Source: Cenococcum geophilum 1.58 (Eukaryota > Ascomycota > Dothideomycetes > Gloniales > Gloniaceae). Taken from it: DNA of 64,000 nt. Position 1 is the first letter of the stretch, and the number at the start of each line of letters is the position of its first letter. The notes under the pieces were generated by a model. The model was not told the DNA's origin. It was given only the letters and a program-made list of their open reading frames with translations, and made no database searches. Where the stretch lies: the NCBI GenBank assembly GCA_001692895.1, contig KV748209.1, positions 310,001-374,000 on the forward strand, in the 5' to 3' direction. Position numbers and translations under genes: made by a program. Shown here piece after piece: positions 1-64,000 of the stretch.

Positions 1-2801
1 ACTGTTAATTTGGTTACCTATTAGTTAATAGACTGCAAAAGCTTCTTAATAAGGCTGGCCACGGCCATAACACTAATAGATCTGCTATTAAAGAACTAAC
101 TAGACTCTGCCACCACTGCTAGAAGTTTAGTAGACCCCTAGGTAGATTTCGCTTCACCTTATAAGACGACGTTAATTTTAATTATAATATTATTGTTAAC
201 ATTATGTATATTAGCGGCTCCCCCCTACTATACGTAGTTGATAAAGCAACTCGATTTTAAGCTAGCAAATAGCTACGAGATATTAGCGCCAAGTACACTT
301 AGGACGTTCTTCGAATATGCTAAATTAACAGCTATTTAGGACTACTAGACTTAATCACTACAGACGCTAGGAAGAACTTTATTAGTAAGGAGTTTAAGCA
401 CTACGCAGCTACTATAGGAGTAACTATAAAGTTGGTTCTAGTTAAATTACACAATTCTATTAAAATAGTAGAACGCTACTACGGCCCGCTACGACGAGCC
501 TACTAAATCATTACGACTAAAATCCCTGAAATTAGTAAGGAAATGGCCCTATAAATGGCCTTTAAAGCTATTAATAACACGGCCGGCCCAGAAGGCCTAG
601 TCCCTATACTCCTAGTCTTTAGAGCCTACCCCCAAATAGTCGAATTGGATGCACTATTACCTTTAGTTATATAACGAGCTGCGGCTATTAAGAAAGCAAT
701 GGTAGAAATCTAGAAGCTACGAGCTAAATAATAGATCGCTAACGCTTTTAATATACGAAATAGACCACGAACTAACGCTATTTACGGCCTTTTACCTAGT
801 TTGCCTGTCTTAGTCTAGAGAGAAGGTAATACTGGCTAAAGTGGTTATTGGGACGGACTATATATACTACTTACCGTTAACGGTAAGACCTACACCGTAA
901 AGCTACCAAATAGGCCTACGACCTTCCGCTCTACGGTTGTAAAACCTTACCTACTAGACCTATAAGACCTAGTTAAACTACAAGAGTCTGCCGAATTAGA
1001 TGAACTAGTACCTTTACCAGCCGAACCTTAATTATTACCTAAGGCTGAACTATAGCTACCGCTAAAGCGAGGTAGAGGTCGCCCCCGTAAATACCTATTG
1101 CTTACGACTGTCGCAGACACAACTGTTACGGATACTATAATAGATATAGACGCTTTTACAGGTGATATTACGGATATTGCGGGTATTGTAGATATTACTA
1201 TCTACTTATAGGACGATGATACCGCAGATACGGCTAGCACTACTATTTACTTATAGAATAATAGCAATACCCAATTTAGCGCTTTACGACAAAAGGAGGT
1301 CATAGGCCTACTTAAGAAAGGCGTCTTTAAGATTATTAAACTATATAATATACCAAAGGGGGTTAGACTCTTCAATTTACGGTTTATTAATGAGATTAAG
1401 AATAAGGGAACCGATAAAGCCTTTGAGAAATCACGACTCGTTGTATAGGCCTATAATGACTTAGAGAAAGAGCTAGTCCTTACTTAGTTACTAATAATTT
1501 AACAAGTTAGCCAGCGGCTAATTCTCTGTATCGCTGCTATATTACTATAGACACGACTCTACCTCTAAGACATCTTATAAGCCTACGTCTAGTCTACTAC
1601 GAACCTAAACCTCGAGTTCTATGTATGACTACCACACGAGCTAAATAAACAATTGGGAATTAATACGGACTCCATTCTAAAGGTTATAAAGCTACTTTAT
1701 AAAGTACCTGAAGCTAGAAACTATTGGTTTAAGACCTACCATTTATACTACGTTAATTAGCTGTAAATGGACCAGTCCACGTATAACCCTTGCTTGCTCT
1801 ATAGCGATAAGCCTTTTAGAATTGTTGGCCTATAAACTAACGATATACTATTCCTTATAAATAATACCTTTATAGAGGCTAAATAAAGCGAACTATATAA
1901 GGCTAAATTTATAGCTAAGGAGCGAGAGTAATTAACCGCTAATATACCAATTAAGTTTAATGGAGGACTTATTTAATTAATATAAGATAGGAGTATTACG
2001 TTAATGTAAAAGCGCCAGTGTAAGAACCTTAGTGTGGTTAACACTACGCTAGTAGATAGTACTAGCTTTAGAGGAGTTACGCGTGGCCTACTTACGCTAA
2101 AGGACTAGTATATCGCTTAACGCGCCAGAGGAGCCTATATCGCCTTAGTCTATTAGCTAAAGGTCTTATTTAACCTATCCTTTACTACTTAGGTAATTAA
2201 CCCAGTTAAAGATAATATAAAGAGTCTTAATAAGCAATTAAGCTAGCAGATTAAGAACGTAAATAGAGGCCTGAAGTTTGTTAAGCTAGACGTTAATACC
2301 TTATAACTCCTGGTATTTACGGACGCTTCCTTTACTAATAATAAGGACTTATCTTCGTAAATTGGCTACGTACTTATACTAGCAGACGCCTTAAATAAGG
2401 CAAATATCGTCTACTGGTCCTTAATTAAGTGCAAAAGAGTTACTAGGAGTATATTAGCCTTAGAGTTATATAGCATGGCGCATGGTTTTAATATAGGCGC
2501 TGCAATTAAATCTATGCTAGATAAGGTCTTATAGGTTAACTTGCCACTTGTTCTCTATACTAATTTAAAGTCTTTATATAACTGTCTTATCTAATTAGGA
2601 ACTACGTAAGAGAAACGCTTAATAATTAATATAATGTGCCTTTGCTAAGCCTATAAACAAAGACAGATTACTAAAGTTAAGTAGATTAATGGAGATACTA
2701 ACCCTGCGGACGCTATAATAAAGGGTAAGCCCTATACGGCACTATTACAGCTTATTAACATAAATTAAGTTGAATTATGGGCCGTAGGGTAGGTTAAGTG
2801 A
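1..2801 (+). pseudogene. Copia polyprotein remnant (integrase, RT, RNase H), RIP-mutated
   Basis: Read with TAA/TAG taken as former CAA/CAG, one frame gives the pre-integrase region, then an integrase core with a YISGSP stretch, then FISKEF and a VERYYGPL-like stretch (about 370-500). A proline-rich linker ending in GRGRPRKY follows at about 1070-1100. The reverse transcriptase has QKEVIGLL, LFNLRFINEIK and NREFYVRPP-like stretches (about 1290-1680) and a LQTDDTLFL-like motif near 1830-1860. RNase H has FTDASFTNNKD near 2320-2345 and a C-terminal NPADA-like motif near 2700. The window-edge truncation and many in-frame stops make it non-functional. A TGA at 2799-2801 is near the expected end. 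It would have acted in the cytoplasmic virus-like particle. Confidence 0.9.
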
Positions 2802-2826
2802 ACGGATTTAACTTTGGTTTAGTGTT

Positions 2827-2893
2827 GGCGCTAGTACTAAGCGAGCCAATAGTGATTTTCTATCCTGGGGATGGAAAATCCTAATTAGTTGGC
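2827..2893 (+). repeat. Hairpin module M1, copy a
   Basis: A 67-bp sequence from GGCGCTAGTACTAAGCGAGC to CTAATTAGTTGGC with a near-palindromic core, GATTTTCTATCC opposite GGATGGAAAATC, bracketed by GCCAAT and ATTRG. The same module is found at 34455-34527, 44535-44607, 50976-51048 and 53793-53865. It lies between the pol stop and the 3' LTR. The sister element at 8629-14961 lacks it at the matching place (about 14620), where it reads straight into TTGGCAGAAG. A TTGGC repeat lies on each side, but TTGGC may belong to the module itself. Confidence 0.85.
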
Positions 2894-3063
2894 AGAAGTT
2901 AGGTTCGGCAGAATTTGGCAGAATTCGGTAACATGGCAGAATTTGGCAGAATTTGGTAATATAGCAAAATTTAGCAGAAAGTCGCTATTGAGTATATATT
3001 ACGAGTAGTCTAAAAGACTTAACTTTAAAATATAAATTAGCCTTCTTTTTAGAGTTGCTTTAG

Positions 3064-3233
3064 TGTTGGAATATTAATCACGTGACGTAGTCATGGGACT
3101 ACGAAGCGAGACTAACTGTCTGACCTTAGAGCAACCCCTTTCTTTTAGACAATAATTAACTACCAACTTCAACACCGCATACGTACCACTACGAGTGATA
3201 TTCGTGCACGTTGATAAAGCGAGTATACCGACA
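3064..3233 (+). repeat. 3' LTR of C1
   Basis: 170 bp beginning TGTTGGAATA and ending TATACCGACA, with TG...CA ends in short inverted repeat. It is nearly the same as the LTRs at 8629-8799 and 14791-14961, the differences being almost all transitions. It contains ATCACGTGAC, so a CACGTG box is kept here. Confidence 0.95.
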
Positions 3234-4140
3234 AAAAGAGAATCCGTTTTTTTATTACTAAGTTCCTATAAACCTTATTCTATAAGCTTCTACTCCTTAA
3301 AATAGACCTTCTTACGAACTTTCTTAAGACGAAGTAGATGGGTAGACGCCGTAATATAAGTATCTAGGGCCTTCTATTCCGTGTTCTAAGAATACTTAAG
3401 CTTTATAAGGGCCTATACTAGGTTACTATTAAGCTTTATAGTAGCAAATTAAATATAAAACCCTATAATAAATTACTTAGGGAACTTAGAGACTATTAAG
3501 AGTTATAGGACGCGTATACTTAGTATTAGAAGTAGAGCGAACATCGTAAGATAATTAAACGTTTACTCTAGTATACTCTAAATAGAAAGAGGGCTATTAA
3601 GATAAAGGACTCGCTAATATAATATAAACTAATCCCTCTTTCGAACAACAAGAATACGGAGATGGTATTACTTCACTAAGTAATAATATTATAGTAATAG
3701 TGCGGGTATAACGTTGCGCGTATAAAGAAGAAGAGGCTTTAGGTATTATAAGTAACGATATTAACTAAATTAATTAGATGGATATTACACCTCTAATAAA
3801 TAACTTAGAGATACTAGGTATCTTTAAGGATAAAAATAAAGAGGAGGGAGATAGTATTACAAACGCTTTAAGTATAATATTATAACTACTTAAAAAAGAG
3901 TTAAAGGAAGCTAGTTAGTTAATATAAGCACAGTCTAGGATAAAACCTATAGAACTATATAACGAGGAATAGTAGCTAAGGTTATATAACGTGCTACGTA
4001 TTAAATAAGAGGAATAAGAGGAACTTACGTACCTTACGTATAATACGTATATTATATATAAAGAGGATTTTATAGGAGTACGGTTGTATATTTAAGGACC
4101 CTTAGTCCCTACCTAAATAGTTCCTTCCTTGTAGTAATTC
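3234..4140 (+). pseudogene. Unidentified RIP-damaged coding relic
   Basis: No family recognised. With TAA/TAG read as Gln, long stretches of the + strand have protein-like content. One frame around 3460-3650 is rich in Arg, Lys and Gln (LNRKRAIKI-like). Another frame from about 3620 to 4090 is acidic and helical (KDKNKEEGDS-like, then LLKKELKEA). The change of frame near 3630 suggests at least one indel. The basic part loosely recalls the C-terminal part of fungal DUF3435 recombinase relatives, but no diagnostic residues were seen, so this is only a guess. Confidence 0.3.
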
Positions 4141-4270
4141 TTAGAATATAATTAGAGTTAATTTGTTAGGCAACCACTCTACCAGTTATTATTACGTTGT
4201 TAACTTACTTGCAATACCTATATACCTAGCCCATTAACAAGTCCACCGTAGTTCCTGCTATAAGGCTCCG
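4141..4270. repeat. Dispersed repeat shared with 30375-30530
   Basis: Shares a TAGAATATAATT word, then CTATATACCTAGCCC and then a GTAGTTCCTGCTATAAGG stretch with 30375-30530, in the same order and orientation but with a different length between blocks. This points to two diverged copies of one unidentified element or duplicated segment. Confidence 0.6.
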
Positions 4271-4756
4271 TTATATATATGCTAAGGCTATATATTATAT
4301 ATAGGATATTTTAATAACCTAGTTTACTAATTTTATTATTGTATATACCCCGTATATGCCTAGCATATAACCTTTTATTTATTAAATACTTTAAATTCTA
4401 TTAAAATAAATATTAAAGTAGTTAAATAGCTTTTAGTAAGTATATATAATATATTAGTAGTGTATATGCTAAGTATATACTATAGCGTAGCTTACCTTAT
4501 ATAAAATATAAAGGGAATACCTTAAAGGGCAGTATAAGTTAATAGATTGTATATGCTAGGCATATGCTTAACATATACTAGGCATATATAGCTATAATCT
4601 TTTTTAAATTTTTTAAATATTATATTAAAAGTGTCTGTATATGCCCTGTATATGCCAGGCATATATAGGGTATATACGCTAGGATATTTGCAATTTAAGA
4701 TTAATAACTGTGCATTTTCTATTTTATTTAAATTGCATATGCATTGTATATGCGTA
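4271..4756. repeat. AT-rich tract with iterated TATATGCC/GGCATATA palindromes
   Basis: No gene seen. The tract contains at least eight copies or variants of a palindromic word: GTATATGCCTAGCATATA near 4352, GTATATGCTAAGTATATA near 4460, GTATATGCTAGGCATATG and CATATACTAGGCATATA near 4550-4590, GTATATGCCCTGTATATGCC then AGGCATATATAGGGTATATA near 4635-4670, and GCATATGCATTGTATATGC near 4735-4752. Such iterated short palindromes resemble subterminal transposase-binding sites or operator clusters, but no matching element end was identified. Confidence 0.55.
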
Positions 4757-4861
4757 GGCTAAGCGTGGTCCAAAGCTGAGCGTGGTCCAGGGTTAAATTT
4801 GAAGTTCGGACTACGTTGAACTTCTGGACCACGCCGAGCTTTTTTCGGACCACGCCGAGCT
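4755..4861. repeat. Fold-back with paired GCGTGGTCC repeats
   Basis: Two direct copies of GAGCGTGGTCC-like sequence on the left (about 4762 and 4779) face two GGACCACGCCGAGCT copies on the right (about 4826 and 4847), with a GAAGTTC/GAACTTC pair inside. The unit could fold into a long stem. It looks like a small inverted-repeat element or the end of a DNA transposon. No coding sequence is present. Confidence 0.55.
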
Positions 4862-4881
4862 GTGAGCCCGCTTCTGGCAGG

Positions 4882-4923
4882 CTCTACGTAGCCGAAATAA
4901 GTGTCGGTTTGGGGCACGTGCGC
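4882..4923 (+). repeat. Left terminal inverted repeat of mariner-type element
   Basis: 42 bp identical, in reverse complement, to 6448-6489. It is GC-rich and apparently spared from RIP, unlike the transposase between. The inner end has the palindrome GGGCACGTGCGC. Confidence 0.92.
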
Positions 4924-5103
4924 GCCCCACCCAAACAAAGCCCCTAAGTATGCCTCACAATCATAACAAACCTCACAATACCACCATTTCGCACCCAAAT
5001 TCGTTCGGTGTAATTACCAATTATAACCCGAGTCACCAAGGAGCCTGCATCCCAAAAGATGCGGGTAAAACACTTTACCCTACCCCCAGAATTATACTAT
5101 AAC

Positions 5104-6387
5104 GCTAGGGAAAATAAGCATCTAAAGACTCCTCTATATATAGGAGTTCTCTACGCCAAAATCTTTGGCTAATTGCTAGGTAAGGCTATTCCTCTAGCTA
5201 TTATATAGTAGGCTACTANAATTACTAAGCGCTCTTAGTAANATATTATAGCCTTAAAGTAATATAGAACTATATATAATTCTANGCTAGAAATAAGAGG
5301 GAGAAATTAAGCCCTTATAAAGGAANACACCCACGCTATTACCATATATTTAGANGACCCTAATCTTAATTAAGACTTAAAATCAGCCCTATAGTAGACT
5401 ATTATTTAAAAGGCCCTAAATTATAAAGATCTTTTAATGGTTCTAACTTAGAGAATAGGTTGCTAACCTCTTAGAAATAAGCTAATTTAAAGAGCTATAA
5501 AAAAGGATAAAGGGTATATTAATATAAAGATAGAGGAAGAGAAGTGGCTTAACCTAGAGTAGGCAGATAGAAGGAAGAACTGGTACTATTTATAGCTAGA
5601 AGAAAGACCCTATTCTAAGGACTAGAATAATATTACTTTTTATAATAAATATTACTTTAGTTTAGGCGTAAAAGAAACCCATAGGATTAAGAGAAGGAGT
5701 AGTAATCTTTACCGCTATTTACTATAGAATGTTTATAGAAAGAAGGGGGTTACTAAAAAGGATAAAAAGGAGAAGGCCTAAGAAAAGAAGCATCTTAAAC
5801 TATTTAATATCTTTATTGTTATTAGCAGGACCTAGAAGAAGTTCTTCTTATATAAGGTAGATAACTAGGTAGGGAAGATAAACTTAAAAGCCTATACTGA
5901 GCAGGTATTGCCATAGCTTCTTTTAAAGTTTAATATTAAGGGAATTACTTTATATTAGGATATAGATTTAGCGTATAATGTAAGGTAATAAGCTCCGCAC
6001 TACTTAGCTATATAAACCTATAAAAGGTAAATAAGTAACTGGCTTAATGCCAGGCACGGCTGTGCGGAATAATATATATAGGTAAGGTGACTTTGTTACC
6101 TAATATATAAATTAAAGGAGTCTTTAGCCTAGGTAAAGGAATGGGACTTAAAGCTTCTAACATTACCTAGTCTATTACTAGATCTATTAATTATAAAGTC
6201 CTTAGCCTATCCTATTAAAAAGAAGTTCCATTTAAAGCGCGTAGAAGAGGAGGATACAGCACTAGAGCGTTTTATAGATGTTTAGAAGAACTAAGTGGAC
6301 CAGGAGAAGATTATAGAGATATACAGCTGGTATACGAAGCGCCTGCATAAGTGTATTAGGGCTAACGGGCAGATGACTCGATATTGA
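5104..6387 (+). pseudogene. Tc1/mariner transposase remnant
   Basis: The frame, read with stops as former Gln, has an N-terminal helix-turn-helix-like part. A stretch ITFYNKYYFSLGV then HRIKRRS follows (about 5630-5700), corresponding to the region before the first catalytic Asp. ITLYQDIDLAYN near 5945-5980 is the second Asp region (QDNAPxH in intact relatives). LTLPSLLLDLLII near 6160-6195 is the degraded PSxSPDLNPIE region that holds the third acidic residue. The end is TGA at 6385-6387. Dozens of TAA/TAG codons rule out function. The start is not certain. It would cut and paste the element by binding the inverted ends. Confidence 0.8.
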
Positions 6388-6447
6388 ATTAATTTGGCTA
6401 TATTGTGGTGTTGTAAACGATGATCGTGAAGCATGATTTTGGTGGGT

Positions 6448-6489
6448 GCGCACGTGCCCCAAACCGACACTTATTTCGGCTACGTAGAG
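6448..6489 (-). repeat. Right terminal inverted repeat of mariner-type element
   Basis: Reverse complement of 4882-4923, ending GGCTACGTAGAG. The transposase stop at 6385-6387 lies about 60 bp inside it. Confidence 0.92.
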
Positions 6490-6606
6490 GCAGGCTCCTG
6501 GCAGGATTTTGATTTTCCTGATCGTCCTGGTTGTCCTGACAGGAAACTAGTATTTCCTGATCGTCCTGTCAGGTTCCTGTCAGGTTCCTGGCAGGATACC
6601 CCCTAA
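6490..6606. repeat. CCTGACAGG/CCTGGCAGG cluster
   Basis: Repeated CCTGWCAGG palindromes and CCTGATCGT words follow the right end of the mariner element. The same words return at 8101-8205, so the mariner element and the tandem repeats between may sit in one low-complexity locus. Confidence 0.7.
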
Positions 6607-6639
6607 GCGACACCCCTCCTAATACCCCCCCCAATGCGA

Positions 6640-6740
6640 GCCCTATGCCCCCCCCCCCCCCGCCCCCCCCCCCCCCCCCCCCCCCCCCTAATGCGACACT
6701 CCCCCACCTTAGGTGCGCGCGCGCGCGCGACACATAGTGC
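6640..6740. repeat. Poly-C tract and (GC)n run
   Basis: C-run at 6648-6661, one G, then C-run 6663-6688, followed by (GC)n at about 6713-6729. The frame of Pro codons across it is a by-product of the homopolymer. Such tracts can form i-motif/G-quadruplex and Z-DNA and are prone to length errors in assembly. Around them 6607-6893 has no recognisable gene. Confidence 0.8.
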
Positions 6741-6893
6741 TATCGGGCGCGACACACAGTGCTATCGGGTCCCCGCTATATTCCCGATAGCCTACACGTG
6801 CCTCTGCCAAGTTACCCCCTTTGTAGCCACCTTATTTTTTACCCTTCCTTACATCCTCCCTACCTTAGGAGGCACTAGAACAGCAGCCAGCAG

Positions 6894-7040
6894 AGGACCG
6901 TCGCTAGAACTAGACAACTGTTGCTAGAACCAGACGACCGTCGCCAGAACTAGACGACCGTTGCTAGAACCAGATGACCGTCCTAGAGCTAGACAACCGT
7001 TACCAGAACCAGACGACCGTCCTAAAACCAGACGACCGTT
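6894..7040. repeat. 20-bp tandem repeat array
   Basis: About seven imperfect copies of a 20-bp unit with consensus close to GCYAGAACYAGACGACCGTY. Variation is mostly transitions. The first units of the second array at 7311-7365 are related, so the array belongs to the larger duplicated block. Confidence 0.8.
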
Positions 7041-7610
7041 ACGACGACCTTTCGAACAACTAGCCGGCGAATACCACGAACGATTCAATTGATCGATCGA
7101 TCGATCGAATTAAACCAGAGCTTCGATATCGGCCCATCACCGAATCGAATCAAGGCCTCCTAGGGAGGCTCCCTAGACGACCACCGTTCGAATGTACAGC
7201 TAGCGAACGGCCATAGGGAACGATCTGAATTAATTAGAGCCTTCGATTGGCCGACCCCTCCCCCAAATTGAATTGGATACTGACATAGGCAGGCAGGCAG
7301 GAGGCAGGTAGGAGAGGACCGTCGCCAGAGCTAGACGACCGTCGCCAGAACCAGACGATAATCGTTCGAACGACCAGCCAGCGAACACCACGATCGATTC
7401 AATCGATCGATCGAATCGAACCAGAGCCTCAATATCAGCCCGTTACCGAATCAAATCGAATCAAGGCCTCCTAAGGAGGCACCCCAGACGACCACCGTTC
7501 AAACGTACAGCCAGCGAACGCCCATAGAGAACGATTCGAATTAATACGATCAATCGAATCAAGCAGAACCTTCGATCGGGCCGACCTCTCCCCCGAATTA
7601 CAGATACAGA
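7041..7610. repeat. Two tandem copies of a block of about 315 bp
   Basis: Copy 1 (about 7051-7280) and copy 2 (about 7365-7600) share in order TTCGAAC, GCGAA..ACCACGA, a (GATC/TCGA)n run, AGGCCTCCT..GGAGGC, AGACGACCACCGTTC, AGCGAACG and CCGACC.CTCCCCC. The offset is about 314 bp at the left and about 330 bp at the right. A more diverged third piece with GGCCTCCGCGAGAGGCTCCT is at about 7805-7860. No gene is recognisable. Confidence 0.75.
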
Positions 7611-7740
7611 CAGGTAGGCATAGACAAGTAGGGGCGACAGGCAGGCACAGACAGGTAGGCACAGACAGGTAGGATGGTAAGACAGGTAAGACAGGTAGGA
7701 CAGGCAGGACAGGCAGGACAGGCAGGACAGGCAGGCAGGN
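7611..7740. repeat. GACAGGCAGG simple repeat
   Basis: Runs of a 10-bp unit, GACAGGCAGG/GACAGGTAGG, ending in an ambiguous base at 7740. The minus-strand Leu-Pro-Val repeat frame across it is an artefact. Confidence 0.85.
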
Positions 7741-8011
7741 ACTAAGCCTAGTTAGGAAATCGGCACACGGCCGGCGGATCATCGGGAACACCGCCAATCG
7801 ACGATTTGGGGCCTCCGCGAGAGGCTCCTCAGTCGATCGCCCGACGCCCGAGCGATCGTAGAGCTCCTATGACAGACGCAGGCGGTAGGCAGGAAAGATT
7901 GATTTGGATTATTTAGATTATATAATTAAATNAATTTTNTATTTTTTGACTAGCTGTAAATACTGGAGTGTTAATATACCCTATTTTTAAATCTAGAATT
8001 TCTATTGTTGT
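7741..8011. other. Intervening DNA, no gene seen
   Basis: 7741-7900 holds the diverged third relative of the 315-bp block. 7900-8011 is AT-rich with two ambiguous bases. Nothing coding was identified. Confidence 0.5.
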
Positions 8012-8205
8012 CCTGATGGTCCTGATGGTCTTGATGGTCCTGATGGTCTTGATGGTCCTGATGGTACTGATGGTCCTGGAGGTCCTGGTGGTCCGGGCGA
8101 CCTCCTGACAGGTTCCTGACAGGATGCCGAGTGTGAGTGTCTCCTGGAGCTCCTGACAGCCCTGACAGGAGCTGTCAGGAGCTGTCAGTACTATCAGGAG
8201 GCACA
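8012..8205. repeat. 9-bp CCTGATGGT minisatellite followed by CCTGACAGG words
   Basis: 8012-8098 is a 9-bp tandem repeat that in one + frame would read Pro-Asp-Gly and later Pro-Gly-Gly (collagen-like), but it stops within about 12 codons after the array and has no start context. 8101-8205 returns to CCTGACAGG/GAGCTGTCAGG palindromes. The array directly abuts the broken 3' end of the delta Copia element. Confidence 0.7.
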
Positions 8206-8628
8206 AACATTTTGCTGATGTGTAAAGGTAATATCCGAACGCGTTATAGTGGCTATATAGAGTACTAAACCCAGTTTTCTTTAATATAGCATTATAGAAG
8301 CTGGTAGGGATATAGGACGGACTAATAGGTCCATATTAGGGGACGGACGCGTTAGACAAATTATACGGTAATTAATAGGGAGGAGTTCCGATTCTGCTAT
8401 AGGAGTATTTAAAAGACGCCCTCTAAGATCTATCTTATACTAGTTAGCTATATTCTTAATATAGGCTTCCTAGGATAGCTATAGGAGCCTCTATTTATAA
8501 TTATATAGCACGTAAATTTTTAGGAACTATTTTAGCTCGCTAAGGGTACTTATCTAGTATTCCTTGCTTAGCTCCTTAATTACTTTTTAAGCTTTCTTCT
8601 TATCTATCTTTTAGTAGCAGAAGATAAT
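8206..8628 (-). pseudogene. Copia C3 RT, distal part
   Basis: Minus-strand reading gives the residues after the active site, IIFCY, then KAKKVIKEL and LSELKQFLNIHVL-like sequence, then LLQLSQEAYIKNIA and a final TRSDITF (TRPDIAFA in intact Copia). The break after this motif lies at the CCTGACAGG array. Joined at ATAAT to the piece that begins at 14962, the YVDDIIF-type active site is restored in register, which proves the interruption. Confidence 0.85.
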
Positions 8629-8799
8629 TGTCGGAACGTTAATCACGTGATGTGGTCACGAGACCACGGAGCGAGGTTAACTAATCTGACCTTGGAGCAA
8701 CCCCTTACTTCTAGACAACAATCAACTACTAACTTCAACACCGCATACGTACCACTATAAGTGATATTCGTGCACGTTAATAAAGCGAGTATACCAACA
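8629..8799 (+). repeat. 5' LTR of C2
   Basis: Begins TGTCGGAACG and ends TATACCAACA. It contains AATCACGTGATG and a GTGGTCACGAGACCAC inverted repeat. Immediately after it comes CTAATCAGTAGACG, resembling the CTGATCAGTAAGCG that follows the 5' LTR of C7, so this shared stretch is a candidate primer-binding site. Confidence 0.95.
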
Positions 8800-9262
8800 C
8801 TAATCAGTAGACGTATAGATTAGGAAATACGCAATAGCAAAGCTTAAAACCACGTATTAGCTTAACTGCTAACGCGTTAAATCGCAGAGCTATCGCCCTA
8901 TTTTAGTTAAAGGAGAAAACTACGTTACCCTCGAAGCTCGAGACTACGTATTAGCCTACTGATGCGTTAGATCGCCTAGAGAATTATATCTTTACTTAGA
9001 AAGAGCTACGTTATCCTCAAAGCTCAAAACCACGCATTAGCTTAACTGTTAACGCGTTAGATCGCCTAGAGGACCCTTAAAGCTTAAAACCACGTATCAA
9101 CTTAACTATTAATACGTCAGATCGCCTAGAGGACCGTATCTTTGCTAAGAATTATCTATAGTATCTAAGAACTGTAGATTCGTCAATAGGACACGTACAC
9201 ACCTTTACACTCTTACTTTAACACTTAAATAACAACCTACCCTTATACCTACCCTTATACCT
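8800..9262 (+). other. C2 untranslated leader with repeated CCACGTATTAGC words
   Basis: Holds four or five imperfect direct repeats of about 60-70 bp, each with AAGCT(T/C)(A/G)A(A/G)ACCACG(T/C)AT and GCGTTAGATCGCCTAGAG (near 8840, 8935, 9020, 9085). No ORF is expected here. The repeats might be packaging or dimerisation signals, but nothing in the sequence proves this. Confidence 0.55.
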
Positions 9263-12200
9263 ATAACTATAGCATAAATAGAGGAAGAATAGGCCGTAAT
9301 AGCCAGCAAATACGGATATAGAATTAATATAGATAAGGCTACAAAGGATAAACTAGTAGAGTTTATATAGATAACAATATACCTAATATAAGACCTTACG
9401 GACAATAACTTATAGACTATCTTTTAAGAGCAGTTTAAAGGGTTTATAGTAGAGAACTTTAAAAAGATACGTATAGATACTAGATCTAAGCTATAAAAAC
9501 ATCTCCTTAAAGGAGGTATATACGTAGGCAAATCTAGCAACAGAGTTACTATATCTAAACTGTTATTTAAAGTTATATAATAAGAAGAGCTACACTAATA
9601 GATAGATAAGGAGATTGTAGCAACTATTAAGGAGTTAGTAAAACCACTAGCTATAAGAGCACTGCGAAATAGGTTAAACTACACTTATAACGGTCTATCG
9701 GCTTAGCGTATAGCTATAGTTATAATACTACCTAGGTCTAGTACGCAAACACCTATATTTATACCTTTAGCCCCACCACTAACTGCTCCGCTAATTCTAC
9801 CAGCTACTTTAATTGCTGCACTACTAGCTACTCCAATTGCTGCACTACCAGCTACTCCAATTACTACCCCCACTACCCCTACTACCCCTCTCGGTCCTTA
9901 ATCCCCCAATTATAAATAAATCCACGCTCTTATTAACCAACTACTATAGCTAAGAGAGCAGCAACTATAGCAGCTATAGTAACTGCAGCAGCCATATATA
10001 TATATACTACCTAAACTAGCCGTACCTAGTATAGAGTAAGGACCTAGGCAAGGACCTAGATATAATAAGGAGGTAGCTATAATTATAAAGATCTATATAG
10101 ACGACCAAAAGTACGATAGAGTTAGTAATAGCTTTAACTTTAAGTTAACTATCTTCTATAACATCTGTAAGAGATTTAGCTTACCACTAGAAGGCTACGT
10201 AGTAGCATTCCCTAGTATACTAAAGGGGCTTACTCAGGACCACTACTACAATAGTAACCTCAAGTTAAGACCTTTTACTAAAGCCTACAACTATATACGA
10301 CAATTCTTTAAAGGGCCGGAATACTACCGCAAAAACCTTATAGAGTGGAATAGTATAACCCTCTAAGGAGTTATAGACGAGAACCCTAATAAGTTAATCT
10401 ATTAGAACTTCTAACTACTTATAAATAAGCTGCTAAAGCAACGTTATAGACTATACCTAGACTTTTATATAAACCGCATTCTTATAAATAAGTTGGTTAC
10501 TACTTACCAGGGAGTACTAGTATGCCATATTACTATCTCTAACCCTTTAGAAAACCTCTCTTAGTTAATTAGTAAGCTATAATCCTCTATTATTGCGTAG
10601 GAAAAAGAATACCCCCTATAGGCCTTAATAAGATTGTCTTACCAAGCTTTTTTTACGGATTAACGCTACTACTAAAATAACCAGAATTGAGACCGAAACA
10701 CTAATTGCTACGGCAGTAATCGCCCCTATAGAACTAACGGCAGACTAAAGGCTAAGTGCTATATCTATAAGAAGGAGGACTGCTATTTGTGGAAATATAT
10801 AGATAAGGAGCGTAATTAATCTAGAGACGACTATAAGAGACGCTTTATTAATATTAAAGGCCGTAATAAGGGCAACTTTAACAACTACTTTAAATAATAC
10901 GTCGCCGTCTATGAAAGAGATAAAGAGGATAACTTAGACTTTAAAGCCTATATATACGACGCTAATAACTCTAGGAGCGATACTAGAGAACTTAACGATA
11001 GTTCTACCTACATTACTACCTTTAGAATACTTACTATAGAGGAAGTAACCTCTATAAGCGTAGAGCTAGCTAATAAGGCTTATATATACCTACTTACGGC
11101 TTTAAAACTTACTACGGAGTCTACTACGGAACCTTGTACGGAGACTAACCTATTTGCCTACAGTATAGCTACAGCTATAGCGTTATAATACACCTTAACG
11201 GTCTTTATAGGAATTATAATTAATACGGGTGCTTTGCGTAAGTCTATGGCTGGCTACGGCTAATTCTAAGCACTATAGGCTGTAGATAAGTCTATAAGTC
11301 TTAACACGTTAACTAAGGGCTAAGTAACTATCTAATTTGGGATTGAAGCCTCTACGTCCATCGGAACTATAGACGTTAACAGCCCTATAGGTAAGGTATA
11401 ATTCTATATCATTAAAGTAGATACTTCTTTTCTACTTTACTTAGCAGATATAGATAAACTCTATATTAAATATAATAACCTAAAGGACGTTATCATCACT
11501 CGTACTAAAAAGGTGCTAGTAGTTAGACAATTTGGCCACCCATTTCTCTTATAGAGCTTCTCCTTGCAGTCTTATTTAGTCGAGTCTTTTAATATAAACC
11601 CTTACTACTTAACTAACGTAGAACTACGACGTCTATACTATTAATTTGGTTACCCGTTAGTTAATAAACTATAAAAGCTTCTTAATAAGGCCGGCTACGG
11701 CTATAACACTAATAGATCTGCTATTAAAGAACTAACTAGACTCTGCTACTACTGCTAAAAGTTTAGCAGATCTCTAGGTAGATTCCGCTTTACCCTATAA
11801 AACAACATTAATTTTAATTATAATATTATCGTCAACATTATATATATTAGCGGCTCCCCCCTATTATACGTAGTTAATAAAGCAATTTAATTTTAAGCCG
11901 GTAGATAGCTATAAGATATTAGCGCCAAGCATACTTAGAACATTCTACGAATATACTAGATTAACAGCTATTTAGGACTACTAGACTTAATTACCACAGA
12001 CGCTAAAAATAACTTTATTAGTAAGGAGTTTAAGCACTACGCTGCTACTATAGGAGCAACCATAAAGTTAGTCCTAGTCGAATTACACAATTCTATTAGA
12101 ATGGTAGAACGCTACTATAGTCCGCTACAACAAGCCTACTAAATTATTATAACTGAAATCCCTAAAATTAGCAAGGAGATGGCCCTATAAATGGCCTTTA

Positions 12201-14603
12201 AAGCTATTAATAACACGGCTAGCCTAGAAGGCCTAGTCCCTACACTCCTAGTCTTTAGAGCCTACCCCCAAATAGTTAAATTGGACGCGCTATCGCCTTT
12301 AGTTATATAGCGAGCTGCGGCTATTAAGAAAGTAATAGTAGAAATCCAAAAGCTATAAGCTAAACGATAGATTACTAACGCTCTTAATATACGAAATGGA
12401 CTATAAACTAATGCTGTTTATAGCCTCCTACCTAGTTCGCCTGTCTTAGTCTGGAGAGAAGGTAATACTAGCTAGAGTGGTTATTGGGACGGACTATATA
12501 TACTACTTACCGTTAACGGTAAGACCTATACCGTAAAGCTACTAAATAGGCCTATAACCTTCCGCTCTATAGTTATAAAACCTTACCTACTAGACCTATA
12601 AGACTTAGTTAAACTACAAGAGTCTGTTAAATTAGATAAACTAGTACCTTTACTAGCTAAACCTTAATTATTACCTAAAGCTAAACTATAGCTACTACTA
12701 AAGCAAGGCAGAGGTCGCCCCCGCAAATACCTATTACTTACGGCTATTATAGACACGGCTGTTACGGACATTATAATAAATACGGGCGCTCTTATAGGTA
12801 ATATTACGAATATCGCTAATATCGCTATCTACTTACAGGACAATAATACCGCAGATACGGCTAATACTACTATTTACTTATAGAACGATGGCAACACCTA
12901 ATTTAGCGCTTTACAATAAAAGGAGGTTATAGGCCTACTTAAGAAAGGCGTCTTTAAGATTATTAAGCTATACGACATACTAAAGGGGGTTAGACTCTTT
13001 AATTTACAGTTTATTAATAAGATTAAGAATAAGAGAACCGATAAAGCCTTTAAGAAATCGCGACTTATTATATAGGCCTATAATAATTTAGAGAAAGAGC
13101 TAGTCCTTATTTAGTCACCAATAATTTAATAAGTTAGCCAGCGGCTAATTCTCTATATCGCTCCTATGCTACTATAGACACAACTTTACCTTTAAGATAT
13201 CTTATAAGCCTGCGTCCAGTCTACTATAAACCTAAACCGCGAGTTCTATGTATAACCGCCATATAAGTTAAATAAACAATTAGGAATTAATACGGACTCC
13301 GTTCTAAAGGTTATAAAGCTACTTTATAGAGTACCTAAAGCTAGAAACTACTAGTTTAAGATATACCATTTATACTACATTAATTAGCTGCGAATAGACC
13401 AGTCCATGTATAACCCTTACTTACTTTATAGTAACAAACCTTTCGGAATTATTGGCCTATAGACTAATAATATACTATTCCTTATAAATAATATCTTTGT
13501 AGAGGCTAAATAAAGCAAACTATATAAGGCTAAATTTATAGCTAAGGAGCGAGAGTAACTAACCGCTAATATACTAATTAAGTTTAATAGAGGACTTATT
13601 TAATTAATATAAGACGGAAGTATTACGCTAACGTAAAGGCGCCAGTGTAAGAACCTTAGTATAGTTAATATTACGCTAGTAGATAGCACTAGCTCCAGAG
13701 GAGTTACGCGTGGCTTACTTACGCTAAAGGACCAGTATATCGCTTAACGCGCTAGAGGAGCCTATATTGCCTCAGTCTATTAGCCAGAGGCTTTATTTAA
13801 CTTATCCTCTACTGCCCAGGTAATTAATCCTAAGGAGGTAAACGCGAAGGAGTTAAATAAGCGCCTAAGTTGGCAGATTTAGAACTTATATAGAGGTCTT
13901 AAGTTTGTTAAATTGGAGGCTAAGACCCTATATCGCCTTAGTCTGTCAGCCAAAGGCTTTATTTAACTTATTCTTTACTGCCCAGGTAATTAATCCTAAG
14001 GAGGTAGACGCGAAGGAGTTAAATAAGCGCCTAAGTTGGTAGATTCAGAACTTACACAGAGGTCTTAAGTTTGTTAAATTGGAGGCCAAGACCCTATAGC
14101 TCTTAGTCTTTACGGACGCTTCGTTTACTAATAATAAGGACCTCTCTTCGCAAATTGGCTATATTATTATACTAACTGACGCAACTAAGGAGGCCAATAT
14201 CGTCCATTGGAGCTTAATTAAGTATAAAAAAGTTACTAGAAGCGTTCTGGCTTCTAAACTCTATAGAATAGCTTACGACTTTAATATTACCGTCGCTATT
14301 AAGTCTACAATAGACAAGGTCCTACAGATTAACCTCCCGCTTATGCTTTGCACCAATTCTAAGTCGCTATACGACTATCTCATACAACTTGGAACCACAC
14401 AAGAGAAGCGATTAATAATTAATGTAATGTGCCTACAATAAGCTTACGAACGTCGGCAGATCATAGAGGTTAAATAGATCGATGGTGAAGCTAACCCTGC
14501 GGACGTAATAACTAAGGGGAAGCCTTGTATCGCTCTATAGCGACTTATTAATATAAACCAAGTTAATATATAGGCTGTAGGTTGGGTAGAACGTAAGGAG
14601 TAA
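9263..14603 (+). pseudogene. Copia C2 gag-pol polyprotein, RIP-mutated
   Basis: Frame read with stops as former Gln. Gag begins near 9263-9269, where ATA may replace an ATG. A zinc-knuckle-like CYIYKKEDCYLWK is near 10755-10790. The protease has INTGALRKS near 11220-11240 (D[TS]GA in intact copies, here Asp to Asn). The integrase starts at LRRLYYQFGYPLVNKL (11620-11670). YISGSP and ITTDAKNNFISKEF follow. RT has FSALQQKEVIGLL (12900-12940), and its active site is damaged at GLQTNNILFL (13455-13485), both Asp to Asn. RNase H has FTDASFTNNKDLSS (14110-14150). The frame is broken by a 166-bp duplication at 13763-14094. The stop is probably TAA at 14601-14603. Not functional. Confidence 0.92.
13763..14094 (+). 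repeat. 166-bp tandem duplication inside C2 pol
   Basis: 13763-13928 and 13929-14094 are two copies of the same RT/RNase H connection segment (shared CTTTATTTAACTTAT, GCCCAGGTAATTAATCCTAA, GCGCCTAAGTTGG and others). 166 is not a multiple of three, so it shifts the frame. The copies differ by independent transitions, so the duplication is older than at least part of the RIP damage. C1 has a single copy. Confidence 0.92.
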
Positions 14604-14790
14604 TAGAAGGTGGTTTGTGGGTTATGTGATTGGCAGAAGATGGCAGAATTCGGCAACATAATAGAATTTGGCAGAATTCGGCAACTTAGTAGAATTTAGC
14701 AGAAAATCGTTATTATATATACGCTACGTATAGTCTAGAAGTAGACTTAACTTTAGAGTGTAGATTAGCCTCTTTTTAGAGTTGCTCTAG

Positions 14791-14961
14791 TGTCGGAACG
14801 TTAATTACGTAATATGGTTACGAGACCACGGAGCGAGGTTAACTAATCTAACCTTAGAGCAACCCCTTACTTCTAGACAACAATTAACTACCAACTTTAA
14901 CACCGCATACGTACCACTACGAGTGATATTCGTGCATGTTGATAAAGCGAGTATACCGACA
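14791..14961 (+). repeat. 3' LTR of C2
   Basis: Begins TGTCGGAACG and ends TATACCGACA. It is followed by the target duplication ATAAT at 14962-14966. The CACGTG of the 5' copy has become TACGTA here, a typical RIP product. Confidence 0.95.
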
Positions 14962-17741
14962 ATAATATTATTAATATAGAAGAAGATAACTATTTTACCT
15001 TTTAGTATAACATACGGCTTCTAGGGTACTTCTTTAAAACCTAATTCGTTTAATAAGCTTATAAGATTCTTCTACTATAATAGTAGTAATCGTCGTAGTC
15101 TATATAGGGCTTTTTTTAAGCGTAGTACTTTATCTGTCTTTCCTTTATTAAACCCTGGCGGTAGCTTTATATAGACAACCTTATTAAGATCGTACTAGAC
15201 AAACGCATTAACTATATCTATCTATATCGTCTCTAGGTCAAAATTTATAGTAATCGCTATAAGGGTTTGGAAGGTTATACTAGCTAATATAGTAGCTCTT
15301 ATAGGTAGGTCTCCTAGGGCCTATTAATTTCCGCAGACTACTAAGCATGCCTTACATTTCTGGTGAAATCCATGCTTATCTGTCTTGTAGATAAATACCT
15401 ACATTAAGCTAAGGACCTGCTGTCCCTTTACGTACTTCTTATCTATTTCTTAAAACGACCTTATTTAATAATAAGATTGGAGATAGGCTTATTAAGCCTC
15501 TTAGAACTAATCTTAAAGAGGATATATATTAAGGTCCCAGATTAACTAGGGTGGTAAAGGTAGGTTCTTCCTATATAATCTAACATTGCGTATTCTACCT
15601 AATTTTAGCTTACTATTATTAAGTTAACTATTAAGGTTAAACTTCCTTCCTGCTAAGAAGGCGCCATAATAGGCTAACGTAATCCTTTTGGTAATAAAGT
15701 CTTTAAACCTATTATCGCTGGCTTCCTTAAATAAGTCTTTAATTAAGTCGTTGGATACCCCCTAAGTGTTAAACGTATTTCCTACTTAATAAGCGACGTT
15801 TTAATTAGTACCTTATACATCTAACTTTGTAGGATACTTAACGTAAAAGGCACATGGAGATTCTTCGTCTTCTTTTATTAGAGGTAGTATACAGTACGCA
15901 TCTTTAAGAGCTCTTATAAGCTTAAGATCTGCTAACTTATTAACATCGTCGTCATCTTTCTCTTAAATTAACGGTTTAAATATTTCTTTATTGTCTTCTA
16001 GAAGGATCTTATTCTTAATTAAGGTATTAAGGAGTTAAATCTTCTTAATTAGCGTGTCTAACTCAGCGTGTAGGTCCTTTAAGATGTCCGTTTACTTACC
16101 GTCGAAGAACATCTTCTTATTAAAGATAACGTCCCTAGTAGATATGATAATACCTTTATATAGGATCCAGATCCTATAGATATTGGTAAAGTTATAGCCA
16201 ACGAGGTAGCTAATATGGGCTCGCGGATCTAGCTTGCTTAGCCTTTTCTTCTTTAACTAGGCGTCCGACGTTATCGCGTACGCCCTATAGCCGTAGGCTT
16301 TTAGGTACGCTAGTTGCGGCTTTCTTAACCTATTAGCTAGGAAGGTATAAAACTTCTCATATAGCGATTTCTAACTATTACTTTTTAGTGGCGTTTAATC
16401 TTAAAGGTATACTATATAGTTGACTATCTTGTTCTATAGGTTATATAGTAAATTAGCAGCAATTCTTATTACTTATAATCTCTTAATAATTACACCCCCT
16501 AAGCGTTTGGCGGTACTATTCTAAGCTTAGGTATATAGCGCTAAAGGCTTAAATATAATTTCTTAAGTCTATAGCTATTTAAGGGTTCTCCTTTTCCCTA
16601 GCTTGTTGTCTAATCTAATAGTATTAACCTTAAGGTTATACCTTAGACAAATCCATTAGGTAAAATCTTTAAGTACTTATAGTGTCTCCTTTTCTTTATT
16701 ATACGTTATTATAAAATACGGGAAGGTTCTTCCTAAGAAGGTATTATAGATAAGTATAACTCGTATAAATCTAGCATACGCTTTCTTAAGGTTAGTTTAG
16801 TTAATATAAAGGTTAAGATAAGGTTTATTAATGTTCTGTTTTAAGAACCTTCTTAAGACCTAATGCTTAATTTTGGCGAGACTGCAATATTAATATTCCG
16901 TTGTCTTTAGGCCTTAAAGCTTAACTTTTAAGGCGTTAAGACCTAAATAATAAAGGCTTATAGGTCCTAGATAACCTAGACATAGATACTATAAATATAT
17001 ATCTCCTTTCAAATCTAGAAAAGCGTCTCTTAATAATGCTCTGCGCTTCCGTTAGCGTAGTAGTTAGCTTATATTAAACGCTAATAGACTTCCTAGTCGG
17101 ACGTATTCAATAGTCTATTATCTATAACGTTCTTCTATTTAATATAGGACTAAGTTATCCTTTTAAACTAGAAGATTGTTCTCTCCTTTATTATTTTAGT
17201 AGTACCCTTATTTTTAAAGTAGACGGAACAACACTAGATTTGTATTAAAGTCTATATAAAAGGCAACGTCCTTAAGACGTAGGATTCCCTTACTCTTGTT
17301 TAGTTTTATAACTTAGATAGTAACATTACCGTAGCCTAGTATAGGCACTTCTAAGCTACCGGCGATAACGTATTTAAGTCTTAAAGCTTTCCTAAAGTTA
17401 TAAAAATAAAAGAGGTTATTAAAGATATAAAGAGTGGTTCCTAAGTTAAGAATAGTTAATAGCTTTAGTGGATGGATTTAACCTGTGTAATACAATTCTA
17501 GAAATATCGCATTAGCTTCTCCCTTAATCTTAACTTTCTAACTCTTATCCTATTATTATTAAGCCTTATCTTCCTATTCTTTAAGTCTAATCTTCGCAAC
17601 TTAGTTAGTAAGATTCTTATTCTTTTCTACCTTCTTTAATGCCCTATTAATGCGCGCATCTCCTATTATAACTCCTATAGATCTCTTATCTTTAAATAAA
17701 TACTAACAGTCCCGTAGGGAGTGTCCTTATATTCCGCACGC
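14962..17741 (-). pseudogene. Copia C3 zinc knuckle, protease, integrase and proximal RT
   Basis: Reading the minus strand from 17741 down: a zinc-knuckle-like segment immediately at the insertion point, a basic coiled segment, a protease-like stretch LNLGTTLYIFN (Asp lost) near 17420-17460, and GNVTI and LRLKDVAFY-like sequence near 17250-17330. Integrase follows through about 16900-15800. Then comes RT with KLPPGFNKGKTDKVLRLKKA near 15055-15160 and a LYGLRR-like stretch, ending at FFYINNI, the damaged half of the YVDD motif at 14962. Frequent TAA/TAG codons and some frame changes show that it is dead. It is joined with 8206-8628 after removal of C2. Confidence 0.85.
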
Positions 17742-17901
17742 TGTTACGGCACTGTTACAGACCCTAGTCAGGGGCTCGGCCGAGAGCCTTGGCGCCATGT
17801 ATATAGACGTGTCCTTTCCTCGACCTTCTTCCAGACCTCGTCTTGGAATTCTCGTTTACTGGCTACCAATAGATTCTTGTTCTTTTGACTGAGCCTTTAT
17901 A
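17742..17901 (+). repeat. Left LTR of C4
   Basis: 160 bp from TGTTACGGCACTG to GAGCCTTTATA, where the final CA has become TA. It includes GGGGCTCGGCCGAGAGCC, an inverted repeat. Confidence 0.93.
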
Positions 17902-19104
17902 TTATTCCAAGACTAACAACAATTCTACCTTGCACAAACGCGCCGACGCTTGCTTAGGCAAGTTAAGTGGCAATACGTTCGTTGCAGCCTGGAAGACCCA
18001 ACCGACAAGAACCCGCGCTAATACGCCTGCGACCGACCGACCCTGACGCTGGCACCGTACTGCTATAGAACAAGAACAGACGCTTGCATCGTACTGCTAA
18101 GGACAAGACGCTGGCACTGTACTGCCAAGGACCAGACAACCGATCGCGCCAATACGCCTGCGACCCCACCCGACTGACCGAACGACCGACCGACAGGAGC
18201 TATTCCTAGACGATCAAAATAAAGATATGGAAAGATACGCCTACAGCTTAAGATAGTAAGGGAGAAAGCATATTATGATCTGGACGCGTAGTGTTCCAGT
18301 AAGAGCCTGGAATGGAGTTAGCCGGCCACTTAGAGGAGTACGAGACCTAGACCTAGACCTATCCCTTGCTATAGAGCGCGTAGTGCAGCACATTATGTCC
18401 GATCTTGCTTGATTATCTACGTACTACCCGACCGTGCCGATACGCCGACGGAAGGACTTGATGCTGGCACTGTACTGCCACCGAACGAACCGAACCCGAC
18501 CGAACGATCGTGCTGATACGCCTGCGATCTACCGACTAGCTAATAGACCGAGACCTATGTTCGACCTACTATTACTGTACTACTACAAACCGACAACGAC
18601 AGCGCCGATATGCCTGCTGCTGTGACCCTACGGACCACCTAACGAGACTATCTACCCTAATTTTTTTTTCCTAACCTTCGTCTTATATAACCCGGGGGAC
18701 CCTAGGGGGGCCCCATGGGGGGGGATATTTAACGGCTCGGGGCGAGCCTTTTTAAAAGGGGGGATAGAGAGCTAGGAGATAATAAAGTTTTAGGAGGAAC
18801 GACAAAGAACGGAAGGCTCCTAGCGATACGTATTACTAGCCCGGGCCGGGCTATATAGCGGCGGAACTGCAGGACTGCTATATGTATTAACCCGACGTTA
18901 GGACTAGTGCCGTACGGCCCGACGCTAGCACTATACTGCTACCGACTTCTACTACTCTGCCTGCAGCTGACTAACCTCTGCTGCTCTACCTGCAGCGACT
19001 ATTTGGAATAGATCTATAGCTAGGAAGGAAAACTGTAATTTTTTTTCTTAACTGGGGGAACAACTACAAAGCCTAAGGGCAGGCTTTACTGAAGGGGGGG
19101 GTGA
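17902..19104. repeat. C4 internal repeats, non-coding
   Basis: Diverged copies of a unit with GCTGGCACYGTACTGCYA and AATACGCCTGCGACC are at about 18045-18175, 18420-18535 and 18895-18960. Short open frames here (for example 18434-18625) have no recognisable content. 18655-18780 has poly-T and CCCGGGGGACCCTAGGGGGG palindromic runs. Confidence 0.7.
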
Positions 19105-19264
19105 TGTTACGGCACTGTTATAGACCCTAGTCAGGGGCTCGGCCGAGAGCCTTGGCGCCATGTATATAGACGTGTCCTTTCCTCAACCTTCTTCCAGACC
19201 TCGTCTTAGAATTCTCGTTCACTGGCTACCAATAGATTCTTGTTCTTTTGACTGAGCCTTTACA
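19105..19264 (+). repeat. Right LTR of C4
   Basis: 160 bp from TGTTACGGCACTG to GAGCCTTTACA, followed by the target duplication CACGC. Confidence 0.93.
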
Positions 19265-19269
19265 CACGC

Positions 19270-20181
19270 TAAGTACTTAGGCGTTGGCTTCTTATAGGAC
19301 GTCTCCTTATCTACTAGTGTCCCGGCTTTCTTTAAGCGTCTATTATATGCTAAGGCTCTTCCTCTTTATAACCCTTTAGTAGTATTAGAGTAATCCTTAA
19401 TAGCTTACTCTGCAAAGTCTGCATTAAAGGTACTCCCTCTTATAGTAGTATTGGCTTTCTTTAAGGGTGTTCTAAGTCCTTTTTATAGCTCCTTTACTAC
19501 TCTACGGTATTTGGAAGATCTTAACTTCTATAGGTTATTTAACTCGGTAGTATACTTTATATAGTAGGTGTCACTAAAAGGTCGAATAACTTCTACTAAA
19601 TCTTAAAGCCGGATTCCATTAGACATTTAAGGGATCTTATACTTCTCTTCTAGTACTATTACGTGTTCCCATTAATCTAACTACTAATTCAATTTTAATA
19701 AGTATTTAAACCCCTTAAGGGCTTTTATATACTAGTATTATACCTTCTTCCTAATAAACGACGAGGTAGGTTCTATGTTCTCCTTTAATTGGGATAGCCA
19801 TTCTTTAACTGTTAAGGAAGGATTAAGCAGTAGCTTCTTCTAAATTAATACTATAGTCGTAATCTAGGTACGTATCTATTGCAGATGCTCTTCCTATTTT
19901 AAGAAGTACTTTATATCCTAGTTATAGTATCGTCTACTATTCTCGTACGCTTTCTATTGATTTAATAAGAGCTATATATATAAGGTTACATTCTCATTAA
20001 AATCTCTAACCTTTAGATAAGGTGGTTTTTTAAGTAGACCTTCTTAAGGTGCTTCTATAGCTGGGTTAATATAGGCCTAAATTTGCTAATCTATAAGGGC
20101 TCGGAGTTGCTATAGCCATTATTCCCAGTCTTCTGGCTTATTAAGGATGAGCGTGTTTAATAAGGTAGTTGGTAGAGTCAT
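19270..20181 (-). pseudogene. Copia C3 gag
   Basis: Minus-strand reading from an ATG at 20181-20179 gives MTLPTTLLNTLILNKPEDW-like sequence, then a helical gag core with QLRAL, FLKQEEHLQQIRTQI-like and LKENIEPTSSFIRKKVQ-like stretches. It continues into the C-terminal basic part near the C4 insertion. This is the usual N-terminal layout of fungal Copia polyproteins. Scattered TAA/TAG codons are former Gln. Confidence 0.8.
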
Positions 20182-20328
20182 TTAACTAATAGGCAAAGGA
20201 GGAATTAAGATAGTATTTTGTCGTTAGGATCGTCCTTATTATTAGGATCGTCCTTATTATTAAGATCGTCCTTATTAATTAAGGTGGAATCTCGTGGAAT
20301 CTCGTAGAATCTTATGGAATCTCGTCCT
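20182..20328 (-). repeat. C3 leader with short tandem repeats
   Basis: Three copies of an 18-bp unit, TTAGGATCGTCCTTATTA, at about 20224-20280, and four copies of a GTGGAATCTC-type unit at about 20284-20325, between the presumed 5' LTR and the gag start. Confidence 0.6.
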
Positions 20329-20650
20329 GTAATAATTGAGGTAGGATTTCAATTAGGGTCGTCTTGTGACGATAAGGTGTCAGAGTCTAACGATAAGGTA
20401 GAATTTCTTTAAATGATTAAGTAATAGCTAAATAGCTTCTTATATCGGCGGACTGGGCTTATAACCATTAGATAATTCATATAGAGCTATTTATTGATAA
20501 AATGGGTTAATTAATTAATAATATTGATTTTATCTTAATCGTTGCTTAACCTAGGGCCCCTAGGCTTAGACAAAGATATTTACAATACACGTGACCCGTA
20601 TACGTAACCAGTGCACGTCCTACGCCACCGAGAATACAGATTATCTGACA
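20329..20650 (-). repeat. Presumed 5' LTR of C3
   Basis: On the minus strand it would begin TGTCAGATAATCTG (20650) and end with a CA complementary to TG at 20329. It contains an ACACGTGAC box and an AAGCCTAGGGGCCCTAGGTT inverted repeat. The position just upstream of gag fits an LTR, but the partner LTR has been lost, so the exact lower boundary is not proven. Confidence 0.55.
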
Positions 20651-20689
20651 ACTTTACGGTTAAAGAAAGCCCCCTTAGCCTCCCCCCCC

Positions 20690-21500
20690 TATAGCCTCTA
20701 AAGTAAATTTAAGGCCTAAATAGCGCGGCTATAGGATATTTATAAGGCCTAACGCTTAAAGAATACTATAAGTGTGTATAAGCCGAAGTAAAAAGAGTAG
20801 GAAGACTAGTACGCGAAACTAAAAGGTAATATAAACGGCGCCTAAGTAATAGAAGATAAGCTTTACCTATTTTTAAAGCAGTAAGTTATTAACTAAGAAT
20901 TATGGGCCGCTAGCTATTAAAAATAGAAGTTAAAATAGAAAGAGATATAAAAAGATAGTAAGTAAAGAAGAGGCAGAAGACGGCAGAAGGGTAGTTAAGG
21001 AGGAAGGTAGCTATAAGGGTAGTAGTAGTTATAGAGAAAGCTATAAAGGATAAGGAAGAGATATAGGATAAGGAGGCCCTAGACGCCCTATTTAACGAGA
21101 TAGTCTAATACTTAGTTATAAATAGCTATGTCTTCGCTATTACTAAGCTTTATATATAGCAATTAGAAGGTAAGGCCTTATAGCCGCTATAGGGGGCGAA
21201 GCTCTTAGCGATACTAAATAGTGTCTACTACGACAAGGACTAGATTTAATGCGTTAACTTTATTAACTAAGGCCTATTTATAATTACTAGCGGCTACGAC
21301 ATTAAAGGGCTTAAAAGGGTAATTACTTAGTGCTAAGAGATAGGCTCTAAAATACTAGGTTTAGTTAAGTCTTACCTTTAAACTACGGCTAAGCATTTAT
21401 TAGGTTTATATATTACTACTACTATATACCCTATCTAGTTTATACAGCTACCGTTTTCTAACCTATTTCTTAGGCTATACTACTATTACCTAAGGCGAGA
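20690..21500 (+). pseudogene. Crypton tyrosine-recombinase N-terminal relic
   Basis: With stops read as Gln/Arg, 20846-20950 gives VIEDKLYLFLKQ, VIN and ELWAASY, followed by a Lys/Arg-rich stretch. Further on are LALINSYVFAITKLYIQQ-like sequence (21110-21165), AILNSVYYDKD (21210-21240), GLFIITSGYDIKGLKR (21271-21318) and a LRTTAKHLLGLYITT-like stretch (21375-21420). These match the conserved DNA-binding half of fungal Crypton recombinases (GCR1/CBF3-like domain, LFLxxxV...LLGHYMxTR). One or more frameshifts separate the parts, and the C-terminal catalytic half with the R-H-R-Y residues was not found. The domain family is assigned from motif memory and not from a search. Confidence 0.6.
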
Positions 21501-21870
21501 GTAAATAGGATGTTTAGCTTACTGTTACAAAACAAGGGTAGTGGCTACAGAGCGTATGTATTTAAGGAGTCTATAAAACGTTACGCGATTAATTATAAGG
21601 GTTAAAGGCGTAAGGAGGTAATATACCTACGCGTAGCTAATATAAGCTATACGTAAGGTATATATAAAAGCACGGGGCTCTCCTATAGAGGCCCCTACGG
21701 TAGGGTTCTGTAATACTACCCCCCCTCCTATAGAGGCGGAGCTCTAGCGACGCTGTGGTTACTATATATATATATATAAAAGGGATACTTAAGGTATAGA
21801 AAAGAAGAAAGGGGGGTATTACTAAAGGCTTAAAACAACGTTATATAATAGGGCTTAGCATTTAAAAATC
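21501..21870. other. RIP-rich intergenic DNA, no gene seen
   Basis: Contains GGGGCTCTCCTATAGAGGCCCC and a diverged nearby copy, CCTATAGAGGCGGAGC, then a (TA)n run near 21765. No coding content was recognised. Confidence 0.5.
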
Positions 21871-21883
21871 TAATTAATTAGGT

Positions 21884-21906
21884 AACTTTAACCGCCGGTT
21901 AAAGTT
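21884..21906. repeat. Palindrome M2, solitary copy
   Basis: 23-bp palindrome AACTTTAACCG-C-CGGTTAAAGTT, followed by CCTAGATATCTTAA. The same palindrome with the same flanks occurs at 44442-44464 and 53874-53896 in two Copia elements. Here no Copia sequence surrounds it. Confidence 0.85.
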
Positions 21907-22021
21907 CCTAGATATCTTAACAATATTCTAGTTATAAAATTACACTTTTACCGTAATCTAACGGTAATTTGCCCTTATGTGGTAATGTATAACAGTTTAA
22001 CTCTATAAGGGCTCCTATCCC

Positions 22022-22060
22022 TTAACCCGTTAGCGTCCAACGAGAAGTAGTCCGTGCGCG
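22022..22060 (+). repeat. Possible left end of piggyBac element (TTAA|CCC)
   Basis: TTAACCCGTTAGCG at 22022-22035, about 100 bp before the transposase start, fits the TTAA plus CCC-type terminus of piggyBac elements. A possible right TTAA at 24058-24061 (GCGG|TTAA) does not form a convincing inverted repeat with it. Kept only as a candidate. Confidence 0.3.
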
Positions 22061-22122
22061 AACACCAGTTTCAAAACAACGCGTGCACCTATATAGATTC
22101 TATTAATTAATTACCTACTATA

Positions 22123-23997
22123 ATGCCTTCTAATCGTGCCAGAATTAATATAGATCTTATTCAGCCTACTCAGTATTATATTCCACCCCATCGGTGCGCT
22201 AAAAAACAATGTCCCAAACCCTAGCCGCTGCCTAAATTCGAACCTCTCCATATTGACGATTAGGACAACCATGGCTCACTAAAGCTCCCCCCCAACGTTA
22301 ATTCTCATGATCCTTTTCAGCTATTTAGTCTCTTCTTTATAGACGAGATTATAGATAAGCTTGTAGCTTAGACAAATAAGCATGCAGAGCTCTACCTGCT
22401 AGATAAGGAGAAGAAGTACCTATAAACCTAGCAGCTAATATACAGGCAGGAATTATACGCGTACTTCGCAGTGCTTATTTATATAGGCATTACCATAGAA
22501 TCGGACATTGAGGATTACTAGAAGGATTTAAAATCATATGGAGCCGAGCACGTTGTTAAACAGTATATGGGAATTAACAGATTCCAATAGATCGATTGTT
22601 ACTTTCGAGCCTTACCACCCTGGCCAGAGTCTAATAAAACACCTAGATCTACATTTGATAGAGTTAAGAAGCTTACTAAGCATATTCGGCTTACTTGTAG
22701 GAAGCTCTATACCCCTAGAACTTACCTTATAGTTAATGAGACGATCCAACGCTTTATAGGCCGTGCCTCTGAAATTATTAATATTCTATCTAAACCAATA
22801 CTAGAAGGCTTTAAAATATGGGTGCTGGCCAATAAGGGTTATATATTAGACTGGCTATAGCACGCTAAAGGTAATAAGAAGGGGCCAGTTAATTTAGATA
22901 TAAGCTTTACTGAGGATAAAGGCTTTTTAAAGACACAGGCGGTAGTGCTTGATTTACTCCTATAGAAAGACGATAACGAGCAACGCCTCTATCTACCGAA
23001 CAAGCATATAGTTTGGCTTAATAACCTATTTACAAGTATTAAGCTTCTTACACGACTACGAGGCCTAGGTATTAGAGGCGCAGAAACCGTGTAAATAACT
23101 AAAACAAAGCGTGAGGAACAGGGGGACGACGAGGGCGATATTAAGTAGGCTTTAACTGCAGCAGAAAATAGGAAGAAAAAGGTGCCTGCTAAGCAGATTA
23201 AGCAGACGCTTACGGAGCTTAAATTAACCCACGCGGCTTAGATTCCATGGGGTGAATTATATAGGGAGCTTTCTAATAACGGGCAGATGATAGAGTTTGC
23301 TTGGAAGGACGCCAATATAGTGCTTTTTATAAGTACTGTCGATGACGGTAAGTTTCTTTACCTTAACTTAAGGCTTAAAAGCTAATGACGTTATACATCG
23401 CCAGGTCGCTATATAATTAACGACATGCGAAAACGTCCTCCCCTTACTGCTAGCGGTGCTAAGCAGACTCGAAAGGTCTTTGGCAATACGTACAAAAAGG
23501 AATTGCCTATTCCTACCTTTATATTCTACTATAATTACTATATGGGCGGCGTGGATATTGCGGATTAATTACGTTCGTACTTTAATACGCAGAGGAGTTA
23601 TATAAGGACATGGAAGCCTTTGCTCTACTTCCTGCTTAATACAGTACTTACTAACTGCTTTTTACTGTCTTCCTATACCCCTACAGATCGTTGAGCAGGT
23701 CGCCATGACGGCCATAAGCAGTTTTGGAAGGACCTTCGCGACGCCTTATTTAAGCGCTCGATTCGCAAGCGAAAGGCACCTGAACAAGAACGCCCTCCTC
23801 AACGCTCTACAAGCTAGATTATATGGGTTCCTGCAGAGCTTCATACGCTGGCGAAGATATTAGATAAAGTTGCCTACTGCTTAGCTTGTATAGAGGCTGG
23901 CAGAAAGTCTTAAGTTCGCTATATGAAGGCTAGGAAACCTATGGGTGTTGGAATTACAAGGTCATGGGGTCACAGCGGAGCTATCTTGAGGATCTAA
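22123..23997 (+). pseudogene. piggyBac-type transposase, RIP-inactivated
   Basis: A single frame of 624 codons from ATG 22123 to TAA 23995, with about 17 internal TAA/TAG/TGA codons and no apparent frameshift. Conserved piggyBac features are visible. DPFQLFSLFFIDEIID is near 22305-22355. YRTxxxIVNETIQRFIGR lies around 22720-22760, where the first catalytic Asp is now Asn at codon 22735-22737. GFKIWVLANKGYILDW is near 22810-22855. NYYMGGVDIAD at 23533-23565 holds the third Asp. A short Cys-containing tail (YCLACIEAG, about 23877-23903) recalls the C-terminal zinc-binding region. These enzymes excise and insert at TTAA. The first ATG gives the usual family length of about 600 residues. Downstream, another frame runs on to 24032, so the original C-terminus may differ. 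Confidence 0.92.
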
Positions 23998-24061
23998 TTG
24001 ATGATAGAGATGACGCAGACGATGAATATTGATTGATTCGTGATGCAGTAGATGCGGTTAA

Positions 24062-24490
24062 TGTCTATATAGATTGCATGCGGACTTCGTCCTCGTTGTC
24101 TCGTTCCCAGACCTTCTTGCCAAGGCTTACCTTGCCAAGCCGCTAGCCGCTTTTGGCAAGACCTTCGTTAGAAAGTCTGGTACACGGTTCGGATTTTTGT
24201 TAGTCCCGCGCGGGGTATTTAGGCCTATATACACCTACTTTGAGCCAAATTATCTCAACTCTTATAGCTCCCTAAGCTATTCCTAATGGCTAGAATTACC
24301 AAAGCAAACCTNGCGAAGAAGACTACGTTGCCCGATTTGCCCGATTCTAATTCGTTATCTCGTCGTCGCGCCCGACGCCCCCGAGTCGTAGCAGCCCACG
24401 ACCACCGCCGCCCTCTTCCTACTGTAGCGATCCATCATCGATTCCTTCTATGCTGTTTAGCAGCCGTTGTGTAGAAGAAGGGATATGGAT
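24062..24490. other. GC-richer fragment with LTR-like similarity
   Basis: TCTGGTACACGGTTCGGA at 24176-24193, followed by TTAGTCCC, matches the minus strand of the C9 LTR near 61988-62020, with about 30 of 36 bases shared. A TATATACACC box and CTTGCCAAG inverted repeats are also present. It may be a piece of a related LTR. The small open frame at 24286-24474 is Arg- and Pro-rich with one ambiguous codon and no recognised family. I do not call it a gene. Confidence 0.4.
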
Positions 24491-27400
24491 GCTGATGTTG
24501 AATCTCTGATGATGTATCGAGGTTACGGTTTTAATAAGTGTAACCCCTATGGTAATATATCCCAGTTCATCATATCCCCGGGGAGATTGATCTCCGATTC
24601 AGTCTAATGATAGTGACAAGGTGTATTAAGGATATGTCTTAAGTGTAAGGGAGAGTATAACGATGGACATATTACTCTGTCTTCCCGTCAGGTAACCATC
24701 GGTCATATTATTATTATATAGTACGATTTGTAGGTCCAGTATGGATTAATCCAGAAGATAAACGTTTATATTGATCACCATTCTTTTTGTGAGTATAATA
24801 CGGACTTAATGCACTGATATTTATTCTGGATACATATCATGAGATATGAATTATACATCGGAGAGATCGTAATTTCGATCACCTTGTTCTACCCTATCTA
24901 TTCGTAAGCTGTATATACCTTCCGTAATTATATCTGACTTATCCTAAGGGATTTCCTCCGGGTTTGAGGATGATTCGTGGAGGAATTTTTCTATAATTGC
25001 TCTCGTTTCCTATTCTTATTTAACCGGTTTCCTGGTCCCTGTCCCACAAATCCTAAGTATCAAAAAGGGATGAAAAAGAATAAGGGGATCATCTAACATT
25101 CCGTTGTAACTCTCCACGCTATATCAGTTCTGCATCGTTATGATGATGGAAGAATATCCAAGAGATTCTCACCCCAAAATTTCTATATATTGAGATGATC
25201 CTTGTATCGTATGCCAATATGTATCTATGTTATGCTCAATTGTCGAACAGGATACTTTCTAAGTACCGCCTGACATATATTATATCTCTCATCTATTTCG
25301 ATTATAAAACATCGCCACGTATATCGAGATATCATCCTTGATGAAATTGATGAGTCTCTGGGGAAGCGTACGAGGAAGTCATTAATATTTCACTAATAAG
25401 TTATGGATCATAATATAATTATGGTTAGGCATATTTGTTTTTCTTTTTTTTTCACATCTAATATTACGACTCAGTAGCCGAGGATGTGTATTATACCGGA
25501 TCATCTCGATCCGACCGATTGCGCATGGATCATTTATTTTATTGGATAATCTGCGATGATCGATTCGATATTCTATTTGATTATTTAATAATAATATCAT
25601 CCATGGCACTATATTTCCGTGGACTAAGGTATTCGCCTTAATATACTTTCTTACCAAACTCTGCGCCATTGTTTCTCGCATATGGAGATCCTAATCTCGG
25701 TATAATGTGAATATAGTCGAGTGGTAGTATGTTATTGACATATATAATTTCCAAAGGTCGATGAATATATAATATATTCTCGGATTAGCTCTTCATTATA
25801 GATTAAAATAGAATCATACCCAGGATTCGCGGCTCTAGCACGCACCTCTCTATAGAATATTCCTCACGATATTCTATTGGGATTCCGGAAAAAATATACG
25901 ATTATGTTCTCGTATTTATAAAAGTATTCTGTATGATTTATGATAAATGTATTTCTCGGAATCATTTTCCTCGGTAACCTTAAATTAGGGGTTTCGCAGA
26001 TAACTGTGTTTAATATATATTTCTCTCCTCTAATCCGGGGTGCAGAATATTTTCTTGGCTCATTATGGCTAATTTATAATAGATTCGCTCCTTCCGATCT
26101 GAATGAATATTCATCACTTCTCTCTCATATTTTATCTTATATATGACTTGATAATCGAATGATGATGTCTCTGGATATTAATAAGTATATGTTCTGTCTC
26201 GCTATATTATCAGTCTAGTCATTCCTATTGGTCGCAATGACTATATATGAGGATATTTCATAACTATACCCATTAAGATGAATATTTACAGCATTACATA
26301 CTTCGTTATGGGCGGGATACTAGAAGGGAGCTGTATTGACGCTTCGCTAAGTAAATTATGGGTCTTCCATCATTTTTATAATTTGCTGGGCGATTTCTTG
26401 GTGGGATATCTCAAATATAGGGTATATATTATTACCTTATCTTTAGCATTAGGACGGGGGATTTTAAATGATGATATAGGGTGTTCCGAATCGAATCGTC
26501 CTCCAATCCGGAGTCTGTATATAGAGGATTATAAGCACTAGTAATAAGAATATATTTGAAAATTATATGGAAATATTAGATAGATTATAAAGATGATTAG
26601 AAACATATGATATTTATTAACACCCAAACGTCGATCGAATGCGCAATATACATGCATCCTTGGAATATAGGGGATATATCTTATAGATGATGCACATGGG
26701 GCCGGAGGAGAACCGACCAGGGGTTAGGAAATAAGATATCATCTAACATGCCCGATATCCGATGAAAAAGTTAAATCATTTCATTATATTGGTGACCATA
26801 TGTTGTTATATGGGATTATTGCAGAAATATTCATGCTCCGGATATCATATATTCTATCGAATATCCGATTCTTTCAAGAAATTATCGAGATTTATCATAA
26901 TCTGGTATACGAGGGTTAGGATGTATCTGGGGTCCTTATACCACTCTTATAGTATTCTTACTATAGCATATATGGATGTGTATAAGAATAATTGAGAAGA
27001 AGATATATCTGGATAGTTATGCGTGAATATGGACATATCGCATAGCATAACTATATACGATATCGCTCGGAGAAAGTGTACTATGAAGAATGTATGAAGA
27101 GCGGGGAGATCGAGAATATATTATATACGATATGATCTCTGTTTCTATATCATACGGCTCTCCCACATTGTATTTCTAGGATATTTTAACTAATCATAAT
27201 TTAAATACATTAAATATATATTAAGAGCTACGCATGATTGCGAAAATCCGGAATTGATATCTATATTAATGCCCTATGGCACATATATTTCGTGCAAATC
27301 CAATATTATATTGATATTGCGAGGAACTAAAAGAAGCGCATATGCGATCTCTCTTATCTTAATAATATTTCCCCTCGTATATTTCCAATTCTGACCATAT

Positions 27401-29220
27401 TATATCGTACGGGAATTTGCATATTTCGTAATATTCGATCTCGTACTTGCCTCCATCGGAAAATATCGCAGAGAATCTTACATCCCCTGATTTTCTCTTC
27501 CTCATATCTCGGAGATATACCCGATCTTACATTTACTTGATATGATCTAAATTGTTAGTGCGTTATGATAGATGAAGGGGTTAAATATTAATGCGAACTA
27601 TATTTACGGCTTCGATGAATGACTCATATACGATCTTTGTCTATATGTTTTATGATGAATATTCGGTTCTCGGGGATCTCCATATCTATTCTATCAGTAA
27701 TTTGGTTATTGTTCATTAATTTATCAAGACAGTGTTTATGATAGTATTGCTAATTATCTTCTATGATTTCTCATGCCTGGGAATATGTTCGGGGAATTAT
27801 CTGATTTGCCGGGGATGGATCGTATCTATCATGCGATCGCTAATTTGATCTATGAAGATTATGTGGGTTATTTAGAAGGATTATATAGTTTTTTTTTATA
27901 TCTTATATGGTCCAGTAGTTGGATTTCTATATTTTCTATGTAATCAATATATTTACGATGGAGATAATTTGATTATATAGTATCTCGACAATCTCGGATG
28001 GACGTATATTATATGTACTCTTTCATGTAATGTTTAGATTTCCCGGTCTTCTTGATAGTTAGATCGGATATCGATAGGTAATCGCCATGACGAGTTTCGA
28101 TCGGTCGGGCCATACATTCTAGATTCTCGCTTTTCCCATACTCGGATATTATACATGGAGGATAATGCTCTCAGTGAGAATATATAGATATATCTTGCAT
28201 GATTTTTCTGCTGCCTTCGGCTATCTGATACTAAAGTTGTGAAATGATTGTGCGGGTTGAATATGTCTCATATCGGTGGCGGCATTCGATAAGTAAATTG
28301 AGTCTGATTATTGCTATCGATCGTGGAGGTTTAGTTCGTATCGATATCCTGTTCTTCATATATGAGGTGTTGATTTATTCCAGGATAGATATTCACGTAA
28401 ATCCTTTATCATAATTCTTGAGGATAGAGATCTATAGAATTTATCAGGATATGTTAAATCGGAGATTTTAGAGATATGTTACATTCTTTCCGCCGATTAT
28501 CTAAGATGGAAATTTTATCAGGAAATCTCAGTTCAGGGCTCCTCTATGATCTTCAGTTGAGTATTCCATTTAGATGTTGAAAATGATGCAGAAATCTAAA
28601 ATGAATGGTGAGGCAGATAAATTCCAGATGGGATAATAATATCATTCTATATGGCTCCTTAGGGATGCGATATGATTATCGGGAGTATAGGAGATTTTAG
28701 ATATTCATCATGAGATAATCTTATGTCGCGATCAGAGGAAGGGGGGCGGATGATTCGATTTATTGGACTCTATGAATAATAGGGAGTCATGATGGGATAT
28801 TATCTCTCTCTCGCGAAGGATCGATCATATGAATCATCGCATAACTGCGAAATTCCCCGGGTGCTACAGGAATATATCGGAGAATCGGAATATATGCACC
28901 TCATAATTCGTATATATAAGTATATGATCCATCGGAATATGTATCGCTAATGTATCATCAATATAATTCTATATATTCAGATGATCATCTTGATGATGGA
29001 AATATAAGATCATACCGCGCATCACCAAGAGAATATTTGGGATATCAAGATATATCCATGATCAAAAGTTATCGAATGCTATCGCGGATTCCTTGAAAAA
29101 TAATTATGGAATGATTGATCAGGATCCGGCGATCTAGATCTCTGCATATCATAATATCGTAATGATATTTTATTTATCTATTTTTTATAGATATATTAAG
29201 GATGATAATTAATAAGGTAT
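24491..29220. other. AT-rich tract of distinct texture, no gene recognised
   Basis: 4.7 kb without coding, rRNA or tRNA features that I can recognise. Unlike the flanking RIP'd transposons, it is not dominated by TAG/CTA words but by GATAT/ATATC, TCGGA/TCCGA and ATGAT words, and CG dinucleotides persist (GATCG, TATCGG). Open frames of 60-99 codons (for example 25382-25681 minus, 26278-26541 plus) show no family motifs. Its vocabulary grades into the minisatellite at 29250, so it may be an old degenerate satellite. This is inference. Confidence 0.5.
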
Positions 29221-29249
29221 TTAAGATATTAATTAAGCCAATCATTATT

Positions 29250-29890
29250 TTTATATATAGGATATGGGATATATAACAATATATGTTCGAGAATATATTC
29301 GAGATATATTCCAGATTATATTTCCGAGATATATAATTTCAAGATATATTCTGAGATATGTTTCGAGATATGGTCTTCCGAAGATGTATTTCGAGGCGAA
29401 TTTCAGATGAATTTCGAGATGAGGCTTCGAGACGAGTTTCGAGACGAATTTCGAGATGTGTTCCGAGACGTGCTTCGAGACGTGCCCCGAGACGTGCTTC
29501 GAGACGAGCTTCGAGACGAGCTTCGAGACGTCCTTCGAGACGTCTCCGGGGTACGTGCTCCGAGACGTGCTTCGAGACGTGCTTCGAGACCGTGCTTCGA
29601 GACGTGCTTCGAGACGTGCTTCGAGACGTGCTTCGAGACGTGCTTCGAGACGCATGCCTCCGAGACGTGCTTCGAGACGCATGCCTCCGAGACGTGCTTC
29701 GAGACGCATGCTCCGAGACGTATTTCGAGACGTGTTCGAGACGTGCTTCGAGACGTACTTCGAGACGTCTTCGAGACGTGCTTCGAGATGCGCCTCGAGG
29801 ACGCATCCCGAGACGCATTCGGAGATGATTTCGAGATGTATTCCGAATAATTTCGAGACGCGCTCCGAGATGGATTTCGAATAGGGGAAG
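29250..29890. repeat. 12-bp minisatellite (CGAGACGTGCTT)
   Basis: Core units CGAGACGTGCTT are regular at about 29465-29790. Outward in both directions the units decay by transitions to CGAGATATATTC-like words. Because the period is a multiple of three and the unit lacks stops, long open frames exist on both strands. They are artefacts and not genes. Confidence 0.92.
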
Positions 29891-29962
29891 ATATTCGTTT
29901 AGATATGGACGATCATCAGGAATCAATAATAAATTCGACCGAGCAGCCAAAACCCATGAGAT

Positions 29963-29987
29963 NNNNNNNNNNNNNNNNNNNNNNNNN
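29963..29987. other. Assembly gap, 25 N
   Basis: 25 consecutive N. The texture changes from AT-rich satellite-like DNA to RIP'd transposon DNA across it, so the two sides may not be truly adjacent at this distance. Confidence 0.99.
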
Positions 29988-30374
29988 CTGCTATTTAAGA
30001 ATCAAATATTATCCAACTACTAGAGCTAAGAGGAGATTTAAGAAAAGATCCAATATAGTTAATACTAGGTCATCGAATCCCGTCTAAACCTTATAAGTAC
30101 CTAATAGAACTATATATATTGGCGCTAGCGGCATATTTAGAGTATACGTATAACGGTGTACTATATTAGTATAATAGGTATCTACTAAGTATATTCTGTG
30201 GGATCTATATAATCTATAATTAAGCCAGCCGATAGAGCAACGTATATTGATCTATTAGTAAAAGAAGGATTCTGGAAGCTTACCGGTATGTATATCTTTA
30301 TAAGGACCTCATGTATAGTCCCTACCGGTAAATAATGTCTCTTCTTAGCTACGAACAACGATTTTTAAGAATAT
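29988..30374. other. Unidentified RIP'd DNA
   Basis: No gene family recognised. It contains TACCGGTATGTATATC and CCCTACCGGTA, the latter similar to CCCTACC near 4108, so it probably belongs to the same dispersed repeat as the next entry. Confidence 0.4.
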
Positions 30375-30530
30375 AATTGGAGTAATCTGTTAGCCAACAC
30401 CAACTCCCATCCAGTATGATAGTGATGAGCATTGGTTGACCTGCATATAAAGACGTATGAAATCACCTATATACCTAGCCCAATAACAGCCCCCGTAGTT
30501 CCCTGCTATAAGGTCCGTACACGGACGCTA
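30375..30530. repeat. Dispersed repeat shared with 4141-4270
   Basis: Same order of TAAGAATATAATT, CTATATACCTAGCCCA and GTAGTTCCCTGCTATAAGG as at 4141-4270, with about 30 bp more between the blocks. Confidence 0.6.
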
Positions 30531-30640
30531 AAGAGACTCAAACTATAAACATGGTAAAGTTCTTAGTAAAGTAGCCGAATAGAGTAAGGTCTACTACAGC
30601 TACTACTCCTAATAAGTTTAATAGAGCTGTAAATATATCA
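30525..30640 (+). pseudogene. Small Copia RT fragment
   Basis: GACGCTAAAGAGACTCAAACT and AAGTTCTTAGTAAAG, followed by CCTAATAAGTTTAATAG, correspond to 49868-49965 of C7 (DAKET...KFLVK...PxKFNGG, after the RT active site). Both ends break off abruptly, so it is a displaced scrap. Confidence 0.6.
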
Positions 30641-30679
30641 GGAAACATAGAATCAGTCTATTAACACTATGGCCCCCAT

Positions 30680-31740
30680 TGATAAAATATTAAAATATAG
30701 ATAATTACAAATAATATATTTAGGGGCCTAAACCCTACATATCGAAATAGTAGAAAGCCTCGCGACTATAGATTTTACCTTTATTAGTATTAACTATAGG
30801 GTGTTCTTTATAGCTGCGTCTTATATTTTTACTACCTTCTTCTATTATCGCTTCTATTTGGGGTCTGCCTATCTTATAATTAGTATAGTAGATTTCTATC
30901 TATATTAGTAACCTTTTATCCTTTATTACTATTATAGCGCTCTATTAGTAGAGTATTAGGTCTTCGCCTAGTAAGCTAATAGTTTCTATATTTCCTTTTC
31001 TCTCTTTACTACTTATAAGTAGTAGGCTTCCTAGCTAGTATATTTAGGCGTATTACCTCTTTAAGGGGCTATCGCTCCTTATATATATATTAGTATTTAG
31101 TATATATTTTCTTCTACTAGGTAGCCTTATACTATAACTACTCTCTATATAGTAGTTAAGTTACTATATAAGTCTAGTAGTAGAACTACTACTTCGCGTT
31201 CTAGTATAGCGCGTAGTATTCTTCTATAGGCCCTTATAGTTCTATATAGGTACTAGTTTTATAGCTTAGCTAGTAGCGCTAAGGAGCTTTTTATTAGTAC
31301 CTTACCGCCTAGTCCTAAGCCCTAGATTTAGGAGCCGTATAGCATTATTAGCCTTACTACTACTATATATAGTAGACGTATATATTTAAAAGAGGGTCCT
31401 TATATTAAAGTAGTAATTTATAATACTACTAAAAAATACTACTACTTCTCTATAAGTCGCTTATATAATATACTCGTTTTAGTTTAACCTAGAGTCTATC
31501 TAAACCCCTAGGACCTTAAGGGTAGCTTCTAGTTTTACTTCGCAGCTCTAGATATTTACTATTAANGCTAGGTNNCTACTTACCCTTTTTTCCCTTATAA
31601 AGTAAATAAGCTAGTAATTATTTAGTACGAATTTAGCGCTATATTGTTTTGCCTATATAATATACCTATTATATGCCTAGTTTAGCCTAGTATAGTTTTN
31701 TACTACTATATTTCCCTATATAATTAGGCTTATATTATTT
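30680..31740 (-). pseudogene. LINE-A, Tad/I-like non-LTR retrotransposon fragment
   Basis: Minus-strand reading gives the end of the RT domain with LLAYLLYKGKKGK and then EVKLEATLKVLGVQIDSRLN (31440-31560), the conserved VLGVxLDSxL segment of LINE reverse transcriptases. The downstream region follows (RKYILNTNIYIRS and RQADPKQKR stretches, 30850-31110). It starts abruptly at about 31740 beside the tail of LINE-B, so it is 5'-truncated as is usual for LINEs. Stops are from RIP. Parallel sequence is found in LINE-B and LINE-C. Confidence 0.75.
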
Positions 31741-31744
31741 ATAT

Positions 31745-32910
31745 ATTCTAGGACTATTATATCCTAGCTATTATTATTATTATTTATTTATTCTATTTAT
31801 TGCCCAATTTAGTCCCTTTACTAGGTCTATATAGGCTTCAACCTTCTATTTATAGGAAAAATCCCTAATAAGGGAAAAACCTAGGTGTTTCTTTTTAGCT
31901 AGTCTTATGCGCTCCGCCTATACCTAGCCTATTTACCTTTTATACTATACTTCTAAGGTATCTTAGAAGGTCTAGGGGGTAATAGGAGGGTCTAGTAAGT
32001 CGCCTATAAGCTGCCTTTAGCTTAGTAGGGTTATTTAGTCCTTAAGGGGCTAAAAAGGGGCCTATCCCCTATATCCTCTTATTAGATCTTATACGCTATC
32101 TAAAACTACTAGAGGACTTTTTAACTTATAAACTATTATACTGTTTTATATAGGCCCCTACTTANAAATAGTATTTAAGTAATATTATTTATGCCCGCCC
32201 TAGTAAATAGCTAGTCTTTTACTATATAGTAGTTATAGAAGAGTATTATATAGCGTACTAACTATATAGGCTATTTACACGTATAGTATAGTATAGTATT
32301 TAGGATATAGATACTTACTAGATATACGGTTAGCCCTAAGACCTCTATCTATAATAGAAAGGTGGCTATAAATTCTGCCTTTATCTGTCCTTTATATAGA
32401 GAGAAAGTTAATATTATTTATAGGGTGCTCCACGTAGTTCCTCTCTACGCTTTTATCGCCTTCTTTTAGCATCGTTTTCGCTTAATATCTACCTATCTTG
32501 CTATATATATAGTAGATCTCCACTTATACTAGTGGCCCCCTATCCTTTANTATTACTATAGTGCTCTACTAGCGTGGNNCTAAGTGTTATAGTAGCTTTT
32601 ATATTTCCTATTCTCTTTCTACTACTTATAGATAGAGGGCTTTTTAACTTATAAGCTTAGGCGTAATGCTTCTTTATAGGGCCCTTGCTCCTTATATACG
32701 CTCTACTATTTAGTATATCTTCTTCTTTACTAGGTGGCCTTATACTATAAATACCCTCTATATAGTAGTTGCTTCTATATATACGTCTAGTAGTAGTAGT
32801 ACTACTTTACGTTCTATTATGGTATATAGTGTCCTTTTATAGGCCCCTATAGTTCTATATAGCTATTATTCTAGCTATTATTATATATCTCTAGTAGTTT
32901 AAATATAAAG
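31745..32910 (-). pseudogene. LINE-B, 3' part
   Basis: Minus-strand region homologous to the last 1 kb of LINE-C. It includes GAYKRTLYTIIERE-like sequence near 32780-32860, SIRPPSKEEDILNS near 32700-32740 and the final coding stretch near 31880-32160. It ends in a (TAA)n-like tail at about 31770-31800, typical of a LINE 3' end. The left side of Copia C6 interrupts it at 32910. The other side of the break is 45004. Confidence 0.7.
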
Positions 32911-33125
32911 TGTTGGGAATAAAGGCAAGTGGTCACTATATAAGGCAAATTGCCATTATAGGTGGCAAGTTGCCGTTACGTGCGGCAAGTTGCCGTTACG
33001 TGTCGCCGCGGCAGTAGCGTGGCGAGGAGCCTTAAGCTCCTTGCCCTCCCTAATATATATAAGAATAACAATTATTATACTATCTACGAACCGTAGCTAC
33101 ATAATATCCCCTTATATAACTAACA
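32911..33125 (+). repeat. 5' LTR of C6
   Basis: TGTTGGGAATAAAGG to TATATAACTAACA. It contains three GGCAANTTGCC palindromes about 20 bp apart, a CCGCGG box, and an AGGAGCCTTAAGCTCCT inverted repeat. Confidence 0.95.
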
Positions 33126-33530
33126 CTAATTAGTAGTTAACTTTACTATTATACTATAGAATAGCTAGATATTCTACTAAGAAGAGACAAGCTACTATAC
33201 CAGTGCTACTCGTGCTAGAGGAAGTTGTCTTTTAAGGTTAGAACTAGTCCTAAACCATAAATAGAACTCTTCTATAAATCTAAGGATCTAAAGGCTAAAA
33301 CTAGTCCTAAGCCTTTCTAAGATTACGGATTCTTACGTCTATTACGCAAAACAATACGCTTTATAAGTCTTCGCGATTTAAGGCTAGAACTAGTCCTAAG
33401 CCCTATAACCGTAAATATACGTTATAAACGCGTACTAAATAATAAACGCGTATTAAATAATAAATATATATTATAAACGCGTACTAAATAACAATCCCTA
33501 TACTAATAATACTTCCCTTCCTTTAAAAAT
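33126..33530 (+). promoter_or_regulatory. C6 leader with three 23-bp motifs and three ACGCGT sites
   Basis: AAGGYTAGAACTAGTCCTAA-type motif at about 33234, 33291 and 33380. ACGCGT at 33428, 33446 and 33478, each in an AAACGCGTAYTAAATAA context. The same motifs occur in inverted orientation in the leaders of C5 (about 39490-39730) and C8 (about 58865-59085). ACGCGT is the known MluI cell-cycle box bound by MBF in yeasts. A role here is inference. Confidence 0.5.
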
Positions 33531-34072
33531 ATGGCTACGCCTACCTTAAATAACTAAAAAGACTCCTTATTACTAGGGGTAGCTAAGTATATAAAACTTA
33601 TTAATGAAGATTGGGACGAATTTGCCTTTAATATAATAACTTATACTGTAAAACAAGTTAACGGCTTTCTCCTATACTATATTATATTCTACCGAAATAG
33701 ATATTATACCGACTTATAACTATAGGAGTATTTTAGAGAGGATTTTATAGGATGAACTGCTGATACCTAGGCACTTAGTAACGTTAATATTGTTTAAGAC
33801 TTTTAAGACTTCCTCCGTAGGAATAGGGTATATATTACTAAGAACGGTAACCTAATTACTAGTAATATTTAGGCTGTTATTACTAGTATAGAAGAACTAA
33901 TATAGACGGAAGCTAAGATTATACGTTAACTATAGAAACCTAAAAACAACCTATATTCTTTAGAAGGCAACTTTAATTTATATTAAAACCCCTAAAACGC
34001 TAACCTCCTACCTAAAGCTACTTTCTTACCTAGAGGTACTCTCTTACTTAGAGTTGCTCTGCCTCTACTTCC
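33531..34072 (+). pseudogene. Copia C6 gag, N-terminal piece
   Basis: Begins ATGGCTACGCCTACC (MATPTLN...), followed by SLLLGVAKYIKLINEDWDEF-like gag sequence. The codon split at 34071-34072 continues at 40050 after C5 is removed. Confidence 0.88.
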
Positions 34073-34278
34073 TGTTAGTTATATAAGGGTAATATTACGT
34101 AGCTATAGTTTGTAGCTAGTATAATGTTATATATTTAATTGATTCTAGGAAAGGATAAGGAAGGGCGAGGAGCTTAGGGCTCCTCGCCACGCTAGTGCCG
34201 CGGCAACACGTGATGGCAACTTGCCATCACGTGACGGCAAATTGCCGTACGTGACGGCAATTTGCCTTATTCCTGACA
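34073..34278 (-). repeat. 3' LTR of C5
   Basis: On the minus strand TGTCAGGAATAAGGC to ATAACTAACA. GGCAANTTGCC palindromes alternate with CACGTG/ACGTAC at about 20-bp spacing. Confidence 0.95.
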
Positions 34279-34454
34279 CTAGTAACTCTTCTTTTATAGT
34301 TGCCATCTATATATAAATACTGCTTAACTATTGTAATAAATATAGATCCTCTTTACTTACTATTGCTATTGTAATATAAGTCTCGCTATTTTAAAATTTG
34401 CCTCTTAGCACGTGGTGCTTTCTTACTAAGGGGTTATAGGTGGACGTTGTGTTA

Positions 34455-34527
34455 GGGCCGCTAAGGCGCTAGTTATAAGCGAGCTAATAGCGATTTTCTA
34501 TCTTAGGGATGGAAAATCCTAATTAGC
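34455..34527 (+). repeat. Hairpin module M1, copy b
   Basis: GGGCCGCTAAGGCGCTAGTT to CTAATTAGC between the C5 pol stop and its 3' LTR, antisense to C5. The core is GATTTTCTATC opposite GGATGGAAAATC. Confidence 0.85.
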
Positions 34528-34561
34528 TGGTTGGAGTTAGGGTCTGCAGACTATTATACTC

Positions 34562-37500
34562 CTACTCCCTTTTAACCTAACCTTTAACTTATATATATAG
34601 AGTATTAGTGTTAACAAACGTTTCTAGAGCCTTATTTAGGTTTGGCTTTATTATTATATCTACTAGGTTATCTTAACCGTTAACCTATTAAATCTTAAAG
34701 AGTTTTTGCCGTTTATAGGATTAATAAAGTACTATAATATTAATTATAAGGCGCTTCTCCTTTATAGTACTAAGCTTAACTAAATACTTATAGAGGGAAT
34801 ATAAGTTGGTATATACGATTGTAGGGATAACGCGAAGTTTGAGTTAATCTATAATTATCTTTAGGGTAGTTCTAATTATAATTACTATGTTAACTCCGCT
34901 AACTATTCTATATATCTCTAATACTAGAACGCTTTAAGTAATATACTTACTCTTAGTTAAGCTTTAATAAATAAGATTACCGTAGATTATAAAGTCGTTC
35001 TCTTTAGTAGATTTATTTATAATAATAATCTTATATCCTAACTAGGAGCTAAAATCTTTATTATTTATAAACGATTTATTAATAAATATAAAGAGCTTAG
35101 CGGTGGGAAGATTAATAGGCATATAAAGTAGTCCCTAATTAAGATGGTTTATTTACTAGGAAAGACGTTTATTTAGGGTAAGAATGTTATCCTTAGTTAG
35201 TTCCTAGTATTAGGCGGCAATAGAGAGATTAAATAAAGCCTTAGGTTAATAGATAGAAGTAATATAAGCTCCGTAAGTGCGTTACTCTATATATCCTTAC
35301 TTTAGGGAATTAACGTTAATAATATTAATCTTCTTACCTTAACCCTTTTAGCGTAAAGTAATAGAGTCCTTATTTAGGGAGAGGATACATTTATTAAAAA
35401 GTAGTGGTGTTATTAAGTTAAGCTTTTTCTTTAGCTTTGCTATAAGATTTACTTTTACTAGCTTATCCTCTTTAAGAGCTAAAAATTAGTCATCTCCTAA
35501 GATAATTATATTATTAGTTTATATGCCAATAATTCTAAATAGAGTTCCTATAGTTATAATAAGGAAGTAGGGATTAAATATAGAAGTAGTTATTAAAAGC
35601 TTCTTTTTATAGTGCTTACTATAGATAGCCTACTAATAGGTTTCTGCCTTTATAATTCTATATAATGGCTTAAGTATAACTATAATTGTATCTTTAGGAT
35701 ATTAGTGGCGAATTTACTTTAGAAGATATGCTAATATTAAGTACTAAAGGTGTATCTTTAATTAGGTGTAGGCCTAAGTAATATCTTATAAATAAACCGC
35801 TATTCTATTCTTTATTAAGGAGGAGGCTAGCGTAATAATAACTTACTAACTAGCTTGTTAAATTATTAGAAACTATATAAGAATTACCTCCTTACTATTA
35901 TTATTATAGCTTTAGATAATAAGCCTTAATTTCTTAAATAGGGCGTTAGTAGCTTTACCCTTAATCTTATTAACTATTCTTAACTTAAAGATGTAAACTC
36001 CATTAAACTTAGTAGGGTTATACTTCTTAAATTTAAAGACTCCTCTTATAATAAGACTATTAATCTCCTACTTATTAGATGTTTAGAAAGGAGCTTCTAG
36101 AGTTATAATATAACCTTCCTTTTAGAGCTATTTTGCGAGTTTAAAGTTAGCCTTTTTCTTAGCTATTATAAAGGCCATTAATAACTTAACTTTATTCTTA
36201 ATAGTAGTAATAAATTGTTCTTTAAAATTAATAAAATATTAGCGATTTTATAATCCCTTTAAGTAACCTCTATCGCGTTATAGTTATAGCGTATCTACTA
36301 TAATTATATTAGAATTATAGTCGCCTTCTAGAGTATATTAATTATAGTTTTCTTCTAGAGTATCTTCTAGGGCATCCTATAAAGGCTTAGAATTATTATC
36401 TTTATAGTAAAACTTAATAATAGTTAAATAGAATTAAATAGGTTTATAAGGCATCTAAATAGTATAAGTTTAACTATTAATTATAATAAGTTAGTGTAGG
36501 CCTAACTATTCTCCCTTTTTATGCTATATATATATCTTAGACTAAAGTAGTAGATTAAGCGTAGTTAAGGTATTTAGGCTATTTTTTATTTTTAGTATGT
36601 TATTAACCTAGCGTATAGCATAGAAATGTTATACCTTCTTTATTACCTTATAAATAGCCTTAGCTTATTATATAATAGAGGGAGATAGTAGAGAATTATT
36701 AGTTATTTAAGGGTAGGCGCTAAAGACTAGTAATATAGGTATAAGTTTATCTAGGCTAGCGGAATTATTAATAGCTTTAATAGCTATTTATAAGGTAAGT
36801 TTTTTACTAGCGTTCTTTAGTTTTAAAGAGATAATCTTATATATATGGCGTAATAGCGTATAATATTATTCCACTTTTCTAATACTATTATATACCTTAA
36901 TAGGGATTTCCTTAACCTTAATTACTATTACCTTTATCTATTATTAAAACTCTATAGATAAGAAGTTCTTTCCTATATTATAGATAATTTAATTAAAGGG
37001 TCCTAAATAGATATTAATTTAGTATAATTAAAGGGTCTCCTATATATTTCTAGTTAATATATCTTTTAAGAAACGCGCGGCTTAAAAGAAGGTTAAGAAG
37101 TTAATAATTTAGAGTACTAGCTTACCGCTAAGATATATAACATTAATAATAATATAGAAGTTAAAGTTATAATTATTTTTAAGGGTAAACTTAAATTAGC
37201 TAAGGGACTTCTAGTTTATTTAGTAGCAATAGTAATACTTTATAAGATACTTAATTACCTTAACCTTAACTTTATAGCCTACTTACTAAAAAACCTTAAG
37301 TAATTAATAAATAGATAGGTGGCTAAAATAATAGTATAGTTAGCGTAATTTTAACTTAGTTAAGTGGCTTTAAGTAATACTCTTTTCTAGTTAATAAAGG
37401 AGTAACTAGGGGTAACCCTATTTATATATAATAGGTACTTAATTATCTCCCTAAATAAGTATATTCTTAAGGTTGTTAAGCCTAACGCCTAACTTATTTA

Positions 37501-39451
37501 TATCTTTAATATAAAATAGAAACGGAGTATTTATAGGAATAATATAAAAACTAATATACCCTAAGGGGGTTTAAACCCTAATTATACTAAGAGAGATTAT
37601 AGTACCTTTGTTAAAACGAATTATATACTAGCCTATTATTAAATAGTTAATCTAAATAGAGCTATTAAGCTAATAAAGGGCTTAAACTTAAGGTTCTCCT
37701 ACTATAAATACTCCTATGGCTCTAGTATCCGGTATAATACTATAGAAGACGTTTACTAAGTATTTATTATTAAAGGAAAATATAAAGCTCTCCTTTAGCT
37801 TATTAAAGATATTTAACTTTATAATAGAATAGAGTATAGATTAGTTATTAAGGATAGCAACGGTTTATATACTATTTACCTTACTATACTTAATAAAGTA
37901 TTAGTTAAGTAAGTAGTTCTTAATTTCCATATCTATAAGGAGCTATTTAGTCTTATTAACCTTACCTTTAAGGTCTTTTACGCCTTTATATTAAACTAGG
38001 AAGCTTTAGAAGTAGGCTATAGTAACCTTATAATTTTTAATATTTTTTATACTTTAATAGAACTTATTATATGCCTTTTTTTACTTATTAAGGGAGTGTC
38101 TAGTTAACTAGCAATTTAGCTTCTTATAAATGTAATATATTTTTTAGTAATTACTTTAAAATAAACCTCTATAAGGACCTCTATAATTACCTTATAGTTA
38201 ANATTAATTATACCCTCTTNNATATTCNNTACNNCGGCNANTATATATTTAATTAGTCTAGTTATAATTATATTAGTTAGGAATACTTAGTTAGGTAGGG
38301 TTTTTAGTATAAAACCATTAAGATTCTTATATTTGTATTATAGTACCTATAGTAGAGTATAGCTTAGTATATACTCCTTTAAACGTATCTATAGGTTTAT
38401 ATAGCACTAAGTTATACTTAAAAATACTATAGTATACTAAAATAACCTAGTCCCTTAGGCTGTTTTTATTTTAGTAAGTTTTAGTAAGTCTATATTAGAT
38501 TTTCTAGAGTTTATTAAAAAGTAGTTAAAGGCACTTTAAATAAGTCTTTATTAGGTTAGAAGTAATAACTCTCTAAAATATAGTCTCTTGCTATTTAGAT
38601 ATATAAAGTTAGCGATTCTTATTAGTCTTAAAGTGGGCTTTAGTAAGCTAAAGCATTATATTAAAGCTATAGTTTTTACCTATAATATAGTTATAATAAA
38701 ATATTATTACCCGTCCCTTTAATATAATAGAGAAAGCGTAGTAGTACTAGTGGTATTAAATTTTAACCTTATTATAACAGTTATAGAAGACCTATAGTTT
38801 TACTCTAAGTATATTATATAATTTTCCTCTAAACTTCTTCTCTTCGTCTAAATATACCTTTATTAGATTTGTAACTTCTTATAGTAAAGGGTTACCGGTT
38901 AGCTGGAGTAGAGGAGCTAAAGGTAGCAGAGGTAAAGGACAAGTACCTTTAGGTAGGAGAGTACCTTTAGGTAGAAGAGTAGCGTTCTAGGGGTTTTGTT
39001 TTAAATTAAAGTTGCCTTTTAAAGAATATAGGTTAGTTCTAGGTTTCCGTAGTTAACGTATAATTTTAACTTCCGTCTATACTAGTTCTTTTATATTAGT
39101 AATAACGGCCTAAATATTACTAGTAATTAGGTTACTATTCTTAGTAATATATACCCCGTTCCTATAGAGGAAGTTTTAAAAATTCTAAATAATATTAACA
39201 TTGCTAAGTGCCTAGGTATTAGCGGTCCATCCTATAAAATCCTCCTTAAAATATTCCTACAGCTATATATTAGCGTAATATCTACTTTAGTAGAATATAA
39301 TACGGTATAGGAGAAAGCTATTAACTTGTTTTACAGTATAAGTTATTATATTAAAGGTAAATTCGTCCTAATTTTTATTAATAAGTTTCGCGTATAAAGC
39401 TACCCCTAGTGGTAAGGAGTCTTTCTAGTCGTTTAAAGTAGGCGTAGCCAT
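34562..39451 (-). pseudogene. Copia C5 gag-pol polyprotein, RIP-mutated
   Basis: ATG at 39451-39449 (MATPTLN...) and TAG at 34564-34562 are in one frame of 1629 codons, so damage is by substitution and not by indels. Gag, a GTLLPKGT-like repeat (38950-38990), zinc-knuckle region, protease, integrase (about 37200-37000 with ILSGKLVLQ-like sequence), RT and RNase H (INKSFINNKDFSSQLG-like near 35010-35060) follow the Copia order. Asp residues in the expected catalytic sites are often Asn. A cluster of ambiguous bases lies at 38200-38242. Confidence 0.88.
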
Positions 39452-39838
39452 ATTTTTTGAGGGAGGGAAGTATTATTAGCGTAGGGATTATTGTTTAGTA
39501 CGCGTTTGTGATATATATTTATCGTTTAGTACGCGTTTATAACGTATATTTGCGATTATAGGGCTTAGGACTAGTTCTAGCCTTAAATCGCAAAGACTTA
39601 TAAAGTATATTATTCTATATAATAGACGCAAGAATCCGTAATCTTAAAAAGGCTTAGGACTAGTTCTAGCCTTTAGATCCTTAAATTTGTAAAAGAGTTT
39701 TATTTAAGGTTTAGAACCAGTTCTAACCTTAAAAGATAGCTCCCTTTAGCACAAGTAGCACTAGTATAGTAGATCGTCTCTTTTTAGTAGAATACCTAGC
39801 TGTTCTATAATATAATAGTAAAGTTAATTACTAATTAG

Positions 39839-40044
39839 TATTAGTTATATAAGGGTGATATTACGTAGCTACAGTTTATAGCTAGTATAATGTTATATAT
39901 TCGATTAATTCTAGGAAAGGGTAAGAGAGGGTAAGGAGCTTAAGGCTCCTCGCTACGCTAGTGCCGCGGCAACACGTAATAGCAACTTACCATCACGTGA
40001 CGGCAAATTGCCGTATATAACGGCAATTTGCCTTATTTCTAACA
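39839..40044 (-). repeat. 5' LTR of C5
   Basis: Minus-strand TGTTAGAAATAAGGC to ATAACTAATA. The last CA is now TA. It is the same variant as 34073-34278. Confidence 0.95.
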
Positions 40045-43000
40045 CTTCCTCTACTTTAGTTAACTAGTAAGCCTTTACTATAAGAAGTTATAAATTTAAT
40101 AAAGGTATATTTAGATAAAGAGAAGAAGTTTAAAGAAGAACTATATAATATACTTAGAGTAAAACTATAGGTCTTTTATAACTGTTATAATAAGGTTAAA
40201 ATTTAATGCTATTAGTACTATTACGCTTTCTCTATTATATTAAAGGGATAAGTAGTAATATTCTATTACGACTATATTATAGGTAAAAACTATAACTTTA
40301 ATATAATACTTTAGCTTACTAAAGCCTACTTTAAGACTAATAAAAATTACTAACTTTATATATCTAAATAGCGGGAGACTACGTTTTAGAGAATTATTAC
40401 TTTTAACCTAATAAAAACTTATTTAAAGTGCCTTTAATTACTCTTTAATAAACTTTAGAAAATCTAATATAGCCTTACTAAAACTTACTAAAATAAGAAT
40501 AGCCTAAGGGACTAGGTTATTTTAGTATGCTATAGCGTTTTTAAGTATAACTTAGCGCTATATAAATTTATAAATATGTTTAAAGAAGTATATACTAAGC
40601 TACGCTTTATTATAGGTACTATAATATAAATATAAGAATCTTAATAGTTCTATACTAAAAACTCTACCTAATTAAGTATTCCTAACTAATATAATTATAA
40701 CTAGACTAATTAAATATATAGTGGCTATAGTAGGGAATATAGAAGAGGGTATAATTAATATTAACTATAAGGTAATTATAGAGGTCCTTATAGAGGTTTA
40801 TTTTAAAATAATTACTAAAAGAAATATTATATTTATAAAAAGCTAAATTACTAGTTAACTAAATACTTTTTTAATAAGTAAAAAGAGGTATATAATAAGT
40901 TCTATTAGAGTATAAGAAATATTAGAAATTATAAGGTTACTATAGCCTACTTTTAAAGTATTTTAGTTTAATATAAAGGCGTAGAAGATCTTAAGGGTAA
41001 GGTTAATAAGACTAAATAGCTCCTTATAAATATAGAAATTAAAAACTACTTACCTAACTAATACTTTACTAAGTATAGTAAGGTAAATAGTATATAAACC
41101 GTTGCTGTTCTTAATAACTAATCTACGCTATATTCTATTATAAAGTTAAATATCTTTAATAAGCTAAAGGAGAGCTCTATATTTTCCTTTAATAATAGAT
41201 ACTTAGTAAATATCTTTTATAGTATTATACTGGATACTAAAGCTATAGAAGTATTTATAGTAGGAGAACCTTAAGTTTAAGCCCTTTAGTAACTTAATAG
41301 CTTTATTTAGATTAACTATTTAATAGTAAGCTAATATATAATTAATTTTAGTAAAGGTACTATAATCTCTCTTAGTATAATTAGGGTTTAAACCCCCTTA
41401 GGGTATATTAGTTTTTACGTTATTCCTATAAATACTTTATTTTTATTTTATATTAAAGATATAAATAAGTTAGGTATTAGGCTTAATAACCTTAAGAATA
41501 TACTTATTTAGGGAGATAATTAGGTGCCTATTATATATAAGTAGGGTTACCCCTAGTTACTCCTTTATTAACTAAAAAAGAGTATTACTTAAAGCTACTT
41601 AACTAAGTTAAAATTACGCTAACTATACTATTGTTTTAGCCACTTATCTATTTATTAATTACTTAGGGTTCTTTAGCGAGTAGGCTATAAAGTTAAAGTT
41701 AAGGTAATTAAGCATCTTATAAAGTATTATTATTACTACTAAATAAACTAAAAATCCCCTAGCTAATTTAAGTTTACCCTTAAGGATAACTATAACTTTA
41801 ACTTCTATATTATTATTAATATTATATATCTTAGCGGTAAGCTAGTGCTCTAAGTTATTAACTTCTTAACCTTTTTTTAAGCCGCGCGTTTTTTAAAAGA
41901 TATATTAGCTAAAAATATATAAAAGACCCTTTAGTTATACTAGATTAATATCTATTTAGAACCCCCTAATTAAATTATCTATAATATAGAAAAGAACTTC
42001 TTATTTATAAAGTTTTAATAATAGATAAAGGTAATAACAATTAAGGTTAAGGAAGTCCCTATTAAGGCATATAATAGTATTAAAAAAGTAGAATAATATT
42101 ATATGTTATTACACTGCGTATATAAGATTATCTCTTTAAAACTAAAGAACGCTAGTAAAAAACTTACCTTATAAATAGCTATTAAAGCTATTAATAATTC
42201 CGCTGGCCTAGATAGACTTATACCTATATTACTAGTCTTTAGCGCCTACCCTTAAATAACTAATAATTCTTTATTATCTCCCTTTATTATATAATAAGCT
42301 AAGGCTATTTATAAGGTAATAAAGAAGGTATAATATCTCTATACTATACGCTAGGTTAATAATATACTAAGAATAAGAAATAGCCTAAATACCTTAACTA
42401 TGCTTAATCTGCTACTTTAGTCTAAGGTATATATATAGCATAAAAAGGGAGGATAGTTAGGCCTATACTAACTTATTATAATTAATAGTTAAACTTATAC
42501 TATTTATATGCCTTATAGACCTACTTAATTCCATTTAACTGTTATTAAGCTTTATTATAAAAATAATAATTTTAAGCCTTTATAGGATGCCCTAGAAGAT
42601 ATCCTAGAAGAGAACTATAATTAATATACTCTAAAAGGCGACTATAATCCTAATATAATTATAGTAGATACGCTATAACTATAACGCAGTAGAGGTTACC
42701 TAAAGGGATTATAAAATCGCTAATATCTTATTAATTTTAAAGAATAATTTATTGCTGCTATTAAAAATAGAGTTAAGTTATTAATGGCCTTTATAATAGC
42801 TAAGGAGAAGGCTAACTTTAANCTNNNAAAANAGCTNTAAAAGGAAGGTNNTATTATAACNNNNNNANCTCCTTTNTAAGTATNTAATAANNAGNAGATN
42901 AATAGTCTTATTATAAGAGGAGTCTTTAAATTTAAGAAGTATAACCCTACTAAGTTTAATAGAGTTTGTATCTTTAAGCTAAGAATAGTTAATAAGATTA

Positions 43001-44415
43001 AGGGCAAAGCTATTAACGCCCTATTTAAGAAATTAAGGCTTATTATCTAAGGCTATAATAATAATAGTAAGGAGGTAATTCTTATATAGTCTCCTATAAT
43101 TTAATAAGCTAATTAGTAAGTTATTATTACGCTAGCTCCCTCCTTAATAAAGAATAGAATAGCGGTTTATTTATAAGATATTACTTAAGCCTATACCTAA
43201 TTAGAGATGCACCTTTAGCGCTTAATATTAGTATACCTTTTAGAGTAAATTCGCTACTAGTATCCTAAAGATATAATTATAGTTATGCTTAAGCCATTAT
43301 ATAGAATTATAGAGGTAGAAATTTACTAATAGGCTACCTATAGCAAGCACTATAAAGAGAAGCTTTTAATAACTACTTCTATATTTAATTCCTACTTCCT
43401 TATTATAACTATAGGAACTTTATTTAGAATTATTGGTATATAAACTAATAATATAATTATCTTAGGAGATAACTAATTCTTAGCTCTTAAAGAAGATAAG
43501 CTAGTAAAGGCAAATTTTATAATAAAGCTAAAGGAAAAGCTTAGTTTAATAATACTATTACTCTTTAATAAATGTATCCTCTTCCTAAATAAGGATTCTA
43601 TTACTCTACGCTAGAAGGGTTAAGGTAAAAAGATTAATATTATTAACACTAATTCTCTAAAGTAAGGATATATAGAGTAACGCGCTTATAGAGCTTATAT
43701 TACTTCTATCTATTAACCTAAGGCTTTATTTAATTTCTCTATTGCCACCTAATACTAAAAACTAACTAAGGATAATATCCTTACCCTAAATAAGCGTCTT
43801 TTTTAGCAAATAAACTATTTTAATTAGGGACTACTTTATATACCTATTAATCTTCCTACCACTAAGCTCTTTATATTTATTAATAGATTATTTATAAATA
43901 ATAAAGATTTTAGCTCCTAGTTAGGATATAAGATTATTATTATAAATAAATTTACTAGAGAGAATAACTTTATAATTTATAGCAATCTTATTTATTAGAG
44001 CTTAACTAAAAGTAAGCGCGTTACCTAAAGTGTTTTAGCGTTAGAGATATATAAAATAGTTAGCGGAGTTAATATAGTAATTATAATTGGAACTACCCTA
44101 AAGATAATTATAGATCGACTTAAACTTCCTATTATCCCTATAATTATATACACTAACTTATATTCCCTTTATAAGTATTTAGTTAAGCTTAGTACTATAA
44201 AGGAGAAGCGCCTTATAATTAATATTATAGTACTTTAGCAATCCTATAAGCGTTAAGAACTCTTTAAGATTTAATAAATTAATAGCTAAGATAACCTAGT
44301 AGATATAATAACAAAGGCGAACCTAAATAAGGCACTAAAGACGTTTATTAATATAAATACTCTACGTATATAAGTTAAAGGTTAGGTTAAAAGGGAGTCC
44401 TTAGAAATTTCTTAG
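40045..44415 (+). pseudogene. Copia C6 gag-pol polyprotein, main piece
   Basis: Continues the frame of 33531-34072. A basic gag tail with a YYIYKKPNYQLTKYFF zinc-knuckle relic is at about 40827-40875. A protease-like stretch has SIIRVQTPLGYISFYVIP (41370-41430). The integrase starts near 41600, with YLSGKLVLQ (41825-41860) and NSIKKVEQYYMLL (42075-42110). Then come a linker, RT with ALFKKLRLIIQGYNNN (43017-43065) and a damaged active site GIQTNNIIIL (43435-43465), and RNase H with FINRLFINNKDFSSQLG (43875-43930) and IITKANLNKAL (44305-44335). The TAG at 44413-44415 is a likely end. Ambiguous bases cluster at 42822-42900. Confidence 0.9.
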
Positions 44416-44441
44416 TTATATAAGGTCTTAAAATGTCTAGG

Positions 44442-44464
44442 AACTTTAACCGGCAGTTAAAGTT
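44442..44464. repeat. Palindrome M2 in C6
   Basis: AACTTTAACCGGCAGTTAAAGTT with CTAG on the left and ATCTAATTAG on the right. It lies about 27 bp after the pol end. Confidence 0.85.
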
Positions 44465-44534
44465 ATCTAATTAGTTAGATTCTCTTACTAAGACTTTTTA
44501 AAGCATAACATTCTATAAACCCTAACTTAACCTA

Positions 44535-44607
44535 GCTAATTAGGATTTTTCATCCCCGGGATAGAAAATCGCCATTGGCTCGCTTACTACTAGCGCCTTA
44601 GCGGCCC
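44535..44607 (-). repeat. Hairpin module M1, copy c
   Basis: GCTAATTAGGATTTTTCATC to CTTAGCGGCCC, antisense to C6. Core GGATTTTTCATCCCC opposite GGGATAGAAAATC. Confidence 0.85.
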
Positions 44608-44788
44608 TTTAAATAAGATATCTACCTATAACTCCTAAGTAAGAAAGTACTATATGCTAAGAGGCAAATTTTAAAACAGCGAGACTTATATTATAATAGT
44701 AATAGTAAGTAAGGAGGATTAATATTTGCTATACTAGTTAAGCAGTATATATATATATAGATAGCAACTATAAAAGAAGAGTTGCTAG

Positions 44789-45003
44789 TGTTAGGAATAA
44801 AGGTAAGTAGTTACTATATAAGGTAAATTGCCATTACGGGTGGCAAGTTGCCGTTACGTACGGTAAGTTACCGTCACGTATCACCGCGGCAGTAGCGTGG
44901 CGAGGAGCCTTAAGCTCTTTACCCTCCCTAATATATACAAGAATAACAATTATTATACTATCTATAAACCGTAGCTACGTAATATCCCCTTATGTAACCA
45001 ATA
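44789..45003 (+). repeat. 3' LTR of C6
   Basis: TGTTAGGAATAAAGG to TGTAACCAATA, followed by the target duplication TAAAG at 45004-45008. Confidence 0.95.
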
Positions 45004-45091
45004 TAAAGAAAAGAATTAGAATTAGAAATAGGGGTAATCCCTATATAATACCTATAGGTATTAGTATTAATTCGCTTTTATAGCCCTTAAT
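45004..45091 (-). pseudogene. LINE-B, middle RT scrap between C6 and C7
   Basis: The minus strand reads IPIGIIQGLPLFLILILF, the IPQGSPLSPxL motif of LINE reverse transcriptases. It is isolated between the target sites of two Copia elements and links 32910 with 51529. Confidence 0.75.
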
Positions 45092-45365
45092 TATAATTAT
45101 ATAATTACAGCACCTATTATACCAAACGCGTGCTTACGCGTTCAGTACACCAGGTACGCGTTTACGCGTTCAGTACACCAACCACTTACTTACACATCTG
45201 GTACACTTATAAAGCACTAACTAATTAGGGGGGAGGTGCATCAGTATATAGACCACGTAGTTTGCTTTATACAATCGACAGTCACCATCTAAACAAGCAT
45301 ATAATACTATATGTATTTCATGCCCGTGGATACAACTCACTCGTGCTATTAAGTTAGTATAAATA
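45092..45365 (+). repeat. 5' LTR of C7
   Basis: It contains four ACGCGT sites within 44 bp (45126, 45136, 45156, 45164), plus TATAAAGCACTAAC as a possible TATA box. It is followed by CTGATCAGTAAGCG, similar to the position after the C2 5' LTR. Confidence 0.88.
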
Positions 45366-45894
45366 CTGATCAGTAAGCGCGCACAGATTAGCAATTACTC
45401 AATACCTCCCCCTAAGCGATATATATAACAGCAACCACCCATTTAAACTCCTAGTATAACCTACTAAAAGGTCAGAAGTTAGGGATTACGGACTTATCTC
45501 TAACTCTATATACTTATTTAAGTCTTAGTACGGTTTACTAGAAGTATAATAGACGCGAATACAGACCTATACGGAACCCCTACCCTTAAACCTCCTTTAA
45601 ACCTCAAACCCCTATTCCTACTATACCTCCCCTAATACCTCTAACCTCTCTCAGACCCCTTACAAAGACCCCTCACCCCTCTATAAACTACTACGGACCT
45701 ATTAATTGCCTTTATAAACCGTTACAAGACCTTATAGAAACCCCTACCCTCCTATAAACCGCTATAGACATTAATCACCCTTACGGACCACTACAAGACC
45801 CTTCTACCCGCTACGTACTACACTATATAGTATAGCAGGTATTAGCAAGCAAGTTAGCGAAGGCCAAAAAAAATAAAGATAAGGAGTTAACGTT
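45366..45894 (+). other. C7 untranslated leader
   Basis: CT-rich leader with repeated TATAAACCGYTAYAGA and ACGGACC words, no coding content. It ends shortly before the gag ATG at 45895. Confidence 0.6.
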
Positions 45895-48800
45895 ATGTCT
45901 ATAAACGACGTTAACGACTATATTAGTTTTAAAATCCTTAAATATAGATACTTTAAGCTTATAAACGACAACCTATAAAAGCAATACTAGGAAAACTTTG
46001 CGGACTTTACAGAAGCTATTTTTAAAGCCTATAACCCCACTACTATCCGTAAACTACGAACCCTCTTACGTAACTAAGGTGTATGGGTTAAAAGGAATAA
46101 ACGAGTTACTGTTATATAGTCCTTATATAATATAATATACGAGAAGGACCAAACGGAATAGACTAAAGAGGAAATTCTAGACCAGTTCTAAGAAACTAAG
46201 GAACTCTTTACTTCTTTTAAACTTAATATAATCGCTAGCCTTATACCTAACCCACTTAACTAAATTCGTCCTATAAACCTAAGCGGCTTTAGACTTAACC
46301 TTATTGGCCAAAATATACCCTACTCTTAAGTTATAGATTATAATACCCCTATAAACTAAAATACGGACCAAATTACCCCTGCTATTTAAGTTATAGATTT
46401 ATAAGCCATATATCCGCAAGCCATAGATCCGTAAGTTATAGATCCGCAACCCACCTAAGTAAAGACCTATAGTAAGGAGCTAGCTAACCTAGCTAAGCTC
46501 TATACTAACGAATCTAAGTATAGCAGTAAAAATAATAATTTTAACTTTAAACTAACTATCTTTACGGACCTCTACTAGAAGGCTAATATTCCTAAATAAG
46601 AGTTTAGCTAAGCCTACTCTACCATACTGCGCGGCCTAGCACTTAACCACTACTACACTAACCTTAAAAGCAACCCCCTTAGTGTCCCCTTTAATAAGCT
46701 ATACAAAGCTACCCATAACTACTTTAAAGGACCGGAATATAGGCGTAATATCCTTACCCAATGGAATATAACTAAGCTACGGACCGTAATTAACAAGAAT
46801 ACCGAAAAATCGACTATAGAGTGTCTGCAAATCCTTATTAAAGACCTCCAGCACCTATAGCACGGCCTTAACGCCAAGCTTTAAACAAACAACTTCCTGC
46901 ACAATAAACTTATTACGGCTTACTAAGAAGTAGAGCCCTATAAGTACGCCTATTATAAGCCTACAGATACCTTAGCTAGCCTTATTAATAACCTATACTC
47001 CTCTATTATAATATACGAAGTCTTAAACCTACTAGGCAGCACTTAAGCCTTTGCTATAGATATTCAATATCTGCAGATAGACTTAGACGTCCACTTTACG
47101 GACCGCCGTTACCGCTAGCAGCACCTATACCGACTAAGTCCCACCTATAACCCCCGCAGTAACTCCTATATAAAAGCATACCCCTATAGACGAATAAGCC
47201 AGAAATGCTTCATATATAGCAAGGAAGGATGTTAGTTTATAAGGCATACCTAAGAAGAACATAATAGGTCTAAGAAGAGATTTAATAAACGAATTAGCCA
47301 GTTTATTTTAGAATATAAAGGAAAGGAAGAAGAGGAGCCCCCTAATAAGTTAATAAAAGCCCTTATAATTAACTTTAACCTAAACAACTAAGAATAGGAG
47401 ACCCTAGAGACGTTCCTAATTACTTTTAGACCTTTTACGGACAGCTAAGCCTTTAATATTACGACCGTATTAGCTAACTATTCCTTTATACACTTAGTTA
47501 CGCCTAAAAACTATTCCATAAGTACCCCTATTATAAACGTTATAGATTATAAGCAGGACCTATTTGCATATATCACCATAAAACGCTATACCCCTAAGGA
47601 ATTCTATAGTATTATAATCGACATAGGCGCCTCTAAGAAGTCTACTACAGGCTACGGATAATACCTCATATATAAGACCACCGCAAATAATAATACGGAC
47701 ATTAATATTACGCAAACTAGGGCCGTAAACGTCCAATTCGGCATTAGCTTAACTGCATTAATTAGATTAGTTGCAGTTAAGACCCCAATTAGCCTAGTTA
47801 ACTTCTATATAGTAAAAGCAGACACCCCTTTCTTACTTTGCCTTACGGACATAGACAGGTTATAGGTTTACTATAACAATATTACGGACACCTTAATCGG
47901 CCCCATAACTGCCCTAAAAAGTAAGCATATTACCCTACTAATTACATAACGATTTAGACACCCGTTCCTTATATAGGGAGAGACTTTACAAACCTACATT
48001 TAAAAATCTTTTAACTATAACCCGTGCTACCTTACCAGTATAGAGATCTACTGTCTATACTGCCATTTCGGCTACTTATTAGCCGAAAAGCTATATAGAG
48101 TCCTTAAACGCTCTAAATACAACAATATTAATAGGAAGGCAGTTAATTACCTAACTAAATACTACTCCTTTTACCAGAAATACGGACGTTCCCCAAGCTA
48201 ATTTAAGTTTACCCTTTATAAGGACCTTAACTTTAACCACTTAGTATACGTAGACATTATATATATTAACGGCAGCCCAGTATTATATATAATTAACGAA
48301 GTAACCCGCTACCAAGCCGCCTATTAGTTGCAAAATATATCTATAAAGCATACTTAGGATACTTTACAGACCTATTAAATTAACACGTACGTTAGACCTC
48401 CTAAGTATATTACCTATAACGCTAGTAAAAACTTTATTAGTAAGGAATTCCAGCAGTATACCACAGCTATAGCTATATCAACAAAAAGTATTCTAGTTAA
48501 GGCGTATTAGTCTATTAAACTTATTAAGTAAGCTCACCTAGCTCTACAGAGAGCTTATTAGATTATTATAGACAAATATAAGAATATCTAAAAGGAACTA
48601 GCTTTATAGATGGCCGTAAAAGCCGTTAATAATACCGCTAGCCCTAACGGACTAGTACCCACCCTCTTAGTTTACGGAGCTTACCTAAGAATAAGTAACC
48701 TAGGCCCCCCTACCCCATCTATTACGGAACGAGCAGCTATAATATAAAAGGCAATAGTTAAAATAGTTAAATTACAGGCTAAACAAACTATTAATAACGC

Positions 48801-50802
48801 CCTATACTACCGCAACAGACCTAATATAACCTTAGTACACAACCTCCTGCTTAACTTTAAAGTCCTTATATAGCGCAAAAGCGGTAGTTAAAATGGACCT
48901 TACTATCTACTAGCCGTAGAAAACGAGACGTGCTGCGTATAGCTTCTTAGCAGGCTAACTAGCTTTAAAAGCACGTCCGTAAAACCCTACTTTCGGCCTA
49001 AAAACACCCATAACGTTAAGCCAAATAAACTAGAAGCAACCGCTAAACCAGACGAACCAAAAACAACTGCCGAATCAGATAAACTGGAGGCACCCTTACT
49101 TACCCTAGAGGTCCCCTAGAAACCCACTAAACCTACTAAACCTACTATAAAGCGTGGCCAAGGGCGCCCCCGTAAGAATTCTATAATAGAGAACCACCTA
49201 ACCTTTACAGGCACATCCGTAAAGCAATCTCCGCCTATAGATATATTAGTTCTAGTATAGGAAACCCCTTTTATAGACTTATAGCGTAAAGAGATTAACG
49301 GACTACTTAAAAAGGGTATCTTTATAATTATAACGGAGAGAGACGTTCCGTAAGGCGTCCGTATATTTAACTTACGCTTTATTAATAAGATTAAACACCC
49401 TAGTACTAATAAAGCCTTTAAGAAATTAAGGCTTATTATATAAGTTTATAATAACCAGGAAAAAGACCTAGTTTTTATATAATCGCCTATAATTTAATAG
49501 GTTAGTTAACGAATTATACTCGTACTTATGCCTAGACTATAGCAAACTAAATCCGTAGCCCTTTACTTACGGGATATTTTATAAGCCTATATATAGTCTA
49601 ATACCTACCTAAGTAGGGATATCTTTATACAACTACTCTATAAGCTTAACCTATAACTAGAAATAATTTTATAGGTTATAAAACCTCTTTATAGAGTACC
49701 AGAAGCCAAAAACTATTAGTTTAAAACATACTAGCAGCACTACGTTAGTAAACTTAAAATAAAACAGTCGACCTACGACCCCTACCTCCTATACAGCCTA
49801 TTAAACGGCCTTAGTATTGTTAGACTCTAAATAGACAATACCCTCTTTTTAGCAGACCGGACATTTATAAACGCTAAAGAGACTAAACTATAAAAAGCTA
49901 AGTTCCTAGTAAAGCCGTAAAAGTAGTTAACTAAGTAAACTCCAATTAAGTTTAACGGAGGCTTAATTACATAAAAAGGCAACTTAATCTAACTAACCTA
50001 GGAACGCCAAGCTTAAAACCTAAAGCTTATTATAGCAAAGCCTATAAACCTTACTAGTTCCTGCGGAGAGACCTATAAAACTATAAATATAAAGGACTAA
50101 TACGCTGCATAGCGTGCAAGAGGCGCCTATATTACTACAGTCTGCCAACCTAAATCTACCTATAACTTATCCTTTGCGGCCTAGGTAGTAGATCTATAAA
50201 AAGAAAATATTAAGCAGCTTAATAAGCGCATTTAGTGGCAAATTGGTAATATGGTGAGGGGACTTACTTTTATACCACTAGACCTAAGTTCCTTTAGCTT
50301 ACTAGTATTTACGGACGCCTCCTTTACTAATAATAAAGACCTATTATTACAAATCAGCTTTATAATTATACTTACGGACCATAATTAGGACGCAAATATA
50401 CTGCACTAGTTTTTAATTAAGTACAAATAAGTAACCCGTATTATACTAGCTTTTAAACTATATATACTAGCTTATAGATTTAATATAACAGCTATAATCA
50501 AATTAACAGTCTAGAAGATTCTATAACTGGAGTAATTACCCCTAGTTTTATACACCGATTTAAAGTCCCTTTACGACTACCTAGTTAAATTAGGTATGAT
50601 ATAAAAGAAGAGGCTTATAGTTGACCTAATATACTTACATTAGGCCTATAAACGATATAAGATTATAAAGGTTAAATAGATTAGTAGTAGAGATAACCTA
50701 GCGGACGCTATAACTAAGGTAAAGCTGTGTTAAACCCTTAAAACCCTAATTAATATAAATAAGCTTAACCTAAAAGTTATAGAATAGGTAGAACGGGACT
50801 AA
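45895..50802 (+). pseudogene. Copia C7 gag-pol polyprotein, RIP-mutated but in one frame
   Basis: ATG 45895 to TAA 50800-50802 is one frame of 1635 codons interrupted only by TAA/TAG at former Gln positions. Gag has SINDVNDYISFKILKYRYF at the start, and a zinc-knuckle relic QKCFIYSKEGC is at 47190-47230. The protease has IIIDIGASKKST at 47615-47650. The integrase region has CHFGYLLAEKL (48062-48095), YINGSPVLYIINEVTRYQ (48260-48320) and ITYNASKNFISKEFQQY (48400-48460), with Asp to Asn changes. A GQGRPRKNS linker is near 49155-49185. RT has ALQRKEINGLLKKG-like sequence near 49275-49315, LYRVPEAKNYQF (49690-49730) and RLQIDNTLFLADRTF (49820-49865), where one active-site Asp is Asn. RNase H has FTDASFTNNKD (50305-50345) and NLADAITKVK (50695-50730). 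Dead, but the best preserved frame in the window. Confidence 0.93.
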
Positions 50803-51254
50803 CGAAGTACCTATGGTACGCCTACGGCCCGTTAAAAGGCCGTACGGCTTATTATACGGCCTATTCTACGGACCGTAAGCTATTAGGTGGAAAAACGGTA
50901 GAAAGCTATAATAGAACTTAGTAGACTTACGTAACCTGCCAAATTCTACTATATTCTGCCATAGTGGTTAAATTAACCAATTACAATTTTCTATACCGGG
51001 CATAAAAAATCGCCATTAGCTCGCTTAGCACTAGCGCCTTAGCGGCCCTTAAAATCTAACTTACTGCCCATCAAAAGGCCGTATAGTTTATTTTACGAAC
51101 CGTAAGCAGGACTTACGGCCAGCTTAAGGTACCGTTTAGAAGGCAGCCTAGACAGTACCTTAGGGGAGATTTCCTATATATTTTCCTTTATATTCTATAG
51201 TTTTATTAAAGCAATTACAGAGGCTGTATACAGGCGGTTTTATTTTTTAAGTAC
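50803..51254 (+). repeat. C7 3' untranslated region with repeated ACGGACCGTAAGC and module M1
   Basis: A stretch GCCCGTTAAAAGGCCGTACG...TACGGACCGTAAGC at about 50827-50880 returns in diverged form at 51066-51108. Module M1 copy d (50976-51048, antisense) lies between the two. Confidence 0.75.
50976..51048 (-). repeat. Hairpin module M1, copy d
   Basis: AACCAATTACAATTTTCTAT to CTTAGCGGCCC. It is the most diverged copy, core ATTTTCTATACCGGGCATAAAAAAT. The outer part GCTCGCTTAGCACTAGCGCC is intact. Confidence 0.82.
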
Positions 51255-51528
51255 TGCTAGTATATAATTACAGCACCTGTTATACTAAACGCGTACTTAC
51301 GCGTTCGGTACACTAGGTACGCGTTTACGCATTTAGTGCACTAACCACTTACTTACGCGTCTGGTGCACTTATAAAGCACTAACTAATTAGGGGGGAGGT
51401 GTATTAGTATATAGACCACGTAGTCTGCTTTATACAATCGACAGTTACTATCTAAACAAGCATATAATACTACATATATTTCGTGCCCGTGGATACAACT
51501 TACTCGTGCTATTAAGTTAGTACGAACA
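51255..51528 (+). repeat. 3' LTR of C7
   Basis: TGCTAGTATATAATTACAG to TAGTACGAACA. It differs from the 5' copy almost only by transitions. One ACGCGT of the four has become ACGCAT. Confidence 0.9.
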
Positions 51529-52620
51529 ATAATTTTTATAGTACGCCCTATTAAAAATGCTTAGATAAACTTAATTATCTAGTTTATTAGGCCTTTATTT
51601 CTTAGGATTTATAAAAGTCTCTTATATAATATATTATTAAATATTCCGCTTAGGTCTAGACTTAGTATAGATATAATATATCCTAAGTAAGCTTACTATA
51701 CCGCTTAAATACTAGAGGTAATTAGAAAGAGGGCTAAAAGGGTTAATCTTTTCTTTGCCGCTTCTTATATACATTTTATAACTATCTTTTTTAAAAGCCT
51801 TTTTAAGGTTAGTAGCTTTCTAAAATAGAGTAGTCTTTTTTTATACCTTTTATAAGACGACTATAGTTATTACTTTAAAGTATTTAGGTAGTTCGCCTCT
51901 CTAAGGGTAGGTAGTTACGACGTTAGCAAATTATATTACTACTACTTTTACTACAGCTTTATTGCCTTATTTAGGTCTTATTTAGCCTTAACACTTTACT
52001 AGTAGGGAGCTTTTATATAGCGTCCTTTATTTCTTTTACTAATATTATATAACTTATATTAATAGATAAGGGGTAAAATTAGCTACTAATATTCTATAGG
52101 TCTGTTTAGCCCGCGCCTAAAAAGAACCTCTACTAATATTTAATATTTTCCTTATTATTATTTATATACTAGTCCTATTCTATCTAGTAAAGTATAAATA
52201 GGTAAAAGTCCCCTAGCGTCTCTTTAGCAGCTTGCCTACTTTACTTTAATATACGCTAGAGTCCTTATTATATAGTTTAGTAGGATTTAAGGTAATTTCT
52301 TCTAGGAATTAGCGCTAGCTATTTCTATCCTCCTTATATTATCTTCTTAGGCCTATTTTTTAGGGCCTTATAGCTCTATTAGTAGTAGGCTTTATTAATT
52401 ACGCTATACTATTACCTTACCCTTTTTACGCCTATAAGTAGTTAGGCCATTTCTAGCGACTATTTACGGTAGACGTATTTTCTAGGCTAGGCCTTTAGGT
52501 AGTATTTTTTTTAAGTAGTTACTTATAATCCTTTAGATATTCTCTAGTAATACCTAAGGTATAGCTACTAGCCTATTAGTAACTTTCTAGGTATACTTTT
52601 TTAAGTTAAATTTCTTAGTA
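51529..52620 (-). pseudogene. LINE-B, RT N-terminal part
   Basis: Minus-strand reading gives a stretch before the RT (QLPTLREANYLNTLK-like, 51870-51910), then ISILSLDLSGIFNNILYKRL at about 51625-51685 (SxDVSGAFDNV in intact LINEs, second Asp now Asn), then LLQILRNKGLINQIIKF and FLIGRTIKI at the C7 junction. The reading resumes at 45091. The upstream coding part is very degraded. After 45004 the text jumps to a post-RT region at 32910, so LINE-B also seems to have an internal deletion. Confidence 0.72.
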
Positions 52621-52679
52621 ANNTNTCTTTAGCGNGTTTATTACNCTAATNTNGCGATATTAAGTNTTATCCNTATAGG
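52621..52679. other. Head-to-head LINE junction with ambiguous bases
   Basis: About ten single N calls in 60 bp exactly where minus-strand LINE-B gives way to plus-strand LINE-C. The join may be a consensus or assembly artefact between repeats. Confidence 0.6.
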
Positions 52680-53149
52680 TATATAGTCTAAGATAATTAC
52701 TAGCTTATCTACTTTATAAGGAAAAGAAGGGTAAGTAGTAACCTAGCCTTAATAGTAAATATCTAAGGCTATAAAGAAAAACTAGAAGCTACCCTTAAGG
52801 TCCTAGGGGTTTAGGTAGACTTTAGGTTAAACTAAAATAAGTATATTATATAGACTACTTATAAAAGAGGAGTAGTACTTTTAGCAGTATTATAAATAAC
52901 TACCTTAATATAAGGACCCTCTTTTAAATATATACGCCTATTATATATAGTAGTAATAAGGTTAATAATACTATACAGCTTTTAGATTAAGGGCCTAAGA
53001 CTAAATAGCAAGGTATTAATAAAAAGCTCTTTAGCGCTACTAGCTAAGCTATAAAACTAATACCTATATAGAACTATAGGGGCCTATAGAAGAATACTAC
53101 GCGCTATACTAGAATATAAAGCATTAGTTCTACTACTAGACTTACATAT
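52680..53149 (+). pseudogene. LINE-C, first piece
   Basis: The plus strand reads EKLEATLKVLGVQVDFRLN at about 52772-52835, the same segment as in LINE-A, then the downstream region with YIELQGPIEEYYA-like sequence near 53065-53105. It is interrupted at 53149 by a probable solo LTR. Confidence 0.72.
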
Positions 53150-53387
53150 TATTGAACAGTTAATTAAGGATAAGAACTGTCTATTAAAGAGGGCTCTAGA
53201 AGCTCTTTATATATATTAGGTAAGTCTAGATAAGTAAGTTAAAACAGGTAATAGAAATAAGTAATAAGATATTTAATAAGATATTTAGTTATAAGTTAAG
53301 AGATAACTAAGATATAGTTCGTATAGACGATCTAGGTAATTAGATAGTAGTATAATAGTAGTAAAGAAAGTCCGATCTAGGTCGATA
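53150..53387. repeat. Probable solo LTR in LINE-C
   Basis: A 238-bp segment absent from the matching place in LINE-A (about 31155). Ends TATTGAACAG...GTCGATA are what RIP would make of TGTTGA...TCGACA, an LTR-type inverted pair. Flanks CATAT (53145-53149) and TATAT (53388-53392) could be a 5-bp target duplication with one C-to-T change. It contains TTTATATATATT as a possible TATA box. No other copy is in the window. Confidence 0.6.
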
Positions 53388-53396
53388 TATATTAAC

Positions 53397-53609
53397 TATT
53401 GGTTATATAAGGGGATATTACATAGCTACGGTTCGTAGATGGTATAATAATTGTTGTTCTTGTATATATTAGGGAGGGCGAGGAGCTTAAGGCTCCTCGC
53501 CACGCTACTGCCGCGGCGACACGTAATGGCAACTTACCGCACGTAACGGCAACTTGCCACCTATAATGGCAATTTACCTTATATAGTAACTACTTGCCTT
53601 TATTCCTAA
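53397..53609 (-). repeat. 3' LTR of C8
   Basis: Minus-strand TGTTAGGAATAAAGG to TATAACCAATA, with GGCAAGTTGCC palindromes and the AGGAGCCTTAAGCTCCT inverted repeat. Confidence 0.95.
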
Positions 53610-53792
53610 CACTAGCAACTCTTCTTTTATAGTTGCTATCTATATATATATATACCGCTTAACTAGCGTAGTAAATATTAATCCTTTTTACTTACTATTA
53701 CTATTATAATATAAGTCTCGCTGTCCCAAAATTTGCCTCTTAATACGTAGTGCTTTCTTACTTAGGAGTTATAGGTATATATCTTATTTAGA

Positions 53793-53865
53793 GGGCCGCT
53801 AAGGCGCTAGTAATAAGCGAGCTAATAGCGATTTTCTATCCCGGGGATAAAAAATCCTAATTGGC
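53793..53865 (+). repeat. Hairpin module M1, copy e
   Basis: GGGCCGCTAAGGCGCTAGTA to CCTAATTGGC, antisense to C8. It runs directly into palindrome M2. Confidence 0.87.
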
Positions 53866-53873
53866 AATTAGAT

Positions 53874-53896
53874 AACTTTGACCGCCGGTTAAAGTT
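53874..53896. repeat. Palindrome M2 in C8
   Basis: AACTTTGACCGCCGGTTAAAGTT, followed by CCTAGATATCTTAAGACC. Nine bases separate it from module M1. Confidence 0.85.
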
Positions 53897-53922
53897 CCTA
53901 GATATCTTAAGACCTTATATAA

Positions 53923-56900
53923 CTAAGAAATTTCTAGGGACTCCCTTTTAACCTACCTTTAACTTATATATATAGAGTATTTATATTAACAAACGTCTCT
54001 AGTGCCTTATTTGGGTTCGCCTTTATTATTACATCTACTAGGTTATTTTAGCTATTAATCTATTAAATTTTAAAGAGTTTTTAACGCTTATAGGATTGCT
54101 AAAGTACTATAATATTAATTATAAGGCGCTTCTCCTTTATAGTACTAAGCTTAATTAAATACTTATAAAGGGAATATAAGTNNGTNTATATAATTATAGG
54201 NATAATAGGAAGTTCGAGTTAATCTATAATTATCTTTAGGGTAGTTCTAATTATAATTGCTATATTAACTCCGCTAACTATTCTATATATCTCTAATGTT
54301 AAAACACTTTAGGTAATACGCTTGCTTTTAGTTAAGCTCTAATAGATAAGATTACTATAGATTATAAAGTTATTCTCTTTAGTAAATTCGTTTATAATAA
54401 TAATCTTATATCCTAACTAGAAGCTAAAATCTTTATTATTTATAAATAATCTATTAACAAATATAAAGAGCTTAGTAGTAGGAAGATTAATAGGCACGTA
54501 GAGTAGTCCCTAATTAAGATGGTTTATTTACTAGAAAAGACGCTTATTTAGGGCAAGAATATTATCCTTAGTTAGTTTCTAGTATTAGGCGGCAATAGAG
54601 AGATTAAATAAAGCCTTAGGTTAATAGATAGAAGTAATATAAGCTCTACAAGCGCGTTACTCCACATATCCTTACTTTAAAGAATTAGCGTTAATAATAT
54701 TAATCTTCTTACCTTAACCCTTCTAGCGTAGAGTAATAGAATCCTTATTTAAGGAAAGGATGCATCTATTAAAGAGTAATAGTATTATTAAACTAAGCTT
54801 TTTCTTTAGCTTTGCTATAAAATTTGCCTTTACTAGCTCGTCTTCTTTAAGAGCTAAAAATTAGTTATCTCCTAAGATAATTATATTATTAGTTTATATG
54901 CCAATAATTCTAAATAGAGTTTCTATAGTTATAATAAGGAAGTAGGGATTAAATATAAAAGTAGTTATTAAAAGCTTCTCTTTATAGTGCTTGCTATAGG
55001 TAGCCTACTAGTAAGTTCCTACCTTTGCAATCCTATATAATGGCTTAAGTATAACTATAATTATATCTTTAGGATACTGGTAGCGAATTTACTCTAGAAG
55101 GTATGCTAATACTAAGCGCTAAAGGTGCGTCTCTAGTTGGGTGTGGGCTTAAGTAATATCTTACGGATAAACCGCTATTTTATTTTTATTAAGAAGAGAG
55201 CTAGCGTAATAATAACTCGCTAACTAGCTTGTTAAATTATAGGAGACTACATAAAAATTACCTCCTTACTATTATTGTTATAGCCTTAGATAATAAGCCT
55301 TAATTTCTTAAATAGGGCGTTAGTAGCTTTNCNNTTAATCTTNTTAACNATNCTTAACTTNAANATNCNAACTNTATTAAACTTAGTANGGTTATACTTC
55401 TTAAANTTAAAGACTCCTCTTATAATAAGACTATTAATCTCCTACTTATTAGATACTTAGAAAGGAGCTCTTAAAGTTATAATACAACCTTCCTTTTAGA
55501 GCTATTTTACAAGTTTAAAGTTAGCCTTCTCCTTAGCTATTATAAAGGCCATTAATAACTTAACTCTATTTTTAATAGCGGCAATAAATTATTCTTTAAA
55601 ATTAATAAGATATTAGCGATTTTATAATCCCTTTAGGTAACCTCTGCCGCGTTATAGTTATAGCGTATCTACTATAATTATATTAGAATTATAGTTGCCT
55701 TCTAAAGTATATTAATCGTGGTTTTTTTCTAAGGTATTTTTTAGGGCATCCTATAAAGGCTTAGAATTATTATCTTTATAATAAGGCTTAATAATAGTTA
55801 AACGGAATTAAGTAGGTCCGTAAGGCATCTAAATAGTATAAGTTTAACTATTAATTATAATAAGTTAGTGTGGGCTTAACTATCCTCCCTTTTTATACTA
55901 TACGCATACCTTAAACTAGAGTAACAGATTAAGCGTAGTTAAGGTATTTAGGCTATTTTTTATTTCTAGTGCGTTATTAACCTAGTATATAGCGTAGAGA
56001 CGTTATACCTTCTTTATTGCCTTATAAATAGCCTTAGCTCGTTATATAATAGAGGGAGATAGTAAAAAATTATTAGTTATTTAAGGGTAGGCGCTAAAGA
56101 CTAGTAATATAGGTATAAGTCTATCTAGGCCAGCGGAATTATTAATAGCTTTAATAGCTATTTATAAGGTAAGTTTTTTACTAATATTCTTTAGTTTTAA
56201 AGAGATAATCTTATATACGCGGCGTAATAGCGTATAATATTATTTTACTTTTCTAATACTATTATATACCTTAATAGGGACTTTCTTAACCTTAATTGCC
56301 ATTACCTTTATCTATTATTAAAACTCTATAGATAAGAAGTTCTTTCCTATATTATAGACGATTTAATTAGGGGGTTTTAAATAAACATTAATCTAGTATA
56401 ACTAAAGGGTCTCCTATATATTTCTAGCTAATATATTTTTAAAAAACGCGCGGCTTAAAAAAAGGTTAAGAAGTTAATAACTTAGAGTACTAGCTTACCG
56501 CTAAAATATATAACGTTAATAATAATATAGAAGTTAAAGTCGTAGTTATTCTTAAGGGTAAACTTAAATCGGCTAGGGGACTTCTAGTTTATTTAGTAGT
56601 AATAGTAATACTTTATAAAATGCTTAATTACCTTAACCTTAACTTTATAGCCTACTTACTAAAGAACCCTAAATAATTAATAAATAGATAGGTGGCTAAA
56701 ATAATGGTATAGTTAGCGTAATTCTAACTTAGTTAAGTGGCTTTAAGTAATACTCTTTTTTAGTTAATAAAGGAGTAACTAGGGGTAACCCTACTTACGT
56801 ATAATAGGCACCTAATTATCTCCCTAAATAAGTATATTCTTAAGGCCGTTAAGCCTAATACCTAACTTATTTATATCTTTAATATAAAATAGAAATAGAG

Positions 56901-58827
56901 TATTTATAGAAATAATATAAAAACTAATATACCCTAAGGGGGTTTAAACCCTAATTATACTAAGAGAGATTATAGTACCTTTGCTAAAATAAATTGTATA
57001 CTAGCCTACCGTTAAATAGTTAATCTAAATAGAGCTATTAAGCTACTAAAGGGCTTAAACTTAAGGTTCTCCTACTATAGATACTTCTGCAGCTCTAGTA
57101 TCCGGCATAATATTATAAAAGATATTTGCTAAGTATCTATTGTTAAAGAAAAACGTAGAGCTCTTCTTTAGCTTATTAAAGATATCTAACTTTATAATAG
57201 AATAGAGCGTAGATTAGTTATTAAGGATAGTAACAGTTTATATACTATTTACCTTACTATACTTAGTAAAGTATTAGTTAGATAAGTAGTTCTTAATGTC
57301 TATATCTATAAGGAGCTATTTAGTCTTATTAACCTTACCCTTAAGATCTTCTATACCTTTATATTAAACTAGAAAGCTTTAAAAGTAGGCTATAATAACC
57401 TTATAATTTCTAACATTTCTTATACTCTAACGGAACTTATTATATACCTCTTTTTACTTATTAAAGGAGTATCTAGTTAACTAGTAATTTAGCTTTTTAT
57501 AAATATAGTATTTCTTTTAATAATTACTTTAAAATAAACCTCTATAAGGACCTCTATAATTACCTTATAGTTAATATTAATTATATCCTCTTCTGTATTC
57601 CCTACCGCGGCCACTATATATTTAATTAGTCTAGTTATAATTATATTAGTTAGGAATACTTAATTAGGTAGGGTTTTCGGTATAAAATTATTAAGATTCT
57701 TATGTTTATATTATAGTACCTATAGTAGAGCGTAGCTTAGCATATACTCCTTTAAATATATTTATAGGTTTATATAGCGCTAAGTTATACTTAGGAACAC
57801 TATAGCATGCTAAGATAACCTAGTCCCTTAGGCTATTCTTATTTTAGTAAGTTTTAGTAAGGCTATATTAGATTTTTTAAAGTTTATTAAAGAGTAGTTA
57901 AAGGCACTCTAAATAAATCTTTATTAGGTTAGAAGTAATAACTCTCTAGAATATAGTCTCCCGCTATTTAGATATATAAAGTTAGCGATTCTTATTAGTC
58001 TTAAAGTAGGCTTTAGTAAGCTAAAGCATTATATTAAAGTTATAGTTTTTACCCGTAATATAGTTGTAATAGAATATTACTACCTATCCCTTTAATATAA
58101 TAGAGAAAGCGTAATAGTACTAGTGGCGTTAAATTTTAACCTTATTATAACAGTTATAAAAGACCTATAGTTTTACTCTAAGCATATTATATAATTCTCC
58201 TCTAAACTTCTTCTCTTTATCTAAATATACCTTTATTAGATTTGTAACTTTTTATAGTAAAGGCTTACCGATTAGCTAGAGTAAAGGGGGTAGAGGCGAA
58301 GTAACTTTAAGTAAAAAAGCACCTCTAGGTGGGAGAGTAGCTTTAGGTAGGGGGTTAGCGTTCTAGGGGTTTTAATATAAATTAAAGTTACCTTCTAAAG
58401 AATATAGGTTGTTTTTAGGTTTCTATAGTTAATATATAATTTTAGCTTCCGTCTATATTAGTTCTTCTATACTAGTAATATTAACCTAAATATTACTAGT
58501 AATTAGGTTACTATTCTTAGTAATATATACCCTATTCCTATAAAGGAAGTCTAAAAAGTTCTAAATAATATTAATATTGCTAAGTGCCTAGGTATTAGCA
58601 GTTTATCCTATAAAATCCTCCCTAAAATACTCCTATAGTTATAAGTTGGTATAATATCTATTTTAGTAGAATATAATATAGTATAGAAGAAAGCTATTAA
58701 CTTATTTTATAGTATAAGTTATTATATTAAAGGTGAATTCGTCCTAATCTTTATTAATAAGTTTTACGTACTTAGCTACCCCTAATAGTAAGGAGTCTTT
58801 CTAGTTATTTAAGGTAGGCGTAGCTAT
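53923..58827 (-). pseudogene. Copia C8 gag-pol polyprotein, RIP-mutated
   Basis: The start codon has become ATA (58827-58825, same context as the ATG of C5 and C6), and the matching TAG is at 53925-53923, 1634 codons in one frame. Domain order is as in C6. RNase H is at about 54400-54350 (INNKDF/SSQLG-like), the integrase core at about 56590-56300 and gag from 58827 to about 57900. The loss of the start codon, many in-frame stops and ambiguous bases at 55331-55406 complete the damage. Confidence 0.88.
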
Positions 58828-59201
58828 ATTTTCGGAGGGAGGGAAGTATTATTAGTATAGGGATTATTGTTTAGTACGCGTTTATTGTTTAGTACGCGTT
58901 CGTAATATATATTTGCGGTTATAGGGCTTAAGACTAGTTCTAGCCTTAAATCGCAAAGACTTATAAAGCGTATTATTCTGCGTAATAGACGTAAGAATCT
59001 ATAATCTTAAAAAGGCTTAGGACCAGTTCTAGCCTTTAGATCCTTAGATTTATAGAAGAGTTCTATTTAAGATTTAGGACTAGTTCTAACCTTAAAAGAC
59101 AGCTTCCTCTAGCATAAGTAGCACTAGTATAGTGGCTCGTCTCTTCTTAGTAGAATACCTAGCTGTTCTATAGTATAACAGTAAAGTTAACTACTAATTA
59201 G

Positions 59202-59396
59202 TGTTGGTTATACAAGGGGATATCACGTAGCTACGGTTCGTAGATAGTATGATAATTGTTATTCTTGTATATATTAGGGAGGGTAAGGAGCTTAAGGCTC
59301 CTCGCTACGCTACTGCCGCGGTAATACGTAATGGCAACTTGCCACCCGTAATGGCAATTTGCCTTATATAGTGACCACTTGCCTTTATTCCTAACA
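59202..59396 (-). repeat. 5' LTR of C8
   Basis: Minus-strand TGTTAGGAATAAAGG to TGTATAACCAACA. It is 18 bp shorter than the other LTR, with one GGCAAGTTGCC unit missing, so a palindromic unit was lost in one copy. Confidence 0.93.
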
Positions 59397-60400
59397 TTAA
59401 CTTAACTACTATATAGAGAGTAGTTATAGTATAAGACTACCTAATAGAAGAAAATATATAATATATACTAAAATATATATAAGGAACGAGATATATATAT
59501 AAAGCAATAGCCCCTTAAAGGGGCGATACGCCTAAATATACTAGTTAGGAAGCCCTCTACCTATAAGTAATAGAGAGAGAAAAAGAATATAGGAACTATT
59601 AGCTAACTAAGTAGAGACCTAGCGCTATACTAGTAGAGCGCTATAATAGTAATAGAGGATAGGGGGTTACTAATATAAATAAGATAGGCAGATCTTAAAT
59701 AGAAGCAATAATAGAAGAAGGTAGTAAAAATATATAACGCAGCTATATAGAATACCCTATAGTTAATACTAACTCTCTCCCTATATAAAGGACTAATAAA
59801 GGTAAAATCTATAGCCGCCTTTCTACTATAGATAAAGGTCTTANGTNTAAATATATAGCTANTATCTATATTCTAAATATCTTACCTTAATATATATACG
59901 GATGGCCTATTTAATTAGTATACTATATACTACTATTCTACAGTTACCGCTTAGTAAGGAACTAGCTACTTACTAATATAGGTATAAATAATATTACTTA
60001 GATACTCTTTATAAGTAGGGGCTTATAGGNAGTAGTAAAATGGCTTATAGGTAAAGGAATTCTTTAGTAGTTTTAAATAGCATATAAGATCTAATAGGAG
60101 GACACTAAATAATACGCCCTTTTCTAGCCCCTTAAGGACTAAATACCCCCGCCTAGCTATAGGCGGCTTACTAGCGAATTACTAGACCCTCTTACTACCC
60201 CTTTAGATCTTCTAATATACTTAGAAAGTATAGTATATAAGGTAGACTAGAAGATATAAAGAATTACTAGCTAGGCGAAGATGGAACGAGTAGGACTAGC
60301 TAAAAGGAAATACTTAGGGTTTTCCCCTTATAGGGCTTTTTCCTATATAGACTAAAGGGACAAATTGGGTAATAAATAGAATTAATAATAATATTATATA
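59397..60400 (+). pseudogene. LINE-C, 3' part and tail
   Basis: Continues LINE-C after C8. A YSIRLPNRRKYI-like stretch is near 59420-59460, then ISNREKKNIG, IRQADPKQKQ and SIAAFLLQI-like sequence, the terminal coding segment near 60090-60330, and a tail ending GGGTAATAAATAGAATTAATAATAATATT near 60368-60400. This is the 3' end shared with LINE-B. Ambiguous bases are at 59844-59862 and 60030. Confidence 0.72.
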
Positions 60401-60469
60401 GGCGGTTATATAGCTAATTATAGAACCTTCCTAGTATATTAGTGCTGTGTGTTAGTAGAGCTTTAAGCT

Positions 60470-61675
60470 TATATAAGGTTTTGAGCAGAGCTTCCGAGTA
60501 GAGGCCTTGTGCAGAGCTTCGAGCAGAGCCTTGTGCAGGTTTGAGCAGAGCCTCGTGCAGAGCTTCGTGTAAAGCTTCGTGTAGAGCTTCGACCAGAGCT
60601 TTGACCAGAGCCTCGACCAGAGCCTCAACCAGAGCTTCGACCAGAGCTTCAAGCAGATCCTCGACCAGAGCTTCGACCAGACCCTCGACCAGAGCTTCGA
60701 CTAGACCTCGACCAGAGCTTCGACTAGACCCTCGACCTGAGCTTCGACCAGAGCTTCGACCCTCGAGCAGAGCTTCAACCAGAGCTTCAACCAGACCCTC
60801 AACCAGAGCTTCGACCAGAGCTTCGACCAGACCCTCGACCAGAGCTTCGACCAGAGCTTCAACCAGAGCTTCAACCAGAGCTTCGACCAGAGCTTCAAGC
60901 AGACCCTCGACCAGAGTTTTGAGCAGACCCTCGACCAGAGCTTCGAGCAGACCCTCGACCGGAGCTTCGACCAGAGCTTCGACCCTCGAGCAGAGCTTCA
61001 ACTAGAGCTTCGACCAGAGCTTCAACCAGACCCTCGACCAGAGCTTTAACCAGACCCTCGACCAGAGCTTCGACCAGAGCTTCAACCAGAGCTTCGACCA
61101 GACCCTCAACCAGAGCTTCGACCAGAGCTTCAACTAGAGCTTCGACCAGACCCTCAACTAGAGCTTCGACCAGAGCTTCAACTAGAGCTTCGACCAGAGC
61201 TTCAAGCAGACCCTCGAGCAGAGCTTCAAGCAGACCCTCAAGCAGAGCTTCGAGCAGACCCTCAACTAGAGCTTCGAGCAGACCCTCGACCAGAGCTTCA
61301 AGCAGACCCTCGACCGGAGCTTCGACCAGAGCTTCGACCCTTAAGCAGAGCTTCAACCAGACCCTCGACCAGAGCTTCGACCAGAGCTTCGACCAGACCC
61401 TCGACCAGACCCTTGACCAGACCCTCAACCAGACCTTCGATCAGACCTTCGACCAGACCTTCGATCAGACCTTCGACCAGACCTTCGACCAGACCTTCAA
61501 GCAGAGCCTCGTGCAGAGCTTTATATAGAGCTTTGTATAGGCATTCGTGCAGGCGTTCGTGCAGGCGTTCGTGCAGGCGTTCGTGCAGGCGTTCGTGCAG
61601 GCGTTCGTGCAGGCGTTCGTGCAGGCGTTCGTGCAGGCTTTTGTGCAGGCGTTTGTGCAGGCAGCGGAGGAGCAA
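60470..61675. repeat. 12-bp minisatellite field (CAGAGCTTCGAC and GCAGGCGTTCGT)
   Basis: About 60490-61510 is a tandem of CAGAGCTTCGAC with CAGACCCTCGAC variants arranged in higher-order mixtures. 61548-61655 changes to the 12-bp unit GCAGGCGTTCGT. All periods are multiples of three, so frames of 65-195 codons stay open on both strands. They are artefacts and no protein is claimed. Confidence 0.93.
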
Positions 61676-61908
61676 TAAAGCAGGTAATAAGGCCCAGAGT
61701 TAGTCTAGATACAATGCATTAGCTATTTAGGTGTTTATCTACTATAAATATTAAGAATTAGTGGCTCTAGCTAAATGTTTACTGTTTTGGTGGTAATATT
61801 TAAGGCAAAACGTAGCGGTAACCACCAGGCCGTTCGCAATAATTTTGGCAGCGTTAGAATTGCCCTGTAAAGTTCTAAAACGTAACGTTTGCTGATTGTT
61901 TATAAAGA
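61676..61908. other. Short unique-looking stretch, no gene seen
   Basis: Between the minisatellite and the C9 LTR. It is less RIP-like than its surroundings, with AACGTAGCGGTAACC and AAACGTAACGTTTGC (short inverted repeat ACGTAACGT). No coding signal. Confidence 0.45.
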
Positions 61909-62147
61909 TGTTAGTTTATTATTAATTGGTAGCTAAAAAAATAGTATGGCGCGTGAGTTTGTATGAGAATTATATATAAATTGGCGTGAGGGACTAATAA
62001 ATTTCCGAACCGTGTACCAGATGACAACAACATAAGATAATTAATCTGTTATATAAGCAGCTTATGATTGGCTGATCGTCTGGGACCGAGATAACGTCCT
62101 CGCAATGTGTCCAGAGCTTAGTCAGCACCTCTCGCTTAATTCTGACA
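61909..62147 (-). repeat. 3' LTR of C9
   Basis: The minus strand begins TGTCAGAATTAAGCG directly after the purine run CATGGGGGAG and ends CTAACA. TGTCAG and CTAACA form the usual short inverted ends. It contains GCTTATATAACAG as a possible TATA box. The lower end is chosen from the inverted ends, and no partner LTR is in the window. Confidence 0.7.
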
Positions 62148-62157
62148 CTCCCCCATG
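62148..62157 (-). other. Polypurine tract of C9
   Basis: GGGGGAG immediately upstream (on the minus strand) of the LTR start TGTCAG, the standard + strand priming site of LTR retrotransposons. Confidence 0.8.
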
Positions 62158-62314
62158 CTGACGACGCTCTTCTCGTCTGCTCGTCTGTTTCCTAAATAGG
62201 TAATTATAAAGCTATTCCCAAATACCTTGCAAGCGCCATTTGGCCTACGTACGGAGGGAAAACCTATAGTAGGCGAAAAACCTCTGTCACTTGCTCCGTC
62301 AGTTGCTCCGTCAG

Positions 62315-64000
62315 TTACCGATTCTTAGCGTTACACAGTACTTCATAAATTGGTCGATTGGTAGCTACTTTATGAGCATATCTCTAGGTTAATCTTTACC
62401 TAGTATATGTACCACTTTAAGACGATCTCACTAAACTATATTATTTCGTATGAAGAGGTATTAAGTCTTAATATGCTTGGCTTTCTAGTGGTATTTCGTG
62501 TCGTACAAAAGGTCGACCTACCCTTATTGTTGCAGTAGAGCGTAGGGATAAAAGGGTTGTTATTGTCTCTCTCCCCCAGATCTCTTATTAGCTTCTTAAG
62601 CTATACTGCTAACCTTGCTCCTTCTAACGCTACTATAATCTCTACTTCTATTAAACTTAGTGCCGTTAACTTCTGCCTTTAAGCCATTTAAATCACGGCT
62701 CCCCTATAGCGTATAACTACTATACCTTAAAATAATATCCGATCGTATTCTGTTCCCTATATAGCGTTAGCAAAGATACTATAGCTAGTAGGTAAGTTAG
62801 TTAACGTAAGCTTATATAAGGTAAGGTGGATCTTTTAATTTAAGTAGGTAATTCCAATTTTGAGAGTGCCGTTTAGATATTATAGTAGCTGCTTGCTTAA
62901 GCGGTAATGCGATTTTCCTAATACTGCTATAAATCTAGCTAACTAACCAATAGAGTAGCTAATATTAAAACGTGTGCTGTTTAACAGGTAGATCATAGAG
63001 CTAATAATCTATCGGTATACCGTCGCATTATTGTACTTAAGGAGACTTTTAATATTAGGCTTTAGAACAGTACCTATTAGTATTAATAGCTTAACCGGAT
63101 TATAGTTATCCATTTTTAGCTATTTAAGTAGCTTCTTAGTGTATATTATCTAATATAGTTTAAGGGTTCGATTTATATAATCTTAATTAATTTAGAAGCC
63201 TATAAATATCTCTATAGGGCCTAGGTCTTTACATCTCCATTCTCTTAAGATTTTTATCTTTATAATATTAAGGTATCGGCACTTTCCTGCGATTAGTATA
63301 TTGTTAACGAATAGTAAGATATATACTCTATTTCCTATAAAGAGATTAGGGTTAGCCTTAGCTAATTTTAAACCTATACTCTTAAAGAACTTCTTAACCA
63401 TATAGAACCATTCTCTTAGTGCCTACTTTAGGCCGTAAAGTAACTTATTTAGCTTTAAGTAGGCGTCTTTTACCCCCTTAAGGTTAGGTTTAAAGTCTCT
63501 TAATAGGTTAGAAATCTATATATAGATCTATTCTTATAACAGCGGGTTTAAGAATGCAGTTTTAACGTTAATATAGTTAAGTTTAAGGTCTTCTGCTACT
63601 ACCTTTACTATTAAAAACCTAAAGGTGTTGTATTATATAATAGACGCGAATATCTCAAAATAGTTAATGTTAGGGGTCTGCTTATCTCCCCAAATATACA
63701 GTCTTGCCTTTTTATAAATTACTTCTCCCTTAGCGTTATACTTGTGCTTTAGAACTAGCTTGCTTAGGAGTAACAACCTTCCTTTTAGTACTCTCCCCCT
63801 TATAATAGTATAGGTGTGCATTCTCTTAAGAGAAATTCTTTAAAGATAGCTTTTATCTAGCTAGGAGCGTCCTCCCTTAAGGCCTAATCTAGCTTAATAG
63901 TATTAAATAGTGCTATAGGTGCTCCTAAGGAGGTAGTATTCTTAGCTTCTAGGTGGATAGCTTTTATAGCTATTACTAACTAAACTACTATATTGTTAAA
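62315..64000 (-). pseudogene. Copia C9 pol, RT and RNase H part
   Basis: Minus-strand reading from the window edge: SKLVLKHKYNAKGEVIYKKA (63700-63760) and GDKQTPNINYFEIFASII (63630-63690) open the RT fingers. YINVKTAFLNPLLQEQIYIQ (63510-63570) holds the first catalytic Asp region, with D to N. KLLYGLKQALREWF (63395-63440) follows. FVNNILIAG at about 63290-63316 is the VDDILIAG active site with both Asp changed to Asn. RNase H has EVEIIVALEGA near 62620-62655, and the end is TAA at 62317-62315. Some frame changes occur near 62450-62900 and 63820. The loss of the active-site Asp pair shows inactivation, although stop codons are few. Confidence 0.88.

Follow-up and report, generated by a model that had tools for sequence, protein, structure and literature searches.

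A short hairpin module shared by Copia and Gypsy-like LTR elements of Cenococcum geophilum may be the core of an exchanged cis-cassette

Within a stretch of 64,000 nucleotides of Cenococcum geophilum DNA, analysed as a whole and here called the window, one short hairpin module is found near the 3' ends of Copia elements of different families, in both orientations. Is this module inherited together with its hosts, does it move by itself, or is it passed between element families and retained? A preliminary description had reported five copies, and all five are present where it placed them:

2827..2893, + strand: module copy 1, sense to pol, in the 3' UTR of Copia C1, without the GGGCCGCTAA start; head 2827-2846, hairpin from 2845
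34455..34527, + strand: module copy 2, antisense to pol, in the 3' UTR of an A-type Copia; head 34455-34484, hairpin 34483-34527
44535..44607, - strand: module copy 3, antisense to pol, A-type Copia
50976..51048, - strand: module copy 4, antisense to pol, D-type Copia
53793..53865, + strand: module copy 5, antisense to pol, A-type Copia

As had been described, copies 2-5 lie opposite to pol, the C1 copy lies on the same strand as pol, and C2 is without the module. The sequence GGCGCTAGTNNTAAGCGAGC matched all five window copies with 0 mismatches, a tolerance of 3 mismatches returned the same five only, and none of 100 shuffles reached 5 matches (mean 0.03). The module begins with a 30-bp head, GGGCCGCTAAGGCGCTAGTnnTAAGCGAGC, which contains a small CGCT/AGCG stem; behind the head lies a hairpin in two parts (6 + 12 bp, CGG loop). 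The palindrome is bracketed as had been reported, but by YAAT/ATTRG rather than strictly by CCAAT/ATTGG. In module orientation, RNA folding z-scores of copies 1-5 were -3.6, -3.4, -0.8, -1.9 and -1.1; folding is clearly unusual in two copies and weakly so in the other three. In both C1 and the 34-kb element, the 3' LTR lies about 170 bp from the module. The shared unit extends beyond the 73 bp first recognised, often from -40 to +90 and in some families from about -140 to +125.

The Copia elements of the window that bear on these copies are as follows:

1..3237, + strand: C1, Copia 3' part with the sense module; LTR ~3064-3237 (from self-alignment and alignment to C2)
11637..14966, + strand: C2, C1 relative without the module; LTR ~14791-14966; GGCAGAATT repeats between pol and LTR
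34075..40046, - strand: A-type Copia; 3' LTR ~34075-34281, 5' LTR ~39839-40046; ACTAATTAGT, the first half of its Conserved Hairpin Site, directly after the 5' LTR
40047..45001, + strand: A-type Copia; 3' LTR ~44787-45001
45098..51522, + strand: D-type Copia; LTRs ~45098-45359 and 51261-51522; Conserved Hairpin Site ACTGATCAGT...ACAGATTAG after the 5' LTR
53396..59399, - strand: A-type Copia; LTRs ~53396-53613 and 59204-59399

Since Pfam gave nothing usable on the degraded Copia pieces or on a hAT-like piece, the assignments to hAT and to Copia RT depend on motifs recognised visually; this includes the RT-like piece of C1 (1257-1445), for which Pfam gave no match. Host LTRs of about 174-262 bp fall inside the range of GalEa-type Ty1/Copia elements (138-311 bp with one outlier of 545, TGT..CA ends, 5-bp target duplication), with ends that are altered, probably by RIP. 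The palindromic CHSeq1 stands directly after the 5' LTR at 5 of the 5 junctions read (D-type, two A-type, L070 and E-type L071). Identity of the module with this Conserved Hairpin Site was considered and is not supported, given the 3'-end position and the lack of pairing or similarity beyond shuffles: across four families, no pairing between the two was detected (z -0.2 to -0.8, 300 shuffles), and similarity stayed inside the shuffle range (best scores 26 for L031 and 24 for E, vs shuffle maxima of 29 and 27).

Genome-wide, the head GGCGCTAGTnnTAAGCGAGC has 956 exact matches (reversed control 0); a RIP-tolerant form of the head has 1471 and the hairpin 1251 (controls 0). The contexts are Copia 3' UTRs (both orientations), Copia LTRs and the LTR of a Ty3/Gypsy-like family, so the module does occur outside Copia, a question that the preliminary description had raised. 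In the first 30 module places listed on contig 1, taken without regard to context, 29 were in or beside LTR-element sequence: 16 antisense and 3 sense in Copia 3' UTRs, 4 in Copia LTRs (two elements, sense), 1 in the Gypsy-like LTR and 5 in Copia-like sequence with no pol in reach, with one place unresolved (L016). The exact head was absent from viral contigs, and its three matches in prokaryote MAGs are attributed to chance because no hairpin follows the head in any of them. Among open-licence papers, no title or abstract start was about the module.

The Gypsy-like carrier L081/L082 has a Gypsy-type integrase between an LTR pair, as expected of Ty3/Gypsy, with the names Gypsy and Copia resting partly on motifs read by eye. 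The Integrase_H2C2 match (E 3.4e-5, 24.3 bits) just missed the curated cutoff of 25.5; a gag knuckle and chromodomain-like pieces were recognised by eye only. The LTR pair forms direct repeats, with the exact target duplication ACTAT read by eye. The Gypsy-like LTR was found in 44 rows, of which the weakest 4 were left out. The remaining 40 include 6 same-strand pairs 5.72-5.75 kb apart, five of them with a Gypsy-type integrase piece between. Such a piece lies within 5.2 kb of 21 of the 40 rows, always on the opposite strand, and at 1.3-1.5 or 4.2-4.4 kb in 17 of those 21.

From 72 loci and window stretches with an RNaseH match, 42 entered the first pol tree and 41 the final one; near relatives and duplicates were left out (most of L039-L068, L001 and L069-L071), and L025 was dropped because its cut missed pol. 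On this Copia tree, the module must have switched orientation at least 4 times; a single sense-oriented clade is rejected (AU p=0.00014). Opposite orientations also occur at matching places in related hosts (L031 vs L017, L002 vs C1). Because of the orientation changes on the tree and of the module in the Gypsy-like LTR, descent with pol fails to explain the module, which bears out the earlier argument that common descent alone is insufficient. Between families, pol identity is 0.52-0.66 and module identity 0.75-0.93. For instance, modules of families A and B are 0.92 identical (0.90 within A) and near-identical apart from transitions, and their pol sequences are 55% identical; the two families differ by 0.3% transversions in module positions +20..+62 and by 25% in pol. 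Module and pol distances show a weak positive correlation over nine groups (Mantel r=0.19, p=0.13). A first module tree seemed to group L017, L023 and L033 with E and D, but three of its rows were unsuitable (C2, L027 and the 53.8-kb copy); the cleaned tree, without C2 and the 53.8-kb copy, gives no decision, and the pol split was not rejected on a module tree too short and with too few columns (AU p 0.12, 0.31, 0.14). Exchange of the module between element families is well supported, although the module trees are too short to serve as proof.

C2 could be read as a primitive empty site or as a loss. Because it retains the GGCAGAATT repeats, which in C1 come after the module, and nests among carriers in the pol tree, a primitive empty site is unlikely and C2 most likely lost the module, an alternative that had been named beforehand. 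In a search with the C2 end, 6 of 40 scored places, C2 included, give a single uninterrupted match that lacks the module. In the remaining 34 the match begins near base 191; some of them have a further match reaching base 148, and in three of these two-piece matches an exact-head module in sense orientation fills the gap, as judged by coordinates only.

The module core is also more conserved than its surroundings. Relative to the Gypsy copy, transversions number 2/301 in the hairpin part and 44/722 in the flanks of the same unit (Fisher 2e-5), in comparisons that all share one reference, and the apparent conservation is inflated because the module itself served to find many of the loci. An island test on three representatives found by the head alone gave p=0.020, and L088 alone gave p=0.22. 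The preliminary description had asked for compensatory changes, and these are present as a C-G/G-C swap: in 100 listed hairpins of the 1251, the free stem pair is Watson-Crick in 78 (C-G 52, G-C 14), vs 38 in shuffles (largest 53) that ignore the relatedness of copies. Palindrome correction during replication could alternatively produce such covariation, and a change from G-C to A-T can be a double RIP event. Among the same 100 hairpins, no strand bias of wobble pairs, which would be a sign of RNA, was detected (G.T 8 + T.G 2 vs A.C 11 + C.A 1).

Overall, the module is probably (roughly 0.55) the conserved core of an LTR/3'-UTR cis-cassette that is exchanged between families and maintained because selection acts on its head and hairpin, a reading drawn from sequence comparison; the earlier idea of a captured signal such as a 3' end fits best here. 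The module may travel as a passenger, either with a solo LTR that inserts into the 3' UTR of another element or through recombination between two packaged RNAs. The recipient would then retain the module because a structure readable on either strand would be of use, at the 3' end or in U3, for expression or for the handling of RNA. As a first guess, it may be a double-stranded protein-binding site or a cruciform acting as an LTR/3'-end control element, since orientation is indifferent and neither strand has a wobble-pair bias. The occurrence in many families of one large genome, in two otherwise unrelated superfamilies and in either orientation, suggests passage between elements and retention for a useful structure. 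Only tentatively can this be extended to an orientation-independent cis element of conserved head and hairpin that the machineries of Copia and Gypsy alike, or a host factor common to them, would use, and that would pass horizontally between superfamilies as a kind of mobile 3'-end module and survive even the loss of pol.

A possible but rather doubtful alternative is that one or a few Gypsy solo LTRs landed in Copia 3' UTRs and were amplified along as inert relics, with similarity due to recent descent and not to function. The near-identity of A and B modules except for transitions would agree with this, and the Gypsy-like LTR is largely preserved in B-type Copias (L083, L085-L088; about -137..+128). 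A hAT-like element carried along a module-bearing solo LTR with target duplication CTCCT, at 7 places (92-100%). For the Gypsy-like LTR of B-type Copias, a target duplication was also considered and dropped because the CGGGT-like 5-mer never flanks both sides of one copy (one flank in L083, the other in L005). The relic account is opposed by the more conserved core within the same unit, the stem covariation, the presence of the module in Copia LTRs, and L018, L035 and L037, which keep leader and module with no pol in reach.

It is improbable that the module moves on its own, as a tiny element (fold-back, MITE or SINE) inserting either way round. Its two short hairpins, the 1471 RIP-tolerant heads and the opposite orientations at matching places would suit such an element, but its ends are not constant: shared stretches start anywhere from -140 to 0, end at about +62 to +125 and differ by family. 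No target duplication of the module itself was seen by eye, contrary to the proposed fold-back, and the two exact duplications read (CTCCT around the solo LTR, ACTAT around the Gypsy-like LTR pair) belong to whole LTRs. The location of 29 of 30 unselected places in or beside LTR-element sequence also speaks against independent movement. The head suggestively resembles a tRNA D-arm (CGCT-AGTGGTA-AGCG), but the would-be D-loop GG positions are its free ones; a SINE or tRNA origin seems improbable, with neither Rfam families nor tRNAs (ARAGORN) found in the window. That the module simply descends with Copia 3' ends, now and then being inverted in place or lost, is very improbable: the antisense module in 30/30 family A loci selected by pol, the apparent loss in C2 and the lack of formal rejection by module trees favour it, but the repeated orientation changes, the LTR vs UTR positions, the A and B modules and, for vertical inheritance as sole account, the Gypsy-like carriers oppose it.

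Closely related forms of one LTR element are already known to exchange control regions. If the exchanged-cassette reading is true, a conserved hairpin cassette shared by Copia and Gypsy-like elements, found either way round and also where no pol is in reach, would allow a direct test of which cis signals LTR elements trade, and the 3'-end needs of fungal GalEa elements, which are without a tRNA primer site, would also become testable. Such a cassette can also lead repeat libraries to merge unrelated families, which is a warning. Solo LTRs and nested LTR insertions account for an LTR piece entering another element, but leave the conserved core and covariation of the module unexplained.

The module resembles the Conserved Hairpin Site in that both are hairpins conserved across distant Copia families within one genome, and its hosts carry ACTAATTAGT or ACTGATCAGT after the 5' LTR as GalEa-type elements do. 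In contrast, that site lies directly after the 5' LTR, replacing the primer binding site, whereas the module, which differs from it in sequence, is found close to the 3' end, in either orientation, and in a Gypsy-like LTR as well. Similarly, s2m is a short hairpin near the 3' end, in RNA-virus 3' UTRs, that is common to unrelated families; its spread by recombination has been proposed and its function is unsettled (PMC10062133). Unlike s2m, the module belongs to fungal LTR retrotransposons, in both orientations and also inside LTRs, and no sequence relation is claimed. The crapaud element of Podospora (RT, RNase H, integrase, chromodomain) is, like the module hosts, a RIP-affected fungal LTR element with modular LTR halves; its description reports LTR variants and proposes recombination between packaged RNAs (PMC10787394). 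In crapaud, exchange is between subfamilies of one element (PMC10787394), whereas the module spans Copia and Gypsy-like elements in both orientations.

The module, a short head followed by a two-part hairpin, is present at all five places in the window named in the preliminary description (2827-2893, 34455-34527, 44535-44607, 50976-51048 and 53793-53865), each matching GGCGCTAGTNNTAAGCGAGC exactly. Allowing up to 3 mismatches yields zero extra matches in the 64 kb, and 100 shuffles average 0.03. The Copia elements delimited by window self-alignment, and the Conserved Hairpin Sites found directly after 5' LTRs, as in published fungal GalEa, are:

1-3237, C1, with a sense module
11637-14966, C2, without the module
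34075-40046, A-type Copia
40047-45001, A-type Copia
45098-51522, D-type Copia
53396-59399, A-type Copia
45364-45390, Conserved Hairpin Site
about 39830-39838, minus strand, Conserved Hairpin Site

Assignment of the hosts to Copia relies on short pieces in which motifs were recognized by eye, together with the Conserved Hairpin Site, a published feature of fungal GalEa Copia, whose share in Cenococcum geophilum is 10.4% (genome 177.57 Mb; PMC5445492). Pfam searches of eight pieces gave nothing usable. The palindrome of the site follows the 5' LTR at 5/5 junctions read (D-type, two A-type, L070 and E-type), a count that excludes B-, C1-, L028- and L080-type junctions. The window also holds a probable solo LTR (8629-8804), a lone copy of the C1/C2 type with identities of 87% and 91%, and two internally repetitive blocks with several frames open (29233-30001 and 60414-61703), inside which fall all 11 stop-to-stop frames of at least 150 aa.

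In the 177.19 Mb searched, the exact head occurs 451+505 times, against a uniform expectation of 0.005 and no occurrence of the reversed control; with RIP-type changes allowed it occurs 715+756 times, and the hairpin pattern alone 629+622 times. The stretch that nearly all carriers have in common spans about -10..+62, numbered from the first G of GGCGCTAG, the exceptions being C1, which starts at 0, and L027, where the hairpin has been lost. Among related families the common stretch widens to -40..+90, and in some of them to about -140..+125. The two free head bases (window 2836-2837, 34474-34475, 44587-44588, 51028-51029 and 53812-53813) are mostly family-specific: family A often has AG and in part TA, D often GC or AC, E often GG, and L031/L034 have CG. 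Such a pattern would suit a dyad site with an uncontacted centre, or else plain marks of lineage.

The element context was sorted by pol direction, LTR type and flank alignment for the first 30 listed places on contig 1 (L009-L038), context not being a criterion. The module lies antisense in a Copia 3' UTR at 16/30 places, sense in a Copia 3' UTR at three (L017, L023 and L033), and sense inside Copia LTRs at four, from two E-type elements, one of which was read whole as L071. One place, L027, is Gypsy-like, as assigned by 1.1 kb in common with L082. Five others (L010, L018, L020, L035 and L037) have Copia-like surroundings with no pol in reach, the matches of L018 and L035 being weak (32 and 60 summed bits). 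In L018, L035 and L037 an A-type 5' leader lies 1.05-1.5 kb behind the module, versus about 4.5-4.7 kb in the window A element, whose pol found no match in the stretch between module and leader. L010 and L020 have an A-type LTR only, and L006 neither A-type LTR nor leader. In the stretches read, these carriers look non-autonomous. The one unassigned place, L016, is near a hAT-like motif seen by eye; at L016:1501-2680 the module lies near a hAT-like piece, and after the module come a long tandem repeat and, about 0.9 kb on, a second hairpin that is inverted and whose head is decayed, possibly a composite or fold-back structure.

The preliminary description had raised the question of whether the module occurs outside Copia elements, and it is indeed present in a Gypsy-like LTR. 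A 268-bp direct repeat is common to L081 and L082; its two copies are 5.75 kb apart, each has ACTAT on its outer side, and the stretch between them encodes an integrase of Gypsy type (match to Integrase_H2C2 at E 3.4e-5, slightly below the cutoff). A search with this LTR, in which the best candidates were scored, gave 44 rows, and the 40 strong ones were used. They include six same-strand pairs 5.72-5.75 kb apart, five of which enclose the integrase piece. This piece lies within 5.2 kb in 21/40 rows, on the strand opposite the module in 21/21, and at 1.3-1.5 or 4.2-4.4 kb in 17/21. The module is thus a regular part of the Gypsy-like LTR, antisense to its genes. Additionally, a solo LTR with the module inside (about 259 bp; L072:151-409), flanked on both sides by CTCCT where read (a 5-bp target duplication), lies ahead of a hAT-like gene. 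The hAT-like element, recognized by eye, was found at seven places (L003, which is the L073 locus, and L074-L079); these copies are 92-100% identical over about 460 bp, and the solo LTR has multiplied along with them. At L080, an LTR of the same type stands beside a Copia pol, with the module antisense (one LTR read).

Orientation is constant within family A, where the module is antisense in 30/30 loci with up to 4 mismatches allowed; these were fetched by pol query, hence unselected for the module, and include the window's own copy. Between related hosts it differs: the antisense carrier L031 and the sense carrier L017 are 82% identical along a 1.8-kb host alignment, and L002 and C1 align at 73-80%, with modules opposite in each pair. 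A tree of 41 RT-RNaseH stretches requires at least four orientation changes and at least two between LTR and UTR placement, and a topology that forces the sense rows into one clade is rejected (AU p=0.00014). On this tree C2 nests with the antisense carriers L083 and L085-L088, and its 3' end is like that of C1, keeping the GGCAGAATT repeats that come after the module there. Module loss, perhaps following 3' end exchange, is the simplest account. Since the module-less end is matched in one piece at six of the places scored, C2 included, C2 represents a small subfamily rather than a single damaged copy.

A and B Copias are 55% identical in pol and 92% in the module core, compared with 90% for the core within A. 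Across all family pairs whose pol identity is 0.52-0.66, identity of the core is 0.75-0.93, the low values involving C1, which is without the first ten bases. Transversions, which RIP cannot make, were counted alone: the difference between A and B is 0.3% in +20..+62 and 25% in pol, and for A versus the L017, L023 and L033 group the figures are 4.0% (module) and 0.9% (pol). Over nine groups the correlation between module and pol distances is weak (Mantel r=0.19, p=0.13), and a formal test of the module versus pol split, for which the module is too short, gave no rejection (AU p 0.12-0.31). Within the unit that also occurs in the Gypsy-like LTR, seven representatives, all against one reference, have 2/301 transversions in the hairpin part and 44/722 in alignable flanks (Fisher 2e-5); three representatives found by head alone give p=0.020, and L088 alone 0.22.

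Compensatory change in the hairpin, which the preliminary description had proposed as a check, was found at two opposite stem positions left free in the search pattern. Among the 100 copies listed of 1251, this pair is Watson-Crick in 78 (2000 shuffles: mean 38, maximum 53) and one transition short of it in the other 22, with C-G and G-C both numerous. A change between these takes two transversions and is therefore not RIP; the covariation fits selection for the stem, and also palindrome correction. No strand bias of wobble pairs was seen in the same 100 hairpins, so the data do not favour RNA over DNA. Part of the D-type copies (window 50976-51048; L022, L030) have the loop GCCCGGY, not GCCGGGY, an inversion of the kind that strand switching at palindromes may produce.

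Overall, a conserved head-plus-hairpin core is common to Copia and Gypsy-like elements, near the 3' end of the element genomes and in both orientations. Its orientation independence and U3/3'-UTR placement tip the balance somewhat toward a putative function as a cruciform or a double-stranded binding site. The module may have moved as a passenger, via solo-LTR insertion or recombination, and may have been retained for a putative cis function. Passenger movement of LTR parts has likewise been proposed for Podospora crapaud (PMC10787394), as has spread by recombination for s2m in RNA viruses (PMC10062133).
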